Positions 1 through 64,000 of a stretch of DNA of 64,000 bases are shown here, piece after piece; within the stretch, counting starts at the first letter, position 1; each line of letters starts with the position of its first letter. The stretch is from assembly GCA_022539475.1 (NCBI GenBank), contig VCMS01000209.1, forward strand, positions 35,098 to 99,097, in the 5' to 3' direction. The stretch is from Gracilaria domingensis. Its lineage: Eukaryota; Rhodophyta; Florideophyceae; Gracilariales; Gracilariaceae. Position numbers and translations under genes: made by a program. The notes beneath the pieces were generated by a model, which did not search any database, had not been told where the DNA came from, and saw nothing but the letters and a program-made list of their open reading frames with translations.

Positions 1-2
1 AC

Positions 3-1428
3 ATCACTCTCCGCACTCTACAGCCTTCTCCGAATGACGGAACTAGCCTTTTGTACAAGTTTGTAGTTTCACTTTTTGCCCTCATCTTCGCACTGACCGT
101 TCCAGTTGTATTTTCGCGGACCAGAGTAATAACAGCATTGTCACCTTTCTTTATCATTCTCGTTCCGTCTGTGATTCTATTCCGAACCTCATGACAAGAA
201 ACTCTGCTTCAAGACGTCACAAATCGTGCAAACCAGTTGGCTCTCAACGAGGTAGCCAACATTCTAGTTTCTGCCCCATACTTTGCGGTTACGTTCGTGT
301 CTTTAATATTTGGAGTAAAGACTTTGTATTGGGCCGGGTTTGCTGCTTCTGTGTTTATGCACTTCGCCACTCACGTTGCCTTCTTCTGGCTTCATCGAGG
401 AAAGAGACGAGCACAAACGCATATCCCGCCACGTTTGTTCTGTAACTATGAAGGATTTCGAATGATGTCCTATGGCTGTTTTGTGAGCGCTTGTTTGTTA
501 CTACTAATTCATGGGGTTGGTACGTCAACATCTTCCTACGTAGCTTAGCAATGAACAATCAACTTCTTACCAGACATTGGCTTGATTTCTATGATAGACT
601 CCTTGGCCCTCTAAAGATCTTATACAGCATCCCTCAATACGCGTGATTCCAACATATGGGGTGGCCGTGTTGAGTTTTGTGTAATTGATATCACTCCATA
701 CAATGCACCACATTGACACTTCACCATCAAATGAGCTCAACCCAAGCATGATTGCATCAGTGTCCAGCACGTTTCTATTCGCGGTACTGCACTTGTCTGT
801 TTTCATGTTCTCTACTGCATGCGTTCAGATAATGTCGACTGCTTCAGATCCCAAGGGCCAACTAACTTGTTCGAATCGCAAGCTTACTTCGGTGGCTAGG
901 GCTTGTTCAGTGTTGATGACAACAATTCTTTCGGCGTTTCGAACACGTCAGCGCAACATAAGGCGAATAATCCGCCTTTCTGTGCGACTGGTGCTCTCCG
1001 TGGCGCTTTCTTCTGGGATGGTTCAATCCGAAGTGTCACCCATACTGTTCCTCGTCTCATTCGCTCCGTTTCTTGTCATTTCAACACTGGGTGATTTCAC
1101 TCTAGAACGGTTCGAATCGCACAGTCTATCACCGTTTGTGAGGAACGGGGAGCAGTTTTCGTCGTTCGAGCGGTATGAAGGTTCTACTCCTGGAATGAAA
1201 CTCGATCGCAGCCGTGACGTATCCGCCATCATCGGTCTCCTGGAAGCCAAAAACGTGGAAGAGGTGTACTCTCACCCGAAATCTTTGAAACAAAGGCTGC
1301 TGGTGAACGATGAGACTAGGCTCGTACCCATTGATTCGCAATTAGGCATGAGCTCTGTATCTTCTGGGGCGGCATCAATGTCAGAGGAGGATGGCAGGCC
1401 GGCGGCGGTGATCGTGCTGAGCCAATAA
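3..1428 (+). pseudogene. Broken polytopic membrane protein, family not recognised (5' end outside window)
   Basis: The frame is open from the window edge and encodes several hydrophobic segments (about 57-115, 130-185, 255-375 and 460-530), then a further pair around 755-830 and 985-1090. It ends in a hydrophilic tail with S/E-rich sequence up to the stop at 1426-1428. The frame is interrupted by TGA at 192-194, TAG at 546-548 and TAA at 682-684, with at least one frame change near 640. Sequence on either side of each interruption keeps the same membrane-protein character, so I read it as one decayed gene rather than several small ones. I do not recognise the family. The tail would be cytosolic or luminal depending on topology, which I cannot assign. 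Confidence 0.5.
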
Positions 1429-1806
1429 TCAGGACACGTGATCCGTGATCCGACGGTCATCATCGCAAGCACGAAAACAACGCATCAAAGTTTTTGGGCA
1501 GCGCATTTGGCGGGAAACTGTGGCACTCGCCGCCACACCGGTACAACCTTTTCCCACAAGCATGATTTCGTCCCGTACCTCCGCTCTCTTCCTCCTACGT
1601 GTAGCCTGTTAAGTGTCGCTCGCCCGGCTTTAGGCTCGCCATCCTGTGTGCTCGCCGCACCGAAGCGCCTGGTCTTCATCGTTTCCCTCGAGCACCCCGT
1701 CTGCGTTGCTTTGGAACATCCTCTTTCAACTCGCACCCTTTTTCGTCCCCAAAGCTGCTGCTGTCGGATTCTCTGGGTCGGCAGTTCCGAGAGTTTGCAG
1801 CCAACT

Positions 1807-2614
<808 letters not shown>

Positions 2615-2620
<6 letters not shown>

Positions 2621-3184
2621 TCGATGAGGGCGTCAGCAGGGTCGTTGGATGCTTTATACGGAAGGGGCGCAATGTCCGCAACGATGAGCTGAGACACCAG
2701 CTCGGGGTGTGAGAAAGCAAGATGCATGAATAACGTGCCCCCATGCGGTGACCAATCTCGCTGAATCGCTCTATGATACAATATTCAAGAAAGTGCAGCA
2801 GGTCGGCGAGCATGGTGTCATATGCAATGACGAGGGCGCGAATGAAACGTGGAGTGATCAGCCATGATTACGAAGATCGAGCACAAACGTTTCGCATTGA
2901 GGCACAGTACATGACACCCTATGTGAGGAGCAGGACGTTGCGTGCACAACGGCCCTGTGGGACTGGAAATTGCGTACCAAAGTCGCGATAATTGAAAAGC
3001 CAACGGTAGGTGGACTCCGACGAGAGAACACCATATAGTACGATGACGCTGGGGCCTGGGTGGCGGGTGTCGGCGTGCGAGGAGGTATAGTGAGGAAGTG
3101 GAGAGCGACGGGGTAGGACGGGACGGAGCAGGGAGGACGGACGGAGAAGAGCAGCTTGGCGAGACCGGCACCCATCATGCGCAC
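2615..3184 (-). pseudogene. Alpha/beta-hydrolase (ABHD11/YbfF-like) fragment
   Basis: Reading leftwards, pieces in several frames match the esterase family in order. There is an N-terminal PPTV segment, then VLDLRNHG (strand with the acidic turn), then the nucleophile elbow, where GHSMGG is usual and GHRMGA is found. After that come HLAFSHPELV and VADIAPLPY. The catalytic Ser of the elbow is replaced by Arg, and at least three frame changes and a stop after RNHG are needed, so it is inactive. The C-terminal half, with the catalytic His, is missing because the match ends at about 2615 against the RBBP4/MSI1 fragment on the other strand. ABHD11-type is my best fit within a large superfamily. 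Confidence 0.65.
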
Positions 3185-3199
3185 ATGATATTGCCATCA

Positions 3200-5700
3200 C
3201 AAACGATGCCTCAAGGCAGAGCCTTGCGCTGATGACGCGGATTTGGAGAGTGGCCAGTACGTATCGAAGTGAGGCTGCTCAGGATCAAACATGTCCTGGA
3301 CTCGCAAGCAGCGCGTTGGCCGCGTCTGATGATATGCAAGGGCATGAGGTGGCAATGCAGAGCGCCGGGTGTGAGGGAGGTAGACTCGTCCCGAAGCAGC
3401 ATAGAAAATGGGCGCAATAGGGTACCGAGATGAGAGAAACGCGATTTAGATGAGCAACAAGGAGCTCGAAACGCACGAGGAATGCCATTTCTCATTCGCG
3501 ACCTCTTCATTTTCGTTAGCGCTTCATCGATTTGCATTGAGCATTTATTTATAATTACAACACTTCTTTGCTAGATCACTTGCGACAACAATTGCCGCAG
3601 CCAATTGAAAATCGGTCGGAATGTGTCCAAACGCTGTTACAGTGAGTAATGAACAAGCAATGAGCATTTTAAAAAAAACCAACATAATTACAATTTTTTG
3701 AACATTAAAAGACATAGAGTTTTGCCTGGGGCATGACGTTTGCACAGAGTCGCCGGGAAGGGTCAGGGGGAAATTTTGGCGCTGGGAGGAGTCAGGAGAC
3801 AGAGAGGGAGGAGGCCGGAGGGTGAAAAGAGGCGTGGAACAGTGAAAGTCGAGACGATTAAGATCAACGCGTAGAAGAGAGTGGTAGATGATGAGTGGGA
3901 GGTAGACAGTGCTTGTGCGGAGGTGAGCAGAAGCTCAGGGGAGGTAGGGTACTAACTAAGATGGGCTGGGGGTTGCCGCGAAGGAGGAAAGCTTAATTGT
4001 TGTACGGGACGTGGGCACGAGGATAGCAGCGGGCAGCTAGAAAGTGGTGTGAAAGTGTTGAGGTGAGCGGCGTGGGAACCGAGAGGCGAGTACGGCCAGG
4101 GACGAACTCGATTCAAAGGCGGACAGACGCAGGCGCGGTGCTCAACGGCCTTTTACGGTTCAGAAGCGATTGCGCTCCAGTCGACGAGGCCCAGCGCTCA
4201 CGCTCCGAGGGCAGTACATCTTGCACATTTTCTCCCTGGTGCAGTTTGCGGGGCCTTATGCGCCAGAGCTCGAGCGCCCGAGCTCGAGCGCAGCAGTGGC
4301 GGCAGCGGCGAGCAATTACAGTGATTAGTACGGCCCGTGCGACTCGTAAACCGCTCACGTGCCTGGCTCCACCATGACTTCATCATGACGTCATCAGGAT
4401 GATGTTTTCAAATTAAAAGCCACGTGCTGTTTCACACCAAATTGTTCCGTCGCGCTGCAAAAATCGGTCGTACCCGACCCGTGTTAATAACGCGAGTCAA
4501 ATATCCGTCAGCTTCGACGACGCGGCGGACAGTGAGAAACGACTGTTCCTTCTCCGGCCATCGGATGATCCCCCTCTTAGTTCGAGCGAAAAAGTTCGGC
4601 GCGCCGTTCTTTCCGGCCTCGCTGTCGGCACAAAAGCTGTAATCCGAGCATGTGCGCAGCATGTCTTTATCGCCGCCGTGATTGCCTGTTCTCGACGCGC
4701 CGTGCAAACCGTCCCGGCCTGGGCATCAAGGCCAAGCGCCACAGCACCAGCCCGATGACCTGAGCAGCGCACAGCAGAATGGCCGCCGGCAGCCATCTCG
4801 CGAGCGCGCAAGCACAGACTCTGCTATTGATGGTGTTGCCGCTCGCCTTGATATCCTGCATACGCTGTGATGTTTAACATCCGCGGCTTAAGTACTATTT
4901 TGCAATCGAAGGAGTGGTACACATTGGCGGATGGATGGTGGATGTGCATAGCTACTATGGTCTGGAACATGATCGATAATCCCGTAAACTGGTGCTTTTC
5001 TTGACCAACAGGGCATCCCACTACTTCTAAGCAAGTTCCGTGAAACCTACGTTCACTCTCATCTTCGCCATAATCTACGTGAGTTTGCGCTGCTCAACTG
5101 AGATATTGCATCACCTTTTTAAGTAATCGCAAACATGGCTGTTCGAAAGAAAATTGAATTGATGAATGCTGAAGGCTTGTGACACAGTTCAGCTGAGTCC
5201 GCCCAGCCACTTTTTTTTTGCCCTCACCAAAACTGGTAATCGTGGTTAACACATTCGCTTCAAGAATGTGGCGAAAAGATATGGAACCGTGAGGCTGCTT
5301 TGCGGCGATTAATGTGTGGAAATGGGAAGAACGCTGGAGGTGCCTTTGTTTTCTCTTCGGGGTATACAGTTTCTAGTTTGAATTGGGTTTAGGCTCTTCT
5401 TTCATGTCAAATGCCGGTGCCCGTTCTTCATGTACGATCTTAACCAGCATTCTTCTTCAGCGAACCACGTTCTATAATGGTGCTCAGGCATTCGGTATGA
5501 TTGAGTAAGACTCTGAATCTGCTCCCCACTCTAGTAACAAAATCAACACGGCCTGGTTACGCTTCTCGTAGAATGGAAACATATGCGAAGCACACCGATG
5601 ATCGCTCCCAGACTTTGCCTTCATTGTTCTCACCTGCTGCGCTCTCAATCCACAACTTCTTCTTTACATCATCCACTTTCTGCTACTTTTAACTATTTGA
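3200..5700. other. No supportable gene; mixed composition
   Basis: About 2.5 kb without a gene I can defend. It includes purine-rich sequence (3.75-4.0 kb) and a GC-rich block (4.06-4.87 kb) with short overlapping open frames on both strands. One minus-strand frame (4667-4861) encodes a possible membrane segment but has no family features. A perfect GAGCTCGAGCGC-type inverted duplication lies at about 4266-4289. From 4.9 to 5.7 kb I see only short frames. Confidence 0.5.
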
Positions 5701-5809
5701 AGGACGTTACTCAGGACATTGATCGGTGGAAGAGGTCTTTAGATTATTAATACGTTTCTGGTTGTCGGTATTTTATCTACTATTCTTTGGTAAGGAAGCA
5801 CATTCAGTA

Positions 5810-7709
5810 ATGGCGTACTCTGTGTTTCGTGCTCCGCTCTGTATCTTTATTATTCTCTGCCTCGTGCAACAAAGCATCACTGAAATAAGCTATAATCATT
5901 TCCAAGAACCAGCTGACATAGGAAACAAGGGCTTTTTCTTCAATCCCTCCGTACAGGAGGAGCATTTCATCAATCGCACTCACAGCTGGATATTCACCAA
6001 ATCTCGCATCAGGAATACACGTTTACAAAATGAGGTCTCCATTTCCCAGCGGAAAGATATGAATCTCTTGACGGTACGACTTTGCACGATGTTTCTTTCA
6101 AAGTTTGAACTTTCGGAGCTGCAACAGGGAACCAGAAAGAGAAGGCAATGTTCACGTATACTACCCTGCCCAATGTTGTAATTGAGAACTGCACCTTCGA
6201 ATTCGCTTCACGTCATGTTTGAGAAGTTTGGGTTAGACAGCGTTACGTTCAAGAACTGCACTATTCAACAATCACATGCGGTTCAGCCATGGTGATGTGA
6301 AACGGATAACGATTTTTCACGCAACATTGGGCACTCGCTCCTCTAGTGGCAGCCCAAATGACCGAGGTGAGATTCTCATGTCCGACATGTTTCTCAGTCG
6401 CGCTCTAATTCATCACACGGTCCGGATCTATTCGTTTTCAGAGTGCTTCGGTGGAGAATTTTGAAATGCAATCATCTAGAGTTAGTGGTTTTACCTGTTA
6501 TGAGGAGTTTAAAGCTGGTGCAATCCCAAAAAAGAAGATATCATTGCAAACGGCGATGTTTAACAACGTCTCTGTCACGTGAGGTTTCTATTGCGATCGA
6601 ACTGTAATAACTAGCCTCGACCTGCTGGACGTCAAGGTTAGAAACTTTATTGATCTGCCATAGTCAGATATCACCAATTTCGTTATCAAAAATGTAACCT
6701 CGTTTACGGATAATGTCTGCAGCATGTTTTCGCTTGCGGATGCGATTGTGAACGGCAAAACCGTGGCATACATTAGCAAAACCAAGGTTTCTATGGCGGG
6801 TGCAAAGTTCTTGAAAGGGATTATGTTTATAAATGTATCTATATCGCGCAAGGAAAGTAATCTTACTGGCACGATCTTCAGTCAGGAGGTCATCAATAAG
6901 GAATTTTGTACACTATCATGTTTGAAATCTGGTTGCATGTGTGATATCTCCCATGAGTCAGCGGTGTGTCCCCGAGGCAAGTCTACGGTAAACGTGAATT
7001 CAAAGCACTCATGTTTCCCCGCGCTATCCGTCGCAAGAACAGTAACGCCTCTGGGACATGCTCAGCCCAAACCTATGAGTGAGGTCAATTTCGGAGATGC
7101 TCTGATTCAAGGTTCTGATTCGGTTGCTTCAGACGTGTTCTTTTTCTGTCACAATTCTGAGTGTTAATGGGCGCTGTACAGAAGGATAATAGCCAAAAGC
7201 TATGTAACAGCTCAAGAACAGACATATACTTTGCATATCAATGAATCATATTTTCTCCCAGTTGCCGCGCGTGGTGAAGTGCCAGCTCGTCTGGTAACTG
7301 TCGGTGACACACTTTTGACTGATGAGGGCGGTCCTGAACTCGTACTGTCCATTGAGGAGCATATGATGACCTGACGGGAATGTATTCCCATACTAATATG
7401 TCAGGTTCTCTGTCAGTCGACGGCATCATTGTTTCTGTCTATACAGAAAGCATACCAAAACCCCTGGCAGTGGCTATGTTGTCGCCGCTGCGTGCTTTGT
7501 ACCAGCACTCGACATTTGGACGTTTCTTTCTGGGTAGAGTGCATTGGTTGCACGAACTCTCGGTGGTTAGAATCGTGCGACAGTTCAAGGAGATGACGAC
7601 CGCAGTGCTATCTTCTAGCCTTGAAGCACATTATCTTGCGCTCCATCTGATTGTCTTTTCCCCATGTTTAGCATATCATATAGCTATTTCCCGACAGGTG
7701 CCAACATAG
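5810..7709 (+). pseudogene. Secreted beta-helix-like protein with C-terminal Hedgehog-type Hint (Hog) domain
   Basis: The ATG at 5810 opens a signal peptide (hydrophobic core CIFIILCLV). A region with repeated short phrases of the type IENCTF, FKNCTI and IKNVTSF follows, as in right-handed beta-helix proteins, then a Cys-rich stretch (6900-6985). The Hint domain begins at SCFPALS (about 7009), Cys being the usual autoprocessing nucleophile. It continues with MSEVNFGD and FFFCHN, a hydrophobic strand ending FLPV, LVTVGDTLL, and finally VDGIIVSVYTE and LSPLRALY. These last phrases are the conserved end of Hog modules. The TxxH motif is not clear, so activity was probably already lost. In-frame stops include TGA near 6579, TAG near 6660, TAA at 7165-7167 and TGA at 7374-7376, plus several frame changes. 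Hog domains self-cleave and in animals add sterol; the role here is unknown. Confidence 0.65.
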
Positions 7710-8751
7710 GTGTAGAGCAAAACCCCAGCGATGGGATCGTCTCTCAAGGCGTTCGAGTCCTTGCCCTCTAGACGAGATGAACTCAGTGGTGAGCCCTCCG
7801 AACACGGATAGTGCGGGTGTAAGACCGCCCGTGGTACGGGATATACCTACAGAGGTTGATGGGTGAACGGGCCTGATCCAGGAATCCGGCGAAAAGCGAC
7901 GGGGTGGTTGAGGAGGGAGGTACCGTAGAGCGGTGTAAGCCCTAGCTAAAAGGGGGAAAAGGAAGGGAAACCAGAGGAGGAAAAGAGAGGAATCCCGCGG
8001 CGGGACGTGCGGCAAGCGGCAACAGACCCGGCGCCGGGAGACGTCGATGTGTATTAAGCCCACGCGGCACAACTCTATACAGAGACGTAAACGCTACCAA
8101 TAGTGGTGAAAGCAGTACAACTGCACAGTAAAAGAAACAGAAAGTCCGAAGACACGGAATAAATAAGCCCGAAGGCAAAGCCACAATGGTCAGTATTCCC
8201 TGAGTGATCCCGAGGGATGAATCCAATCCGTACCGTACGCGGTGACCCTCCTGAGGGAGTTGTACACTTCGCGCAGGCGAACTTGGTTCAGAGCCGAACT
8301 CGGTTACCCTTTACTGAAGGAGGAGGTGACCGAGAGGTCACCTCTTATATCGTAACCGATAAATTAGATAAACTAAATTAAATAATCTAGTGCACACCTA
8401 AGCAGGTCCATACACGTGGTGCACGTGACAACCCGCGGCAGCGGCCGGTAAAATATCCGCCAATCATAACAAGACATGTATGAACACACCCATTGCTACA
8501 CACGCGTACACGCGACCAATACTCATCCGCGCCACGTCATGGCCGACCCCTCAGGGTGCCATACATCAATACTGCCAAAAAGTATCCCATCGGTGGGCCA
8601 ATACTCATACCTTCCGAGTACCCGGAATCATCCTTACCAGGGGTTTATGAAAACAATCCCCGTGTATCGGGAGAGCACGTTTTGCTCTACATATCCCCCT
8701 CCTTAGCGCAGGAAACATCCGGTTTGCAAGCGGAGACTCATCAGCGAGCGA
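7710..8751. other. Non-coding upstream region of the 8.77-kb ORF
   Basis: No defensible coding sequence. The minus-strand frames here are low-complexity P/R/S-rich and have no conserved features. The stretch holds a short hairpin (8323-8344) and ends in a TATA-like box. It could be the 5' non-coding end of a mobile element, but I find no second copy of it in the window that would prove a long terminal repeat. Confidence 0.45.
8323..8344. repeat. Perfect 9-bp inverted repeat
   Basis: GAGGTGACC, a GAGA loop, then GGTCACCTC. It could form a small hairpin in DNA or RNA or be a dimeric protein-binding site. It lies about 430 bp upstream of the 8772 ATG and has no known match that I recognise. Confidence 0.5.
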
Positions 8752-8759
8752 GTATATAA
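8752..8759 (+). promoter_or_regulatory. TATA-like box (GTATATAA)
   Basis: It sits 13 bases before the ATG at 8772, which itself is in a strong context (CCACCATGG). Usual TATA-to-start spacing would put transcription at about 8780-8785, just past that ATG. If the box is used, translation may begin at the next in-frame ATG, at 8889. Confidence 0.45.
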
Positions 8760-8771
8760 GCGCGGTCCACC

Positions 8772-10610
8772 ATGGAGATATCCGAGATTCCGGTTCCTCG
8801 TCACGACGAGACACACGCGCAAGCGCATTCAACTTCTCTGCACTCAGACGATTCATTACTTGAAGTTTCTTCTGCGATCGACGATTCGATGAACCCTCAC
8901 CAGGGCGACGAGCAGCCTTCCCAAGCCGGGGTTCCGGACGTTTCGGGCCCCGCAACTCCTGCGACAGGGTATCTCGGCGGTTTCGCCTCCGCTCCTCTGC
9001 CTCAGAGTCAACATCACACCTATACACCGAATCCGGTCGACGTCGCGGCGTGGAATTCCACTCAGTCGGTGCCCTTACTGGCGACTCCAGCTGGCTGGAT
9101 AGCGCGTGAATCGTTCCTTGTTCAAAATCCGACTACCGGAGAAAGCTGGGCCTATTTCAGAGCGCCCTGATTTCACCCGCAAGCGGTTCGCAACGGTGCG
9201 TTGATGGATTCATACACCGAGAACGGTATGCTGCCTGGCGGCCTGCACCAAAATATGGTGGATTCCTGGGATTGGAGACACCGCGTGGCGGTTGCACCTC
9301 ACGTGTTGTCACGAAAGCGGCGCGGGCGTGGATACGAAACGCTGGATGAAGCGCGCGCGGCTATGGCGCGATTGGCATACTTTCGGAAGGACCGAGCGTC
9401 GTTCCCTGAGAGAATCCCCGAGTCATACGGGTTCGACCTTTCCCGGTTCCGAACTTACGGAGAGATCAAGTATGGCGCGAACCTCGCGGACTTCCAAGCG
9501 GCGGAAAACTGCCCGGAGTCGATGCCGGCGGACATTCTCCTGTTCAACAGGCCGATCCTGCGAGCGGAGTTCCGATATCTACATCGCCCTTCGGGAGAGG
9601 GAAGCTTCTTCGACCGACTGCGAAACAAACGCAAATGGCGATCCCGGTTCGGGTATCTGATTCCACACCAGAACATGGAGGTTGAACGTTTGCGTCCGGA
9701 CGCACTAGCATGTCAATTCGCTCCACTCCCATCGTGGTGGGCTCACTATGAGGTACCACGCGGGTGTTTCCCGGAATTGCCTCCGTGCATCTCCTATGTG
9801 GGGTCACGCATGATTGCGAATCTGCACTCGGAGTATTGGATGCTCTTCATCGTCGAATGGGCCGCTCGCGTTGCCGCGTTTATGCTGTGGGAAGCATACG
9901 ACCAGAACCGTGTTTGGTATTTGCCTCCGAGGTTACGGAATGTGATTAGGTCACTGAACTTATACACCGCGCTCGGTTCGGACGACAACGTCAGCGAGGT
10001 ATTCAGCCTTATCGATCTCATCGATTCCATTGATTGGAATACCGTTCCGGCGGAAAACGTCCCCAGGGGCACTCGTTCGCACTACCACCGTCTGCCAGGG
10101 CGAAGACATCCAGGTGCCGGTGACTTCGTGTATTACGATCCCTGGGAGGGAGTTACCGTCCCGAAGGAGCGGGCTCTCGTCCTACGCGGATTTCATCGAG
10201 TGGTTCCGAGCGATCATCCTATTGGGTTCATTTTTTCCGACAACTATTACTCCGTAGCAGAGGAGGACGATCCAATGGTGGATGACACTGTGGAAGACGC
10301 GGCAACGGGAGGCCCGTCGGCGGCTTCCGCAGGAGTTCCGGTTGTCGAAGGGGCGGTTGCGCCAGTTGCTCCTATCGGTTGGGGCGTGGGCCCTTCGCAG
10401 GGGAATATTGACCCTCGCGTGATAGCCATGCGCAACCAACTCCTCGGACTTGGGGTGCCGGTTCCACCGGATATGTACGACCTCGGCCAGCTGTTGGCAT
10501 GGGCGCGCAGGCTTTCGCGAGTCAGCCTCCCCAAGCGGCGCCGTCCAACCCTGGAGGTGCCGGTCCTTCGACAGGATGGCAGTGATCCCAACGGTGGGTT
10601 CCCTCCATGA
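8772..10610 (+). pseudogene. Unrecognised protein of about 613 codons with one in-frame stop; possibly element-borne
   Basis: A single frame runs from ATG 8772 to TGA 10608-10610 with only one interruption, TGA at 9168-9170, after which reading continues in frame. The first 130 codons are S/P/H-rich and disordered. The central part is folded-looking, rich in R/W/Y/F, with a hydrophobic helix near LFIVEWAARVAAFMLWEAY. The end is A/P/G-rich and then basic (LPKRRR). No catalytic motif, zinc knuckle or protease site is visible and no polymerase ORF follows, so a Gag-like role is only a guess. Third positions are richer in G and C than in neighbours, suggesting a different origin. It is the least damaged long ORF in this half of the window. 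Confidence 0.45.
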
Positions 10611-10996
10611 TGGGCTGTGGTAGGCTCTGCGACCAACGCACTCCGCAAAAGCTAGCGGTATAATTTCTAATGAATCCAAATGGGAACCAATTCGGCTTTT
10701 AGAGCAAAGAGAACAGTCGACCTATAAAAGCTAGCGTAAAGAACGGGACCAGCGGTAGTTTTCTCTCAGATGGGCCTCTCTTCTTGCGCCACTCGTGTTG
10801 CTGTATGCTACGACGGTCTCATCTGCAAAACGCTGATGCTTTTGCTGATGAATTTGCGTGAAGGAAACGCACACGTTGATATTGTGCAAGTTTGTACCAA
10901 CGGTACCTGTGGAGTGACGGGAATGGCATCGACCATGATGAGATCTCACCACTTGTCGGTGGCCGTATTCCACCAACTTTGCCGTCGCCGTGACCG
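10611..10996. other. Intergenic spacer with short direct repeat
   Basis: No gene that I can support. AAAAGCTAGCG occurs at 10647-10657 and again at 10726-10736; the second copy extends a TATAAAA box. These may be promoter-proximal elements for the next ORF. Confidence 0.35.
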
Positions 10997-11587
10997 ATGA
11001 GCGCATCATCAAACCCCAACAACCATACCAACAACAGAAGCGCGAAGCGTGAAATGGCTGGCGCAGATCCACGTGTAATGCAATTCTGTCCGAAGAAAAG
11101 GCAATTCCATCGACAATGACGCCACAGCTCTCCTTCACGTCCCCATCACTGCTGGACGCCGCAACTGCCGTCTCACTCGCAACCACAGCAAAGGTGCCAG
11201 CTTGCGGAGCGGTTAAGCGCCGTTCCGTCCGAGTCTCCGCGCTTCGACACCGCTACAACGAACTCCACTGAACAAAAGCAAGCTCAAGATGAATCACAGC
11301 CAGAGAAGTCGACGGACATTCCCTCCAGTCTGACAGTGAATGACGTCGAAACCGAGTCGTACAGACAAATTGAAAATGACTTACAACAACTGTTATCCGA
11401 GATGCAATCAAGTTTCAAATCGTTTTCGGACAATGTATTTACTCACATCGACCTGATCAAAGCCAAGATAAGCGAGTCGGATGCGACCCTTGTCAGTCTT
11501 TCGAAGAATGTGGAAGGCTCATCTGAACAACGAGACAGTGTTTCTGCGTCGCCCGCTGTATCTCCAAACAAGCGAGCTGATGTCTGA
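10997..11587 (+). pseudogene. Unrecognised Q/S/T-rich protein with C-terminal coiled coil, one in-frame stop
   Basis: From ATG 10997 the frame runs to TGA at 11585-11587, broken only by TGA at 11117-11119. The N-terminal part is Asn/Ser/Pro/Gln-rich. The last 80 residues alternate hydrophobic and charged positions (ENDLQQLLSEMQ, HIDLIKAKI, LVSLSKNVEG) and should form a coiled coil. It resembles in character, not demonstrably in sequence, the partner proteins of the Tnp2 elements further right. I do not recognise a family. The region 11120-11335 is also open in other frames, so its reading is less sure than that of the end. Confidence 0.35.
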
Positions 11588-12400
11588 ACAAGTAGAAGGG
11601 AATGATGTGCCTGTTCAGTGTGAAGTGTATCTGTTGCGTACCAAGTTTTGCGGGGAAACAAGGCGAGAGTTGACTAGGTCATGAGAGGAAACCAGGAGCA
11701 TTTCAGTTGTATACTTTTTACAAAGGAGAGGCGCCTTCAAATTGTATAGCTCGTAGAGAATAGTTGCACAAAAGTCAGGAGTGTAAAAGGTATATCAAAG
11801 GGAAAGTAACTAAGCTCTGCGAGAAATGAGGGTAAGATATAGAGCAACAAAACGCGACATACAGGAATATGAATAATGAAAAAGGTATTGCACATGGAGA
11901 AGAGAGAATGTGAGGCAATACTGTTGCTATAAGCTAAGCCAAGGATGAAGTAGTGCTTCCGATGCACCAACACGTTACTTGGCATTCGCATGTAACAAAC
12001 TAGCACAAAGAGTTTTCGCTCCAGAAGTAACTCCGCCACGTAGCGCACCCGAAAAAGTAGGTTTCCCTCTGGTGGAGGCAATTGTGCGGGTAAGGTTGTC
12101 CAACCTTGATAGATTATCGTCAATCGGAGTGCAACCGAAAAGCGAAAAGTGCATCAGAATGCTGACTGACCACACATCTTGTTGAGAATCACCAACGTCA
12201 CTTCGTGCAACTTTCGGAGCTATATAGGCCAGCTGCGATAATGATAAAGGTCCATTTTATGAATAGCACTTCGACATACTTGTGCTATCCTTTAGGTCGG
12301 CGTTTGATACGGCATACTCGAAGTTGTGCAAAACAGGCACGGCCAGGTTGTCGTGATGTGGTAAAAACAATATATTATCCGGACAGATGAGTCTCCCAGA
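11588..12400. other. AT-rich spacer, nothing supportable
   Basis: Only short frames without domain features. The minus-strand frame at 11737-12123 encodes F/L-rich sequence typical of chance AT-rich translation. Confidence 0.5.
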
Positions 12401-12850
12401 GAGGTGACATGATAACCGAATGATGTCCCCAAGATGTCCGCTTTCCGTATCCTGAGAAAGGAAGATGTGCGTATGACGTCCCATAGATGCCCCGTGGATG
12501 CGCCAAAATGATGTTCCTGAGCTCCCAAAAAGATATCCTTGTAATGTGCAGATGACATACATATGATGAACGAAGAGATGTCCCATGGATGTCGTGATGT
12601 ACAACGGATGTCCAGAAGATTTTGGGACGTCATACGAGCATATCTTCGTGCATCATTGGTTTACCCTACGTACAAAAAGAGTACATCTTTTGGAGTAGCT
12701 AAGTGCATCATTTACGTACATCATAACTTCATCGGATGAATATCATTAGAACATCCTGGATGCGCCAATGATGCACACAAGATGAACATTAGATGTCCCT
12801 TTTTCGAATCTTTGGGACATCCAACGCACATCAACTTGACTCACTGGGTC
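12401..12850. repeat. Degenerate interspersed GATG-type repeat block (left copy)
   Basis: The stretch is dense in GATGTCC, GGACATC, GATGCGCCA and GATGCAC words in both orientations, typical of an old non-coding element. The 19-mer at 12758-12776 (GATGCGCCAATGATGCACA) has an exact reverse-complement copy at 15471-15489. The right edge meets the kinase fragment just after its sequence LVHMQHS. Confidence 0.55.
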
Positions 12851-12860
12851 TGCGAATGAG

Positions 12861-13560
12861 TTATGAGTGCTGCATATGGACCAAAGCGGGAAGAAAACCA
12901 GATACAATTTTAGCCACATCAGCCTCACATAGCATACCTCGATACTGAACCACCTTCGTTAGGGTGTTAGCATCAGCATAGTCGGTGACGAGGTACAGAG
13001 TACGCACACTCTCATACACATCGACAATTAGAACGATATTGGGGTGATCAGGCATAAAAAGCAGTGTAACAGCCTCGTTCATAGCCTGTGCAACCTGTGA
13101 AGCACTACGTTTTCCCTTGGTAGTAATCTTGACACAAACAGAAAGCACCGTGTGCAAATCGACGGCAGCACTACATCGTCCCAACCCCGAGTCACGCAGA
13201 TCATTGCGATACTTGTACACACTGGTTATGCTTCGATTGGACGCCGAGAGCAACTGCTGGAAAAAGTGAACATGATCCTGTCTCGACTCCGTGTATGTAT
13301 AAAGTCGAGCCTGCGAGGTTTTTTTAAAGAGATTCGGACCGTGGGGAACTCTTCACTGGGCACCTGAGCGCCATACACGGTGATACAGCCGCCAAGAATG
13401 GGATGGTCAGGAGTGGAGGAGTATCTGGGGTATGGGACAGATAAATTGCAACATCGAAGATGCGCCTTTCTGGCAGGAAGAATCCTAACGTTGGCCCAGC
13501 CCTCGAAAAAGAGCGGGGCACCGTGGCGAAGACGCTCCCCACGCAGCGACGAATGCAAGC
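12861..13560 (-). pseudogene. PH domain plus protein kinase N-lobe fragment (CAMK-like)
   Basis: Reading leftwards from 13560, the first segment resembles a pleckstrin-homology domain (W near the start, basic strand pairs, GGCITVYGA, then FPTVRISLKK). After a frame change near 13250 comes a kinase N-lobe. Its parts are a degenerate glycine loop (DSGLGRCSAAV), VCVKI with the ATP-binding Lys, NEAVTLL, HPNIVLIVDVYE, LYLVTDYAD in the hinge, and EADVAKI with LVHMQ. The HRD catalytic loop that should follow directly is missing, because the GATG repeat block starts there. This is therefore a truncated, inactive copy of a PH-kinase, which would have been a membrane-recruited signalling Ser/Thr kinase. 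The kinase call is solid; the PH call is weaker. Confidence 0.65.
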
Positions 13561-13839
13561 AAGTCTTGGTTGGGGTGCTGGGGGCGATGACACCACACTC
13601 TCGAGCGAAAGGGGAGATGAAGTGTGAGAGAAAGACTTGACCATGGGTGCCTCAAGCGATCTGAAAAACGCCTTGCCTTACATAAAGATCTCAAGGCCAA
13701 AGACGACTGGAACTGGTATAGCCCTATGGCGCGTTTTGCACATTGTTGCAAGCGCAATCAAAGGTGCGAAACTGTTTGTTACAGCGCTGCTTGCGCGGTA
13801 CCTGGTTGTAGATGGTTTATGCACCTCAGGGCTGAGCAG

Positions 13840-15290
13840 CAGGTTCTCGGCGGTTTTCAGCCGCTCGCCCTGCTCGCGTGCGAGCGGAAAGAAGGAAGAG
13901 GCCACGCTGAGGGCCAGAATCGTGGCGGCGAGGAGGGCCGTGGCGGTGGCCATGGCGGCGCTGAGCGAGGTGGAAGGCAGCAGCTGTGCTTTCCAAACCC
14001 GTGTGCTTGCCCAGCGGTAACGAACATAAGGGGGTTCGCGGCGCTGCGTGACGGGGCGCGGCGCAGCAAGCGAAGCCGATGTCACATATCGACCGGCTTC
14101 CCAAGCGGGTCATGTAATCTAGGACGCGGCACGGGTTGGGCTAACGTTTCTGTCACCGCCGCCGCATTCAGAGCCGCCGCTTTGGCTGCCGCCTTGGCTG
14201 ACGCATTTGCTCCAGCCACCGTGCAGCCCAAATCGGCTTGTACCCGCTGTCATACAGGCGGCTCTCGATGCGCGGCTCTCGACGCACCGTCGGATAGAGG
14301 GCTGCCACCGCGCCAGCACGATGACGAGGATGCCACGCACAGCGTTCGCAAAGCGCCGCAAAAGGCGCCGCACCTGGAGGCGCTGCTCTCCCATTGCGCG
14401 CGCAAAAGCGGCTATTGTCATGCAATCTGACGTTCGCATCGACGGCGACTCCAATCTCATCATGGCCAAGTAGGTGCAGCACTTTGTGTGGCAGCGGCCA
14501 AGAAAGCGCTGTACACCACGCCGTGTTACGTACTGCTGGTGCACGGGCACGTCTGGGCTACAGACCGGCATGTGCGCGCGTCCATCGGAGCGCTCGTTAG
14601 TGAAATCCGTTTGTCGCTCACCACAAACGTCCGCGCTTCCACCATGCAAGTCTTCGTGCTCGCGTACAGCATGCGGCACGGAGGCAAGGTGAGTCCGGCG
14701 CAGCTGCGCCGTGAGAGCGGGCGCTGCCATCTGCTACGACTGCAATGCTCGCTGCTTCCCGCCGCCATCCTGGACGATTCCACGTACGGCGCGCCGCAGG
14801 AGCGCCTGCTCCTCATGCAGCCGCTGCGCGACAGAATGGCCCACGCCGCCATACTGAAGGTGAGACTATCGACGGGAGACGTGCGCCTGCCATTGCGCGC
14901 GCGCCTGCGCCACATCAATGCACTCGACTACGCACCGGCCTAGCGCCAGCGCGCGCCCGACCGCATGTGCTGCACGCAGCGGGACGGTGCGGTTTCTAAC
15001 TGTGCCTTCGCTCCTGCGCCGCTCGCTCAGCGGGCCAAATGTGTGCTCGCATTACGCGCGCCGCGTGAAGCAGGGAAGGACTCAGATGGTCGGTTCGCGT
15101 CGGAGCGCAGCCGGCGAGGTACGGCCACCACGCCATCCGCTGGCAGTGGTAGACGCCGCCGCGCGTGAGGCGCTCGCATCAGAGTGGAGCTGTTCGTCAC
15201 TCTTTGAGTATGGTGAATGGCTTGCGCTACGCGCCGTCTCAATGGGAAAGCGACTGGGCGAACAAGTAGCCTTCTACGAATAGAGAGTAG
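13840..15290. other. GC-rich block with possible coding fragment at 14488-14943
   Basis: Composition changes sharply to CpG-rich sequence. Long overlapping frames occur on both strands, as expected by chance at this composition. The most protein-like is plus-strand 14488-14943 (152 codons), which has balanced residues and phrases such as GALVSEIRLSL, AYSMRHGGKV and CSLLPAAILDD. I recognise no family. The block lies between the inverted GATGCGCCA repeat copies. Confidence 0.35.
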
Positions 15291-15414
15291 CTAGTTTCAG
15301 CTCAAGAGCTGCTAGTAGTGCACTTCTCAGTTAGCAGTGAAGCACTGGCAGGGCACCGTATGGCTACGAGCAGCTCAGAGTGATTTTAAATGCGCACGAA
15401 AACACTGAGGCGAT

Positions 15415-15580
15415 CTTGGGCGCATCCAGGCTGCGCCTATTTCCTTTCTGAAAAATGAACTTTCTTCCAATGTGCATCATTGGCGCATCATATTGCCCGC
15501 CAAGACATCCAACGTATATCATCGGGACGTTCCTGGCGCATCAGGGTACCTTTCTGGGACACCATAATAGATGTCGAACG
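15415..15580. repeat. Degenerate interspersed repeat block (right, inverted copy)
   Basis: It contains the exact reverse complement of the left-block 19-mer at 15471-15489 and further TGGCGCATC words (near 15533), plus GACATCCAACG as in the left block. With 12401-12850 it brackets 3 kb holding the kinase fragment and the GC-rich block. Confidence 0.5.
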
Positions 15581-15832
15581 GTGACACTGTGGAAGCATTG
15601 GAATCATTTTTTCCGCATAAACCTACTTTCTGCTGTAGCCCTGACTACAGCGGGAAGTACGTATATGCTCAAGATTTTAAGGTCAATGGCAGTCACTGGG
15701 AGCGTTGTCGAGATATAGTCTTTCACGTGCCTTATCTTTTCCGCTCCAGCCACGATCCGCCAAGTTCCCAAGACCTTCACAGCTGTAGTATCTCTGTCTA
15801 ATTTTGTGCTTCGTCCCACTAACATAAGTTCC

Positions 15833-18045
15833 TCATCTCTTGCGTTGATTTCGAGCCGAGCGAAGAAGGCAGGTCTGAATCTGCCAAATTCTGATTTTTC
15901 TTGACTCCTGCTTGTAGCCCTCTTCTTCCAACGCTAATCTCATTCCATTGCCAAGTAAATGCAGACCAAAGAGGTTATGCGTCTTATGAAACAAGTTTGC
16001 TTCTGTTCTCTGCGTCGATCTCCGCATCTCAGCAAGCTACCCAGCCACTGATTCAACAACGAACTGCGAAACATTTCTCAGAGGCCCACACTCTTGTAAA
16101 ATTGCAGGGAAGCGTGGAATAGATTGCGTCGTTGGGGTCAGCCAGAACGCTGAGGATCTCTTGTCAAATAAAAATTCCAAGAACATCGAGTGAAGCTGTA
16201 TCACAGGCTTCTCTAATCGAGCTATGTCATGGACACGTGGAATGGCCTCGAACAGAATATAGGTGATCTTCGAAGTAATGCTCCATGTTTTCGTCAACTT
16301 TGTGTCAATTAAGCTACTGTTGAACAAACACGGGCAATGGAAAGAGGCCAAATTTTGAAGGTCTTCGGCTTTGAAGCCATCCAAGTGCTTAAATGACTCC
16401 GGAGGTCGTCCTTATACGGCTGAGATCCGTTTGTATCCGATTAAAATGCCTCGTTGATACTCTCGAGGACCTCGTGCTCAATAACGAAACTGTGCTTTGA
16501 TCGATCGCATTTTGGATGCGACCCAATTGTCAAAGCTACAAGATGTTTCACCAATACTAGTAGTCATTGGTGCATTGGATCGTAAGGAGTACATTTAAAG
16601 GTATCACGTTCGAGGTTTCCCAGCAACGGTCTGCGTCTGATACCCATACTCTTCATTATGTATTCCTGTTCAGCCCTAGTCGCAGCTCTCTCCACTTCAA
16701 TCCATGTTCTTTCCATCTCCTCTTTAGTGCGTATTGGATTGGATTCAAGGTTATTATAGCAATCCGGACGTCTCTCTGAGATCGTTCTAGGATTATTGTC
16801 AATATTTGCTCGCTCTGGTATCATCCACAAATGATTCCCGCCTCTACTAGGCCTTCGCACCTAGGCCTTCGCGCCTGTTTGAGACACTTTCGGCATGATC
16901 GTTCGGCATTATGACCCTCGCTTCCGAGCAGTTTACTTGCAGCGCACCAATCTGCATTGACAGAAACAAGGTAGCCGTAAATGGTTCTCACGTCGCCGTT
17001 ATTGCGACGTATTTGCACCTCCTTTCCATGTTCTGTAGATCTTGGATTAAAGGGACCAAAAACCTGTCGAAGAGCTCCGTGTCACGTGATCCAGGGACAA
17101 GTGCGGATAAGATTACATTTGCATCCTTAAAGCGGTATTCTGGACTGTAGTTCAGGATTGTGAACATGAATTGCCCGAGAGACTTTGTGACTTTTCGCCC
17201 TTTGAGAGCCTCAACACCATTGGATGAAAAAGAAAGGCATACAATTCTTCATTCTCTTTCCACGTACGAATTCGTTGTCCATGCTGATTGCGAAAATATT
17301 TACCGTGATAGAAGTTTTGAAGATGTAGATTTCCATTTCCTTGTCTCATCGCAGTAGGGTTATAAGCTCTCTTAAACTATTCGAATATTTCTTGAAACGA
17401 ATCAGGCTCTTTACACAGCGCAGAGATCTGCTCTGAAAGGAATCTATACCAATACCTTTGATGAGCAGAAAACTGAAGGTTGAGGTTGCAGTTGTTGCTC
17501 GGACATTCTAGGTTTGCAGCGTACTTCCTAAAATATGGAGCATGCTCTTCCTTGGACATGAAGACGAATTTGCGCCTAACCCCGGAGTAACTGCGCATAT
17601 AGTTGATGATGGAGTCGTAACTATACCTGGATTGCACCACATCAGTTCTCAAGAAACGCCTAGCCTAGTTTTCAGAGAGCCCATCGTACTCAATTGTAGC
17701 CAGAACGTGTAGTAGACGTTTTGCATCAATGTGTTTCAAATCTCCAGTAATTCCGTTTATTGGGGCTGGATCATCGTCCGTTTGTCCAGAGACGCTCTCA
17801 ATCTCTGGTGAAACAATAATGATCTCGTCCCATTGACTATCCTCTCTTACCGAACCGGCATCGACGGCTCCGATGTCGAGATTAAAGAACCCAGGCTGAT
17901 CCACAATGTGATTCACGTCTTCAATAATTCCAAGCGCCACTTCCTCATCATTGTTAGATATAAGCACTGGTCCAGATATTGTGTTATCATTACGGTCATG
18001 GTCCCAGTGTACTCCATTGAAGTCACTGGAGAAATCAAAATTCAA
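15833..18045 (-). pseudogene. Tnp2-type (CACTA) transposase, copy A, heavily decayed
   Basis: Reading leftwards, fragments align in order with the other two transposases in this window. An acidic N-terminal region (18045-17665) is followed by SPEYRFKDANVILSALVPGSRD and a further hydrophobic stretch (about 17130-17040). Then come VNADWCAASKLLG with SCRKCLK (metal-binding Cys pair), PYDPMHQ (copy of the IMHL/LMHL motif), and CGPLRNVSQFVVESVAG near 16070. A C-terminal tail ends at 15833. These match LLNTDPSERFKVRNVLP, KPCRNC, IDLMHL and CGPLSYLSQWSVENFVG of the other copies. Several frame changes and in-frame stops occur, including a TAG just after ESVAG. It belongs to the En/Spm (CACTA) superfamily, which uses a DDE-type cut-and-paste enzyme. 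Confidence 0.7.
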
Positions 18046-18675
18046 ATGGTTACTTCGTTGAATTTCAGTGCTCGTTTATTTTAAACCACGCGTATTTCTA
18101 ATTTCTCTCTCTTCACTGGAGCTCCTTCCTGTACGCTGTGCTCTCTGATCGTGAACGGAGCGAAATTGTTGTCCCACCTCGGAATATTGAGCATGCGTGA
18201 TGAGTCCTCTCTTGTTTTGGTTCATATGTTCATCATCACGTCTCTGGTTGTCCTGCCGATCTGTTTCAAAGATTCACGGCAACTATAGAATGAGATACTC
18301 TGAGATACCGTGTTCTGCTGTCCCTCGATATTAGCTGGGATTTAGGGGTAAATATACCGTTCTCTGGTTCGCGAGGCAAAATTTTGACGAAAACGCTTTT
18401 TTCTTGGGGCCATACGTATGAGTTCACTTGCCCTTGCCTTGAATCAGAGTAACCATAACACCCGATTCAACTGTAAAAGAATGATAGGAAAGATAAGACA
18501 ACCATCCCATCGAGACCAGATATGTTTCCGTGGAAATCGAAGCGAAGCCGTATGCGACAAATTCTTATAAATATCCATTGACCTGCACGTCTCTTCCCCT
18601 CGTCCACACCCCATCTCGACCTACTCTGGTCTGCCATATCCTTCCTTCTCCGCTACCAACTGCATCTGGATCCTT

Positions 18676-19107
18676 TTGTTTCAGGTGTATTGTCTCGATA
18701 CGATCAGTAAGGTTGTGTTCTCTCCATTTTTGCAAATGGTCAGGAATACGGATTCATTACCTTCAGAAGAGCGCGTCCTGTCTATTCCGACTCGGACTGA
18801 ATCCCGTCGAAGAGGCAAACATGGCGTAGAAGGTAAAGGATCACAGCGTCTCATTCGTGAAATATTCAATCGGAAGATGTCAGTGTATGAAGGCAGTGAT
18901 TATGATCCGCAGCATCCCATACCTGAGGAATTTGGCTACTGAGTAACGAGCAGCATTAGGTAGTAAATCTACTTCAATCGGTCCGTTCCAGATGATGGAA
19001 CTCTTACGTACCGCAAACTGGTTCGAGAACAGCCGACAGTTGTGGTTGAGCTTCGTTCAAGAATTGAGAGACATTACCGAATTCTGAGAAAAGCCGAGGT
19101 TCAATGA
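18676..19107 (+). pseudogene. Candidate partner ORF of Tnp2 copy A
   Basis: Divergent to the copy A transposase. One frame runs from 18676 to TGA 19105-19107 with TGA at 18940-18942 and tandem TAG-TAA near 18961-18966. The protein is charged and basic (ESRRRGKHGVEGKG, VELRSRIERHYRILRKAE), the last part being helical. It is shorter than the partners of copies B and C and shows no clear alignment to them, so the assignment rests on position and orientation. Confidence 0.35.
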
Positions 19108-19424
19108 GCTGTTACCATGCTCATTCAAAAAAGTCTTAGACAGGATCGTAAGTAACGCACTGGCACAGTTTCGGGACAAGCTAATGATATAAGAAGTGAA
19201 GCAACAGCGGCGCTTGATACATCCCTACTGGAATTCTGACACAATTTTATGCAGACGAAAAGCGGCATTACGTACTGTAGTCGCTTGTGCCAATGCTGGC
19301 AATAAGAGGAAATTGTCTCTGTCATGCTTTTAAATCCGGCACTGATTACCTGGATTGTGGCAATTTCCGACACCCTCTGAAGTGCTGCGCTAGAGCAATA
19401 AGTTGGCGAATATATTCTGCTAAT

Positions 19425-19467
19425 CGTTGATTGTCACATGTAGCAATGCTACATGTGACAATCAACG
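19425..19467. repeat. 43-bp near-perfect palindrome between two Tnp2 copies
   Basis: Two 21-bp arms (CGTTGATTGTCACATGTAGCA and its reverse complement) are separated by a single A. It lies between the end of the copy A partner ORF and the 3' end of the copy B transposase. It could be two element termini fused tail to tail. I did not find a further copy of the arm in the window. Confidence 0.6.
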
Positions 19468-19539
19468 GGTGCTTTTCGCTCGTCTTTGATCACGATATCT
19501 ACGTTTCTTGGCTCAAACCTGCCTCTTCTCACTTTTCTC

Positions 19540-19675
19540 CTCCCACCTAGCTTATCCCACTTGCCTTCCGCCACCCAGCTCGTCTCACCTGCTTCCCCCA
19601 CATATAGCTTCTACCACCTGCCTCCTACCACCTAGCTCGTCCCACCTAGCTCCTCCAACCTACTGCCTCCCACGT
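19540..19675. repeat. Degenerate C/T-rich tandem repeat, unit about 30 bp
   Basis: Words such as CACCTAGCTCGTCCCAC and CACCTGCCTCC recur four to five times. The plus-strand translation is a PPSSSHL-type repeat. It lies just downstream of the copy B transposase, on the side where the element terminus should be; subterminal repeats are common in CACTA elements. Confidence 0.5.
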
Positions 19676-19681
19676 GGAATG

Positions 19682-22600
19682 CGATTAACGCCGTCTATAT
19701 AAGTATAAGACGGATCCAGAAGTCCATCTGAACGAAGAGTCGGATCGATAAAGTAGACGCGTGTCCCACTAAATTCTGAATCGACGTTGTGCACAGGTGC
19801 CTTATGCTCGACAACTCCTATAACTCGTCGCAGAACCTCGAGATCTTCAATCGAATTTGTGCGGAAGATATTCCCAATGTTACCTGCCTTGACCCTATAA
19901 ACCCCGGTTATGGTCGAAATATGGCCGATATGTGACCGAAATGTTGGCGTATAAGTCGAAAACTCGTGAGAGCATATATCTCGTCAAGATAAGAAGCTTT
20001 TGTTTTCATGCATGTGGCCGAAATATGGCCGAAATATGGCCCATATATGGCCGCATTGAAAAACAAGAAATACCTATCTTGGTGAGATACGCGTTCTCAC
20101 AAAATTTCGACTTATACGCCAACATTTCGGTCACATATCGGCCATATTTCGGACATAACCGGGGTTTATAGGGTGAATACTTGTTGCTGCCTTCCCACTT
20201 GCAATCCTTCCTCTCAATCGAACATACCAAGCGCATATCTGTTTTGAAGAGGACTATGCTCCGAAAGTGAAGCTGGTCGCCATTTCAGACGAAACTCCAA
20301 CACTTTCAAGAGTCGACCGTAATACATGTCCGCTAGATTGTCTACAGTCAAATCCATCTCCACCGCTACGAAGTGGCTTCTTCGCTGTACCGATTGTGTT
20401 GATCTCAGTATGCTTGCGATTTGAGCGCTTTCGAAAGATGTAACAAAGCGAACACGCGAGTGAAAGGTTATGAATTCAACAGACTCTGACATTTGCTTCG
20501 CATCGCCAATAGAAAGACCCCCAGAATCATTGGCTTGCGCGTACTTGCGTCTAAAGTAGTCAAGCAAGAGAGCGCAAATTCTCCTTCGTTGAATGATCGC
20601 TCCAGCTTTCATTGTGTTACTCGGACCAAGACAGACAAAACCGTCTTTCATTAGAAGTTCCTGTACGTTCTCTGAGAGCAGGAGGAAAGGTTTGTTGTAA
20701 AATGACTTTGAGGCTTCTGAAAAGAATGAGTAGTTAATCATTTCAGTCGCAATATGCGACTTTGCCCTGGATGGCTGGTCGACCCAGCCAATAAATCCTT
20801 CAGACTAGTACTGCGACACTCCTTTCAAAGTACCATAATCAGACAATGTCTTTGAAAGATGAATTAAGACGTGATAAATGGACTTGCACATGTAAACCCT
20901 GGAGGCGTCAAAGCGGTAATAGTGTCGCTCAAAATGCTCCACGAATCTGACACAAAGACGGAAGTGATCACTCACATCTGACCTCCTAATACAGGCACGA
21001 AATGAAATATCCATTACCTCTGCAAGCAATTGTAGCCCATCCAGATAGCACTGGGGCAGTACTTCTTCAAATAGTATAAGAGAAAAGAGCAAAGTAAAGG
21101 CCTTATGATGAGCAGCTTTCCATCTACGATGGTGTTCGAGATGCATGAGAACGATTCCCAACTGCCCGGATAACTGTTCAGATCACATGTTAAACTCCTG
21201 ATCCAAAGAACGGATGACTGCATCAGTGATATGAAAAGCATCATCATCTCCCGAAGTCCCCAGTGTGAACATATCCTTCTGTATATTGTAAAACAAGTGC
21301 ATTATGTCATGCGGGAAGATATCGTATGGACCGGTATCGACAGGAAGCGAACTGAGCTCATAGGTTGGCAGAAAAAACAGGATAGAACTTTGTCGGATTC
21401 CAGTTTCCTTTCGAATGCGTTTTCTTTCATTGTTCGAAGCCACTTTGAGCTCCTCCAGGGTCAACTTGACAGTCAACGCTCTTCGATCAGGAGTGTTCAT
21501 AGGGTCTATGACTCTCTGAATTCTCCCGTTTCCATTTCTTACTCTCGTCAGATAGTAGTAATGTGAAGAACGACCAGAGATGCCGCTCATAATTCCTTCG
21601 ATGTTGCAATTTCGGCATGGCTTCGCTGCACAATGCCCGGCAAGGCCAGATATTTTCGATATCGCAGGCTGGTCCCCGGAGAAATAGATGAGATGAATAC
21701 GAACGTTTTTTGTCTCTCCGTCGAAGAACTTAAGTGGAAATCCGTCGCTTGGCATACTAAGCAGCTCATTAACAAAAGGCAGCAAGAAAGACTGAAGATT
21801 ACGTGGTTCGTTTGGTCCCGGTATGAATGCCAACGGGAGGACATTTTGCGGCTTATACCGGTGCAAAGGATGAAGATTGTATTTAATAGCAGCCATAACC
21901 CAGACGTTGTGATTGCTATTTATAGGGGGTGAAAACCATTCATGCTAATGGCAATGAATACATCGTTCTCAAGTTTCTCCGGACCACCATACTGAGAACA
22001 GAGAACATTGAAGCGGTCTCCATCGTAGAAATCTTGCAGCCAACCGGTACTTGCTTCTCTGGACGATCGATAGCTATAGAGCTCTTTGCAGGTATTTTCG
22101 TCTTGAACAAACCCGCAAATACGATCTAGCAAAGGTATAAACTTAAACGTATCAAACCCATTTCGACTGGAATCTGTAGAAGACGCGCGCGCTGCATTCC
22201 GTACAAACATTAGTTGACAGAGCATCTTCCATTGAGGACACAAAAGCCATATGCCCAGGGCAGACCTTGTAGATCTGGACGATGCCCCTGAGACCCGAGT
22301 GGAAAACAAGGTTGTTCGTGACGCTTTTCAAGCTTCGCAATGGTGCCTTTACAAAGCTTAATACAGCATCCATTCCTTCCCTCTGCACCCTCCAACGATC
22401 GCTAAACTGTACCCATGCTTCGTTCACTTGCAGCCATTGAAGCACTTTGTATGAATTTCTCTCCATAGTCTGGTCAGATGCTTCTACTCCTGACACAGTC
22501 CCTTCAATATCTTCCTCAGAGGTAAGCTGCATATCTCCTACGTTTCCACTTGGTGACGTAGGGAATGCCACATGATAAGTCTCGGAATTGTACGGTTCGC

Positions 22601-23186
22601 TAAGGTCTTGTTCATATGTGCTTGCATTGGTATGCACAACATTATGGTCCTCATCAGAGACTGGCAGTGGATGGAGATCGGGGCGAGCTGTGGGGAAATG
22701 GATATCAATGTTACTCGTGGATAAAGCAGGAGGGGACGCGTCGGTGACATTTTCATTGTGAGAATGAACCAGATACTCATTTTGTGGATTGATCGCGAGA
22801 AAAGCGTTTCCAGAATCATTTCTTTCACTCTCATCTCGAACCCCTTCTTCGTTCATAATCATCGCATTCCCAAGTGATACACTTGTCGGAGGAACATGGT
22901 TCCCAGCGCGCGCATCAAGTCCGTTCGAGGCCTGTTGACTTTCGTTGCATCCAATATGGACATAATCGGATGATGAAGTCTCAAATTGTTCAAAGTTGTA
23001 AAAGATGAGATTATCGGGCACCCTGGGGCCCCACTGAAACATTAGTCTTCCGTTCTCTTTCTGTACGCGATTCGCAGCTCTTTTATGATCCAGCATGGTG
23101 GTACGTGATACAGGCTTTCCCGAAGAGCAACGGCACCAAAACCAAGGAGGGCAAACATACCTTCGCTGCTTCTGAATATGCGCCAT
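19682..23186 (-). pseudogene. Tnp2-type (CACTA) transposase, copy B
   Basis: The ATG is at 23186. The N-terminus carries a putative zinc motif C-x5-C-x-C-x13-H (YVCPPWFWCRC, later LDHKRAA), spaced exactly as in copy C. A long acidic Ser/Asn-rich linker follows. Next is the core: NVLPLAFIPGPNEP, FLLPFVNEL, KPCRNC, HDIMHLFYNIQ, then GTLKGVSQ. The C-terminal part continues beyond the foldback insertion: translation of 19891-19682 gives IFRTNSIEDLEVLRRVIGVV and TRVYFIDPTL, which match VFTTYSVESVDTISRQ and RTYFVDALAG of copy C. Damage: frame changes near 22200, 21900 and 20230, in-frame TGA at 21183-21185 and TAG at 20805-20807, and the inserted element at 19892-20174. The enzyme would have bound termini and catalysed cut-and-paste transposition. 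Confidence 0.8.
19892..20174. mobile_element. Foldback/MITE-like element inserted in transposase copy B
   Basis: 283 bp, almost entirely palindromic. Arms of at least 79 bp (19892-19970 and 20096-20174) begin ACCCTATAAACCCCGG and match with few differences. Weaker pairing continues inwards to leave a loop of ATATGGCC repeats. It separates two parts of the transposase coding region that both align to copy C, so it is an insertion. It encodes nothing. I see no unambiguous target-site duplication. Confidence 0.75.
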
Positions 23187-23527
23187 CGCGGTGTGTCAGT
23201 TAGTATTCTATCAAGGACATGTAGCTGGATACGAATAGGTACGATACGGAGGGTTTGGTTGTGAATTGGGCATGATAAGACGTACTTCGTATATTCCTTT
23301 CCATTGATGACGTTAGTATCATCAGATAGATATATATAACGACAACAAATTCTGCTCAGAAAGACGAAACGAAAGACAAAAGATTGATATAATCCAGAAT
23401 TGCGACGTGTTAGCCCTCCTTAGGTCTTCGTCTCTTGTCGGCAACGCTTGGCAAGGTTCGATTCACTGATTGTTCTTGACCTTGACTACGGCCTGTTCCT
23501 ACCAGTGAATTATTCTTCTTTGGGTCG
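23187..23527. promoter_or_regulatory. Shared intergenic region between divergent Tnp2 and partner ORF (copy B)
   Basis: 341 bp lie between the two divergent ATGs and should hold both promoters. It has AT-rich tracts (ATATATATAACG near 23331) but no repeat that I can name. The equivalent gap in copy C is about 300-350 bp. Confidence 0.4.
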
Positions 23528-24802
23528 ATGAATCACATTAGCTCCAGACAATTTCAGGCCTTGGTACTAACAAAACTCGATGAGCAGCAAGCCGAACTCA
23601 AGAAGCTGCGCGAGTATGTTATGAGCAGGTTTTCGGCAGTTCTTGTCTCACCACAGCTCCCACCACTGCCCCGTCCCATTCAAGGGAAGGACATGAAGAG
23701 AACCACCAACGTCGCAAAGATGTTGCGTGACGAAATCGGAAGACGCAACGAACGTACTCTGCACACCGCGAAGACTACTGGGGACCCCTCAGGACCATTG
23801 TACATGCAGTTTGAGGATGGAATTCCAGACACGGGTTTGAATTCAGATGCAATGAAATGCATTGAAACCATCATCAGGCTACAACTTCCACCTGGATGGG
23901 AGAAGATGAGGTGTCTTGAGATATGCACTCTGTAGAGACAGAAGAGTGAGTTGGTAATTCAAGAAGCATCAAGAACGCCTGATCTGTACATATTTTCCCA
24001 AGCATCAAATCAATGGGCACTCAGAATGCTTGCTGAGCAAAGAACGTATGCAAGCCAAAGGACAGCCAAAAAGGAATCGAAGAAGTCCTTGAAGAGTGAG
24101 CGTGAAATCAGTACTTCAATATCTGGAGATGTGAGGAAAGACCTGAAGACTGATGACGCATATCCCACTGCTTCGGTGGCCAAAGCCCAACAGCATTCGT
24201 CAGTCGATGTATTAGATGGGTGTGCTAATGAAGACGGTTTACATGTTAGTGCAAACGAACCGGCTGCAGTGGTTGTGCCCGATCTTGTCGAGAAGGCGAT
24301 TTCAGCTGAGAAGAAAAAAGGTAGCTCAGACGCACCGAATTATTCTTCGAACGAGTTTACCGGTTTGCCGATTCGGACACCGCTTGTAGACTTGATGGGT
24401 ACGAAAGATATGGAAATGGTTAGCGATCATGCACAAAGCCGTGGAAGATCCGCTCAAGCTCCGAGTCACGTAGCACCAGCTGGAAGCATTGTTCAGGAAA
24501 AGAATGTTCATGTTGAAGGAGATGTTCTTCCTAATACTCAAAGTTCGAAACGAGAGAATAGCGCTCCAACTCAGAGTGAAAAGATGTTAGCCATGCTCTC
24601 TAATCTCAACCCAAACGCCATGGAAAAGTTAGTGAAATTTCTCTCGGAGGAGCAAGAGGACCCTAAGCCAGATACCTCAACCGAGTTGGCACATACCGCT
24701 GGAGAGAGAAACAATGTGCCTCCCATTCAAGTTTCGAAAGGAAAACGAAAGATAAAAAAGCGCAGCAGAGCAATTGCACGCAACTTGAAGAGTTCAAAGT
24801 AG
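23528..24802 (+). pseudogene. Tnp2-element partner protein, copy B (one in-frame stop)
   Basis: From ATG 23528 one frame runs 424 codons to TAG 24800-24802, interrupted only by TAG at 23933-23935. The N-terminus has a short coiled coil (LTKLDEQQAELKKLREYV). There is a compact region with RDEIGRRNERTL and LQLPPGWEKMR, then a long acidic, Ser/Asp-rich linker, a helix near MLSNLNPNAMEKLVKFL, and a very basic end (KGKRKIKKRSRAIARNLK). This layout, divergent from the transposase, suggests a DNA-binding or regulatory partner like TnpA of En/Spm, but no sequence match to TnpA is claimed. The same frame stays open to 25177 after the TAG; I treat that as untranslated. Confidence 0.55.
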
Positions 24803-27690
24803 ACCTCGTTGGGAGCGCAAGTGACGAACGATTTGGATCAGGGACAGGGTCGCGAACCCAATATTGATACTCAATACGGTTCGGGAGTAATAAGCCCCTA
24901 TACTGCAACACATTGTCCTAAGGAGAGAATGTTTCAAAGAAAAGAGTATGATACAGCACATATAGTACTCACCATATCCCCAAGTGTAGTTACCCATCGG
25001 AAGTATACCACATTCTGCATTGATTCAACACTTGATCAGATGACAGTTTCGCACAGCATTTCTTGCCTTCCAAGATTGACGATTGAGGATGTCGATGCAC
25101 CTCTAGGCGCAACGAGAGAAGGAGATGATTGCCTTTCAGAGGTTGAAAGCCAAAAACCTGGACCAGAACCACCATAAGAGTTGTGAAGAACAACTTAACT
25201 CACGTCGTGATGCATAGGAGAGAGACAGTAGTATTATAATTCCGAATTGTATGTTTCTCAAGCTGCCTTTGGGCGGAGATCATATCTTGATGCCCGTAAA
25301 CGCAAGAAGTTGGCCAACTTACATCCCGCATATTCGCAATAGACCTTATCACCTGTTTCCTTCATGCAATGCTACCTTGGGGGTACGAAACGGGCTTGAT
25401 TGAGAGCATAACAAGTTTGGAGAGCACAAGCGCATGATATGGTGCCATACAATTTGAGGCATCCAAACAATTCTGACACCCCGTAAGGCCTGAAGAAAAG
25501 TAGAATCACACGATTTCCTTATGTTGCGATATGGCCGCATGCTACAGTTACTCTAAGAAGTGTAGTACTGAAAAGCCAAAGTGTTGAGACGCTGTTGTGA
25601 GGTGTAATACATATTTTTAGTCCAACGTTTCTTCATCTTCACCACGTGACATGCCATTTCCTCAATGCTGAAATTAGCGAACTTGTCTGGATTGGTGGAG
25701 AAAAGTTCAAATTCGAAGGAAATAGCAATTGGGCTGCAAGTGGTAGAAAGAAGCCCACAATGCCCATCATTTTCCCTGCTTGAGTACAAGTCCATCCAAG
25801 TACACAATTTGTGCTTCTGACACAATAGGCCGGGACCCGTCAGGTTCATTCACAACGTCCATCCATTTGCTTTCTACAGTGCAACTATCATTTTGCGCGG
25901 ACGATCTTCGAAAAACGTGCTCCGCGGAATTACGAAATCAGGGAGATCAAGGTCAAACCATCGCAAAATACCGTTATCAAGCATGTCAAAAGCGAAGACT
26001 TACCGGAGCTGTTGTCCACCTACATCTCCACCCGCACTTCGGCTTGCATCTCCCCTGTGAACCGCATGTTCTCTAGCTCCTTACGCTGTTTGCATGAAAT
26101 ATAAGAAACGAATTGGAAAGGATTTCATTGTGTACTATGCGTTTCAGAAGATTTTGACGCTAGAAACTTAGCGAACGAATGGACGGGTTTGTCACGAAAT
26201 GGGTTTCGGCAGAGAACTGACTTGAGAGGGTCATGGCGAGCAGTAGATATGACGTCTTCGGCTCGCACCAAGATATGATTGTGATATTGGTGCAAAGATG
26301 GAGTACCAGCGCCTAGGGGTAGCCCTCTACCGTCTGTACCGCTGTACCCGGGCAGTTACGTAAAACAGAGTCTGAGACCGTTCGCCATTGGTTTCAGAGG
26401 TTACGCGAAAGTGCGAAATCCTACCAGATGATTGGGTTGGAAAGGTTGCGCGATTGGGCCAATTAAAAGGCAAAATTTTCTGTGCTTCAGACTGGGCAGT
26501 ATTCCCATGAACATTAAAGCTCGAACGATGGTGGAGGAGAGATCCTCTACCAAGATTGTGTCGGCATTGTGAAAATGACTCCAATACCCTCGTGTTCCGC
26601 AGAGCAAAAAGACTTGTGAACGGCCGCGAAGCATTCAAATTGGGATTGTCTCACGCAACAACCATATCGATCACATAGGATAACCAAGAAGTGTCGCGCA
26701 GTCTACGAGATGGGCAGTGATTTAGCTGCGACTGTCGTGATGCCATGCAAGAACCGGTGCTCGCATTCGATGAAACCCCAAAACAAGGTCAGATGGGGAG
26801 CCATGAGTTATAACGCACATGCTAACAACGTTTGCGCCAAGCGCAGTAGACGGAACGAGTTCCAGGTTTGCCACTTCAGCATTTGCACACTCGACGTACA
26901 AGTAAGTCTATGCTGCTCTTTCCGGCGAACACAGTGGAAAGCGTTGTGCCCAGTCCGAAGTACCCCCGCATGGCGTGATTGACACCAAGAGGTGCCTGGA
27001 ACTCTCGTTCTATGCAAAAAATGCTGCCCAAGAGCCGATGAATCAGTGGCCAGAGGCAACAAGAGTTTGGGCAGCAACTGGCGAAGTGCGTCACAGTGAT
27101 GGCCTCCCTAACCAAACTTTGATCCTCGAACGTATGAAAACTGCCTGTTTTGAAAGGAAGCCTTTTGCTGCCAATTTACTCCACATGTTGGTCCAGCAGC
27201 AACAAGAGACACGACAACAGAGTTCAGGAAGATAGAAACGTTTACACGTCCGTCGGTAGAAATGTAAACTTCTCCATCTGTGTTCTTTTCTTTCAGTGGA
27301 TATTCAAAGTCGCAATGGAAAAATCTTTATCCTGTTGACCAGCAAGGGGTGCGACCTTGTGAGGGGAATGACCAGTTTGATCCCATGCTACGACCGGTAC
27401 GGATTTCGCAGAGCCTGCGCTCGAATTAAGGCAAACTTTTCTTCTATCTGGAGATACCTCTTTCGATTTAGCGCTGCGGTCATCTCCAGCATCGACGAAT
27501 GTGACAAGATTTGCACCCTCCACTGCAACATTAACAAACACGTGAGGTGCATACCCTTCGGAAAGACTCATTAATCGTTCCCAACGACTTTGATGCTAAA
27601 CACTGTGCAATCGTGAACTGGGGTTGACCCGCTTCCAGCGTTGTGCAAATCCTTCTTTTCAAGAATCCTTATAGATAATTTTCTCATATC
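24803..27690. other. No recognised gene; weak ORFs only
   Basis: Short frames on both strands. The most protein-like is plus-strand 26975-27235 (RVWAATGEVRHSDGLPNQTL, then Q-rich), with no family that I recognise. Minus-strand 25553-25849 is similar in quality. The right terminus of Tnp2 element B must lie at the start of this stretch, but I could not identify its inverted repeat. Confidence 0.4.
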
Positions 27691-27698
27691 AGGAGGTA

Positions 27699-28453
27699 CT
27701 AAAAGGTTGTCCCAGGAATACCGAGTGCTTTTCGCAGCGCGAAGAAGCTATGGTCGTTCATGTGATCCAAGCTGCGAGAAAACCACAGCGCGTTCCTTAC
27801 ACAAGTTCGCAATTCTATAGGGAGGGTTTTGTCTCTTTGAAGTAGCCAACAGCTCCAACTTGAGCACCCGTATGATACAAGACCAACCCAAGCTCGTGTA
27901 CAAGAGCTGGATCCTTTCAACAGGATTCAGGAGATCGTCACAGCATGGATTCCGGCTGTTTGAGAGAGCCTTTTCGAACATACTCCATGCTCATAAACGA
28001 AAGAGGTTTCTGTGAGCCGGTAAACAGTCTGGTCACCGTTCGGTACGCCACCATAGCTTGGTAGCTTTCATCTTGAGCACCAAACGCGTGTCCAATCGCA
28101 ATCCATGCAGGAGCAATGCGCATATGAAGAGCAGTTCTCTTCTTGAAGAACCGGCGCGCCAATTCTGGTTTACCGCTTACCAGATAGTAATATCCGACCG
28201 CCAGCCAACTAATAGCGGTTTTGGGAGCATTGTCCACAAGATTGTGAGCGATTAAGACCTCGTTTCTGTCGTTGAGTTCCACCAGCGTAGCAAGATATAT
28301 GGAGAGAATTTTGTGAGCATGTAGATCACTCTGCAAGATTTGCCGACAATCGTCCAGACAGCTGCCGAATTGGAAGGAGTTGAACTTGCGTTTCGCATGC
28401 ACGATCTTCAGATCAAATTTATCGTTCACGGAAGGAGAAGAGGGCGTTTCCAC
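27699..28453 (-). pseudogene. APC6/CDC16 (anaphase-promoting complex TPR subunit) fragment
   Basis: CDC16/APC6 is a TPR scaffold subunit of the nuclear ubiquitin ligase that drives the metaphase-anaphase transition. The fragment shows the family in order: AISWLAVGYYYL, ARRFFKK, IAPAWIAIGHAFGAQDE, QAMVAYRTVTRLF, MEYVRKGSLK, then DPALVHELGLVLYHTG and AVGYFKETKPSL, and finally RKALGIPGTTF. Between SLK and DPALV the frame is unchanged and ungapped against the family but holds TGA at 27938-27940 and 27917-27919. A third stop, TAG, is at 27815-27817, and the last piece is in another frame. The N- and C-terminal parts are absent. It is a dead fragment of a gene that is normally single-copy and essential. 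Confidence 0.8.
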
Positions 28454-28609
28454 ATAACGGTTCGCACACGCGGTATAATAGGAAGAAAGCCATTTCCTGA
28501 CAAGAGCGTGAGCTTGAGGTGTTGAGAGCGTATGTAAAAGCGGTTCATTGACAAAATTTAAAATCTAAGTAGGGCGGTCACCACGAGGCGGAGTGAGACT
28601 AGTTCGAAG

Positions 28610-29512
28610 GTGCTCTCATCAAGCGTGGGATTAGCATCAATGAATGGAGCGGCAGTTCTCGCCCTTGTTGGAAAGGATATCTCAAACATAACCGCATTCA
28701 TGGAAAAGCAGGTTCCTCTCCATCAGAAGAAACATTTCGTGTATCTAGTAGTTAGGGGCTGCTGTGTTGAGTTCTTCTTGTTTTCTGACTCAACACGCCA
28801 GACTATAGCTTTATAAGCGTCATGGTAAACCCACCAAAACCCAGGACGCAATCTTGTGACCTTCGTAACAGTGGGTGTCATGTATAGCTAATCAACAACT
28901 TCTCATTCCAGTCCACACTAGCTAAACTGCAATATGTCTAATCAGGAACATTGACCTAATATATGTCTCTACATAATTCACAAAAGCACATGTCCCAAGT
29001 GAAACAACTGAAACCAGCTTTGGAACCATTGTATGCGATTCAAAGTTTATACAAGTGTGATCCCACATCTCACGCAATGGCTGAAGCATATCGAGATGCC
29101 AAGTTCATGATCGACAGAGCTCTTCGTGCTCTTGGAGCATTGTATTACGGAGCTCACCGTCAATATTCGTTCCCAGACAATCTGGGAGAAAAGACGCCAT
29201 TCCTACGCACACACCTCGTGCGATTCTTGCTCGTTGTGCTACGTCTTGTGGTACTAACGAAATAGATTTACAGGCTTCGTCCGTGTGTTGCATAGGTTTG
29301 CATACTTGGTCCTTAGATCTGCTTCCGAAGGCTTCTTGCGCAACGCGCGTTTGGCGTTTGATCGGTTGCAAATGAGTCATTACTTCGGTACATACACAAG
29401 TCTGTCTTTTGAATACGCAAACAACATTGAAGGGCCTCCTAAAGCTCTTCGTCAAGACCTGAAGATCGGAAGAGCAATCCAATACTACTTTGAAGCACTT
29501 CATCGAAGATAA
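28610..29512 (+). pseudogene. Unrecognised ORFs between APC6 and dynein fragments
   Basis: Three plus-strand frames (28610-28816, 28963-29265, 29285-29512) give protein-like sequence. The better parts are AEAYRDAKFMIDRALRALGALYYG and ARLAFDRLQMSHYFG with SLSFEYANN. They may be exons or frame-shifted pieces of one helical protein. I do not recognise a family. Confidence is low because none is long. Confidence 0.3.
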
Positions 29513-29575
29513 GTACATACATCTACAGGTAGCGTAGATTCGCTGGCATACCAAATCCGAGATCAGAGACCTACT

Positions 29576-32155
29576 TCACACCTCTACTACAAAACATGAA
29601 ACCCCACAGAGTCGCCGTAAGCGATGCAAGTGCCTTTTATCCATACTAATCCTCATGGTTGCGATTAATATATTCTGCGGTGAAGTTCCGTAAAGAGGCG
29701 CATCGATTATGTGCTCATTTTCCCCAAAATTATCTGCAGGTCTCCATTGCAGTGCAACCGTTCCGCAATTCCCAGAGGAGCTTCCGCTTAAGACAAAACA
29801 TTCTTTTTTGCAATCCCATATTGCTCCATTGAGGCCTAAACCGGACAGCAAACATTCTCCCACCTGAACCTGCTTTCTAAAACTCAGAACTGGTATCGGC
29901 GTATGAGGTGAAACACCTCTTTCTGCAGCGGCTTCAAAGCGAAGTGCAGTCATAAATGAATTCGGTCTCAGAATATGTGACATACTGAATAACTTTGGTT
30001 CCTTAGTAAGAGGAATATTTCTCACGCAATCTGAAATCTTAGAAAACACGCCCAAGACGGTTCAATTTTCTCCGAAAACCTTTGCAACATCCTTCCACAG
30101 AGAAGGGAGTTTGTGCGATGCTGTGGAACGAATAGAAACCAGTTCTTGCTTGAAAACAGACAATGAATTCATTCGCTTCGGAGTTAGTCTATCTGGTTTG
30201 ATGATATTCTTTGCCACGGACTTGATACTCGTAATGAGTGCTCCCAGTACCACCTTTTCTGTTTTCCAGAATCGATCAAGAGAAGTGTTAGAAGAGAAAT
30301 CCGAAGAATCAGCATGCACAGTGTCAGGAAGTTCTAGCGCACGTTGCAATATTTCATCTACTTTCGCCTGTGCCTCGTCTTGCATGATAACTGTTGTCTC
30401 TTTGAAATCATTTGGAGATTGCGTCATGCCCCTGGACATAGATACAAGCTTTTGAACAGCAAGCCTACCTTTCTTTGACCTCTTCGCTTTCGTTGTTGCT
30501 GACGGCATGTAGTACCACTCTGGACTTATTTGTAAAGGCAAGTCTAGCAAAAAGCGGGCCCTCTTCTCTCGATCTATGGGAATTCGAATAACGTCTGGCT
30601 CACGAGGTGGCTTCACGACGCTAACACTCCCCAATGAGATGGAATCTATTCGCTCCTTCGAGAATATGTCATCAACAAGGGCATCTAAAATTATTTCCTG
30701 ATCTGTCTCATTCTCAATATAGCAACCATAATCAGCTGTTTTCAGCATATGAGAGAAACTCAAAACAGCAGGGTCGGAGTCCAGACTAGCTGATACTAGC
30801 AGATTCAAATTCCATCCAGCCGCAAGATCTGACTCAGAGAACTCATACTCCTTGCTGAAACCAACCGGGCTATTCAGAGCTCTTTCTGTCAAACATTAAT
30901 GATTTTCATACCATCAAGAGCTGTACTGGAGCTTAATGTTCTGGAACGATAATCACTCTCGAATGATGACAAGCGTTCAATAGCACAAGTCATACCAGTG
31001 CGGAAGTTTCTTGGAGCTTCAAATGAAAAGAAGTTAGATATGCTGGCTATCCTCATGAGAGTCACCGATGGCGATGTGAGAGAAGGCTCTGCTACCATGA
31101 CAAGAAGATAGTGCAACATGCCTCTGTTGCTCAGAAGAAAGGCTTGAATCGTGTTCATTGTCGATTTGCCCGCTAAGTGCATATTCTTGAGCAAAACTAG
31201 AGTTTTTGTCCCTGCCTGGGCCCTGCGCATGGCATGGTTCATAAGATCTGAAACCTCAGCCTCTGAATTGGTAGACCCCATGGCAAGGCATGCGAGTGGT
31301 ATCTGGTATTCGTTTGCTAGTTCACTCAGGAGAAGAGCAGGATCTGAATTTTGCCACGGCTACAGAGCAGAATAGACTGAAAAAGAGATGATGATTCGTG
31401 GTCATTTCTTTCGGAGAAGTTACGAAGCGTCGACTTCAAAGCGAATTCAGGCGCTGCGCGGTCCCCAAAGACCAGTTGCCTCCTGTCTGGAAGCAAACAA
31501 GCCAGATATCCTACACCATCGCGCACTCAGAATGACTCGTGTACAGTTCTGGAAAGAACTTGAAGACAAACATCAAATGGACGCGTACCGTTCACTTGTG
31601 GCCGTCGTCCATACCTGCGATGGCTTGCTGCAAGAACTCTGGCAGGTTTGACATCAATTCCGTACTACGTTTTGAATGCAACGTCTTGGAACTTTGCACA
31701 GCACTGAGTGCCTGGAGGGCCACTCGGAGTTGCTGAAGATTCTTCTCTTGAGGATGAACTCCGACGTCCGAAGATTGCACTAAAGACAAGGCGGCAGCGA
31801 ATGGGATTCGGTCTCTTGGAAACAAGCTTACTGCTGTTCTCGCATATATATGTTTCAGTAGTGCATCTTCACAGTCTCTGACATTTTCTGCGTTGGGAAG
31901 TGCCTGCATGATTTCTCGGCACACTAGAATAGCTTCTTCGAAGATTTGCAAGAAGTAGCTTGAGATAAAGCGGTATTGAGGGTAAACATCGACCAGGGCT
32001 CTAACAATCTCAAAAGTTTTGATAGCTGTTAGACCTAATGGTGCAAACAGCTTCGTGAAAAAGAGGCAGCGGGCTATACTAAAGAATACCCTCGTCTTAT
32101 TACTGATGCATGCATTTCGTGGCGAAGAACAACTTACTACCGGGATCTCAAACAT
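29576..32155 (-). pseudogene. Cytoplasmic dynein heavy chain, C-terminal fragment (AAA5-AAA6 to C-terminus)
   Basis: Cytoplasmic dynein is the minus-end-directed microtubule motor. Reading leftwards, pieces fit in order: FPRDRIPFAAALSLVQ (about 31820), LLPDRRQLVFGD (about 31500), and DPALLLSELA followed by LACLAMGSTNSEAEV. Then come LVLLKNMHLAG (the dynein-1 phrase before AAA6), ERALNSPVGFSKEYEFSESDL, and the C-terminal domain LRPNSFMTALRFEAA and SGLGLNGAIWD, ending SCFVVEV at 29576. An apparent GT-AG intron begins at 31592 (CAG|GTATGG). Frame changes near 31355 and 30890 and stops break the frame. The motor's AAA1-AAA4 and tail are missing upstream, where sequence passes into the Sel1 gene. 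Family certain, dead copy. Confidence 0.8.
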
Positions 32156-32496
32156 TCATTCTGAGTTACTCAAAATGCTTAGAAGTTGGAACACAGCCAG
32201 AACAAAAAATGGTGGTTCAATAGCTTTGAAACAGGCCGTTTGTTTCAGGCCTGGATTGCCTACAATATAATGATGCAGAACTCAATGACTGTGGATTATA
32301 CGGTGTACATATTGTGGTATAAGAAAAACCTACGATGCCAGATGCAACATTACAGCCAGTTGCAGCAGCCCACGCATGTTTTACAGAAGTAAAGAATTCT
32401 CACACTCAAAGCGATTGTTTCTCTCTATGTCGGGTTAACTATACTATTCCATCCACTTGCCAGTTTGCTGCAGTCTAGCCAAAAGCATGCTTTTCG

Positions 32497-33790
32497 TCAC
32501 GTTCTCGGAACCATCATTCCTTCACGCTGAAGATGCTGATGCAAATTATTAGCTCTCTCTTCTTCTGGTTCCACACCCTCGTTTCCATTACTGAGCAACC
32601 GTGCGAGTTGCGCCCTAGAATCATTGTGATCGCCAATATCAATTGCGAGTTGATACAAAGTCACCGAAAGAACTGCATTCTTGGAGACGCCATCACCATT
32701 GCGATACATGCTTGCTAATCTCCTCATCGCGCGCACCTCGTGGCTTTGCATACTTCCCCCTGGTAGAGTGCTGCAGCTCGAACAGGATCATTAGCCAATC
32801 TATCGTCGAAGTGATACGGGTGCCCGAGCTCGTACATGGCCTCACCGTCGTAGTCCTCTGCCACTGCCCGCCAATACATTTTTACGGCGTACTCGAGATC
32901 TTCCTCTCCTTTCAAAAATCGTGGTGCGCCCCAACGATATAGATCTCCAAGTGCTTTCTTTGTACCGAATGTCCGTGTACAATGGCCATGTGATAAAGAG
33001 CAGCGGCTCTAGTATCATCAACGTGAAGGCCCCTCTCTCCCTTCTCGTACATTCGCCCTAGTTCAAACATAAATCTTGCTCTACGTGCCTCCTCAATTGC
33101 TCTTTCGTAGAAAGCGACCTCAATGTCATGTAAAGCCTGCTGATTTCCACGACCGAGAGAGCGTGGGGTAAGACCTGGAGCCACCATCATGCTGCTGGTA
33201 GGGAACTGTCCTAATTCAAACACAATGTCATAATCCTTGGTGTGCATAAACGTGCGGCGCATTGTGGATTGTAATGAGATTGGGCTTAAATCCCCAGAAG
33301 ACATGAGTTCCAGGAATTTGAAGTATGACCAGAACACGTGCAATTCATAACCATATGTTGACATTAAAAGACTGTACGTCTTCTCAATATGGTTCTTCCC
33401 AATATCAAATGTTTTCTCGTTCGAAGTGATATCGGTTTCTTTGCTCATGATGTAGAACTTGGAAACGCATCTTTCGAGAAGCTCCACTGCCCTGGTAATA
33501 TCAGCAGCGATATGATGGTGTGCAGTAAGATGCTTGCACGCCGAGAGGGCTACAGGATTACCCAGTTCAATGGCAGCGATCTCAAGAAGAATGACTGCCC
33601 TATGGAGTTTCCGAGTTCCGGCTGCAAATTACTCGCTAGGTTTGTCCAACATTCTCATCACCTCTTCGCCTAAATGTTCCAACGTTTCAATCGGATTTTG
33701 CCCTGGCGAACCAAGACAGTCACGAACTACTGAACACGCATACATGAGGTACTCAGGATCGCATTGCTCGTATCTAAATGAATGCATGGT
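32497..33790 (-). pseudogene. Sel1-like repeat protein
   Basis: The frame begins near 33790. The N-terminal 190 codons are helical with no domain that I can name. The C-terminal part has at least three Sel1 (SLR) repeats: ARFMFELGRMYEKGERGLHVD with ARAAALYHMA, EAMYELGHPY with PVRAAALYQ, and AMRRLASMYRNGDGVSKN with SVTLYQLAID. SLR proteins are helical scaffolds like the ERAD factor Hrd3/SEL1L. Here I see no transmembrane segment, so a soluble adaptor is more likely. Damage: in-frame TAA near 33609 and frame changes near 32912 and 32740. It ends at 32497, 340 bp upstream of the dynein fragment on the same strand. Confidence 0.7.
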
Positions 33791-34207
33791 GAACCCTGGT
33801 AATCTAGCCGTGGACAGTTGATGTTGCAGTCGATTAGAGAAAGCTACTTCGAAGCTCGTTCTGCGCGGATACTGTTTAAGAAATTCTGGATGTTCGACTT
33901 CATATCGACAGAACTCGAATCGGAACGGTATCTATCCAAGCCAGGTTCTTATCTTCTCACAGGTCCCAATCGCCCCAGTAGTCATCAATTCTTTTTTCGT
34001 CGAGATGTTTGGAGGACTTTTCATAACATCTGTGTATGGTAAGCAGTGCTCTTTCTGCCAGTCGGACATGGGTAACAGCCTAGCTGTGAATGAATCTCTC
34101 CAGCTTTCCCATCGAAAGTGCTGATCAGTTCTGTGGTTCTCCCTTCCTAGAACAGCAAAAGCGCTGAAATGATCCTCCCGGGTTTCACAATGAAAATCAA
34201 CGAAGAG

Positions 34208-36057
34208 TCATTGAGGAGCACATGAAGGTCTGACGTTTATCCTCACAGAACTGGCGATAAAGTTCTTTTGATTTCGACCTCGAAATGAAGATGAAGGGGA
34301 TTTCGCCATACTCTTTGAGATGTTACCACGAAAACCAGCAATGCTTTGAGAGTCACTCAGGCATAGGGTTTCCCAGCCGTCATCGATGGACAACAAGAAT
34401 TCGTACTGTTCTCATGCCGTAAGTGACATCCACACGCCAATGAGCTCTCCAACTTTCATGAAAAGGCGGTTCGTATCAGATCGCAAAGTTAAATAATGAT
34501 CCGAAACAGGAAAAGAACAAAGTCGAGAGATATGTATAGAATCTCTTGGGCCCAGGGAATCATCTTCATTGGTAAAGCCAAGCTGATCTCGCAAGTTCTC
34601 TAGCACTGGGTCTGTGGTCTTGAAAACTTCATCAAAGGTTTCGGGTATTCTCATCCTCGGAAATTGTTGGTGATGGCACTCGGCTCGAGCACCCAAGCTT
34701 AACCGAATTGCAAACCACTCGAGTTTGAAAGTGTCTAGTTGTGATACTTCTTCCCCAAACTCGACGGGCAAACCTTCTACGATTCTCTCCAAATAGAAAG
34801 CATGAGGGGCGTAGCCAGTGTCCGCGACTGTTTTGCTGTTTGGATTCTTGTCAAGTGTTCCAAAGTGGGGACAGGAAAATGGTAAACCAATTCCGCTTCT
34901 AGCAGCGTTGAGAAACAAATCGTTCTTGTTCAGCCTTCCGTCTCGCACGTGTGAAAACCAGTCCCAATCCTCCCACACAAACAAACTGCTACCTCTTTTG
35001 AATGGCATATAACTTGCATCGAACAAAGAAAGAGGTTGCTCCCCTGCCTCACAATCTGTGCATACATGCAACGCTGCGCTGGAGAGAAGCTCTCCAGCAC
35101 AATAGTCCCGTCTTTGCATGAAATTTCGATGTACTTCGGTTTGTCCAGACAGCACCTTAGCATCAGATTGGGTGGCGGCTTTAAAATCTTGAACCCAATG
35201 GCCAAACTCTTGAGCAATTAAGGCAGAAGACAAACGAAACCACACTTCAATAGGATTGTGAGGGACTTGCTGCAGTTCCCGAACTCGGACTCCAGTTCGA
35301 AGGTAAGATAAATAGTCTATTAGCAAGTTGACCGCAACGGCGCCTAAGCGGAACAAGAACAACGCCCTCTGCAACTGAAAGCTTCGAGAGCTCTTCAACA
35401 TGCGCAATGACAGAGATCCATACTTGAGGTAGGTTTTTGTATCACGGTTGGTGATCTGATTTTCCATAAGTGTTTCGTTTATCAGAATTTCGTCGGCGAA
35501 TTGATGAGGATGTCGTTTGTGAATTTCCGCCCCTTCGTGGGGCTTGTACTATACTCCCATGTGCTGCAGTTTTTGAATGCTTTGAAGTACCCAGCGATGA
35601 AGCTCATTGATTTGAAGCAGACCCCAAGCGGTTCGTAGCAGATGTGTGAAGGAGAATATAAGCGCAACAAACGAAGCGAACATTTCCTTTAAATCTCTAG
35701 TAGCAGCGCAAGGTGATGTAGAAAATGATGTAGGTGATGGGCAGCATGACGACAATGAGATGAATTCTGCCATCTCTGCGCGTTTCCGCAATGGACTTCC
35801 ATTCTGGACCGTTAAAGTCGGAAGCATCAACCATAGTCCACGGCTGGAAGGAAAGCAGGTAGGCCGATAAGATTACATGAATATTCTCTGCCAGCTTCTC
35901 TATAGTGGACATTTCTAGAAGCCACAAAAAATATCAGCATCGAAGGAGTTTGACGGATAGCTGCTTGCGAAGAGAATGACAGAGTGCGCTCGTCAGTTTG
36001 GAATTGGTAGCTATGAAATGGACCCATGACGCGTAGAGAACAAGGGCTTGAGCGCAA
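34208..36057 (-). pseudogene. Unrecognised membrane-anchored protein with two in-frame stops
   Basis: Starting near 36057-35927, the N-terminal part holds two membrane segments (IHVILSAYLLSF and IHLIVVMLPITYIIFYITL). After a frame change near 35700 the frame runs through FASFVALIFSF and RWVLQSIQKLQHMGV to TAG 35549-35551. It then continues in the same frame for 351 codons to TGA 34412-34414 and for 62 more to 34208. The 351-codon part is balanced and soluble-looking (WEDWDWFSHVRDG, IGLPFSCPHFGTLDKN, CTDCEAGE with a Cys pair). I do not know the family. One gene with nonsense changes explains the frames better than several genes. Confidence 0.45.
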
Positions 36058-36835
36058 GGCGAAGATGGTGTTGGATTGTATTGGGACTGTGGGGCCGATA
36101 GTCTGTTATAGAGCTGGATTGGGCACTGGTGTTACTGTCCTTCGTGACATAGCATTAGCAGCAAATTTTGCTGGCAAATCAGACGAGCGGATGAAATGGT
36201 CCAAGAGATTAGCGGCATTAGCGCTATCCCAAGCTACTGGGCGAGTTGGAAATGATGTTTCGGAAAAAGGGGCGGCCATGAGATCTGGGAGTCGCTGTAA
36301 GTGTTGGCGTGGATGAATATGGTGATGTCAGCCTCAGGGTAGAGGAGCGTTTGGAGGAAAACAGTGGCAGTGAGCAGGCTGAACTTTCGGTGCCTCGTTC
36401 AGACCTGTGTACTATGGGAGAGAAGCTGTGTATTGAAGCGGCGGAGCGAAGTCACGCAGAGGGGCGCCGAGAAAAGTAGAAGTTGAAGAGTGAGTTGGAA
36501 TCAGTGAAGCCTCCTCCGGCCGCGGAGGAGTCGGAAGCATATAGCGGTGGCGATAAAGGCGCCACTGTGTCGAACGAGGCAGCGAATTTAAGGCGTGCGG
36601 AAGTGGTGCAAACAGCCGATGAGGGGAGCGACGTGCGACGTGACCGGCAGGGCAGCAAGTGTTCTGTTTTGTTTTTCCTCCGTTTTCTACGTTACTTGAA
36701 AATCGCGCCTCAACGCGTTTTGTTAATATGTCGTCCATGTCTGTCATCCACTGTCATCCACGGCAAAGCTTTGGTTCTGTGAGGTGATATGGCAACGACC
36801 AGTAGAAAGTTCTATACACGGATGATTATACCCCT
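36058..36835. other. Spacer without supportable gene
   Basis: Short frames only. Plus-strand 36026-36316 (GAGLGTGVTVLRDIALAANF) could be a small fragment but has no recognised family. Confidence 0.4.
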
Positions 36836-36837
36836 AC

Positions 36838-37500
36838 TTGCCACAGTTGAGCTTGTACGTAGAGTTACCAGAACCAGCTGCACCAGCCAAAGCTGGTGAC
36901 CGAGACAAATTTCGAAGCTGGGCGGTTCTGATGGTCCCGGATACACTTTCGAATATTTCCAACAGTGGTTGACAGCCTGGTGGGGTCACCAGGGCCGTTG
37001 GCGATAGACAAGACATTATAGTACGCGGTATACTGCGAGAGTGAAGTATTTAACGGCAGAAAAAGCAGAAAACGCGCAAGCTTTCGAAGAGCATGCAGCT
37101 GATTGCTCTTGACGCCGCAGTCAAGAACGAGAATGTGAGGCGCATGCGAGGCGCCAGCACCCGCAATGGCACGCACCTCCGACGCTGACACGTCGGCGAC
37201 AAGGTTATTTGCATGAGGGTCAAAAAACCGCGGCGACGGCGTCGAAGACGGAATGAAAACCAGCCCAGGCAGCAGCGTACCGGAGCCACGAATGATGTTG
37301 GTAGGCTCCCTGGTATAGACGCTCGTTATGGCCGGAACTCGCTGCTGAATGAGCCAGGTCGATAGACTGCCAGCAGCATTCCAATTTGAATACTGCTGCG
37401 AGTACTCTGCCGCAACGAGCGCGACATCATCTATGCGGTGACACTCTGCAAATAATGGGATGCCGCCCCGGTGAACTGACCGTCAGGTACCTAAGCACCA
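36838..37500 (-). pseudogene. Carbamoyl-phosphate synthase small subunit (CPS II/CarA type) fragment
   Basis: The small (glutaminase) part of carbamoyl-phosphate synthase feeds ammonia to pyrimidine synthesis. Reading leftwards: HRIDDVALVAAEYSQQYSNWNA, STWLIQQRVPAITSVYTRE, SGTLLPGLVF, ANNLVADVS, HILVLDCGVKSNQL, then SIANGPGDP and the glutaminase site CLGHQ. CLGHQ is present in a shifted frame (36893-36907). The text after it (AAGSGNSTYKLNCGK) is back in another frame, so two small indels flank the nucleophile. The N-terminal and downstream parts, including the catalytic His-Glu, are absent. The sequence is more GC-rich than its flanks. Animals and fungi have this as the front of CAD/URA2; whether this was fused cannot be told. 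Confidence 0.8.
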
Positions 37501-38379
37501 ATAACAACAGAAATCACGAGCAGAAAGTGTCGACACTGTAGCAACCGTCTCACGTTCAACCTTCGTGCAACTTATTGCTCATCGTCACTGCCTCGTACAT
37601 GGACCCATTTTCAGTCTCATGGCAAGAAGCGGCGCACCGTTCCACAGTAGCGTCGGCATTCTACTTATTGCCATTAATTAAGTAAAAAATCTGCAAAACA
37701 CCCTCTTCGTGTCCCACATCCACAGCCTTCATTTCCAGTAGGGCATCTCAGAATGACTAACCCGTTTCGACTCCCATGTATCCCGGGCCATCAAACAACC
37801 AACCAGCGCAAAGCAATACCTTGGAAGAAAACATGTCGCAGCTTCGCATGAGGTAGCGGATACTCTCGTTGAGAATGAAAATGAAATCCTACCTGATCCA
37901 GCGTATTCGGACACACAGGAATACGCGGACCGGAGCTGAATTTTAATTCCCATCCTATGGCTGACGGGAGAGAGATTTCTGTGGCAACCTCTGGAACTGT
38001 GTCCTTTCGCGTTATGCCTCCTTTCAGCGTCGAGATGCGTTCTGCACACAGAACAGACACAAATGAAACTATAATCCAAACATTCCGCATCGTCGTCGTG
38101 CTTCGAATGCTCGACATGGTATCCGTGACCGCATAAGCAAGAGAGTCAGTAGACGCCCTGCTCGTGAAATTCGTTGATTTGGTGACTTACTTGGTTCGAA
38201 ACCGCTGCAGGAAATCACTGCAAGTGCCTGGATTCAACGTTGACAAAGAACCAAGGGCACAGAGGGCAAGGGAGTGCTGCGCATCTGACCTTGTTGTGCT
38301 CCATGTCGCCCTCTTTTTGCGGCGGATGCCATACACGGAGCGGTAAGTATGTAGTTGGTTTCGGTTATGAGTCTCAGTG
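37501..38379. other. Spacer with one possible secreted small ORF
   Basis: Minus-strand 37791-38117 (108 codons) has an N-terminal hydrophobic stretch (VWIIVSFVSVLCAE) that could be a signal peptide, but no recognised domain. Nothing else is supportable. Confidence 0.3.
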
Positions 38380-38718
38380 TCAGTAAGTAAAAGGAAGAGC
38401 TTCGATAGGTTTCAATTTCCCGTCGCGCAGTCGTCTAGTCCCCGCCTCGGGTATTTCTTCCACCAGTTTCACCTGAACGCCGACGGTCTCATGTTTGGGC
38501 TTTGACAACGTGAGGGCGGCAAGTACGGTGTCCGGGGGCGACAGCAGCTGCGACGCATGGTGTGCGGCCATCATCACGGTGATTACGTCCTCGTTTCTGA
38601 TTATAACGCTTCCATACGAGATGAAGCGACTGACACTCGCCGTTTTCCATGCGCGTGGGTCCACAGCGCCGGAGAGAATGTCCACTGATGTGATATAAAT
38701 GCTGAGCTGCAACGACAT
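38380..38718 (-). CDS. Unrecognised 112-codon ORF
   Basis: ATG 38718 to the stop at 38380-38382. The composition is protein-like and GC-rich (VSRFISYGSVIIRNEDVITVMMAAHHA, TVLAALTLSKPK). No family recognised; it may be an exon or fragment of a larger gene. Confidence 0.3.
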   Translation of the reverse strand: MSLQLSIYITSVDILSGAVDPRAWKTASVSRFISYGSVIIRNEDVITVMMAAHHASQLLSPPDTVLAALTLSKPKHETVGVQVKLVEEIPEAGTRRLRDGKLKPIEALPFTY

Positions 38719-38814
38719 ATGTGCTGAAGAAAGCAGATGCTGAAGCGAGGAAGAGGTTTTGGGGCGGAGAGGAACGGGCCAGCAGTGAGACGAAAGGATA
38801 GGAGACGGGGGTTT

Positions 38815-39180
38815 CTAGTGCGCGGCGGCGGCGTTCACCATTTGGCGATGCCCCCCACCAATTGGCGGGACGGCCAACAATTGGTGGTGGCGCGCAGCAA
38901 CTAGTGCGCCGCGCGCGACACGGCCCACTACAGGCGCGCCGCCACCGCGCGACTTGCCTGATGTGGCATGGTCCCCGTCGTCCATAAGCGCGCAGTCGTG
39001 TCGCCAGTACTTGAGAATCAATTGATTGGCCGAGTGGGGAAGCTGCTTTTGCAGCGCGTCGTGCCCGTGGCGCTCGTCATCGTCCACGTAGGTCGGATTC
39101 TGACCCGCTGGGAGGCCTCCTACTGTCCGGAGCATCTGTCAGAGCGCGTGTGGCACCACGCGTAGCCGCAGCGTCGCGTG
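38815..39180. other. GC-rich spacer with CCACCAATTGG-type inverted repeats
   Basis: Between 38838 and 38895 short CCAATTGG and CCAACAATTGGTGG words form small hairpins within CpG-rich sequence. Open frames on both strands are of the kind expected by chance at this composition. Confidence 0.35.
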
Positions 39181-39181
39181 G

Positions 39182-40386
39182 TTGGTGGCGAGCGTCGCGA
39201 AGAATTGCTCCAACGCGTCCGCGGACACGGCAAACGACGTGAGCAGCCTCCGTGCGAAAGCCGAGCGATTGAAAAGGACGCAAATTTGGCGCGACCCGAT
39301 CGTTCACGCATCGTCACTTTATACGTATTTGATGTCGACGAACGCCTTTGTGCTACAGACTTGGCTTGCCGTGCGAGATCACGTGCACGTGCATGCACGA
39401 AGCGTGACTGGGGGTTACAAGCGGCATGCATTGCAGAACTTTCCGTCTATGGCGGCAATGTTGGCGCTGATTCGGAGCAGCATTAGCGACACATGGTTGT
39501 GCACCAGCGCCAATTAAGTATTTCGCCAGCGACGTGTGGTCTGTTTTGCTCGTCCTCAGGCTCCTGATGACAACGCCGAGCCACGCGCGCAACTGCGAGC
39601 AGCGCCAGCGAAGCTAATCACTGGGCACCTGGTCCCCGTGCAGCCGTGGTTCCAATCTATGCACCTCCACCTTCCGCACCTATAACGGTGTCTGTACCAA
39701 TCCCATCTTCAAGCTCTACGTCCCGTGCAGAGTCTTAGCTCCTTTTTCCATCACACATCCAAGCTTCCGACGAGCAATGGCTTCCCTTCTGCGCGTCTGA
39801 TTTCGATTAAGGTTTGTAAGCGGTCGAGGGATATACTGAACGAAAGATGGCTCGACGAACCTGTTGTGTTATCTGACCAATTCATCGACCGTATGTTTGT
39901 GGCAAATCCTGCAAGTGATTGGTTTATAGACATTCATATTCCGAAGGACGACCCCTCTTAGCCAACTTCTCTGGCGGGATGTTTCCGTTTCGGGAAAGCG
40001 AGCCGACAAAATTGGATGTCCTCAGTGTGTGTGGCTCCTCACAAATCACCATTGCATCCAAAATCTCACGACTTGTACAGCAAAGAGCAAAGCTCCTTTC
40101 AGACCCCCCAGATGCTTCGGTCCAATCTATAACCAGCGCTACGGTACAAAGCAGCAGCGCCGCAAAGGTTGCACCTCCGTCTTTGCAACAACTTTCGCGA
40201 GGTTTCCAGGACGCTGACGAAGTGGATAGTGCACCTCGTCCTGCAGCCGCGCAAGTCGCGGCGGGTGCGCCTAGTTCGTCCGCTCCCCCCACTTCGAGAA
40301 TATACGCACCCAAGTTTGATTCAGAGCGACCGATCAATTCGTTGTCGTATGCTCTGGGTCTTGCCTCAATTTATGGCCCTGATTGA
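39182..40386 (+). pseudogene. Unrecognised decayed protein gene
   Basis: The frame of 39182-39517 is the same as that of 39725-39961, with TAA at 39515-39517 and about 39684 and a final TAA at 39959-39961. At about 39930 the coding character moves to another frame and runs to TGA 40384-40386. The best-looking parts are KRSRDILNERWLDEPVVLSDQFID, DWFIDIHIPKDDP, GGMFPFRESEPTKLDVLSVCG and a Ser/Ala/Pro-rich tail. I recognise no family. One damaged gene of about 400 codons is my reading. Confidence 0.35.
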
Positions 40387-41864
40387 GCGTGTGCGAATGC
40401 TCCACACTCATTCAAGGATAGAAAATTGAAGTCTCAAGCAAACCTTTTGCGGCCGTTGAACTAGCTGGGGCTGTCGAATGCTCGAAGTGCAGGCGCCGAG
40501 TACTTTTTTGCTGGGGATCATCAAGCAAATGAACATCCTGTGCTCACCGCTTTGCACAACATCTTCTTGAGGGAGCACAATTCGATATGCAACGAACTGA
40601 AACGATACTTCATAATTTCTGAGAATGATCTGCTGTTCTAACTCGCCAGGATGATCAATATTGCATATTTCACCAACTGCGGTCTTCATTTCTCAGCGCA
40701 GGGAATTGCGGGAATCGAGCAAAAGAGAAAAACATTTCTGTTCGAAGACTTTCTTTCTTTGAAGGCAGCTTTTCAACCATAATAAAAATGCAAAACCACA
40801 TAATTAAGTATCTAAAACCAAGCATGTGAATAGTACGTTCAAAGAGAAATACAGCAACCGCAATCCTCATTTTTCTGCTTTGACTGACAGATTACACCGA
40901 AGTCTTTTAAGCATTAAACACAGGAAAAGTTTTGCACCACTTTGAACAGAAAGTTGCACAACATTAGCAATTGCAAAAGAAATGTAGAAAGTGTATGGAT
41001 AAAAGCACTTCTAGTACTTTAATGCACTGGTTCATTCTTGAACTTACAAGAAGTGAGCTAGACTTTTATTCTACAATGAAGTGCTTCGGAACACTTCACA
41101 ATGTACTACATGATAACTTACCTTTAAAAATTCATTTAGTGTCGTCCGAATGTTCCGTTTACGGCTCAGAATTGCGATTTTCACTACGAGCACTAACTGC
41201 TTACATTCTTTTCTTCTGATATAAGAAGAAAGTTCTGATGTCTGCAGACGCGTTCTAAAGGCTCCGAAGCTACGAAATGCGTCAATATAAGAAGTTTTCA
41301 AAACTTTACTAAATGTTTGAATAAATATCTTCTTTCCAAGTTATATTTCTTTATATGTTCAACATTATTTGTACACTATAGCTATCTTCGATACCAATCG
41401 CCAGCAACAGAGGATAGAGTGCAACTCTCTTGGATAGAGAAGAAGCTACAAGAACACATCACATTACACCAACGAGAAGTTTGTTATGATGTGTGATGAC
41501 TCTAATATATCACATCATTGTAAGGAAAGGCATTGTAAGTTCAAGAATTTACGCACGCATGAACTCAAAGATATTTTTATCGTGTATAAAATCACCAAGG
41601 TTCCCAGCCATCTCAGTTTCTATACATCATCTATGGCCCTCAGAACTTGTCAAGTGATACGTAACTTTCGTCACGAAACTTTGACGAACTGTTTGTCTCT
41701 AATTTGTTCCCACAAAGACCTAATCGGCTTTGGCCAAACGTCAGCGTTTCATATAATTTCGTGAAGAGAACATAAATGTACTGCCGAATGCGAACCCTCG
41801 AGCGATTTTCTCTCTCTACAGAGAGCGGCTTAATCCGGACATTCTGGGCACCAGCGGACGAACT
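40387..41864. other. AT-rich spacer, nothing supportable
   Basis: Short frames only, with AT-rich composition. The minus-strand frames here translate to F/L/K-rich sequence without motifs. Confidence 0.5.
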
Positions 41865-42785
41865 TTGACTCCTCTTCATCGCAATCACTTCAGGACAGAC
41901 GGAGAAATCATGTCGCACAAACACAGCGCTCCGCGACTGACTGAGTCTTCAGCCGCTGTTGAGCGCCTTCGCCAGATGTTCCGCGCCGGCGAGCTAACCG
42001 GAAATGAAAACGTCAGTGAGGTTAAAAACATGGATCCTCTTTCTAAGCCGTACAAAAGCACTACGTTCCGTTTAAGATATGGAAGAATTCGAACTGAAAT
42101 GTTAGGTCATGGTCGTAAGTTAAGTTTTACTTTATATTATTTCTTCTTACATGCACCTGACGGTATTTTAGAACCTGCAGCAGCACTGTTTGTCGCACGA
42201 ACGACAAAAGATGACGAGGTTTCAGCTCAACCACGGTTGGGTAAAACAGAGCCAAAAGAATATTTCGTTCCAAACGATCATCTCGAGGCATCTGACGATA
42301 CACGCCGTGGAGAGTTCAAACCTATCTGGCTACTTTCAGAATGGGAGCATGATGAGTCGACGATTAAACATATATCTTTGGTAGTTCTGTTCCCATCAAG
42401 TGTACATGAGAACCACATTGTGCCCCAAGTGGTTGACGATGGATATGTTCTAGAGCTCAAAGTTCAATGGCCTACGCCGATGACGAATATGGCCGTCTTG
42501 CGCAAGAAATGGTTATCAAAACAATTTCAGGCCATGTTGAAATATCATCCTGTGATTTTGGGTTTCAACAGAACCCTAAAAGCTTTGAGAGAGTCTACTT
42601 CGGATTGTGTGTATTCAATCTGTTGAATTGAGCTTCCCATGGCTGTAGAAACGCATATAACGCGAAAGGAACTTTTAGATTTTAGTGGTGGATCTACGGT
42701 TTTGCACATTGATCTCAAAGCTCCGGATGATTCTTACGCTAAGAAGCAAAGCATTACTAGAACGCGAGTAGATGGTTCTTTCTAA
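41865..42785 (+). pseudogene. Unrecognised protein of about 300 codons with one in-frame TGA
   Basis: The first good start is ATG 41910. The frame runs without a break to TGA 42624-42626 and continues in frame for another 52 codons to TAA 42783-42785 (LPMAVETHITRKELLDFSGG, VLHIDLKAPDD). Sequence on both sides of the TGA is equally protein-like. Notable parts are FRLRYGRIRTEMLGHGRKLSF, EYFVPNDHLEA, KPIWLLSEWEHDE and VQWPTPMTNMAVLRKKWLSKQF. It is a soluble alpha/beta-looking protein with no catalytic motif that I recognise. Codon use and AT content match the surrounding spacer. Confidence 0.45.
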
Positions 42786-44700
42786 TACCCAATCGTCAAA
42801 TCCCCTGTTTCATCGGCTGCACAGCATTTGCATATCATTTGAACATCCATGGAACGAAAGATCTTTTCCTGAAACGTGACGTACATCTTTGGTATATGAA
42901 AAGCATTTTCGATATCCCACAAAAAATCATTTTCTACGCAATTGATATGACTCATGATGTAAAGAATGAAATGAATTTCAAAATACACGTCAGAATATAG
43001 AACGTACATTACCTAGATGTCGTCGTGCTTCTTCGGGATTTTTTCGTTGAAAATCAACAAAGGTTTTAATTTCAGGTAGAAAATTTCAGTTCTCACTTCA
43101 ACCAGCGCTTTCCACTTCAGGTATTTAGTACCTCTTCTCCCGCCGTTCCACACCTTCTCTGCTTCCCCTAGCGAAACCCATTGTCATTGAGTCATCATGC
43201 GGCAGTAAATGAAAACTGACGACTTTCAATAAAATGCGAGGGCACTTTCGAAGAATTTAAGTCTTTCAAAATTTCACACTTCACACTCATGGAAATGCCA
43301 GTGAAACAAAAACGTACTTATTTTTCAATGACGTTGGTCAAATTACCCTACTGTACCAGTAATCGTGTCTGCAAGTCTACCGAAAACCCTCGTAGTTTTT
43401 CCTTGACGAGTTCTGGTTGGGGATGGTATAAGATGCGGTGAGAATCTTCCTCGATTGAGTTAGCCATCGCGAGATACATTGAAAATTCCTCGACGAGGAC
43501 ATCACCACGACGTTCCATCTGCTTCTGGTTCAAACGGTTGAAGAGTGCCCTGGCAGAAACCGTAGCACCTGCAGGTACTTCAGGACCCCAGGCAAAACTC
43601 TATCTCAGAAACTTGTATGTAAAACTTTAGTGACATGGTCAATTTTTATTAAATTTCAGTGACTTGTCAGTGCACACTGTTTCCTTAAAAAATTGAACTT
43701 CAGTGAGCTCTAAATGAACTCGCCCTTTCTCATTTGCAGTGCGCCCTGGATTGGAAGACTCAATTTATGCTCTGTAAACTTATTTCACATTCACTGCCGT
43801 CGTTGAAAGTTCGGTAATTTCCTTTATCAGCTACTGAAAGCAATGAAAATATAATGAACATGAGGCAGTTGGTTCTATCGTTCATGCTGCAGCCGTAGGC
43901 ATCAGGATAGTGCCAATACACGACCGAGATACCCACAACTGCGGCGCTCTCCTGCCAACCTACACGCTTTTTGCCGCCAGCGACTTCGTGGTCATGTGTG
44001 TGCCTATGTGTGTACGCCTCGTTTCCGTCCCTCTCCACCGCCACGTTTCTTCGCCCGCCACACAAGTGGCACTTCGAATAGCAGCCACTTCCCTGCACCA
44101 CGACCAGTCATAATGATCGCCCTCACCAAAACTGCTTGTTCATTCTCAAGCTAAGGCTTAGAGTGGTTAGAGCAGTTTTCGAGGAAGAACTTGCCTTGCG
44201 AACAAGTCTTGATTTGGGCGGTTGTCCTTTTTGCCGTCATGAATTCGCAGTAATGACTACGAAGCGGCATGCTAGTAGGCCACGGGACTGTTTCGCTGAC
44301 GAATGCCGAAGAATTCGGCCATCTTCGAATAGAACAGCGAACATCACGTTCTCCAGTTACTGCGATCACAATTGACCGGCAAAATGTTCGGATGATGGTC
44401 GTTTGCCCGGCTTCTCAGGTCCTGATAACCGTGGAGAAGCCACATCCGTGCGGACGTACAAGAGAAAAATGTGCTTGTTGGTTTTCGGAGTGGGAGCTCC
44501 ACAATCCTTTCGTCGCATTCTTTCGTGTGACACTGATGTGTTGTTTATCTCCTTAGCATTCAGCAAGGTGGTGATGCTCTTTGACTTTGGTGCAACTTGT
44601 TGGGCCTCTCTTACTTTCTCTTACGTCTTCAAGGATTTATGAATCGATCCCTCAGATAAGTGTTCCGCTTTTGCTATCTTTAACTGCTTAATACTCTCGT
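42786..44700. other. Spacer without recognised gene
   Basis: Short frames only, the longest being minus-strand 43760-44101 and 43348-43533 (EEFSMYLAMANSIEED, helical). No family features. Confidence 0.4.
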
Positions 44701-44840
44701 AATTGTACTACGTAAGAAAAACTGGCCGAGCAAGTTGCTACACATTCGACTTCTACACCAGGTCTTGGAGTGTTCCCATGAAGTACCGCACCGCACTGGT
44801 CCCTACACTGGCTTCGCCTCAAATCAGAGTATTACTCACG

Positions 44841-46700
44841 ATGAGCACTTCTCTACGCCCCCAAAACCCAGCGCTTGCTTTTCTTTCGGCAAATGATCGC
44901 AAACGCTTCTGTGAGTTTTCAGCGGGCGCATCGATATCGCCCACCCAACCAACTATCATATCAGCAATCCACGATGCAATGATAAAATATCCGCATTCTG
45001 TTGCTGCCCACACAGTTCAACACAACGGTTCTATACATCCAACAGAACAGATAACGTACGCCATCCTCCAGAAACGTGCCAATCTTGTTTCAGCTGCTCT
45101 GAAAGCTCACGGTGTTGCTTCTGGAGATTCTGTTTGTATCTTTCTTTCTCGAGGGCTTGATATGCTTGTCGCAATCGTCGCAATTCTTCAACTTGGTGCC
45201 AGCTACGTACCGCAAGACGCCCGTATTGCACCCCATGCGCAATTAGTCCGTGTCGCAGCTGCTGCTCGAGCTCCTGTCACCTTAAGCACCCATATGCATG
45301 CCTCAGGACTTCCGCAATTCTCAGAAACCGTTGTGCTCACGGTGAAGGAGGCAGAGGAAGAAGGGACGAAGCTTCCTCAATTGAAGCAGCCTCAACGTTC
45401 TGTACGTCAGTCAGATACCTGTTATATCATCTTCAATTCTGGTACTACTGGTTTACCTAAAGGCGTTCAGGTCACGCATGGTAATGTGGCAAATGTTTTG
45501 CTCACTGATCCCATGAGCTTGGATATGCGAAACGGAATTCGTGTGTCGCAGATTCTGAGCATTGCATTTGACATGTGCGCCTGGGAGGTGTTAGGCTGCC
45601 TTTCTCATGGCGCTACATTAGTCATTCGCGATCGAAATATTTCCCATGCTGTTCGTCATCCTCAAGTTGTGATATCAACCACGACTGTTCTTGGAACGTT
45701 AGATTCTTCAAAAATGCATCATGTTGAAACTGTTGCAGTTGCTGGCGAGCCCTGCCCCCGGGCTCTTGCGGACGAATGGACTGAATTCTGTACGTTTTAC
45801 AACTCTTGTGGACCAACAGAAGTTACAATCATCAATACGGCAAAAAAGCACACAGCTAATGAGACGCAACTCACCATCTGAAAACCAACTCCCAACAACA
45901 CTGTCTATGTGCTGGATCGAAAGACACTTGGGCCGCGCCGTATGGGTGACGTCGGTGAAATGTGGGCAGGTGGTGACTGTGTTTCGAGAGGATATTTGGG
46001 TAACACTCAACTTACGAAGGAGCGCTTTGTAGCGGATCCATTCCTTGGCGGTAAAGCACGAATGTATCGCACTGGTGATTCAGGCCGATGGACAGTTGAT
46101 GGTGAGCTTGAACATTTTGGAAGAGTTGACGAACAGGTGAAAGTAAAGGGATTTCGGGTTGAGTTGGATGCAGTATCTTCAGCGGTAGAAGACACTGCTG
46201 GAGTCAAGAAAGCCGTTGTCCTGAAGTTCAACGAATCCTTGGTTGCTTTTGTCACACCTGCTGACGTCAGGGCCGAGAACGTTGTACGCATGGTTCGGGC
46301 ACATCTACCGTATTACTGTGTCCCGTTACAGGTATTGTCCATGGAGGATCTCCCTAGAACCAGAAATGGAAAAGTGGATAAACGTGCTCTCCTCAGGGGG
46401 TTGTCTCACACCAAATCCACCTTGAGTGGGTCCAAGAAAAAGGCAAAGGAAGTGGTGGACATCACCAATGCGATTAATCAATTATCTGTATCTGCAGTAT
46501 CTCACTTGTCCAGAGTGCTACGTGGGGCACTCTGGTTATAGCGAAATTGGTCTCATGTTTCCTTGCTGTGGTATTATGTTTAGCATGACAAAGAAACTGT
46601 CATTACCCAAGGGAAGTTCAAGGCAAGTAGCTTTTCATAAAAGTTCTGCACTTTCACTCAAGCCTTTTCCTGCAAGGTTGATATCTTAGATTGATGAACT
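44841..46700 (+). pseudogene. NRPS-like adenylation protein with remnant carrier domain
   Basis: Best start is ATG 44841 (MSTSLRPQNP); the frame is open further upstream. It is a stand-alone amino-acid/acyl adenylation enzyme of the ANL superfamily. Core motifs are in order: A3 FNSGTTGLPKG (about 45436), NSCGPTE (A5), YRTGD (A7, 46065), GRVDEQVKVKGFRVEL (A8) and NGKVDKRALL with the catalytic Lys (A10). The only break in 567 codons is TGA at 45879-45881. The family usually has Gly there (IGKPTPNN), so it is a nonsense change. After TAG 46539-46541 a degraded carrier-protein-like stretch continues in other frames to about 46700, without a recognisable phosphopantetheine Ser. It would activate a carboxylic acid as adenylate; the substrate is not readable. 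Confidence 0.75.
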
Positions 46701-47260
46701 TTTTTTTCCCGGGGTTGCATCTCAGATATCTGTCACAACATGCTCTTAATCCACAGCGCAGCAACAATATTTTCGTCGGCAATTCTGGAAAACATCTCAA
46801 CTACGCTGACGAAAAGTTGAGCAACACAGCTTACGGAAGGTGCATACTATATGTGACAAGATATGAATCAGGCGTCGATAGATATTGGTTATGGTTCGTT
46901 ATATCCGCCCACATGTGGTGAAAGGTAGGACAAAAGTTGGCTTGCTAGATGCAGCATAGCTCGATAATCCAATGATTGAATTCAACTGTCTGACAGCCCG
47001 TTAACAATGTGTAGACCTTCTACATTGTAGTACTACTTTGCGATCGACTCTACTGAACCTTTCAAATCATGTACAGGTTCTCACTGGCAAACAAAGGTTA
47101 ACATCAGTTCCCATCCTTTATTTAGCACCAGTTTCTTCCTTCAGGATAGCGCATGACTCACTCTCACTCCACCACCAGTATCTTCCTTAGATGTCCAACA
47201 TATTTGTTCATGAAACTTAATTCTAAGATGCAACTAAGAAATGACTGCCCCCTGTTTTCA
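46701..47260. other. Short convergent spacer
   Basis: Lies between the 3' ends of the NRPS-like gene (plus) and the carotenoid oxygenase (minus). No gene supportable. Confidence 0.45.
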
Positions 47261-48934
47261 TCAAGTATGTTTGAACAAGCCATGGAAGCCAAGAGGCACG
47301 ATGAAAGGAACGTCAGCTTGAGCAATCGTTTTCATACACTTTGCATCTACAACAAACTTAATCGAATGCTCTTGCTCAGAACTCAATACAACGATCAAAA
47401 GACATCCGTCATCTTCATCATCACCATTTGGGTTCGGAACAAATATGGGCTCACCCACAATGCCGTTTTTGCGCTTCCATATCTGCCGGTTTCCCGTTGA
47501 AACAGAAACTTTTGCGACAGCGTCAAACTTTTAGCCTATCCTTTTTACGCCATATGCATACTGATATTCACAACGCTGCTTGTCAGGATGCACGCGCATG
47601 AGCTCAAAAGATTCCGCACTTATTACTTTCATTCGAGCTTGACGTGGCGATGCCAAGGCTGTTCCGTCAGTCACAGAATCAAGTGTAAAACGCACAAACG
47701 ATGACTGAGATACTTCTGTCGACGTGCGGAACTTATCCAATTCGAAATCAAATAGAATCGACGCATCTTCATACAATGATAAGTCAATAACCACAGAATC
47801 ACCAGCATCATAAGCATTAACATTGTGGAAGCAAAAGAAGGAGTCATACGTGTATATCGCTTGAATACGATTATGTTCGCGTGAAATAACCACAAAACTA
47901 GTCTCCTGTTCCTTACGGAAGGTCATCCCATCCATGATAGACTTGTTGAATGCTACGGCCAAACTATTCAGTTCAAGAGGCCACAATATGAGAATAACAT
48001 ACTTTTCTGTTGTTGCGAACGAATGAATATACCTTTGGGTATCTCGGAAAGTCGCTCAAACATGCGAGGCTCCAGTACGATCGATTCGAAAAACAGTATA
48101 TTCCACCTTGGGAAGTCCAAACTTGAACGTGAAGTTAATGAAGTCACCTGTTTGCGTATCATAGTGACCATGGGCTGCTGACATTTGAGCTGATTTTGGC
48201 CCGGCAAAGTCGCTTACCCTAAAGAAGTGGTCAATCTCAAGTGTCTCTTCATCAATCTTGATGCTAGAGGTTGAGTCAGTGCGAGCACAAGTTCCTTTTC
48301 CGGGAATATACTGCACTGTGACGCCGACGTTCGCGGTATTGATCCTAGTCTCGGAGTCGATTGTAACTGGAGTCCACAGTTGGAAGAACTTTCCCAGCAG
48401 AGAGCGGCATGGATCAGATCTTCCAAACGTAAAACCAGCATAAGACGAAGCCTTTGTGCTCTCAATTCGGCGCACCATTGGGTCAGCCAAAGTTCGGCTG
48501 CGATACGATACTTGATTGAGAGGAGCGTTAATATCAAAATGATGCAGTACGGAAAGACCATCGAACCAATGTCGCGGTTTGTACTCCAGACCGTCCTTAT
48601 GCGTTGCTTCGTATCGACCAGGTCCAATTCGGAACAAACTGGAATTTCAAAGATATGTGGGTAGCGTTCCAGTCACAGTAAGGCTTATGAACTGCGAATG
48701 TTCTGGCACGGTACGAAGACCGATGTCAGAAGGGGGGTTCGTTGCCGTGTTCATATTCGGCGATGTTGCGTTTTTTGTAGTTGTTGTGGAAAACTTTGAG
48801 AGCGCAATGATTGAGTTGCCCCTTCTCGACTGATACAAGTTCGTGGAACGTATGTCTACCAGTAACTTGCGCCGGAAGGATATGATGGGGATGGGCAGTG
48901 CAAATGACGCAAAGTCATAAATGGTTTTGGGCAT
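47261..48934 (-). pseudogene. Carotenoid cleavage oxygenase (RPE65/BCO/NCED family)
   Basis: The complete length of 557 codons from ATG 48934 to the stop at 47261 is in one frame, broken by TGA 48647-48649, TGA 48056-48058 and TAA 47531-47533. Non-haem iron dioxygenases of this family cleave carotenoids or related polyenes. Landmarks: TVTGTLPTYL then RIGPGRYE, WFDGLSVLHHF, and the four iron-binding His contexts. The His contexts are AAHGHYDTQTGDFINF, IHSFATTEKYV, FFCFHNVNAY and VPLGFHGLF. GEPIFVPNP precedes the last. The family has Arg at the first TGA (L-R-G-S type), so CGA to TGA fits. All iron ligands survive, hence loss is recent. The substrate is unknown. The hydrophobic N-terminus may be a membrane-entry patch. 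Confidence 0.85.
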
Positions 48935-50528
48935 GATTCGTCAAGCATCTCCATGTTATACAGGAACCCTTCAACCATGGCTATCCTCGCCTTAAACGAT
49001 GCAAACCATTGGTGGGCATTCCGAAGATTGAGGGATCTGCCCTACACCACATCTGAGGATGTCCTGGGCACAGGGGCATGATTGGGCCTCATGCTGCTAA
49101 GAAGGGATTGAAGCTCAGTAACAAGCTCCATCTCCATCATCATCGAACATCTCAAAAGGTCTGCAATCACATGCCATGATGGCGGGCTTTACATACGTCG
49201 CGGCCGCCACAAGAAAGCCTGGGGGGAGCAAGGTCAAACAAGGAGTCACGAAGTTTGGAATACACTGTAATGTTTTAACGGAAGTGGGCCTGCACTCTCA
49301 TCCCACTCTCGCATGATGACAGATGTGGGATTTGCCATGAAGAGTGAACATCATAATAAACAAGTTAACAGAGCCACGGGCATTTTGTCCTTCTGTGGTG
49401 ATCACACATTTCTCCGACAGCCGCCACTTTGCTGACATTCGCTTTCAGAATACACGACTAGTCCACGCAATGATCACTACACAAGCGCAGCTTTCAAGCC
49501 GGATGAGGTGCAGCGTCGAGAACCGTAAAGACGAAGACAGCAAAGTACGCACAGCTCGCTGCTCAGAACGACATGGAGTTTTTGCCAAAAGACTTTGACA
49601 AACGCGGAGCCTTCGAAAACTCATCCAAAGAATTATGCAGGCGCATTGCAGGGCATATCAGCGTAGTCAGGAGAATGAACCCAGTTACAGAATCATTCTG
49701 GTATGATACCACAATGTAGAGCTGAGGCTAGAACTAACAATTCTGCAATTGACGGCTGTGGCTTTCAATCGCCACCGGCTGAGTAGCACAGCGGCCAACG
49801 CGGCGCTCGCATGAGCAGCCGTTCGCTGGAAACACGTAGAGAGAGCAGTTTGTTCGCTCGTTCGATCTATCACCAGAATAGACACAATTAAGAGGCATAT
49901 CACAACAGTCCTGTCGCACAATATGCAGTGAAAGAGTATGATAGCAGGTGGAGTCATTGATAGCCGCATCTGGTACAGTAGTATCAGAACTTGATATTAC
50001 GGCAAACGATATTTGTCAAGTTCTCCCTGTATGCATTCTGCGGTACATATGGGCTATATAGCTAAGATTTGAATCTCTTTTGAGATGGAGGCAGTGTTCA
50101 GAGCGGCACAGATCTGATGGAATGAACCAGTTCAACGTACTGCCTGAGGGTAATGGCTTTCGAAACGTGGTTCTTTTGTTTTCTATACCAGCTGTTGAGA
50201 TGCTGCTCATCCGCGAAAGGGACGACCGCTTGTCCATCATGAAGGCAGTCCTTTCACCGACATGCGTTATACTATGGAGTGGCTGCGTTCCATAATCGAA
50301 TACTGTACAAACCAGCAACAATACAAGACGGCTTGTCGAATTTTCCGGCCACGCAGGGATGTCTCCCGGAATTGAACATTTCTCCTAATAGGAAGCAGTT
50401 GGTAGCGGCTGATCTTACTAAACCTCGTCTCCTTCTATCGTTACAAGACAGCTATTCTGTTGTATCTACGAAAATAGTTCATTCTCACAATCGTCAAGGA
50501 ATCTGCCTCATCAGCCCAGTCCTCCGCA
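48935..50528. other. Spacer without recognised gene
   Basis: Short frames only. From about 50270 the plus frame leading into the next gene gives protein-like sequence (EWLRSIIEYCTNQQQYKTACRIF) before several stops, so the next gene may once have started earlier. Confidence 0.4.
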
Positions 50529-52371
50529 ATGCTGAATAGCAGACGTCTCAAAAGCTTGGCGGAACGTGTCAGATCTAGGCGAAAGCATGAAACACCTCAA
50601 CAATCTCCTTCTGCCGAACACGGGCGAGCTCTTGAAAAGTCAGGAATACAGTCTCAACGACAAACAAAAAGCGGAGAGAAAAGAAGCTCAACCTCCACTT
50701 CGATCTCAAGATCTACGGAAAAACCACATACGCAAGTCGATATGTCGAGAGATTTACCAGCTCCTCCAGAATTGCCATCCCATTCAATTACGTCACTGAT
50801 AAGCGTATCACCATGTGAACGAGTTGTTGCGTTAACGGAAGCGATGAAACGCTCAGAATGGTACATTGGTATTGAGAAGCAGCCTTTGCCTCATCTCGCA
50901 AATTATGCAACACCTCATGCAGATACTGTCATAGGTTATGATATGAAGCTTTCTACGCTAGATTTCGAATATAAAGTCATGAAGATCCGTCATCAATGCA
51001 ACTACGATGTAGTTCCGTTTCTGGCTATGGGGCTTTGCACACCTGTGGATGTTTATGATGACCGCAGAGTCTCACAGCTGGCAATGTAAATTGAAAACAA
51101 CACGCACGTACCAAGCGTCGACTTTGAAGATATCGTGAAGGGTACAGTGCTGGGAATCGCAATCTCATACAAACATGGCTGAAGTTGTAGGCTGTCACGA
51201 ACCCGATTGGTTGAGGGTTTGCATGCGCTCCGTGCTTTTGTTGATGCGGGGGACAAGGTTTCCATCTGGGTGGACTCCGTATTTCGTAGAACGGGAAAGA
51301 GTGCTCTTCAATTGAATCCGGACATCTCTGAGAAGACCTAGATGAGTCATGGACTGTTGCCTTACCATCTGTTTCCCGTGCTGTGCCTTGGAAATAGTTC
51401 AAGTGGACGAAACAATCGCGAATGGGTAGAAAGTTTCTGGCTCAACCTGGAAGGAATAATGGGATGCCTTGGAAGTGGATTTATATTCTGTAACCATGAT
51501 ATACTCGATGCGCCAATTAGGTCATGGCATGTAGGTGACGGAGACGAACCTCTTCAGATTGTTCGCAATGATTCTGAACGGCTGATTGCACTTAAACGAG
51601 GCAGTCTAATGTCCACAACTTTCGCATTGACACATATTCTTAAAGTGGCTGTAGAGGGAGGATTTCGGGAAAAAGTTGTAACGTTTCAGGAAGATTTGTT
51701 TAAGTTGGAGGAAATGGCGGGGCATATGATGCTGATCGGAAACTGGAAAGAATTCGAGGACGTGATTTTTACGGGCGAAAAGAGAGATATTGAACAGACA
51801 TGAGTTTGGAGCAAACGGTCAAACTCCAGTGGATGATGTTGTGACGGCGGTAAAACGAACCAGTTTCCCATTCAAAATGGCTCCAGGAGATCAAGGTACT
51901 CTCAATGAAGTTCTGGTTTCAACTACGATCAGCAAATGGAAGGGTGTATTGGAATGGACGTCAACACAGATGGGATATTTAGAGTGTGACAACGCAGAGT
52001 TGCTGGAGGTGTGGGTACATCTCTATTCGAAAGCGGGAGATGCGGCGATTGGAGTGTGTTTTTCTGTGGATCCTGGAGAAAATGAATGGCCACCTTTCTG
52101 TTTGAAGTACATGAAGGTGCTTGTGTTGCAGCTGAACAGAAGGGAAGAAGACGGACGAAGAAAAGTGGCTTGTAAGAAGTTTGTGTGGAACAAGTTTGTG
52201 CCAGGTGTGCTGCGATGCATCGCAGAAGGGGCGCAGGAGGCGAGCGGTGATGGACTGCAATTGGGAAAGTGGGTAAACGGAATGGTGCAGTTTGTGAGGA
52301 TGGCCTGTGTCCCAGTTGGGAGTGATGTGATGGTGTCTTTCCACCACGAAAGTAGAAACAACTGGGATTAA
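50529..52371 (+). pseudogene. Unrecognised protein of about 610 codons, possibly HET-like
   Basis: One frame runs from ATG 50529 through TAA 51087-51089, TGA 51180-51182 and TAG 51339-51341 to about 51795. There a one-base shift moves reading into the frame ending TAA 52369-52371. Sequence between the stops stays protein-like (VLGIAISYKHG, LHALRAFVDAGDKVSIWVDSV, LLPYHLFPVLCLG, REWVESFWLNLEGIMG). The order 'SYxxG ... L ... W(V/I)D ... VLxLG ... W' resembles HET-type (heterokaryon incompatibility) domains, but the match is loose. The N-terminal 90 residues are basic and Ser-rich. I would not name it without a profile search. Confidence 0.4.
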
Positions 52372-53122
52372 GATGTGCACATAAGAACCCCGGAGTTGCG
52401 CGCTCAAACCGAGGGTTCATATCGACGCAATACACGATTGCGTCTCTCTGCACCGTGCACCAAGAACGCGCCCATCTTTTTCTCTTTCCCACATTTCAAC
52501 AGTACGTCTGAAAAAATGTTCATCGTTCCCGCGTAGCGCTGAGAGTGGCACGTGAATGAAGACTCCGGAGTGTTCCTGGTACACTACGCCCGTCAGCGAT
52601 ACCTAAGAATTTTGCAGCATGTCTTGTGGTGTTATCATCACACCACATGATGATATGACGTTTGAAGACAGAGCCCGCGCTAATGGGGCGTACGGCATCA
52701 GTGGTGAAAGAGAGAGAGAAATCATTAGCAAGTTGAGATAAGGCCGGAAGGATATGCAAAACATAAACTGGTACACATCCACTCAAACAAAGACGTCACG
52801 TCTTAAGGTGCAGTGGCAGCCATCTTTGATTCAAAGAACTACATCAAATTCCCGATCAATCTTTAGTGGGCATGTGTGCCATTCTCACGAGGTGTCCAAA
52901 GATATAAAAGAACAGTACTCCGCCGCACTCTTGAACTACCAACGGTACATCACCCAGAAAAAGAATCATTCTACTCATAAGAAACCCTTCGTAGAGTCAA
53001 AGAGTGTTGGGGGGAACCTTTTTTCTGGCATGAGAACTACATTATGTTCACTTCAGGTCCTGAAGCTCAGGATACTTCCACAGCCAATACACAGAGAAGG
53101 TTAGGGAAGTAGAAGCTATGAT
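52372..53122. other. Spacer without recognised gene
   Basis: Short frames on both strands, none with features. Confidence 0.45.
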
Positions 53123-54273
53123 TTAGGCGGTGACCTTCACAGCGCCAAAATCAGTGTAGCCATTGCTGGCAAGCACATTCTCCACAGAAGAGTAATAGAC
53201 CGACTGCGGAGCTGGATCATTAAGTTCCGCCCCTTCCGTGAGGCGTTCCACATAGTCTGCGTTGCTCATGAATGGTATTCCGATAGCAACCATGTCCGTG
53301 TTTCCAGCAGCGATTTCTTCTTCAGCAGACGTGGCGTCGTACCCTACATTAGCAATCAGCTTGCCAGGATACACCTTGCGAAATTCAGCCATTGTCATAG
53401 GCTCTCCTTTCTCGTGGAAACCAAATCCAAGCCCTACCATAACATGGAGGTATGCCAGCTTATACTCCGCAAGACGTTCAGCATAGTATAAAAATGACTC
53501 TCTGAAGTCATCAGATCCGATTCCGCTAAAGACACCATTCGGAGAGATACGAATACCAATCTGATGAGGCTCGTAGACTTTGAGTACAGCTCGCAAGACC
53601 TCATCAATAGGCCTGAAGCGATTTTCAAAACCTCCACCATACTTGTCCGTCCTATGGTTGCAGCAACTCTTCAAGAACTCATCCAGGAGATAACCGTTTG
53701 CACCATGGAACTCGACGCCATCAAATCCAGCATCTTTTGCGCATTGCGCAGCAGTACGGTATTCCTCGGGCAGAGCCTCAACCACCTCCAAAGTCAACGC
53801 ACGAGGCGTTTCAATATCAACCTCGCCCGGGACATTAGTGAAACCCTGCTTACCGGAATGGCTGCTTCGCTTAATCGCCGAAGGGGCTCCAGCCAGTTTC
53901 ATATCCCCTTCGTACTCACTTATACTTTCTCGAAAAGAAGAATGGCTAACCCTGCGGTATGCCACAGCTGACAGAATATTTTTCCGTCGCGCTCATGAAC
54001 ACGATCTGGGGCGATCTTCCACGCTTGAGCATGCTAAGCAGTAAAAATATCGGGAGCTTGGAACCAACCGTGAGCGACAACAGAGGTGTGGATTCCTTCA
54101 GCTATAATGAGACCCGCTGAGGCGCGCTGTGCGTAGTATTCGGCCCTGAGCTAGTTGGCCATGAGCTTTTCTGTGGCACGTCCACGCGTCATCGGGGCCA
54201 TAACAACACGATTTGATAGCTTGAGTGAGTCGCTAAGCTCAATGAGGGATAAGAGTTTCGGATAAGTAGCCAT
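53123..54273 (-). pseudogene. Old Yellow Enzyme family FMN oxidoreductase
   Basis: ATG 54273 to TAA 53123-53125, 383 codons, full family length. OYE enzymes reduce activated alkenes such as 12-oxophytodienoate with NAD(P)H on FMN. Landmarks: NRVVMAPMTRGRA, AEYYAQRASAGLIIAEG, CQLWH, then RRVSH after a one-base shift near 53957. These are followed by FDGVEFHGANGYLLDEF (active-site H, N and Y in HGANGY), NHRTDKYGG, IGIRISPNGVFSG and DMVAIGIPF. Two in-frame TAG codons are at 54151-54153 and 54034-54036, both positions where Glu or Gln would fit. With two stops and one indel it is dead, but otherwise nearly intact. Confidence 0.85.
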
Positions 54274-54763
54274 TTTGAAGCGTGAAATGCTCCAGCAAAG
54301 GCTTAGTAACTAGATGATAATGTTCGACGAGAATGACGGGCAATAAAGTCAGAGCAAGTTGCGTGGGATGCGCTATCTTATACAAGATTGGGGCTCCAAA
54401 ATTGACAGCCGCGAGCTCGCCAAGAAGGGTGCATCGGATGATCGTGTAGAAAAGATAGCGCCAATGGCGTCTTTTGCATTGCCACGCACTGGGGTATGTC
54501 TGCCTCGGGCCGAAGACGGCGGATCCACAGCGACCAGCGGTTCCAATCTGCCAGATACGACGTATATGGGAGGTAACTTCCACAGAAATGGGTGACACTC
54601 TGCAGTCTCTGGTTGGCTGTGCAATGAAACCCGCAGCATATAGATCTGCTGCAAAGCTGAAAGATTGTACTCGTGTACACAATGTATACAACTGTTGTAC
54701 AACACTCCCCCCGCTGGAGCGAGTTTCCAGTCTAATTCATGACTGTCCCAGCCAACCACGATC
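54274..54763. other. Spacer between divergent genes
   Basis: Upstream region of the OYE gene (minus) and the following plus-strand ORF. Minus-strand frames here are shadows without features. Confidence 0.4.
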
Positions 54764-56254
54764 TTGACATGTCATCAGCCCTTGGGTCGCCTTTTTGTGA
54801 TAGATCGGACGCTCGCCAAGAATCACCACTGGCAGTCCCGGGCACGCGCACGTCGTCTCCCGGCCTTTAGCTCCCTCCAGAATCTCCGCTGCCGCGTCGA
54901 GAACCGAGGAGAAAAAAGGAGTGAAGCGGCGCGGTGCAGCAGGGACGTCGCCAGATTTGTGGTCGGCCAAATGAGCGAGGCCTCCGCCAGACAGCCCAAT
55001 CGTTTGAGCATTAATCACGACCCAAAGACAAGAGCTCGGTTTCCGATAGCTTGGAAACGGGTCGTTCAAGACGATGTTGTTGACGTGGAAGTTTTGTCTG
55101 CCGAAGTTGGTCGTAAGACAATGACATTCTCGACATTCTTGGACATGGTCTCTGTGTCTCGAGAACATGGAGAAACAATCTTGCGGTACGCATCCCTCCG
55201 CGTTGGCAAGCAGTTTTCGGATTTTTGATCTCGAGAGGCTTGGTCTGATCAATTTTTCAGAGGGCGTCGAGGATGTCGTAGACTATCAAATAAAATCCAT
55301 ACTATACTCGGACAAGAGCACTGAGAAGCGAGAGTGCAACAGCTATTACGCATCAGGCGGATCGGGTCGCGATATCGTGGCCTATGGAAGATCGACTTCC
55401 ATACGATCCAAACACATCGAACAGATGTCACGTTTGGTGTTGGTCGTCGTCTTTCCCAGATCATGGAAAACATCCGAAGCGTCACCGAAGTAGAGTCAGT
55501 ATTCAAGATATACGACGAAAATGGTAATGCTGAAGCAGTGACCATTGAAAGAGATGCAAAAGCAGAAGCCGCGTTTCTTGACGGGCTAGACAGTTATTGT
55601 GTGAAACATCCAAACACTGTAATTCCCTTGGATAGTCCCGGCTGCAGAGTGCCATCGCATTGGGCTGAACGTTATGTTCTGCCTCAATTGGGCAGAATAC
55701 TTTGCTTGAGCAGAGGAGGTTCCTGCCTACGGGCTTCCCTTGTAAATGCAGTCAATGCAATGTCAGGAATGGAGCACGCCAAAAGGTTGCTAAACATGGG
55801 ACGCGTTTTCGGCGCGACTTTGAACGAGGTCAGTAACTGGTTGACATATATAACTGGTTCCTACCGTCTACAGAATGTACAAATTCCGATTGCCGATACC
55901 GTTGAAGTGGCGCTCTCGGCTCTGGGCCTCGGTGTATTTTTGGGTTAGCTGGAAGCAGAAGGCGGAAATCACGAGACTGTGCGGCATTGCGTTGTGGTGA
56001 ATGGTCACCGCCGTCACGTGATCGACCCTGAGCAAATGTACCCATTACATATGAGGCGGGGTGTGTTCAACACTTGCGTTGGAGATGGGTTTACGCTCAT
56101 CCAGTGCACTGTAAAGGAGCTCACAACTCAGGTGTGGGGTAAACGACGCCGTAACAGGCGACCAACCAAAAGGCGCAAGACAATGAGATATGGAGAAACC
56201 ACTTCTCGGCGCAGACAAACTAAGAAGTTTGTTGTTTGTTCCGACTCAGAGTAA
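54764..56254 (+). pseudogene. Unrecognised protein; C-terminal half resembles a papain-fold/C39-like cysteine protease
   Basis: One frame holds from 54764 to TAA 56252-56254 with TGA 55226-55228, TGA 55322-55324 and TAG 55946-55948 and no frame change. From about 55480 it reads as a folded domain: AAFLDGLDSYCVKHPNTVIPLDS, then GGSCLRASLVNAVNAMSG, VSNWLTYI, and after the TAG RHCVVVNGHRRHVIDPEQMY. A Cys followed by S-L-x-N-A, a later H-C-V-V-V and then I-D-P are spaced as in Cys-His-Asp peptidases of C39/papain type, but this is inference. The end is strongly basic (GKRRRNRRPTKRRK). The first 150 codons are less certain to belong. Confidence 0.4.
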
Positions 56255-56474
56255 CCATAGAATTAAATATAAGATTGAAGTGTGATCACCTTTCACCCGT
56301 TTAGCTCTTTCAAATACTTCATTTGCAATGGTTCCGGAAAACATAACGTTGTTCAACTTCCTTTGCGTGGCGAGGTTGCGTTTGTTTGTTGCGCTGATAC
56401 GGCACCAGAATAGCACCAAGGATGGTTCACAATCTCTCTCGACGTGAGGCGGAAAGTCTCTCAGCCCCCCATAA

Positions 56475-56947
<473 letters not shown>

Positions 56948-57556
56948 GATAACCATGGCTGGCTGCTACTTCCTTCTAGCAATCACTGCTTCTTTGCTAG
57001 CTGCCACTCTGTGTGTCAGTTCTCGCTGCTGCTGGAGAGAAGCGGATTCTATTACAGATGTACGCCACCATTACCGCTGCATAAAATGACACAATAAACA
57101 TAGGATAACAAAGCCGAAACCCATTCCCCACCTGCAGCTGCTATGTTTCCACGTCAAAACCTCATCGATTCTTTACCTACTCGTAGAGAAGTTCAATCAC
57201 TGCAAGGAATGAAGGATGCGAAGGAGAAAAAGAAGTACACTTTACGAAGTAGTATGATTTATAGAAGAAATTTGAAACATTGAAGAGGTGTGAAAACCCT
57301 GCGAAAACTCATTCTCAGATCCTCGATAGCAATTGGGCAGGGGCCTGTTCGTGGATCTTCATGTATCAACTTATGCTTCATCAGATGACGACTCCGAAAC
57401 AACCCGAACCGTTTTTGAAACAAACTTGTGTGGCTTCTTCGCTCTGCCACCGTTCTTCGTATGCTTTTTCGCGATACTCAGCTGATGACATTGGTCTGCA
57501 TTACCACGGAGGCGCTTTAGCAATTGGTTTCCTTTGCCGATCCTATTCTTGCCTAT

Positions 57557-58834
57557 TTATCGATTGCAGGCTCTCTTTGCAGTATGACTCGGAACCTTTA
57601 ACTTGTTGCTCTGGCTCCTTGCTTTCCTAATCACTGTTGAACTTAACTTCGCCACCTGTGAATCCTGGTCACTGACCGGCAAACCACTTTCTGCATCCTG
57701 TATCTCACTTTCATCCTCATCAGAATAGTTCTGGTCTACCCTTGAGATGGTACGGGCAGAGGTGCTCTTGTCGGAAGTTTTATGCCCTGTTCTCGGAGAC
57801 ATTGGTTCACATTCGTCATCTGTAACAGAAAATAACTCTTCCGCATCACGGCACTTTTCCTCATCTTCACGTCGCTTTGCATGGCATTTTTGAGACTTTT
57901 TCGTTACCTCTTGAGAGTCTCGAGGGAGCCAGCTCTTCCTAGAAACGTGTTCTGTTTGAAGCGCTTCCTGTGACAGCTTTCGTCTATTTCGTCTCACTAC
58001 TTCATCGTATTTTTCCGATACCACGGTGATGTTCAAGAGATAAGCTTGAAGCAGCCAAACTCGATTCACTGGATTGATTAGAACCAGATGGCAACTTTTC
58101 GCCACTTGCCTCGCTTTCACATTGAGCCGCGGTATTCATGGCCGCAGCTGGGTCGCGCATCTGAAATGCAGTTCCAGCAGCATCACAACAATCAGCGGAG
58201 ACCTCTCCCTCACGCTCCGATGTGCTTGCGTGAAGAATGTTGTCGCCTTCTTCAGCTTTCCAGCCCTCATTCTCTCAGCTTTGACCTTATTCACATTCAG
58301 TTTTGATAGGTCTTCCGCTGATCTTTGGGGCATTCTTCCGTTAAATGATGCCTTCTTCTCAGCCTTCCTCCTCTTACCAGCCATTCTTCCAGCCTTTCGG
58401 TTAACTAGCTTCGCCTTTATCGCTTCATGAGCGGCCCAAAGATGTTTAGTGGCTGCTACATGTTCAAATGTGCCAGCTATCTCCGTCATGATCCGCCTCA
58501 ACTCGGTCTGAAATTCGTATCGTCTGTTTGAGAACTGGGATTCCATCTCCTGAAGAGTAAGTTTGCCATAGTATTGGTGAAACGGACTCGAAGCTTCAAA
58601 TTCTCCGCCAATGAACTTCATGAGCCGCCAGGAGTACGCCTTAGCGCTGCAAGTCAAAGGGGGAACTTTATCGGCTTTAACTGAGACGAAAGAGTTGTAT
58701 TTGACGATGGAAAGCTCAAGATGTTCCCCAAAGTACACCTTTCCATGCACAGAAAACTCGTTGGGGTGGCAGAGAACATCCATCTTCATGATCGCCGAAG
58801 GAGAGCGGAGGAATAGAAGATAGAGACACAGCAA
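57557..58834 (-). pseudogene. Tnp2-element partner protein, copy C (one in-frame stop)
   Basis: Divergent to the copy C transposase. The likely start is the ATG of MKMDVLCHPNEF near 58790. One frame runs to 57557 with a single TGA at 58136-58138. The N-terminal 110 residues look folded (GEHLELSIVKYNSFVSV, SAKAYSWRLMKFIGGEF, RYEFQTELRRIMTEI). A Lys/Arg-rich helical region follows (AGRMAGKRRKAEKKA), then an acidic Asp/Glu/Ser linker and a basic end (KARSQSNKLKVPSH). Size, charge pattern and position match partner B, though I see no clear residue-level alignment. DNA-binding accessory protein of the transposon is the likeliest role. Confidence 0.5.
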
Positions 58835-59136
58835 GGGATCGACAACGCAATCTGACTGTGTGAATATGGGAAGGCAAGTCCACGGGAGAGAGACGAGCGC
58901 TCGGTGAAGAGGTTTTAGAACATGACGAGGGAGCCACCAAAAGAAAAGTATGGTTGAAATGCGCTGAAGTTTACTTTTTTCGCTTCATCGTCCCCAGCAA
59001 GAAATACTCTAAGCTCATGGACATTTGTTCACCTTCTGTTCTCCTAACTCACCATGCAGGAACAATTCAAGTTCTAACAAGACCGTAAGGATAGTGCACC
59101 TGGTGGAAAAGCTCGAACAAAGTCCAGATCAATCCA

Positions 59137-62100
59137 ATGGGTGGATATCGATGTTCGACAGCAAGTAGATGCCCGTGCGTTCCTGGAAAGATAATCAGCC
59201 GTGTCACAGCATTTCGACATTATCGCGCTGCTCTGAAGCTCGAGAGAAGTTTAAACCCACGGCTGCCAAAAGCAGTTCCGCCTCCAACACAATTGGGCGA
59301 GGAACTTTCCAATCGCGACGAAGAAGGAACTCCTTCGACATCTACGAATACAAGACATCCAACAATTCAAGTTCTTAACACTGATTCTCATTCCAGTGAT
59401 TCGAGGAACGGCACCAGAGATGAGCCCGACATATCAACTCAATCACTCTCTACGTTGGCTTCGAATGGATACGTTGGGTCCCGGCACTGGATGATACCAG
59501 AAAGTAATGTGCCTGGTAGGGCTCCGAGCCATATCTCTCCTGAGGTGGATTATTCAGCGAATGAGATCACATTCTCCTCTTCTGCAGCTAAATATGAAGA
59601 CACAGGACAAGTAATATCTGCATCAGGGAGCATCTCGTACTTTGAGGAATCTCCGGAAGAGGAAGAACTTTTCTCCCCAGAGTGTGACCCAATTCTGTTG
59701 AGACTAAGTGATGAAGATAAACGCGAGATTGAAGACGTGGGAATCAGCGTCGATGACCACTTCCCCGATGACACTTCCAATGCATCAACTATGGGAGGAG
59801 CCTAATCGCCTTTTAAACAGTTGATGAAGTCTCACAGTTTTCTCATATCCTTTGCCATTAAACATGGGCAGGTTACAACAGAGATGATGAATGATTTGCT
59901 CCAGGATCGCGGAACATCTTACAAATCATGGGTTGGTGTGCGAAAGGCACTGTTTCGCGAGTCTCAAGTACAGTTGCAAATGTATCCGTATTGCTCCCAA
60001 TCTCATATGTTGTTGCTCTCTGAAGATCTTACGACGCGCAAACTGTGCCATCATCGGAGATGTAAATCAATACCAGCACCGATTTCAATGATTGGTTACA
60101 TTTCTCTAGAAGGACGTCTCAGAGCAAGACTAGGCATCCCATCTACCGGACCCCAATTGTATGAATACTATTGGAAGCAATTGAAGCAGTGCTTTGGTCC
60201 GAAGAGATGTGAGGTTTATGATGACTTTACGTCAGGACGGATTTTCAAGAACATCGTGACGCGCCTTGGCGGTGTGAATGAAGTCAGGTACGACATCTTC
60301 TTATCAATCTCTACAGATGGAGTCAACGCGTTCAAAAAGACAGAGTACAGCTACTGGCCAATAATTCTCATGCTTCTCAATACAGATCCGTCCGAAAGGT
60401 TTAAAGTGAGGAATGTGCTTCCCATATCTATTATTCCTGGCCCGAACGCTCCATCTGATCTCAATTCTTTCCTTATACCCCTCTTGCATGAGCTCCAGAA
60501 ACTTCGGTCGGGTATTGAAGTCAGAATGTGGGATGGCAAGACAAGAAAGATTCGAGTTCACCTCATCTATGTGATGGGTGACCTCGCTGCGCTGAAGAAA
60601 CTTACAAATCTGAAGGGTTACAATGCCTTGGTTCCGTGCAGGTTTTGTCTAATCGAGGGACACTATCTCGCGAGTAGGCGTCATGTCTACTATCCCCCAT
60701 TTATCCAAGAGAAACAAGCGGGTAAAACTATCAACAGGAAATTATGGGATTCAAATCACCTTCCTCTTCGTACTCTCACAGCGTTCAAACACTCCATGCA
60801 GCACCTTCGAGAATGCGCTTCTTCCCTTTCAGCCGCTGAGCTGGCAAAAAGGTGCTAGGACTTGGGAGTAGAAGGGACTGATACCTGTATTCTCGTGGAT
60901 TCCATGGAGTTTCTCGAACCATTCCATGGTTTTACGATCGATTTAATGCATCTATTATTTGAGAACATTGCTTCCGATATGATGGCTCTTTGTTGTCATG
61001 ACTGGATTATCTTTGAAGACATATCCTCTCTGCAATCGAAAAATATCCAAGCGCAGGTTAGTGGAAGACGTCGGAACGCGGGGCGTTTGTTCAATGATAG
61101 AATAAGAAGACCACAAGACCTTTCTAAGCGCAACAGATGGAAAGCCACAGAGTGGAAAGCATTCGTAATGGATCTCAGCCTGATCGTCTTGGACGGTATT
61201 CTTCCTTCACATCTTCTCTCTGGATGGAGTTATTTTGTCAAACTCTGTCGGTTATTGTCAAAATGGACCCTGTTTGAATCCGACTTGTGCCGTATAGGAC
61301 ACTTATCCAAGCGTTTCTATTCACATTTCGTGACTACGAACTACAAAGGAGCTCCCGAGCGTGTCCATCTCTGCAAGTATGTCTCCCATTTACTTCTACA
61401 TCTGGAAGACTCCGTAAGATCCTGTGGTCCCTTGTCATATCTGTCACAGTGGTCTGTCGAAAATTTCGTTGGTGCTCATAACCGGCAGTGCAATTCCACC
61501 TTCCGACTGGCGGATTCAGTACTGAGAAGATCAAACTACTCGAGTCAGCCAAGATGTACTGTGTTCTGAACGATATTAATTTGAGCCTCCGAGACGATGA
61601 CATGATCGGGCAAAGAAGCTCATTAGTTCGGTGTAGTTCGAAGCCATATTTTGAAGGATACACCTTTCGCCATCCAAGAATGGTTCGCACATACCACGAA
61701 ATCTCGAGTAAGATCGGATGCGATTTTAAAGCGCTTCTTGAGTCGTACTTGCACCGCGAGTTCGGCTCTGGACATAGATCTCCATGTCAGGATCGGGACG
61801 ACGTTATCACTTGGGGCAGATTGGTGGACGAGAAGGCCGACGACGGATATCACACTATGTATGCTGGCTCGTTATTCAGGCGCGAGGAACTAATCACAAG
61901 AGCTTCCTGTTATGTTGTCGGCAAGTACCAGGGCAGCGCTGAAACGGAGATAGATTTGTTTTACGGGAAAGTTTTGATCTTCTTTGAGATGGATATAGAT
62001 GATGCAGTGAGTTTGCTTTGTCTTGCACGCTGGGTCGTCTCAGGGCTCGAGAGGGGCACTCAGAATCAACTCTTCAAGAAAGGTCTAGACACTGAAGATC

Positions 62101-62294
62101 GGGTGTTCACCACGTACTCAGTTGAGTCTGTTGACACAATTTCAAGGCAAATTTCTATCATTGAGCAGAGCGTCAAGAGCTACAAAAGGCCGAGGATGCA
62201 GAAGCGAACTTATTTCGTTGACGCCTTGGCAGGCTTCAATTTCCGTTACGATACGGAAGATGGGTTTGAGTACAGACTTCAGGGGCTGTTGTAA
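59137..62294 (+). pseudogene. Tnp2-type (CACTA) transposase, copy C
   Basis: ATG 59137. The N-terminal zinc-like motif C-x5-C-x-C-x13-H (YRCSTASRCPC, then FRHYRAA) has the same spacing as copy B. An acidic Ser/Glu-rich linker ends at TAA 59803-59805, and the frame continues unchanged. Core: KLCHHRRC, DIFLSISTDGVNAF, YSYWPIILMLLNTDPSERF, NVLPISIIPGPNAP, FLIPLLHEL, LVPCRFC. TAG 60856-60858 is again followed in frame by FTIDLMHLLFENIASDMM and CGPLSYLSQWSVENFVGAHNRQ. Near 61500-61560 the frame shifts once and runs to TAA 62292-62294 with YFVDALAG near the end. It is about 1,050 codons with two stops and one indel, the best preserved of the three. It catalyses DDE-type cut-and-paste transposition. 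Confidence 0.85.
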
Positions 62295-64000
62295 GGAGAA
62301 GTTTATCCTATGGATACACTTTTCGTTTTTCAAATTCTTTGTTTCCGGAACGCAATTGCTGATGAACTGCAAGCTTTATGCGTTCGTCCGCTTCTCCATC
62401 ATGATCTGCGTCGCGAACACTCAATCTACCCAATTGGATGATGCCAAAAACTCTCTAAGTCTTCTATCTCTGCCACAGTAAAACTTCGAGTAAATCAATT
62501 TCCTGTGTGTGGAAAAAGATGCTATCAAAATGAACATTCTCTTCCGCAACTGGATGAGAACTCAAGACCTCACTTCCCCTATGCATGGATACCATCTGAG
62601 ATGAACGAAAGAAGCTTCTGACAAATGGCAATCCTACATGACTCTCAAAGCTATCAAGCTATCAAAGATTAATTCCGAAAATCAAAAAGCCAAAAAATTT
62701 GGAGCAGTTTTCGTTTAGAGCTTGCCGCTCTCGCTTCTTATTCTCCACGTCGCTGTCACACCTCCGCCTTATCCGCTTCACCTTTGCTCGCCACACTCAA
62801 CGGGTTAAATCTTTGTCGTAACCCGCTTTTGCCACCATCATGCGCAGCAATGCAGTTGTTTCGGTCTGGGACACTTCCTTCATCTGCCTTCTCACCATGT
62901 TCTCTGCTCGCGACACTAGACGGATAGGTCTAGGTCGCCTCCGGCTTTCGCAGACATCATGCGTCGCGGTGCAGTCCCGGCGACCTTTTCGGGTATGTCG
63001 TCTTAACTTTTCAGCGGCGCTCCGGGAGACACCAGGGGGTGCTTTGTGTCATAACGGATGCATTTGTCGCAAGTACTTGGCTATGTAGGGCTGCGACAAC
63101 TTTTGGGGAAGTTTGGGACCCCGAAAGGTACTCTGGAGATCTGAAAACATATGCCCGCTGCAGTTCATCGTTCATACTAACCACTGAAACCTGTCATTTG
63201 GTTGTGAGATACGAGCGCAACTGTTTGGTTCTTATATAACGCCTATTTACCGCTTAGTTCTGCTGTACGGCTGTGTTCTCGATGCTTTGCAGATCGAATG
63301 GATATGCATCCTACTCTGCTTCACCTTATCTAATCTCTCTGCAACAGTGGTGTTGTTGCGATGAATACAATCTTACGAACTTGTGCAACATGAATTCGTC
63401 TTCGAACGGAGAGCGGAAGCTCTCATTAGCCGAGGTTAGGACGCTGGTATTTTGAGTCAGAAACTGTGATTAGGCGTACGCTTGGGCGTACGCTTGCATG
63501 GCATGGTTGAGAACAATCCGACAATTCCGGGAACGCCTCTACTTTATTTCTTCGCATCTGCAATCATGTTCTTTCACAGCACGGTTTGTGTTCCATTGTA
63601 GTACTTAAGTTGGAGGTCAAGCGCTAAATACTAAGGCTCTCATATCTAACAAAGAAGTTATACGGTACAACCAAACTCTGCGATTCGTTCCTTCGAGTTC
63701 CTTTTCTTTTCTTTGCACGGTTTCAAGTTTGTGATCTGTTCGAGCGTTACAGGTTTCAAAGGTCGCTGTTGGTCCGAGAGATGTACACGGTGATAACATC
63801 ATGCACTTCCTACCAATCGAGGTGCAACACGTGATGCGTACAGCGTTCTGACCCCTTTGTCCTGGACGTTCTTGCGGATACTTTGTTGTCGTAGTCACTG
63901 ACCAATGCTGTCAGGGGGTACCACTCGGCCTCAGCGCCATTGAAGGAAGCTAGCAGAGCGGTCTCATCTGCGTACGTACATTCAGAAGATAATCTGGAGT
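62295..64000. other. No recognised gene; element C terminus should lie here
   Basis: Short frames only. It contains a 120-bp tandem duplication (62761-63000) and a short direct repeat GGCGTACGCTT near 63474-63502. I could not pick out the right terminal inverted repeat of the Tnp2 element. Confidence 0.4.
62761..63000. repeat. Imperfect tandem duplication, unit about 120 bp
   Basis: CTCGCCACACTCAACGG...CATCATGCG at 62787 onwards recurs as CTCGCGACACTAGACGG...CATCATGCG at 62907 onwards, with flanking similarity (GCCTT...TGCTCG). It lies 470 bp past the transposase stop, where CACTA elements often carry subterminal repeats. Confidence 0.5.

Follow-up and report, generated by a model that had tools for sequence, protein, structure and literature searches.

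Plant CACTA (En/Spm) elements such as En-1/Spm, Tam1 and Tgmt* combine a Tnp2-domain transposase with a 3-bp target-site duplication (TSD) and subterminal repeats, and need a second, DNA-binding protein; the soybean element Tgmt* is large, at 20.5 kb according to the excerpted text of PMC2613891. As far as the excerpts of PMC1636069 and PMC2613891 extend, En/Spm, SmTRC1 and Tgmt* are organised as single or tandem transcription units, the plant elements obtaining both proteins through splicing or tandem ORFs, with little similarity between the second proteins of different En/Spm-type elements. The animal and fungal TRC elements, such as SmTRC1 and the Tribolium element, have the same Transposase_21 domain; in the portion of PMC1636069 consulted, the Tribolium element has the ends CCCTAGTAGC... 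(CCCTA) and a 2-bp TSD, and SmTRC1 expresses its products by alternative splicing and from tandem ORFs, with no divergent partner in that part of the description.

Arrangements of a transposase with a second gene are also found in other transposase superfamilies: excerpted accounts of IS3EU describe transposase and alpha-kinase genes in opposite orientation (PMC12730594), and those of PIF/Harbinger a transposase with a second ORF (PMC2528002). Closer to the present case, red algae are reported to have giant EnSpm elements that carry several accessory genes (the Bostrychia moritziana genome, cited in the excerpt of PMC12477816), and these may already have been described with the same accessory gene as that considered below. 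Within the literature searched, partly in excerpt, we found no divergent accessory gene in Tnp2 elements; the red-algal accounts may contain part of the present observation.

The elements described here share the Tnp2-domain transposase and 3-bp TSD of the plant elements, may share their subterminal repeats, and can reach the large size of Tgmt*, but end in CCCTA rather than CACTA, and the 3-bp TSD of our one complete element sets it apart from the 2-bp TSD given for TRC elements in the excerpts of PMC1636069. Their second gene is separate, divergent and in part conserved, unlike the spliced or tandem arrangement in the plant elements as excerpted, and we propose its product, by analogy, as a counterpart of the plant DNA-binding protein.

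Three divergent gene pairs in the window

The window—the whole 64,000-nucleotide stretch of Gracilaria domingensis DNA analysed—holds three copies, A, B and C, each comprising a Tnp2 transposase gene and a gene on the opposite strand (hereafter the ‘partner’), as described in a first-pass annotation with which both our coordinates (Table 1) and the relatives C238 (copy A), C241 (copy B) and C409 (copy C) agree. That annotation regarded them as a single family present three times; we find instead three distant lineages.

Table 1. Positions of the transposon features in the window, with the basis of each assignment
Feature	Position	Strand	Basis or remark
Transposase A, Tnp2, degenerate	15646..18413	-	relative of C238
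Partner A, first part, internal stops	18733..19212	+	72.5% aa identity to C238 partner
Complete Tnp2 element B, 18,521 bp	19223..37743		A-partner breakpoints, 11-bp perfect TIR, 3-bp TSD
Left terminal inverted repeat, CCCTACTGGAA	19223..19233	+	TSD CAT at 19220-19222
Transposase B, Tnp2, interrupted	~19678..23186	-	ORFs and PF02992 match
281-bp MITE in transposase B, CCCTA ends, TSD TGA	19893..20173		ends and 3-bp duplication
Intergenic region of pair B, 341 bp between start codons, putative bidirectional promoter	23187..23527		
Partner B, 424 codons, in-frame stop at 23933-23935	23528..24802	+	59% aa identity (first part) to C241 partner
CDC16/APC6-like fragment in element B	27938..28564	-	E 6.7e-30 to 3hym
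Dynein-heavy-chain-like fragments in element B	29576..31359	-	Dynein_C 8.4e-10, AAA_lid_11 5.3e-8 (above Pfam cut-offs)
Sel1-repeat-like fragment in element B	32912..33628	-	E 3e-4, below Pfam cut-off
Carbamoyl-phosphate-synthase small-chain-like fragment in element B	36865..37482	-	CPSase_sm_chain 1.1e-8; E 1.4e-23 to 5dot
Right terminal inverted repeat	37733..37743	-	TSD CAT at 37744-37746
Partner A, second part, beyond element B	37752..38165	+	homology to C238 partner resumes
Isolated relic of D-type (C137-like) partner	43351..43599	-	E 1e-8; E 0.001 (D query)
Partner C, interrupted	57374..58789	-	intact relative 475 aa
Intergenic region of pair C, 347 bp between ATGs	58790..59136		start codons of both genes
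Transposase C, Tnp2, interrupted	59137..62294	+	intact relative 1052 aa

Beginning with copy A, homology of its partner gene to that of C238, a relative with two open divergent frames and 320 bp between their ATGs, ends near 19.2 kb and restarts at 37.75 kb; element B is inserted into the partner gene of copy A, splitting it in two, and the extent originally given for copy A (15.8–19.1 kb) is too short. The first part of this partner, despite five stops, is found by the D-type partner query (see below) at E 6.7e-4. A scan of the CCC...GGG-plus-TSD kind returned no ends for copy A itself, a weak scan in which shuffled sequence reached the threshold in 4/20 trials.

The two breakpoints in partner A carry an 11-bp perfect terminal inverted repeat (TIR) and a flanking duplication of CAT, a combination that shuffling of the breakpoint regions produced in 2 of 20,000 trials; a wider scan for ends (left, 18.6–19.7 kb; right, 24.8–40 kb) gave this pair alone, and none in 20 shuffles. 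Once the insert and one of the two CATs are removed, the interval between the matched halves is 42 bases, precisely as in C238, and the joined site of 114 bases has 69 ungapped matches to C238 (47 at the next best offset), identity immediately at the junction being modest (17/30 on each side). Because TIR, CAT duplication and empty-site register all fall at the A-partner breakpoints, we define element B as 18,521 bp long with both genes enclosed; the sequence CTTATTGC is present as only two copies at each of its ends. The earlier expectation of termini enclosing both genes is borne out for copy B, where the C241 relative has the same two genes in the same divergent layout, but the two-gene element then envisaged was too small: the divergent pair is the core of an element of 18.5 kb that also contains host-like sequence. 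The minus-strand stretches at 27.9–37.5 kb look like captured fragments of host genes, judging by their database similarities (Table 1; in addition, Dynein_heavy at 0.0072 for the dynein stretch and GATase at 5.5e-4 for the carbamoyl-phosphate-synthase-like fragment, both below the Pfam cut-off, with CPSase_sm_chain above it).

Both genes of copy C are interrupted in the window and intact in C409 (L060), where DNA 96% identical to copy C encodes a 1052-aa Tnp2 ORF and, on the opposite strand and 348 bp away, a 475-aa ORF; transposase C matches the former in two pieces at 92.6% and 96.5% amino-acid identity, and partner C the latter at 78%. The pair recurs at 66–91% DNA identity in C136, C92, C243, C158, C73, C179 and C279, in all of which the first part of the C-type partner is recognisable. 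Comparison of copy C with its 100%, 96%, 91% and 80% copies did not find its termini: to the left, similarity runs far beyond both genes in the first three and begins at window position 56401 in the 80% copy (C92), and to the right it passes the end of the window's contig in all copies compared. The window contains neither CCCTA nor TAGGG between 55.2 and 57.4 kb; in C92 (L014) a single CCCTA, at 1229, lies near the start of similarity, and is absent there in L009 and L060. We entertained, and rejected, the idea that a 427-aa ORF lying to the left of copy C is a third gene of the element, as it belongs to a dispersed family of 58 matches, of which, among the 55 tabulated, those about 4 kb or nearer to a listed Tnp2 match are five duplicated C segments plus one other. 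C209 and C319 remain near 100% identical beyond the element, as segmental or contig duplicates.

Pairing across the genome

The genome (77.9 Mb in 680 contigs) was searched with the PF02992 profile (Tnp2, Transposase_21), giving at least 146 matches (150 of 152 candidates were scored), three of which are copies A, B and C of the window, one apiece. Four partner queries, of L062 type, C type, B type and D type (the last from C137), gave 39, 39, 13 and 129 matches respectively, and these 220 rows merge into 177 partner loci. A divergent partner homologue lies within 4 kb of 114 of the 146 listed PF02992 matches, the nearest partner being in tandem for two and none being detected within that distance for 30; the outcome that the first-pass annotation would have taken as refutation, genome-wide copies of the transposase lacking the divergent ORF, occurs in part, among these 30. 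In the divergent pairs, the gap from Tnp2 domain match to partner match is 1351–2115 bp (median ~1634).

Viewed from the partner side, the layout is close to invariant: 115 partner loci have a listed transposase within 3 kb, 114 of them divergent and one in tandem (the other 62 of the 177 have none listed), which bears out the conserved head-to-head arrangement originally proposed. Widening the limit to 6 kb gives 115 divergent, 4 tandem and 2 convergent, and leaves 56 loci with no listed transposase, five of which (C179, C241, C384, C530 and C329) adjoin a transposase known by DNA only. Under uniform placement, a partner would fall within 3 kb by chance in ~1.2% of cases, a figure to be read with the 114 pairs being related elements and not independent events.

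Detection depends on the query: the first three alone pair 50 of the 146 listed transposases, and of four families that they left unpaired and that were then read, three (C237, C137 and C238) have a divergent partner. Altogether, the sequences of seven families were read (C, B, L062, C237, C137, C238 and C115), and six of the seven have a divergent partner; in the C115 family no partner was found in the ~2.5 kb read, and retrotransposon gag/protease-like ORFs lie upstream (by eye). The transposase is ~1000–1150 codons long and the partner ~320–640, the Tnp2 domain being matched in Pfam at 4.9e-14 in the intact C relative, 4.2e-15 in L062 and 1.1e-15 in C137. The pairing of a Tnp2 transposase with a divergent gene is confirmed as real and extends beyond the window, and since the elements are related and the counts not independent, the stronger argument for it is one of depth: transposases of the C409, C510, C238 and C137 families are 24–36% identical, and the pair is present in all four.

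The shared descent of these elements also raises the prospect that the divergent order was merely inherited from one ancestral element, with separate promoters and no functional meaning, a reading to which the relatedness of all 114 pairs lends itself. Against this, the layout has outlasted transposase divergence to the level just given, with start codons still 320–578 bp apart (ATG to ATG) in the five families measured, and we consider it less likely than not.

Termini and class assignment

Further termini come from the L062 family, the right end of which is exactly TAGGG at four insertion sites with unrelated flanks (C510, C180, C178 and C73); C97 is a fifth copy, having its insertion site and flank in common with C510. 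The last 190 bp contain five GTACGCCA repeats before TAGGG, one of them inverted. The left end was not reached within 13.7 kb, and would be expected to read CCCTAGAAG, following GCG, CTC, AAT and CTG in C510, C180, C178 and C73; the left boundary of C97 was tried as a candidate and rejected, there being no TIR-like sequence. A serpin-like ORF, candidate cargo, lies inside the repeated segment of this family.

In terms of class, the transposases contain the Tnp2 domain (PF02992) of EnSpm/CACTA elements, and the CAT flanking element B, one coding element, falls within their 2–3-bp range of TSD. The ends do not begin with CACTA or CACTG, reading CCCTACTGGAA in element B and TAGGG at the right of L062, and because they are of this CCCTA/TAGGG form we file the family by its transposase and not as strict CACTA. 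Nor do we see the En/Spm arrangement of TNPA and TNPD in one transcription unit or as tandem ORFs, the partner loci being divergent in 114 of 115 cases; here the first-pass annotation was right to set the organisation apart from that of classical CACTA elements, En/Spm, SmTRC1 and Tgmt* having single or tandem units in the excerpts of PMC1636069 and PMC2613891. TRC elements combine a CCC-start TIR with a 2-bp TSD; the CCCTA start is common to both, but the TSD of element B is 3 bp. The best reading is of EnSpm-superfamily transposons with CCCTA ends and the divergent pair as their usual core.

Relationships, selection and composition of the partner proteins

Profile comparisons link most of the partner types. 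Among 3,389 ORFs, an HMM built from two D-type partners (C137/C237) finds the A type at E 1.4e-8 and the majority of C-type partners, from 4.2e-6 for the best through 0.0013 for the window copy to ~0.11 for the weakest, fragments scoring less well; a C-type HMM over the same ORFs finds L062 at 1.8e-8 and the D partners at 8.8e-4 and 0.0021. Compared profile to profile, A+D and C+L062 match at E 2.5e-6, and genome-wide the D query recovers A-, C- and L062-type loci, with matches of two among the C, D and L062 queries coinciding at 23 merged loci. On these sequence comparisons, the A, C, D and L062 partner types are homologous. The closer partner pairs (A–D and C–L062) parallel the closer transposase pairs (C238–C137, 30%; C409–C510, 36%), a pattern of pairwise closeness that fits co-divergence of the two proteins.

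The B type stands further off. Homology of partners B and C, for which the first-pass annotation suggested a profile test, was not established (E 0.43 for B against C alone), but B against the A+D profile gives E 0.0057, the best of 60 column shuffles reaching 0.05, and the alignment joins the two at the same conserved Trp; the B-type partner is, suggestively, a relative of the A/C/D/L062 partners. The contrary reading, in which B-type partners are unrelated and two different genes were recruited to one divergent position, would account for the HMM searches of the 3,389 ORFs giving no link from B to other types, and for the 13 matches of the B query (12 loci) never coinciding with those of another partner query. 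Set against the A+D match, and against a position, distance and basic character which are the same in the B type as in other partners, we hold this reading as a real but lesser possibility.

The conserved part of the partner is under purifying selection. Between lineages, the N-terminal part of the C type has pS 0.74–0.95 against pN 0.14–0.23, so amino-acid changes there are strongly disfavoured, and single comparisons for D (pS 0.80, pN 0.27) and B (pS 0.70, pN 0.23) are in line; recent pairs have ratios of 0.65 (window versus C409) and 0.74 (C279 versus C73), as expected for decaying copies. The C-terminal part is far less conserved (pN ~0.5).

Selection of this kind bears on whether the partner could be a passenger or host gene captured by chance, or an artefact of duplicated contigs. 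Some copies are indeed duplicates (C209/C319, as above, and C510/C97, which share a flank), and element B does hold host-like fragments; but those fragments sit elsewhere in the element, and a gene under purifying selection that accompanies the majority of listed transposases, at numerous separate loci, is hard to reconcile with chance capture. The genome-wide pairing counts largely refute this explanation, and we rate it as very improbable.

All seven partners examined are basic (pI 9.2–10.4). The acidic linker and basic end first described for partners B and C prove to be a feature of some partners and not of others: in window B, C137 and C237 the middle is net-acidic and the end after it basic, a pattern absent from C409, C510, C166 and C10. 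Pfam, PDB and structure results contained no DNA-binding fold for the partner: the PDB profile search had nothing below E 0.33, and an AlphaFold2 model of window partner C from its single sequence has a mean pLDDT of 45. The L062-type partner has a Cys/His-rich end by eye, with Pfam giving only E 0.024.

VANC proteins of VANDAL elements are anti-silencing or transcriptional regulators, and the partner could in principle be of this kind, acting outside the transposition complex, with the divergent layout serving early expression of a regulator. Its basic character, its fast-changing C-terminal part and the Cys/His-rich end of the L062 type would all suit such a role, and plant TNPA itself both reactivates and represses the promoter, according to the excerpt of PMC1636069. 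That the partner accompanies most listed transposases in deeply separated lineages is, however, at least as much what one would expect of an essential co-factor, and Pfam detects no demethylase or methyltransferase domain in the partner; we think a purely regulatory role unlikely.

Discussion

Our preferred reading, to which we assign a probability of about 0.68, is that these are EnSpm-superfamily elements with CCCTA ends in which the product of the divergent gene is a DNA-binding co-factor like TNPA, expressed with the transposase from a shared promoter. The transposase would cut and join the element ends; the partner, by analogy with TNPD/TNPA, would be the TNPA counterpart, a DNA-binding co-factor that recognises the subterminal repeats, pairs the two ends and controls the promoter. 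The short intergenic region, as its spacing suggests, may act as a bidirectional promoter so that both proteins are made together, and around this pair an element could hold much extra DNA, as the 18.5 kb of element B illustrates.

The conservation of the pair suggests that transposase and partner proteins are an old working pair. A stronger form of this—an obligate pair, in which all five partner types including B form one family, co-diverge with their transposases and share a promoter across a whole radiation of Tnp2 transposons in this genome, whilst outer cargo, pieces of host genes among it, is freely exchanged—we put forward tentatively, at somewhat short of even odds.

If this stronger form is true, no earlier accessory protein of EnSpm elements would be known to be so deeply conserved, as far as the literature searched, in part as excerpts, shows. 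Most listed loci have the partner as a gene of its own, conserved in part and subject to purifying selection, and intact copies of both genes exist, so the role of an accessory protein becomes testable. Also open to test would be the co-evolution of partner and terminal repeats, and the coordination of a transposition machine of two proteins by a divergent promoter. Element B shows how much DNA such a transposon can carry.

Transposon cluster and associated repeats on contig C209

Five matches to the Tnp2 transposase domain (PF02992) are listed on contig C209, three of them inside the window and two outside it, and a divergently oriented partner gene also accompanies both of the outside matches (Table). 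These arrangements make the contig a cluster of transposons, with nesting. One D-type partner relic stands alone in the window, with no Tnp2 match nearby among the PF02992 matches listed, and two putative genes in the window were recognised by eye.

Features on contig C209 and at related loci
Feature	Position	Remarks
PF02992 matches outside the window	contig C209, 16.6 and 25.3 kb
Palindromic MITE, 281 bp	window 19893-20173	inside transposase B; CCCTATAAACCCCGGTTATG ends, TSD TGA
D-type partner relic	window 43351-43599	isolated
AMP-binding/adenylation-like gene	window 44703-46541	putative, recognised by eye
Carotenoid-oxygenase-like gene	window 47531-48646	putative, recognised by eye
427-aa ORF	window 55325-56254; C409:20040-21320	without significant Pfam match
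A-rich imperfect repeat, ~0.5 kb	window 56476-56950	poly-lysine when read on the plus strand
Serpin-like ORF	L064:3230-3733	Pfam 8.9e-18; within L062-family repeat unit, >13.7 kb

Copies of the MITE found elsewhere make up the majority of the 74 match rows in a genome DNA search, which makes it a candidate for a non-autonomous relative of CCCTA-ended elements. Element B, the CCCTA-ended element that encloses transposase B, carries on its minus strand (window 27938-37482) CDC16/APC6-, dynein heavy chain-, Sel1- and carbamoyl-phosphate synthase-like stretches; dynein would be unexpected if the host is a red alga.

Close to copy C, the 427-aa ORF belongs to a dispersed family with 58 matches in the genome, which (for the 55 of 58 measured) lies within ~4 kb of a listed Tnp2 match only at the duplicated C segments and at one further place. 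The A-rich repeat is absent from both sister copies, on C319 and C409.

Within the L062 family of Tnp2 elements, the C510 member is inserted into an abundant repeat (L063:1754-2739), present at ~95% identity in at least 35 other places with 40 of 499 candidates scored. Nine places, its own included, cover the stretch of the serpin-like ORF at 82-100% identity, and this ORF may represent cargo.
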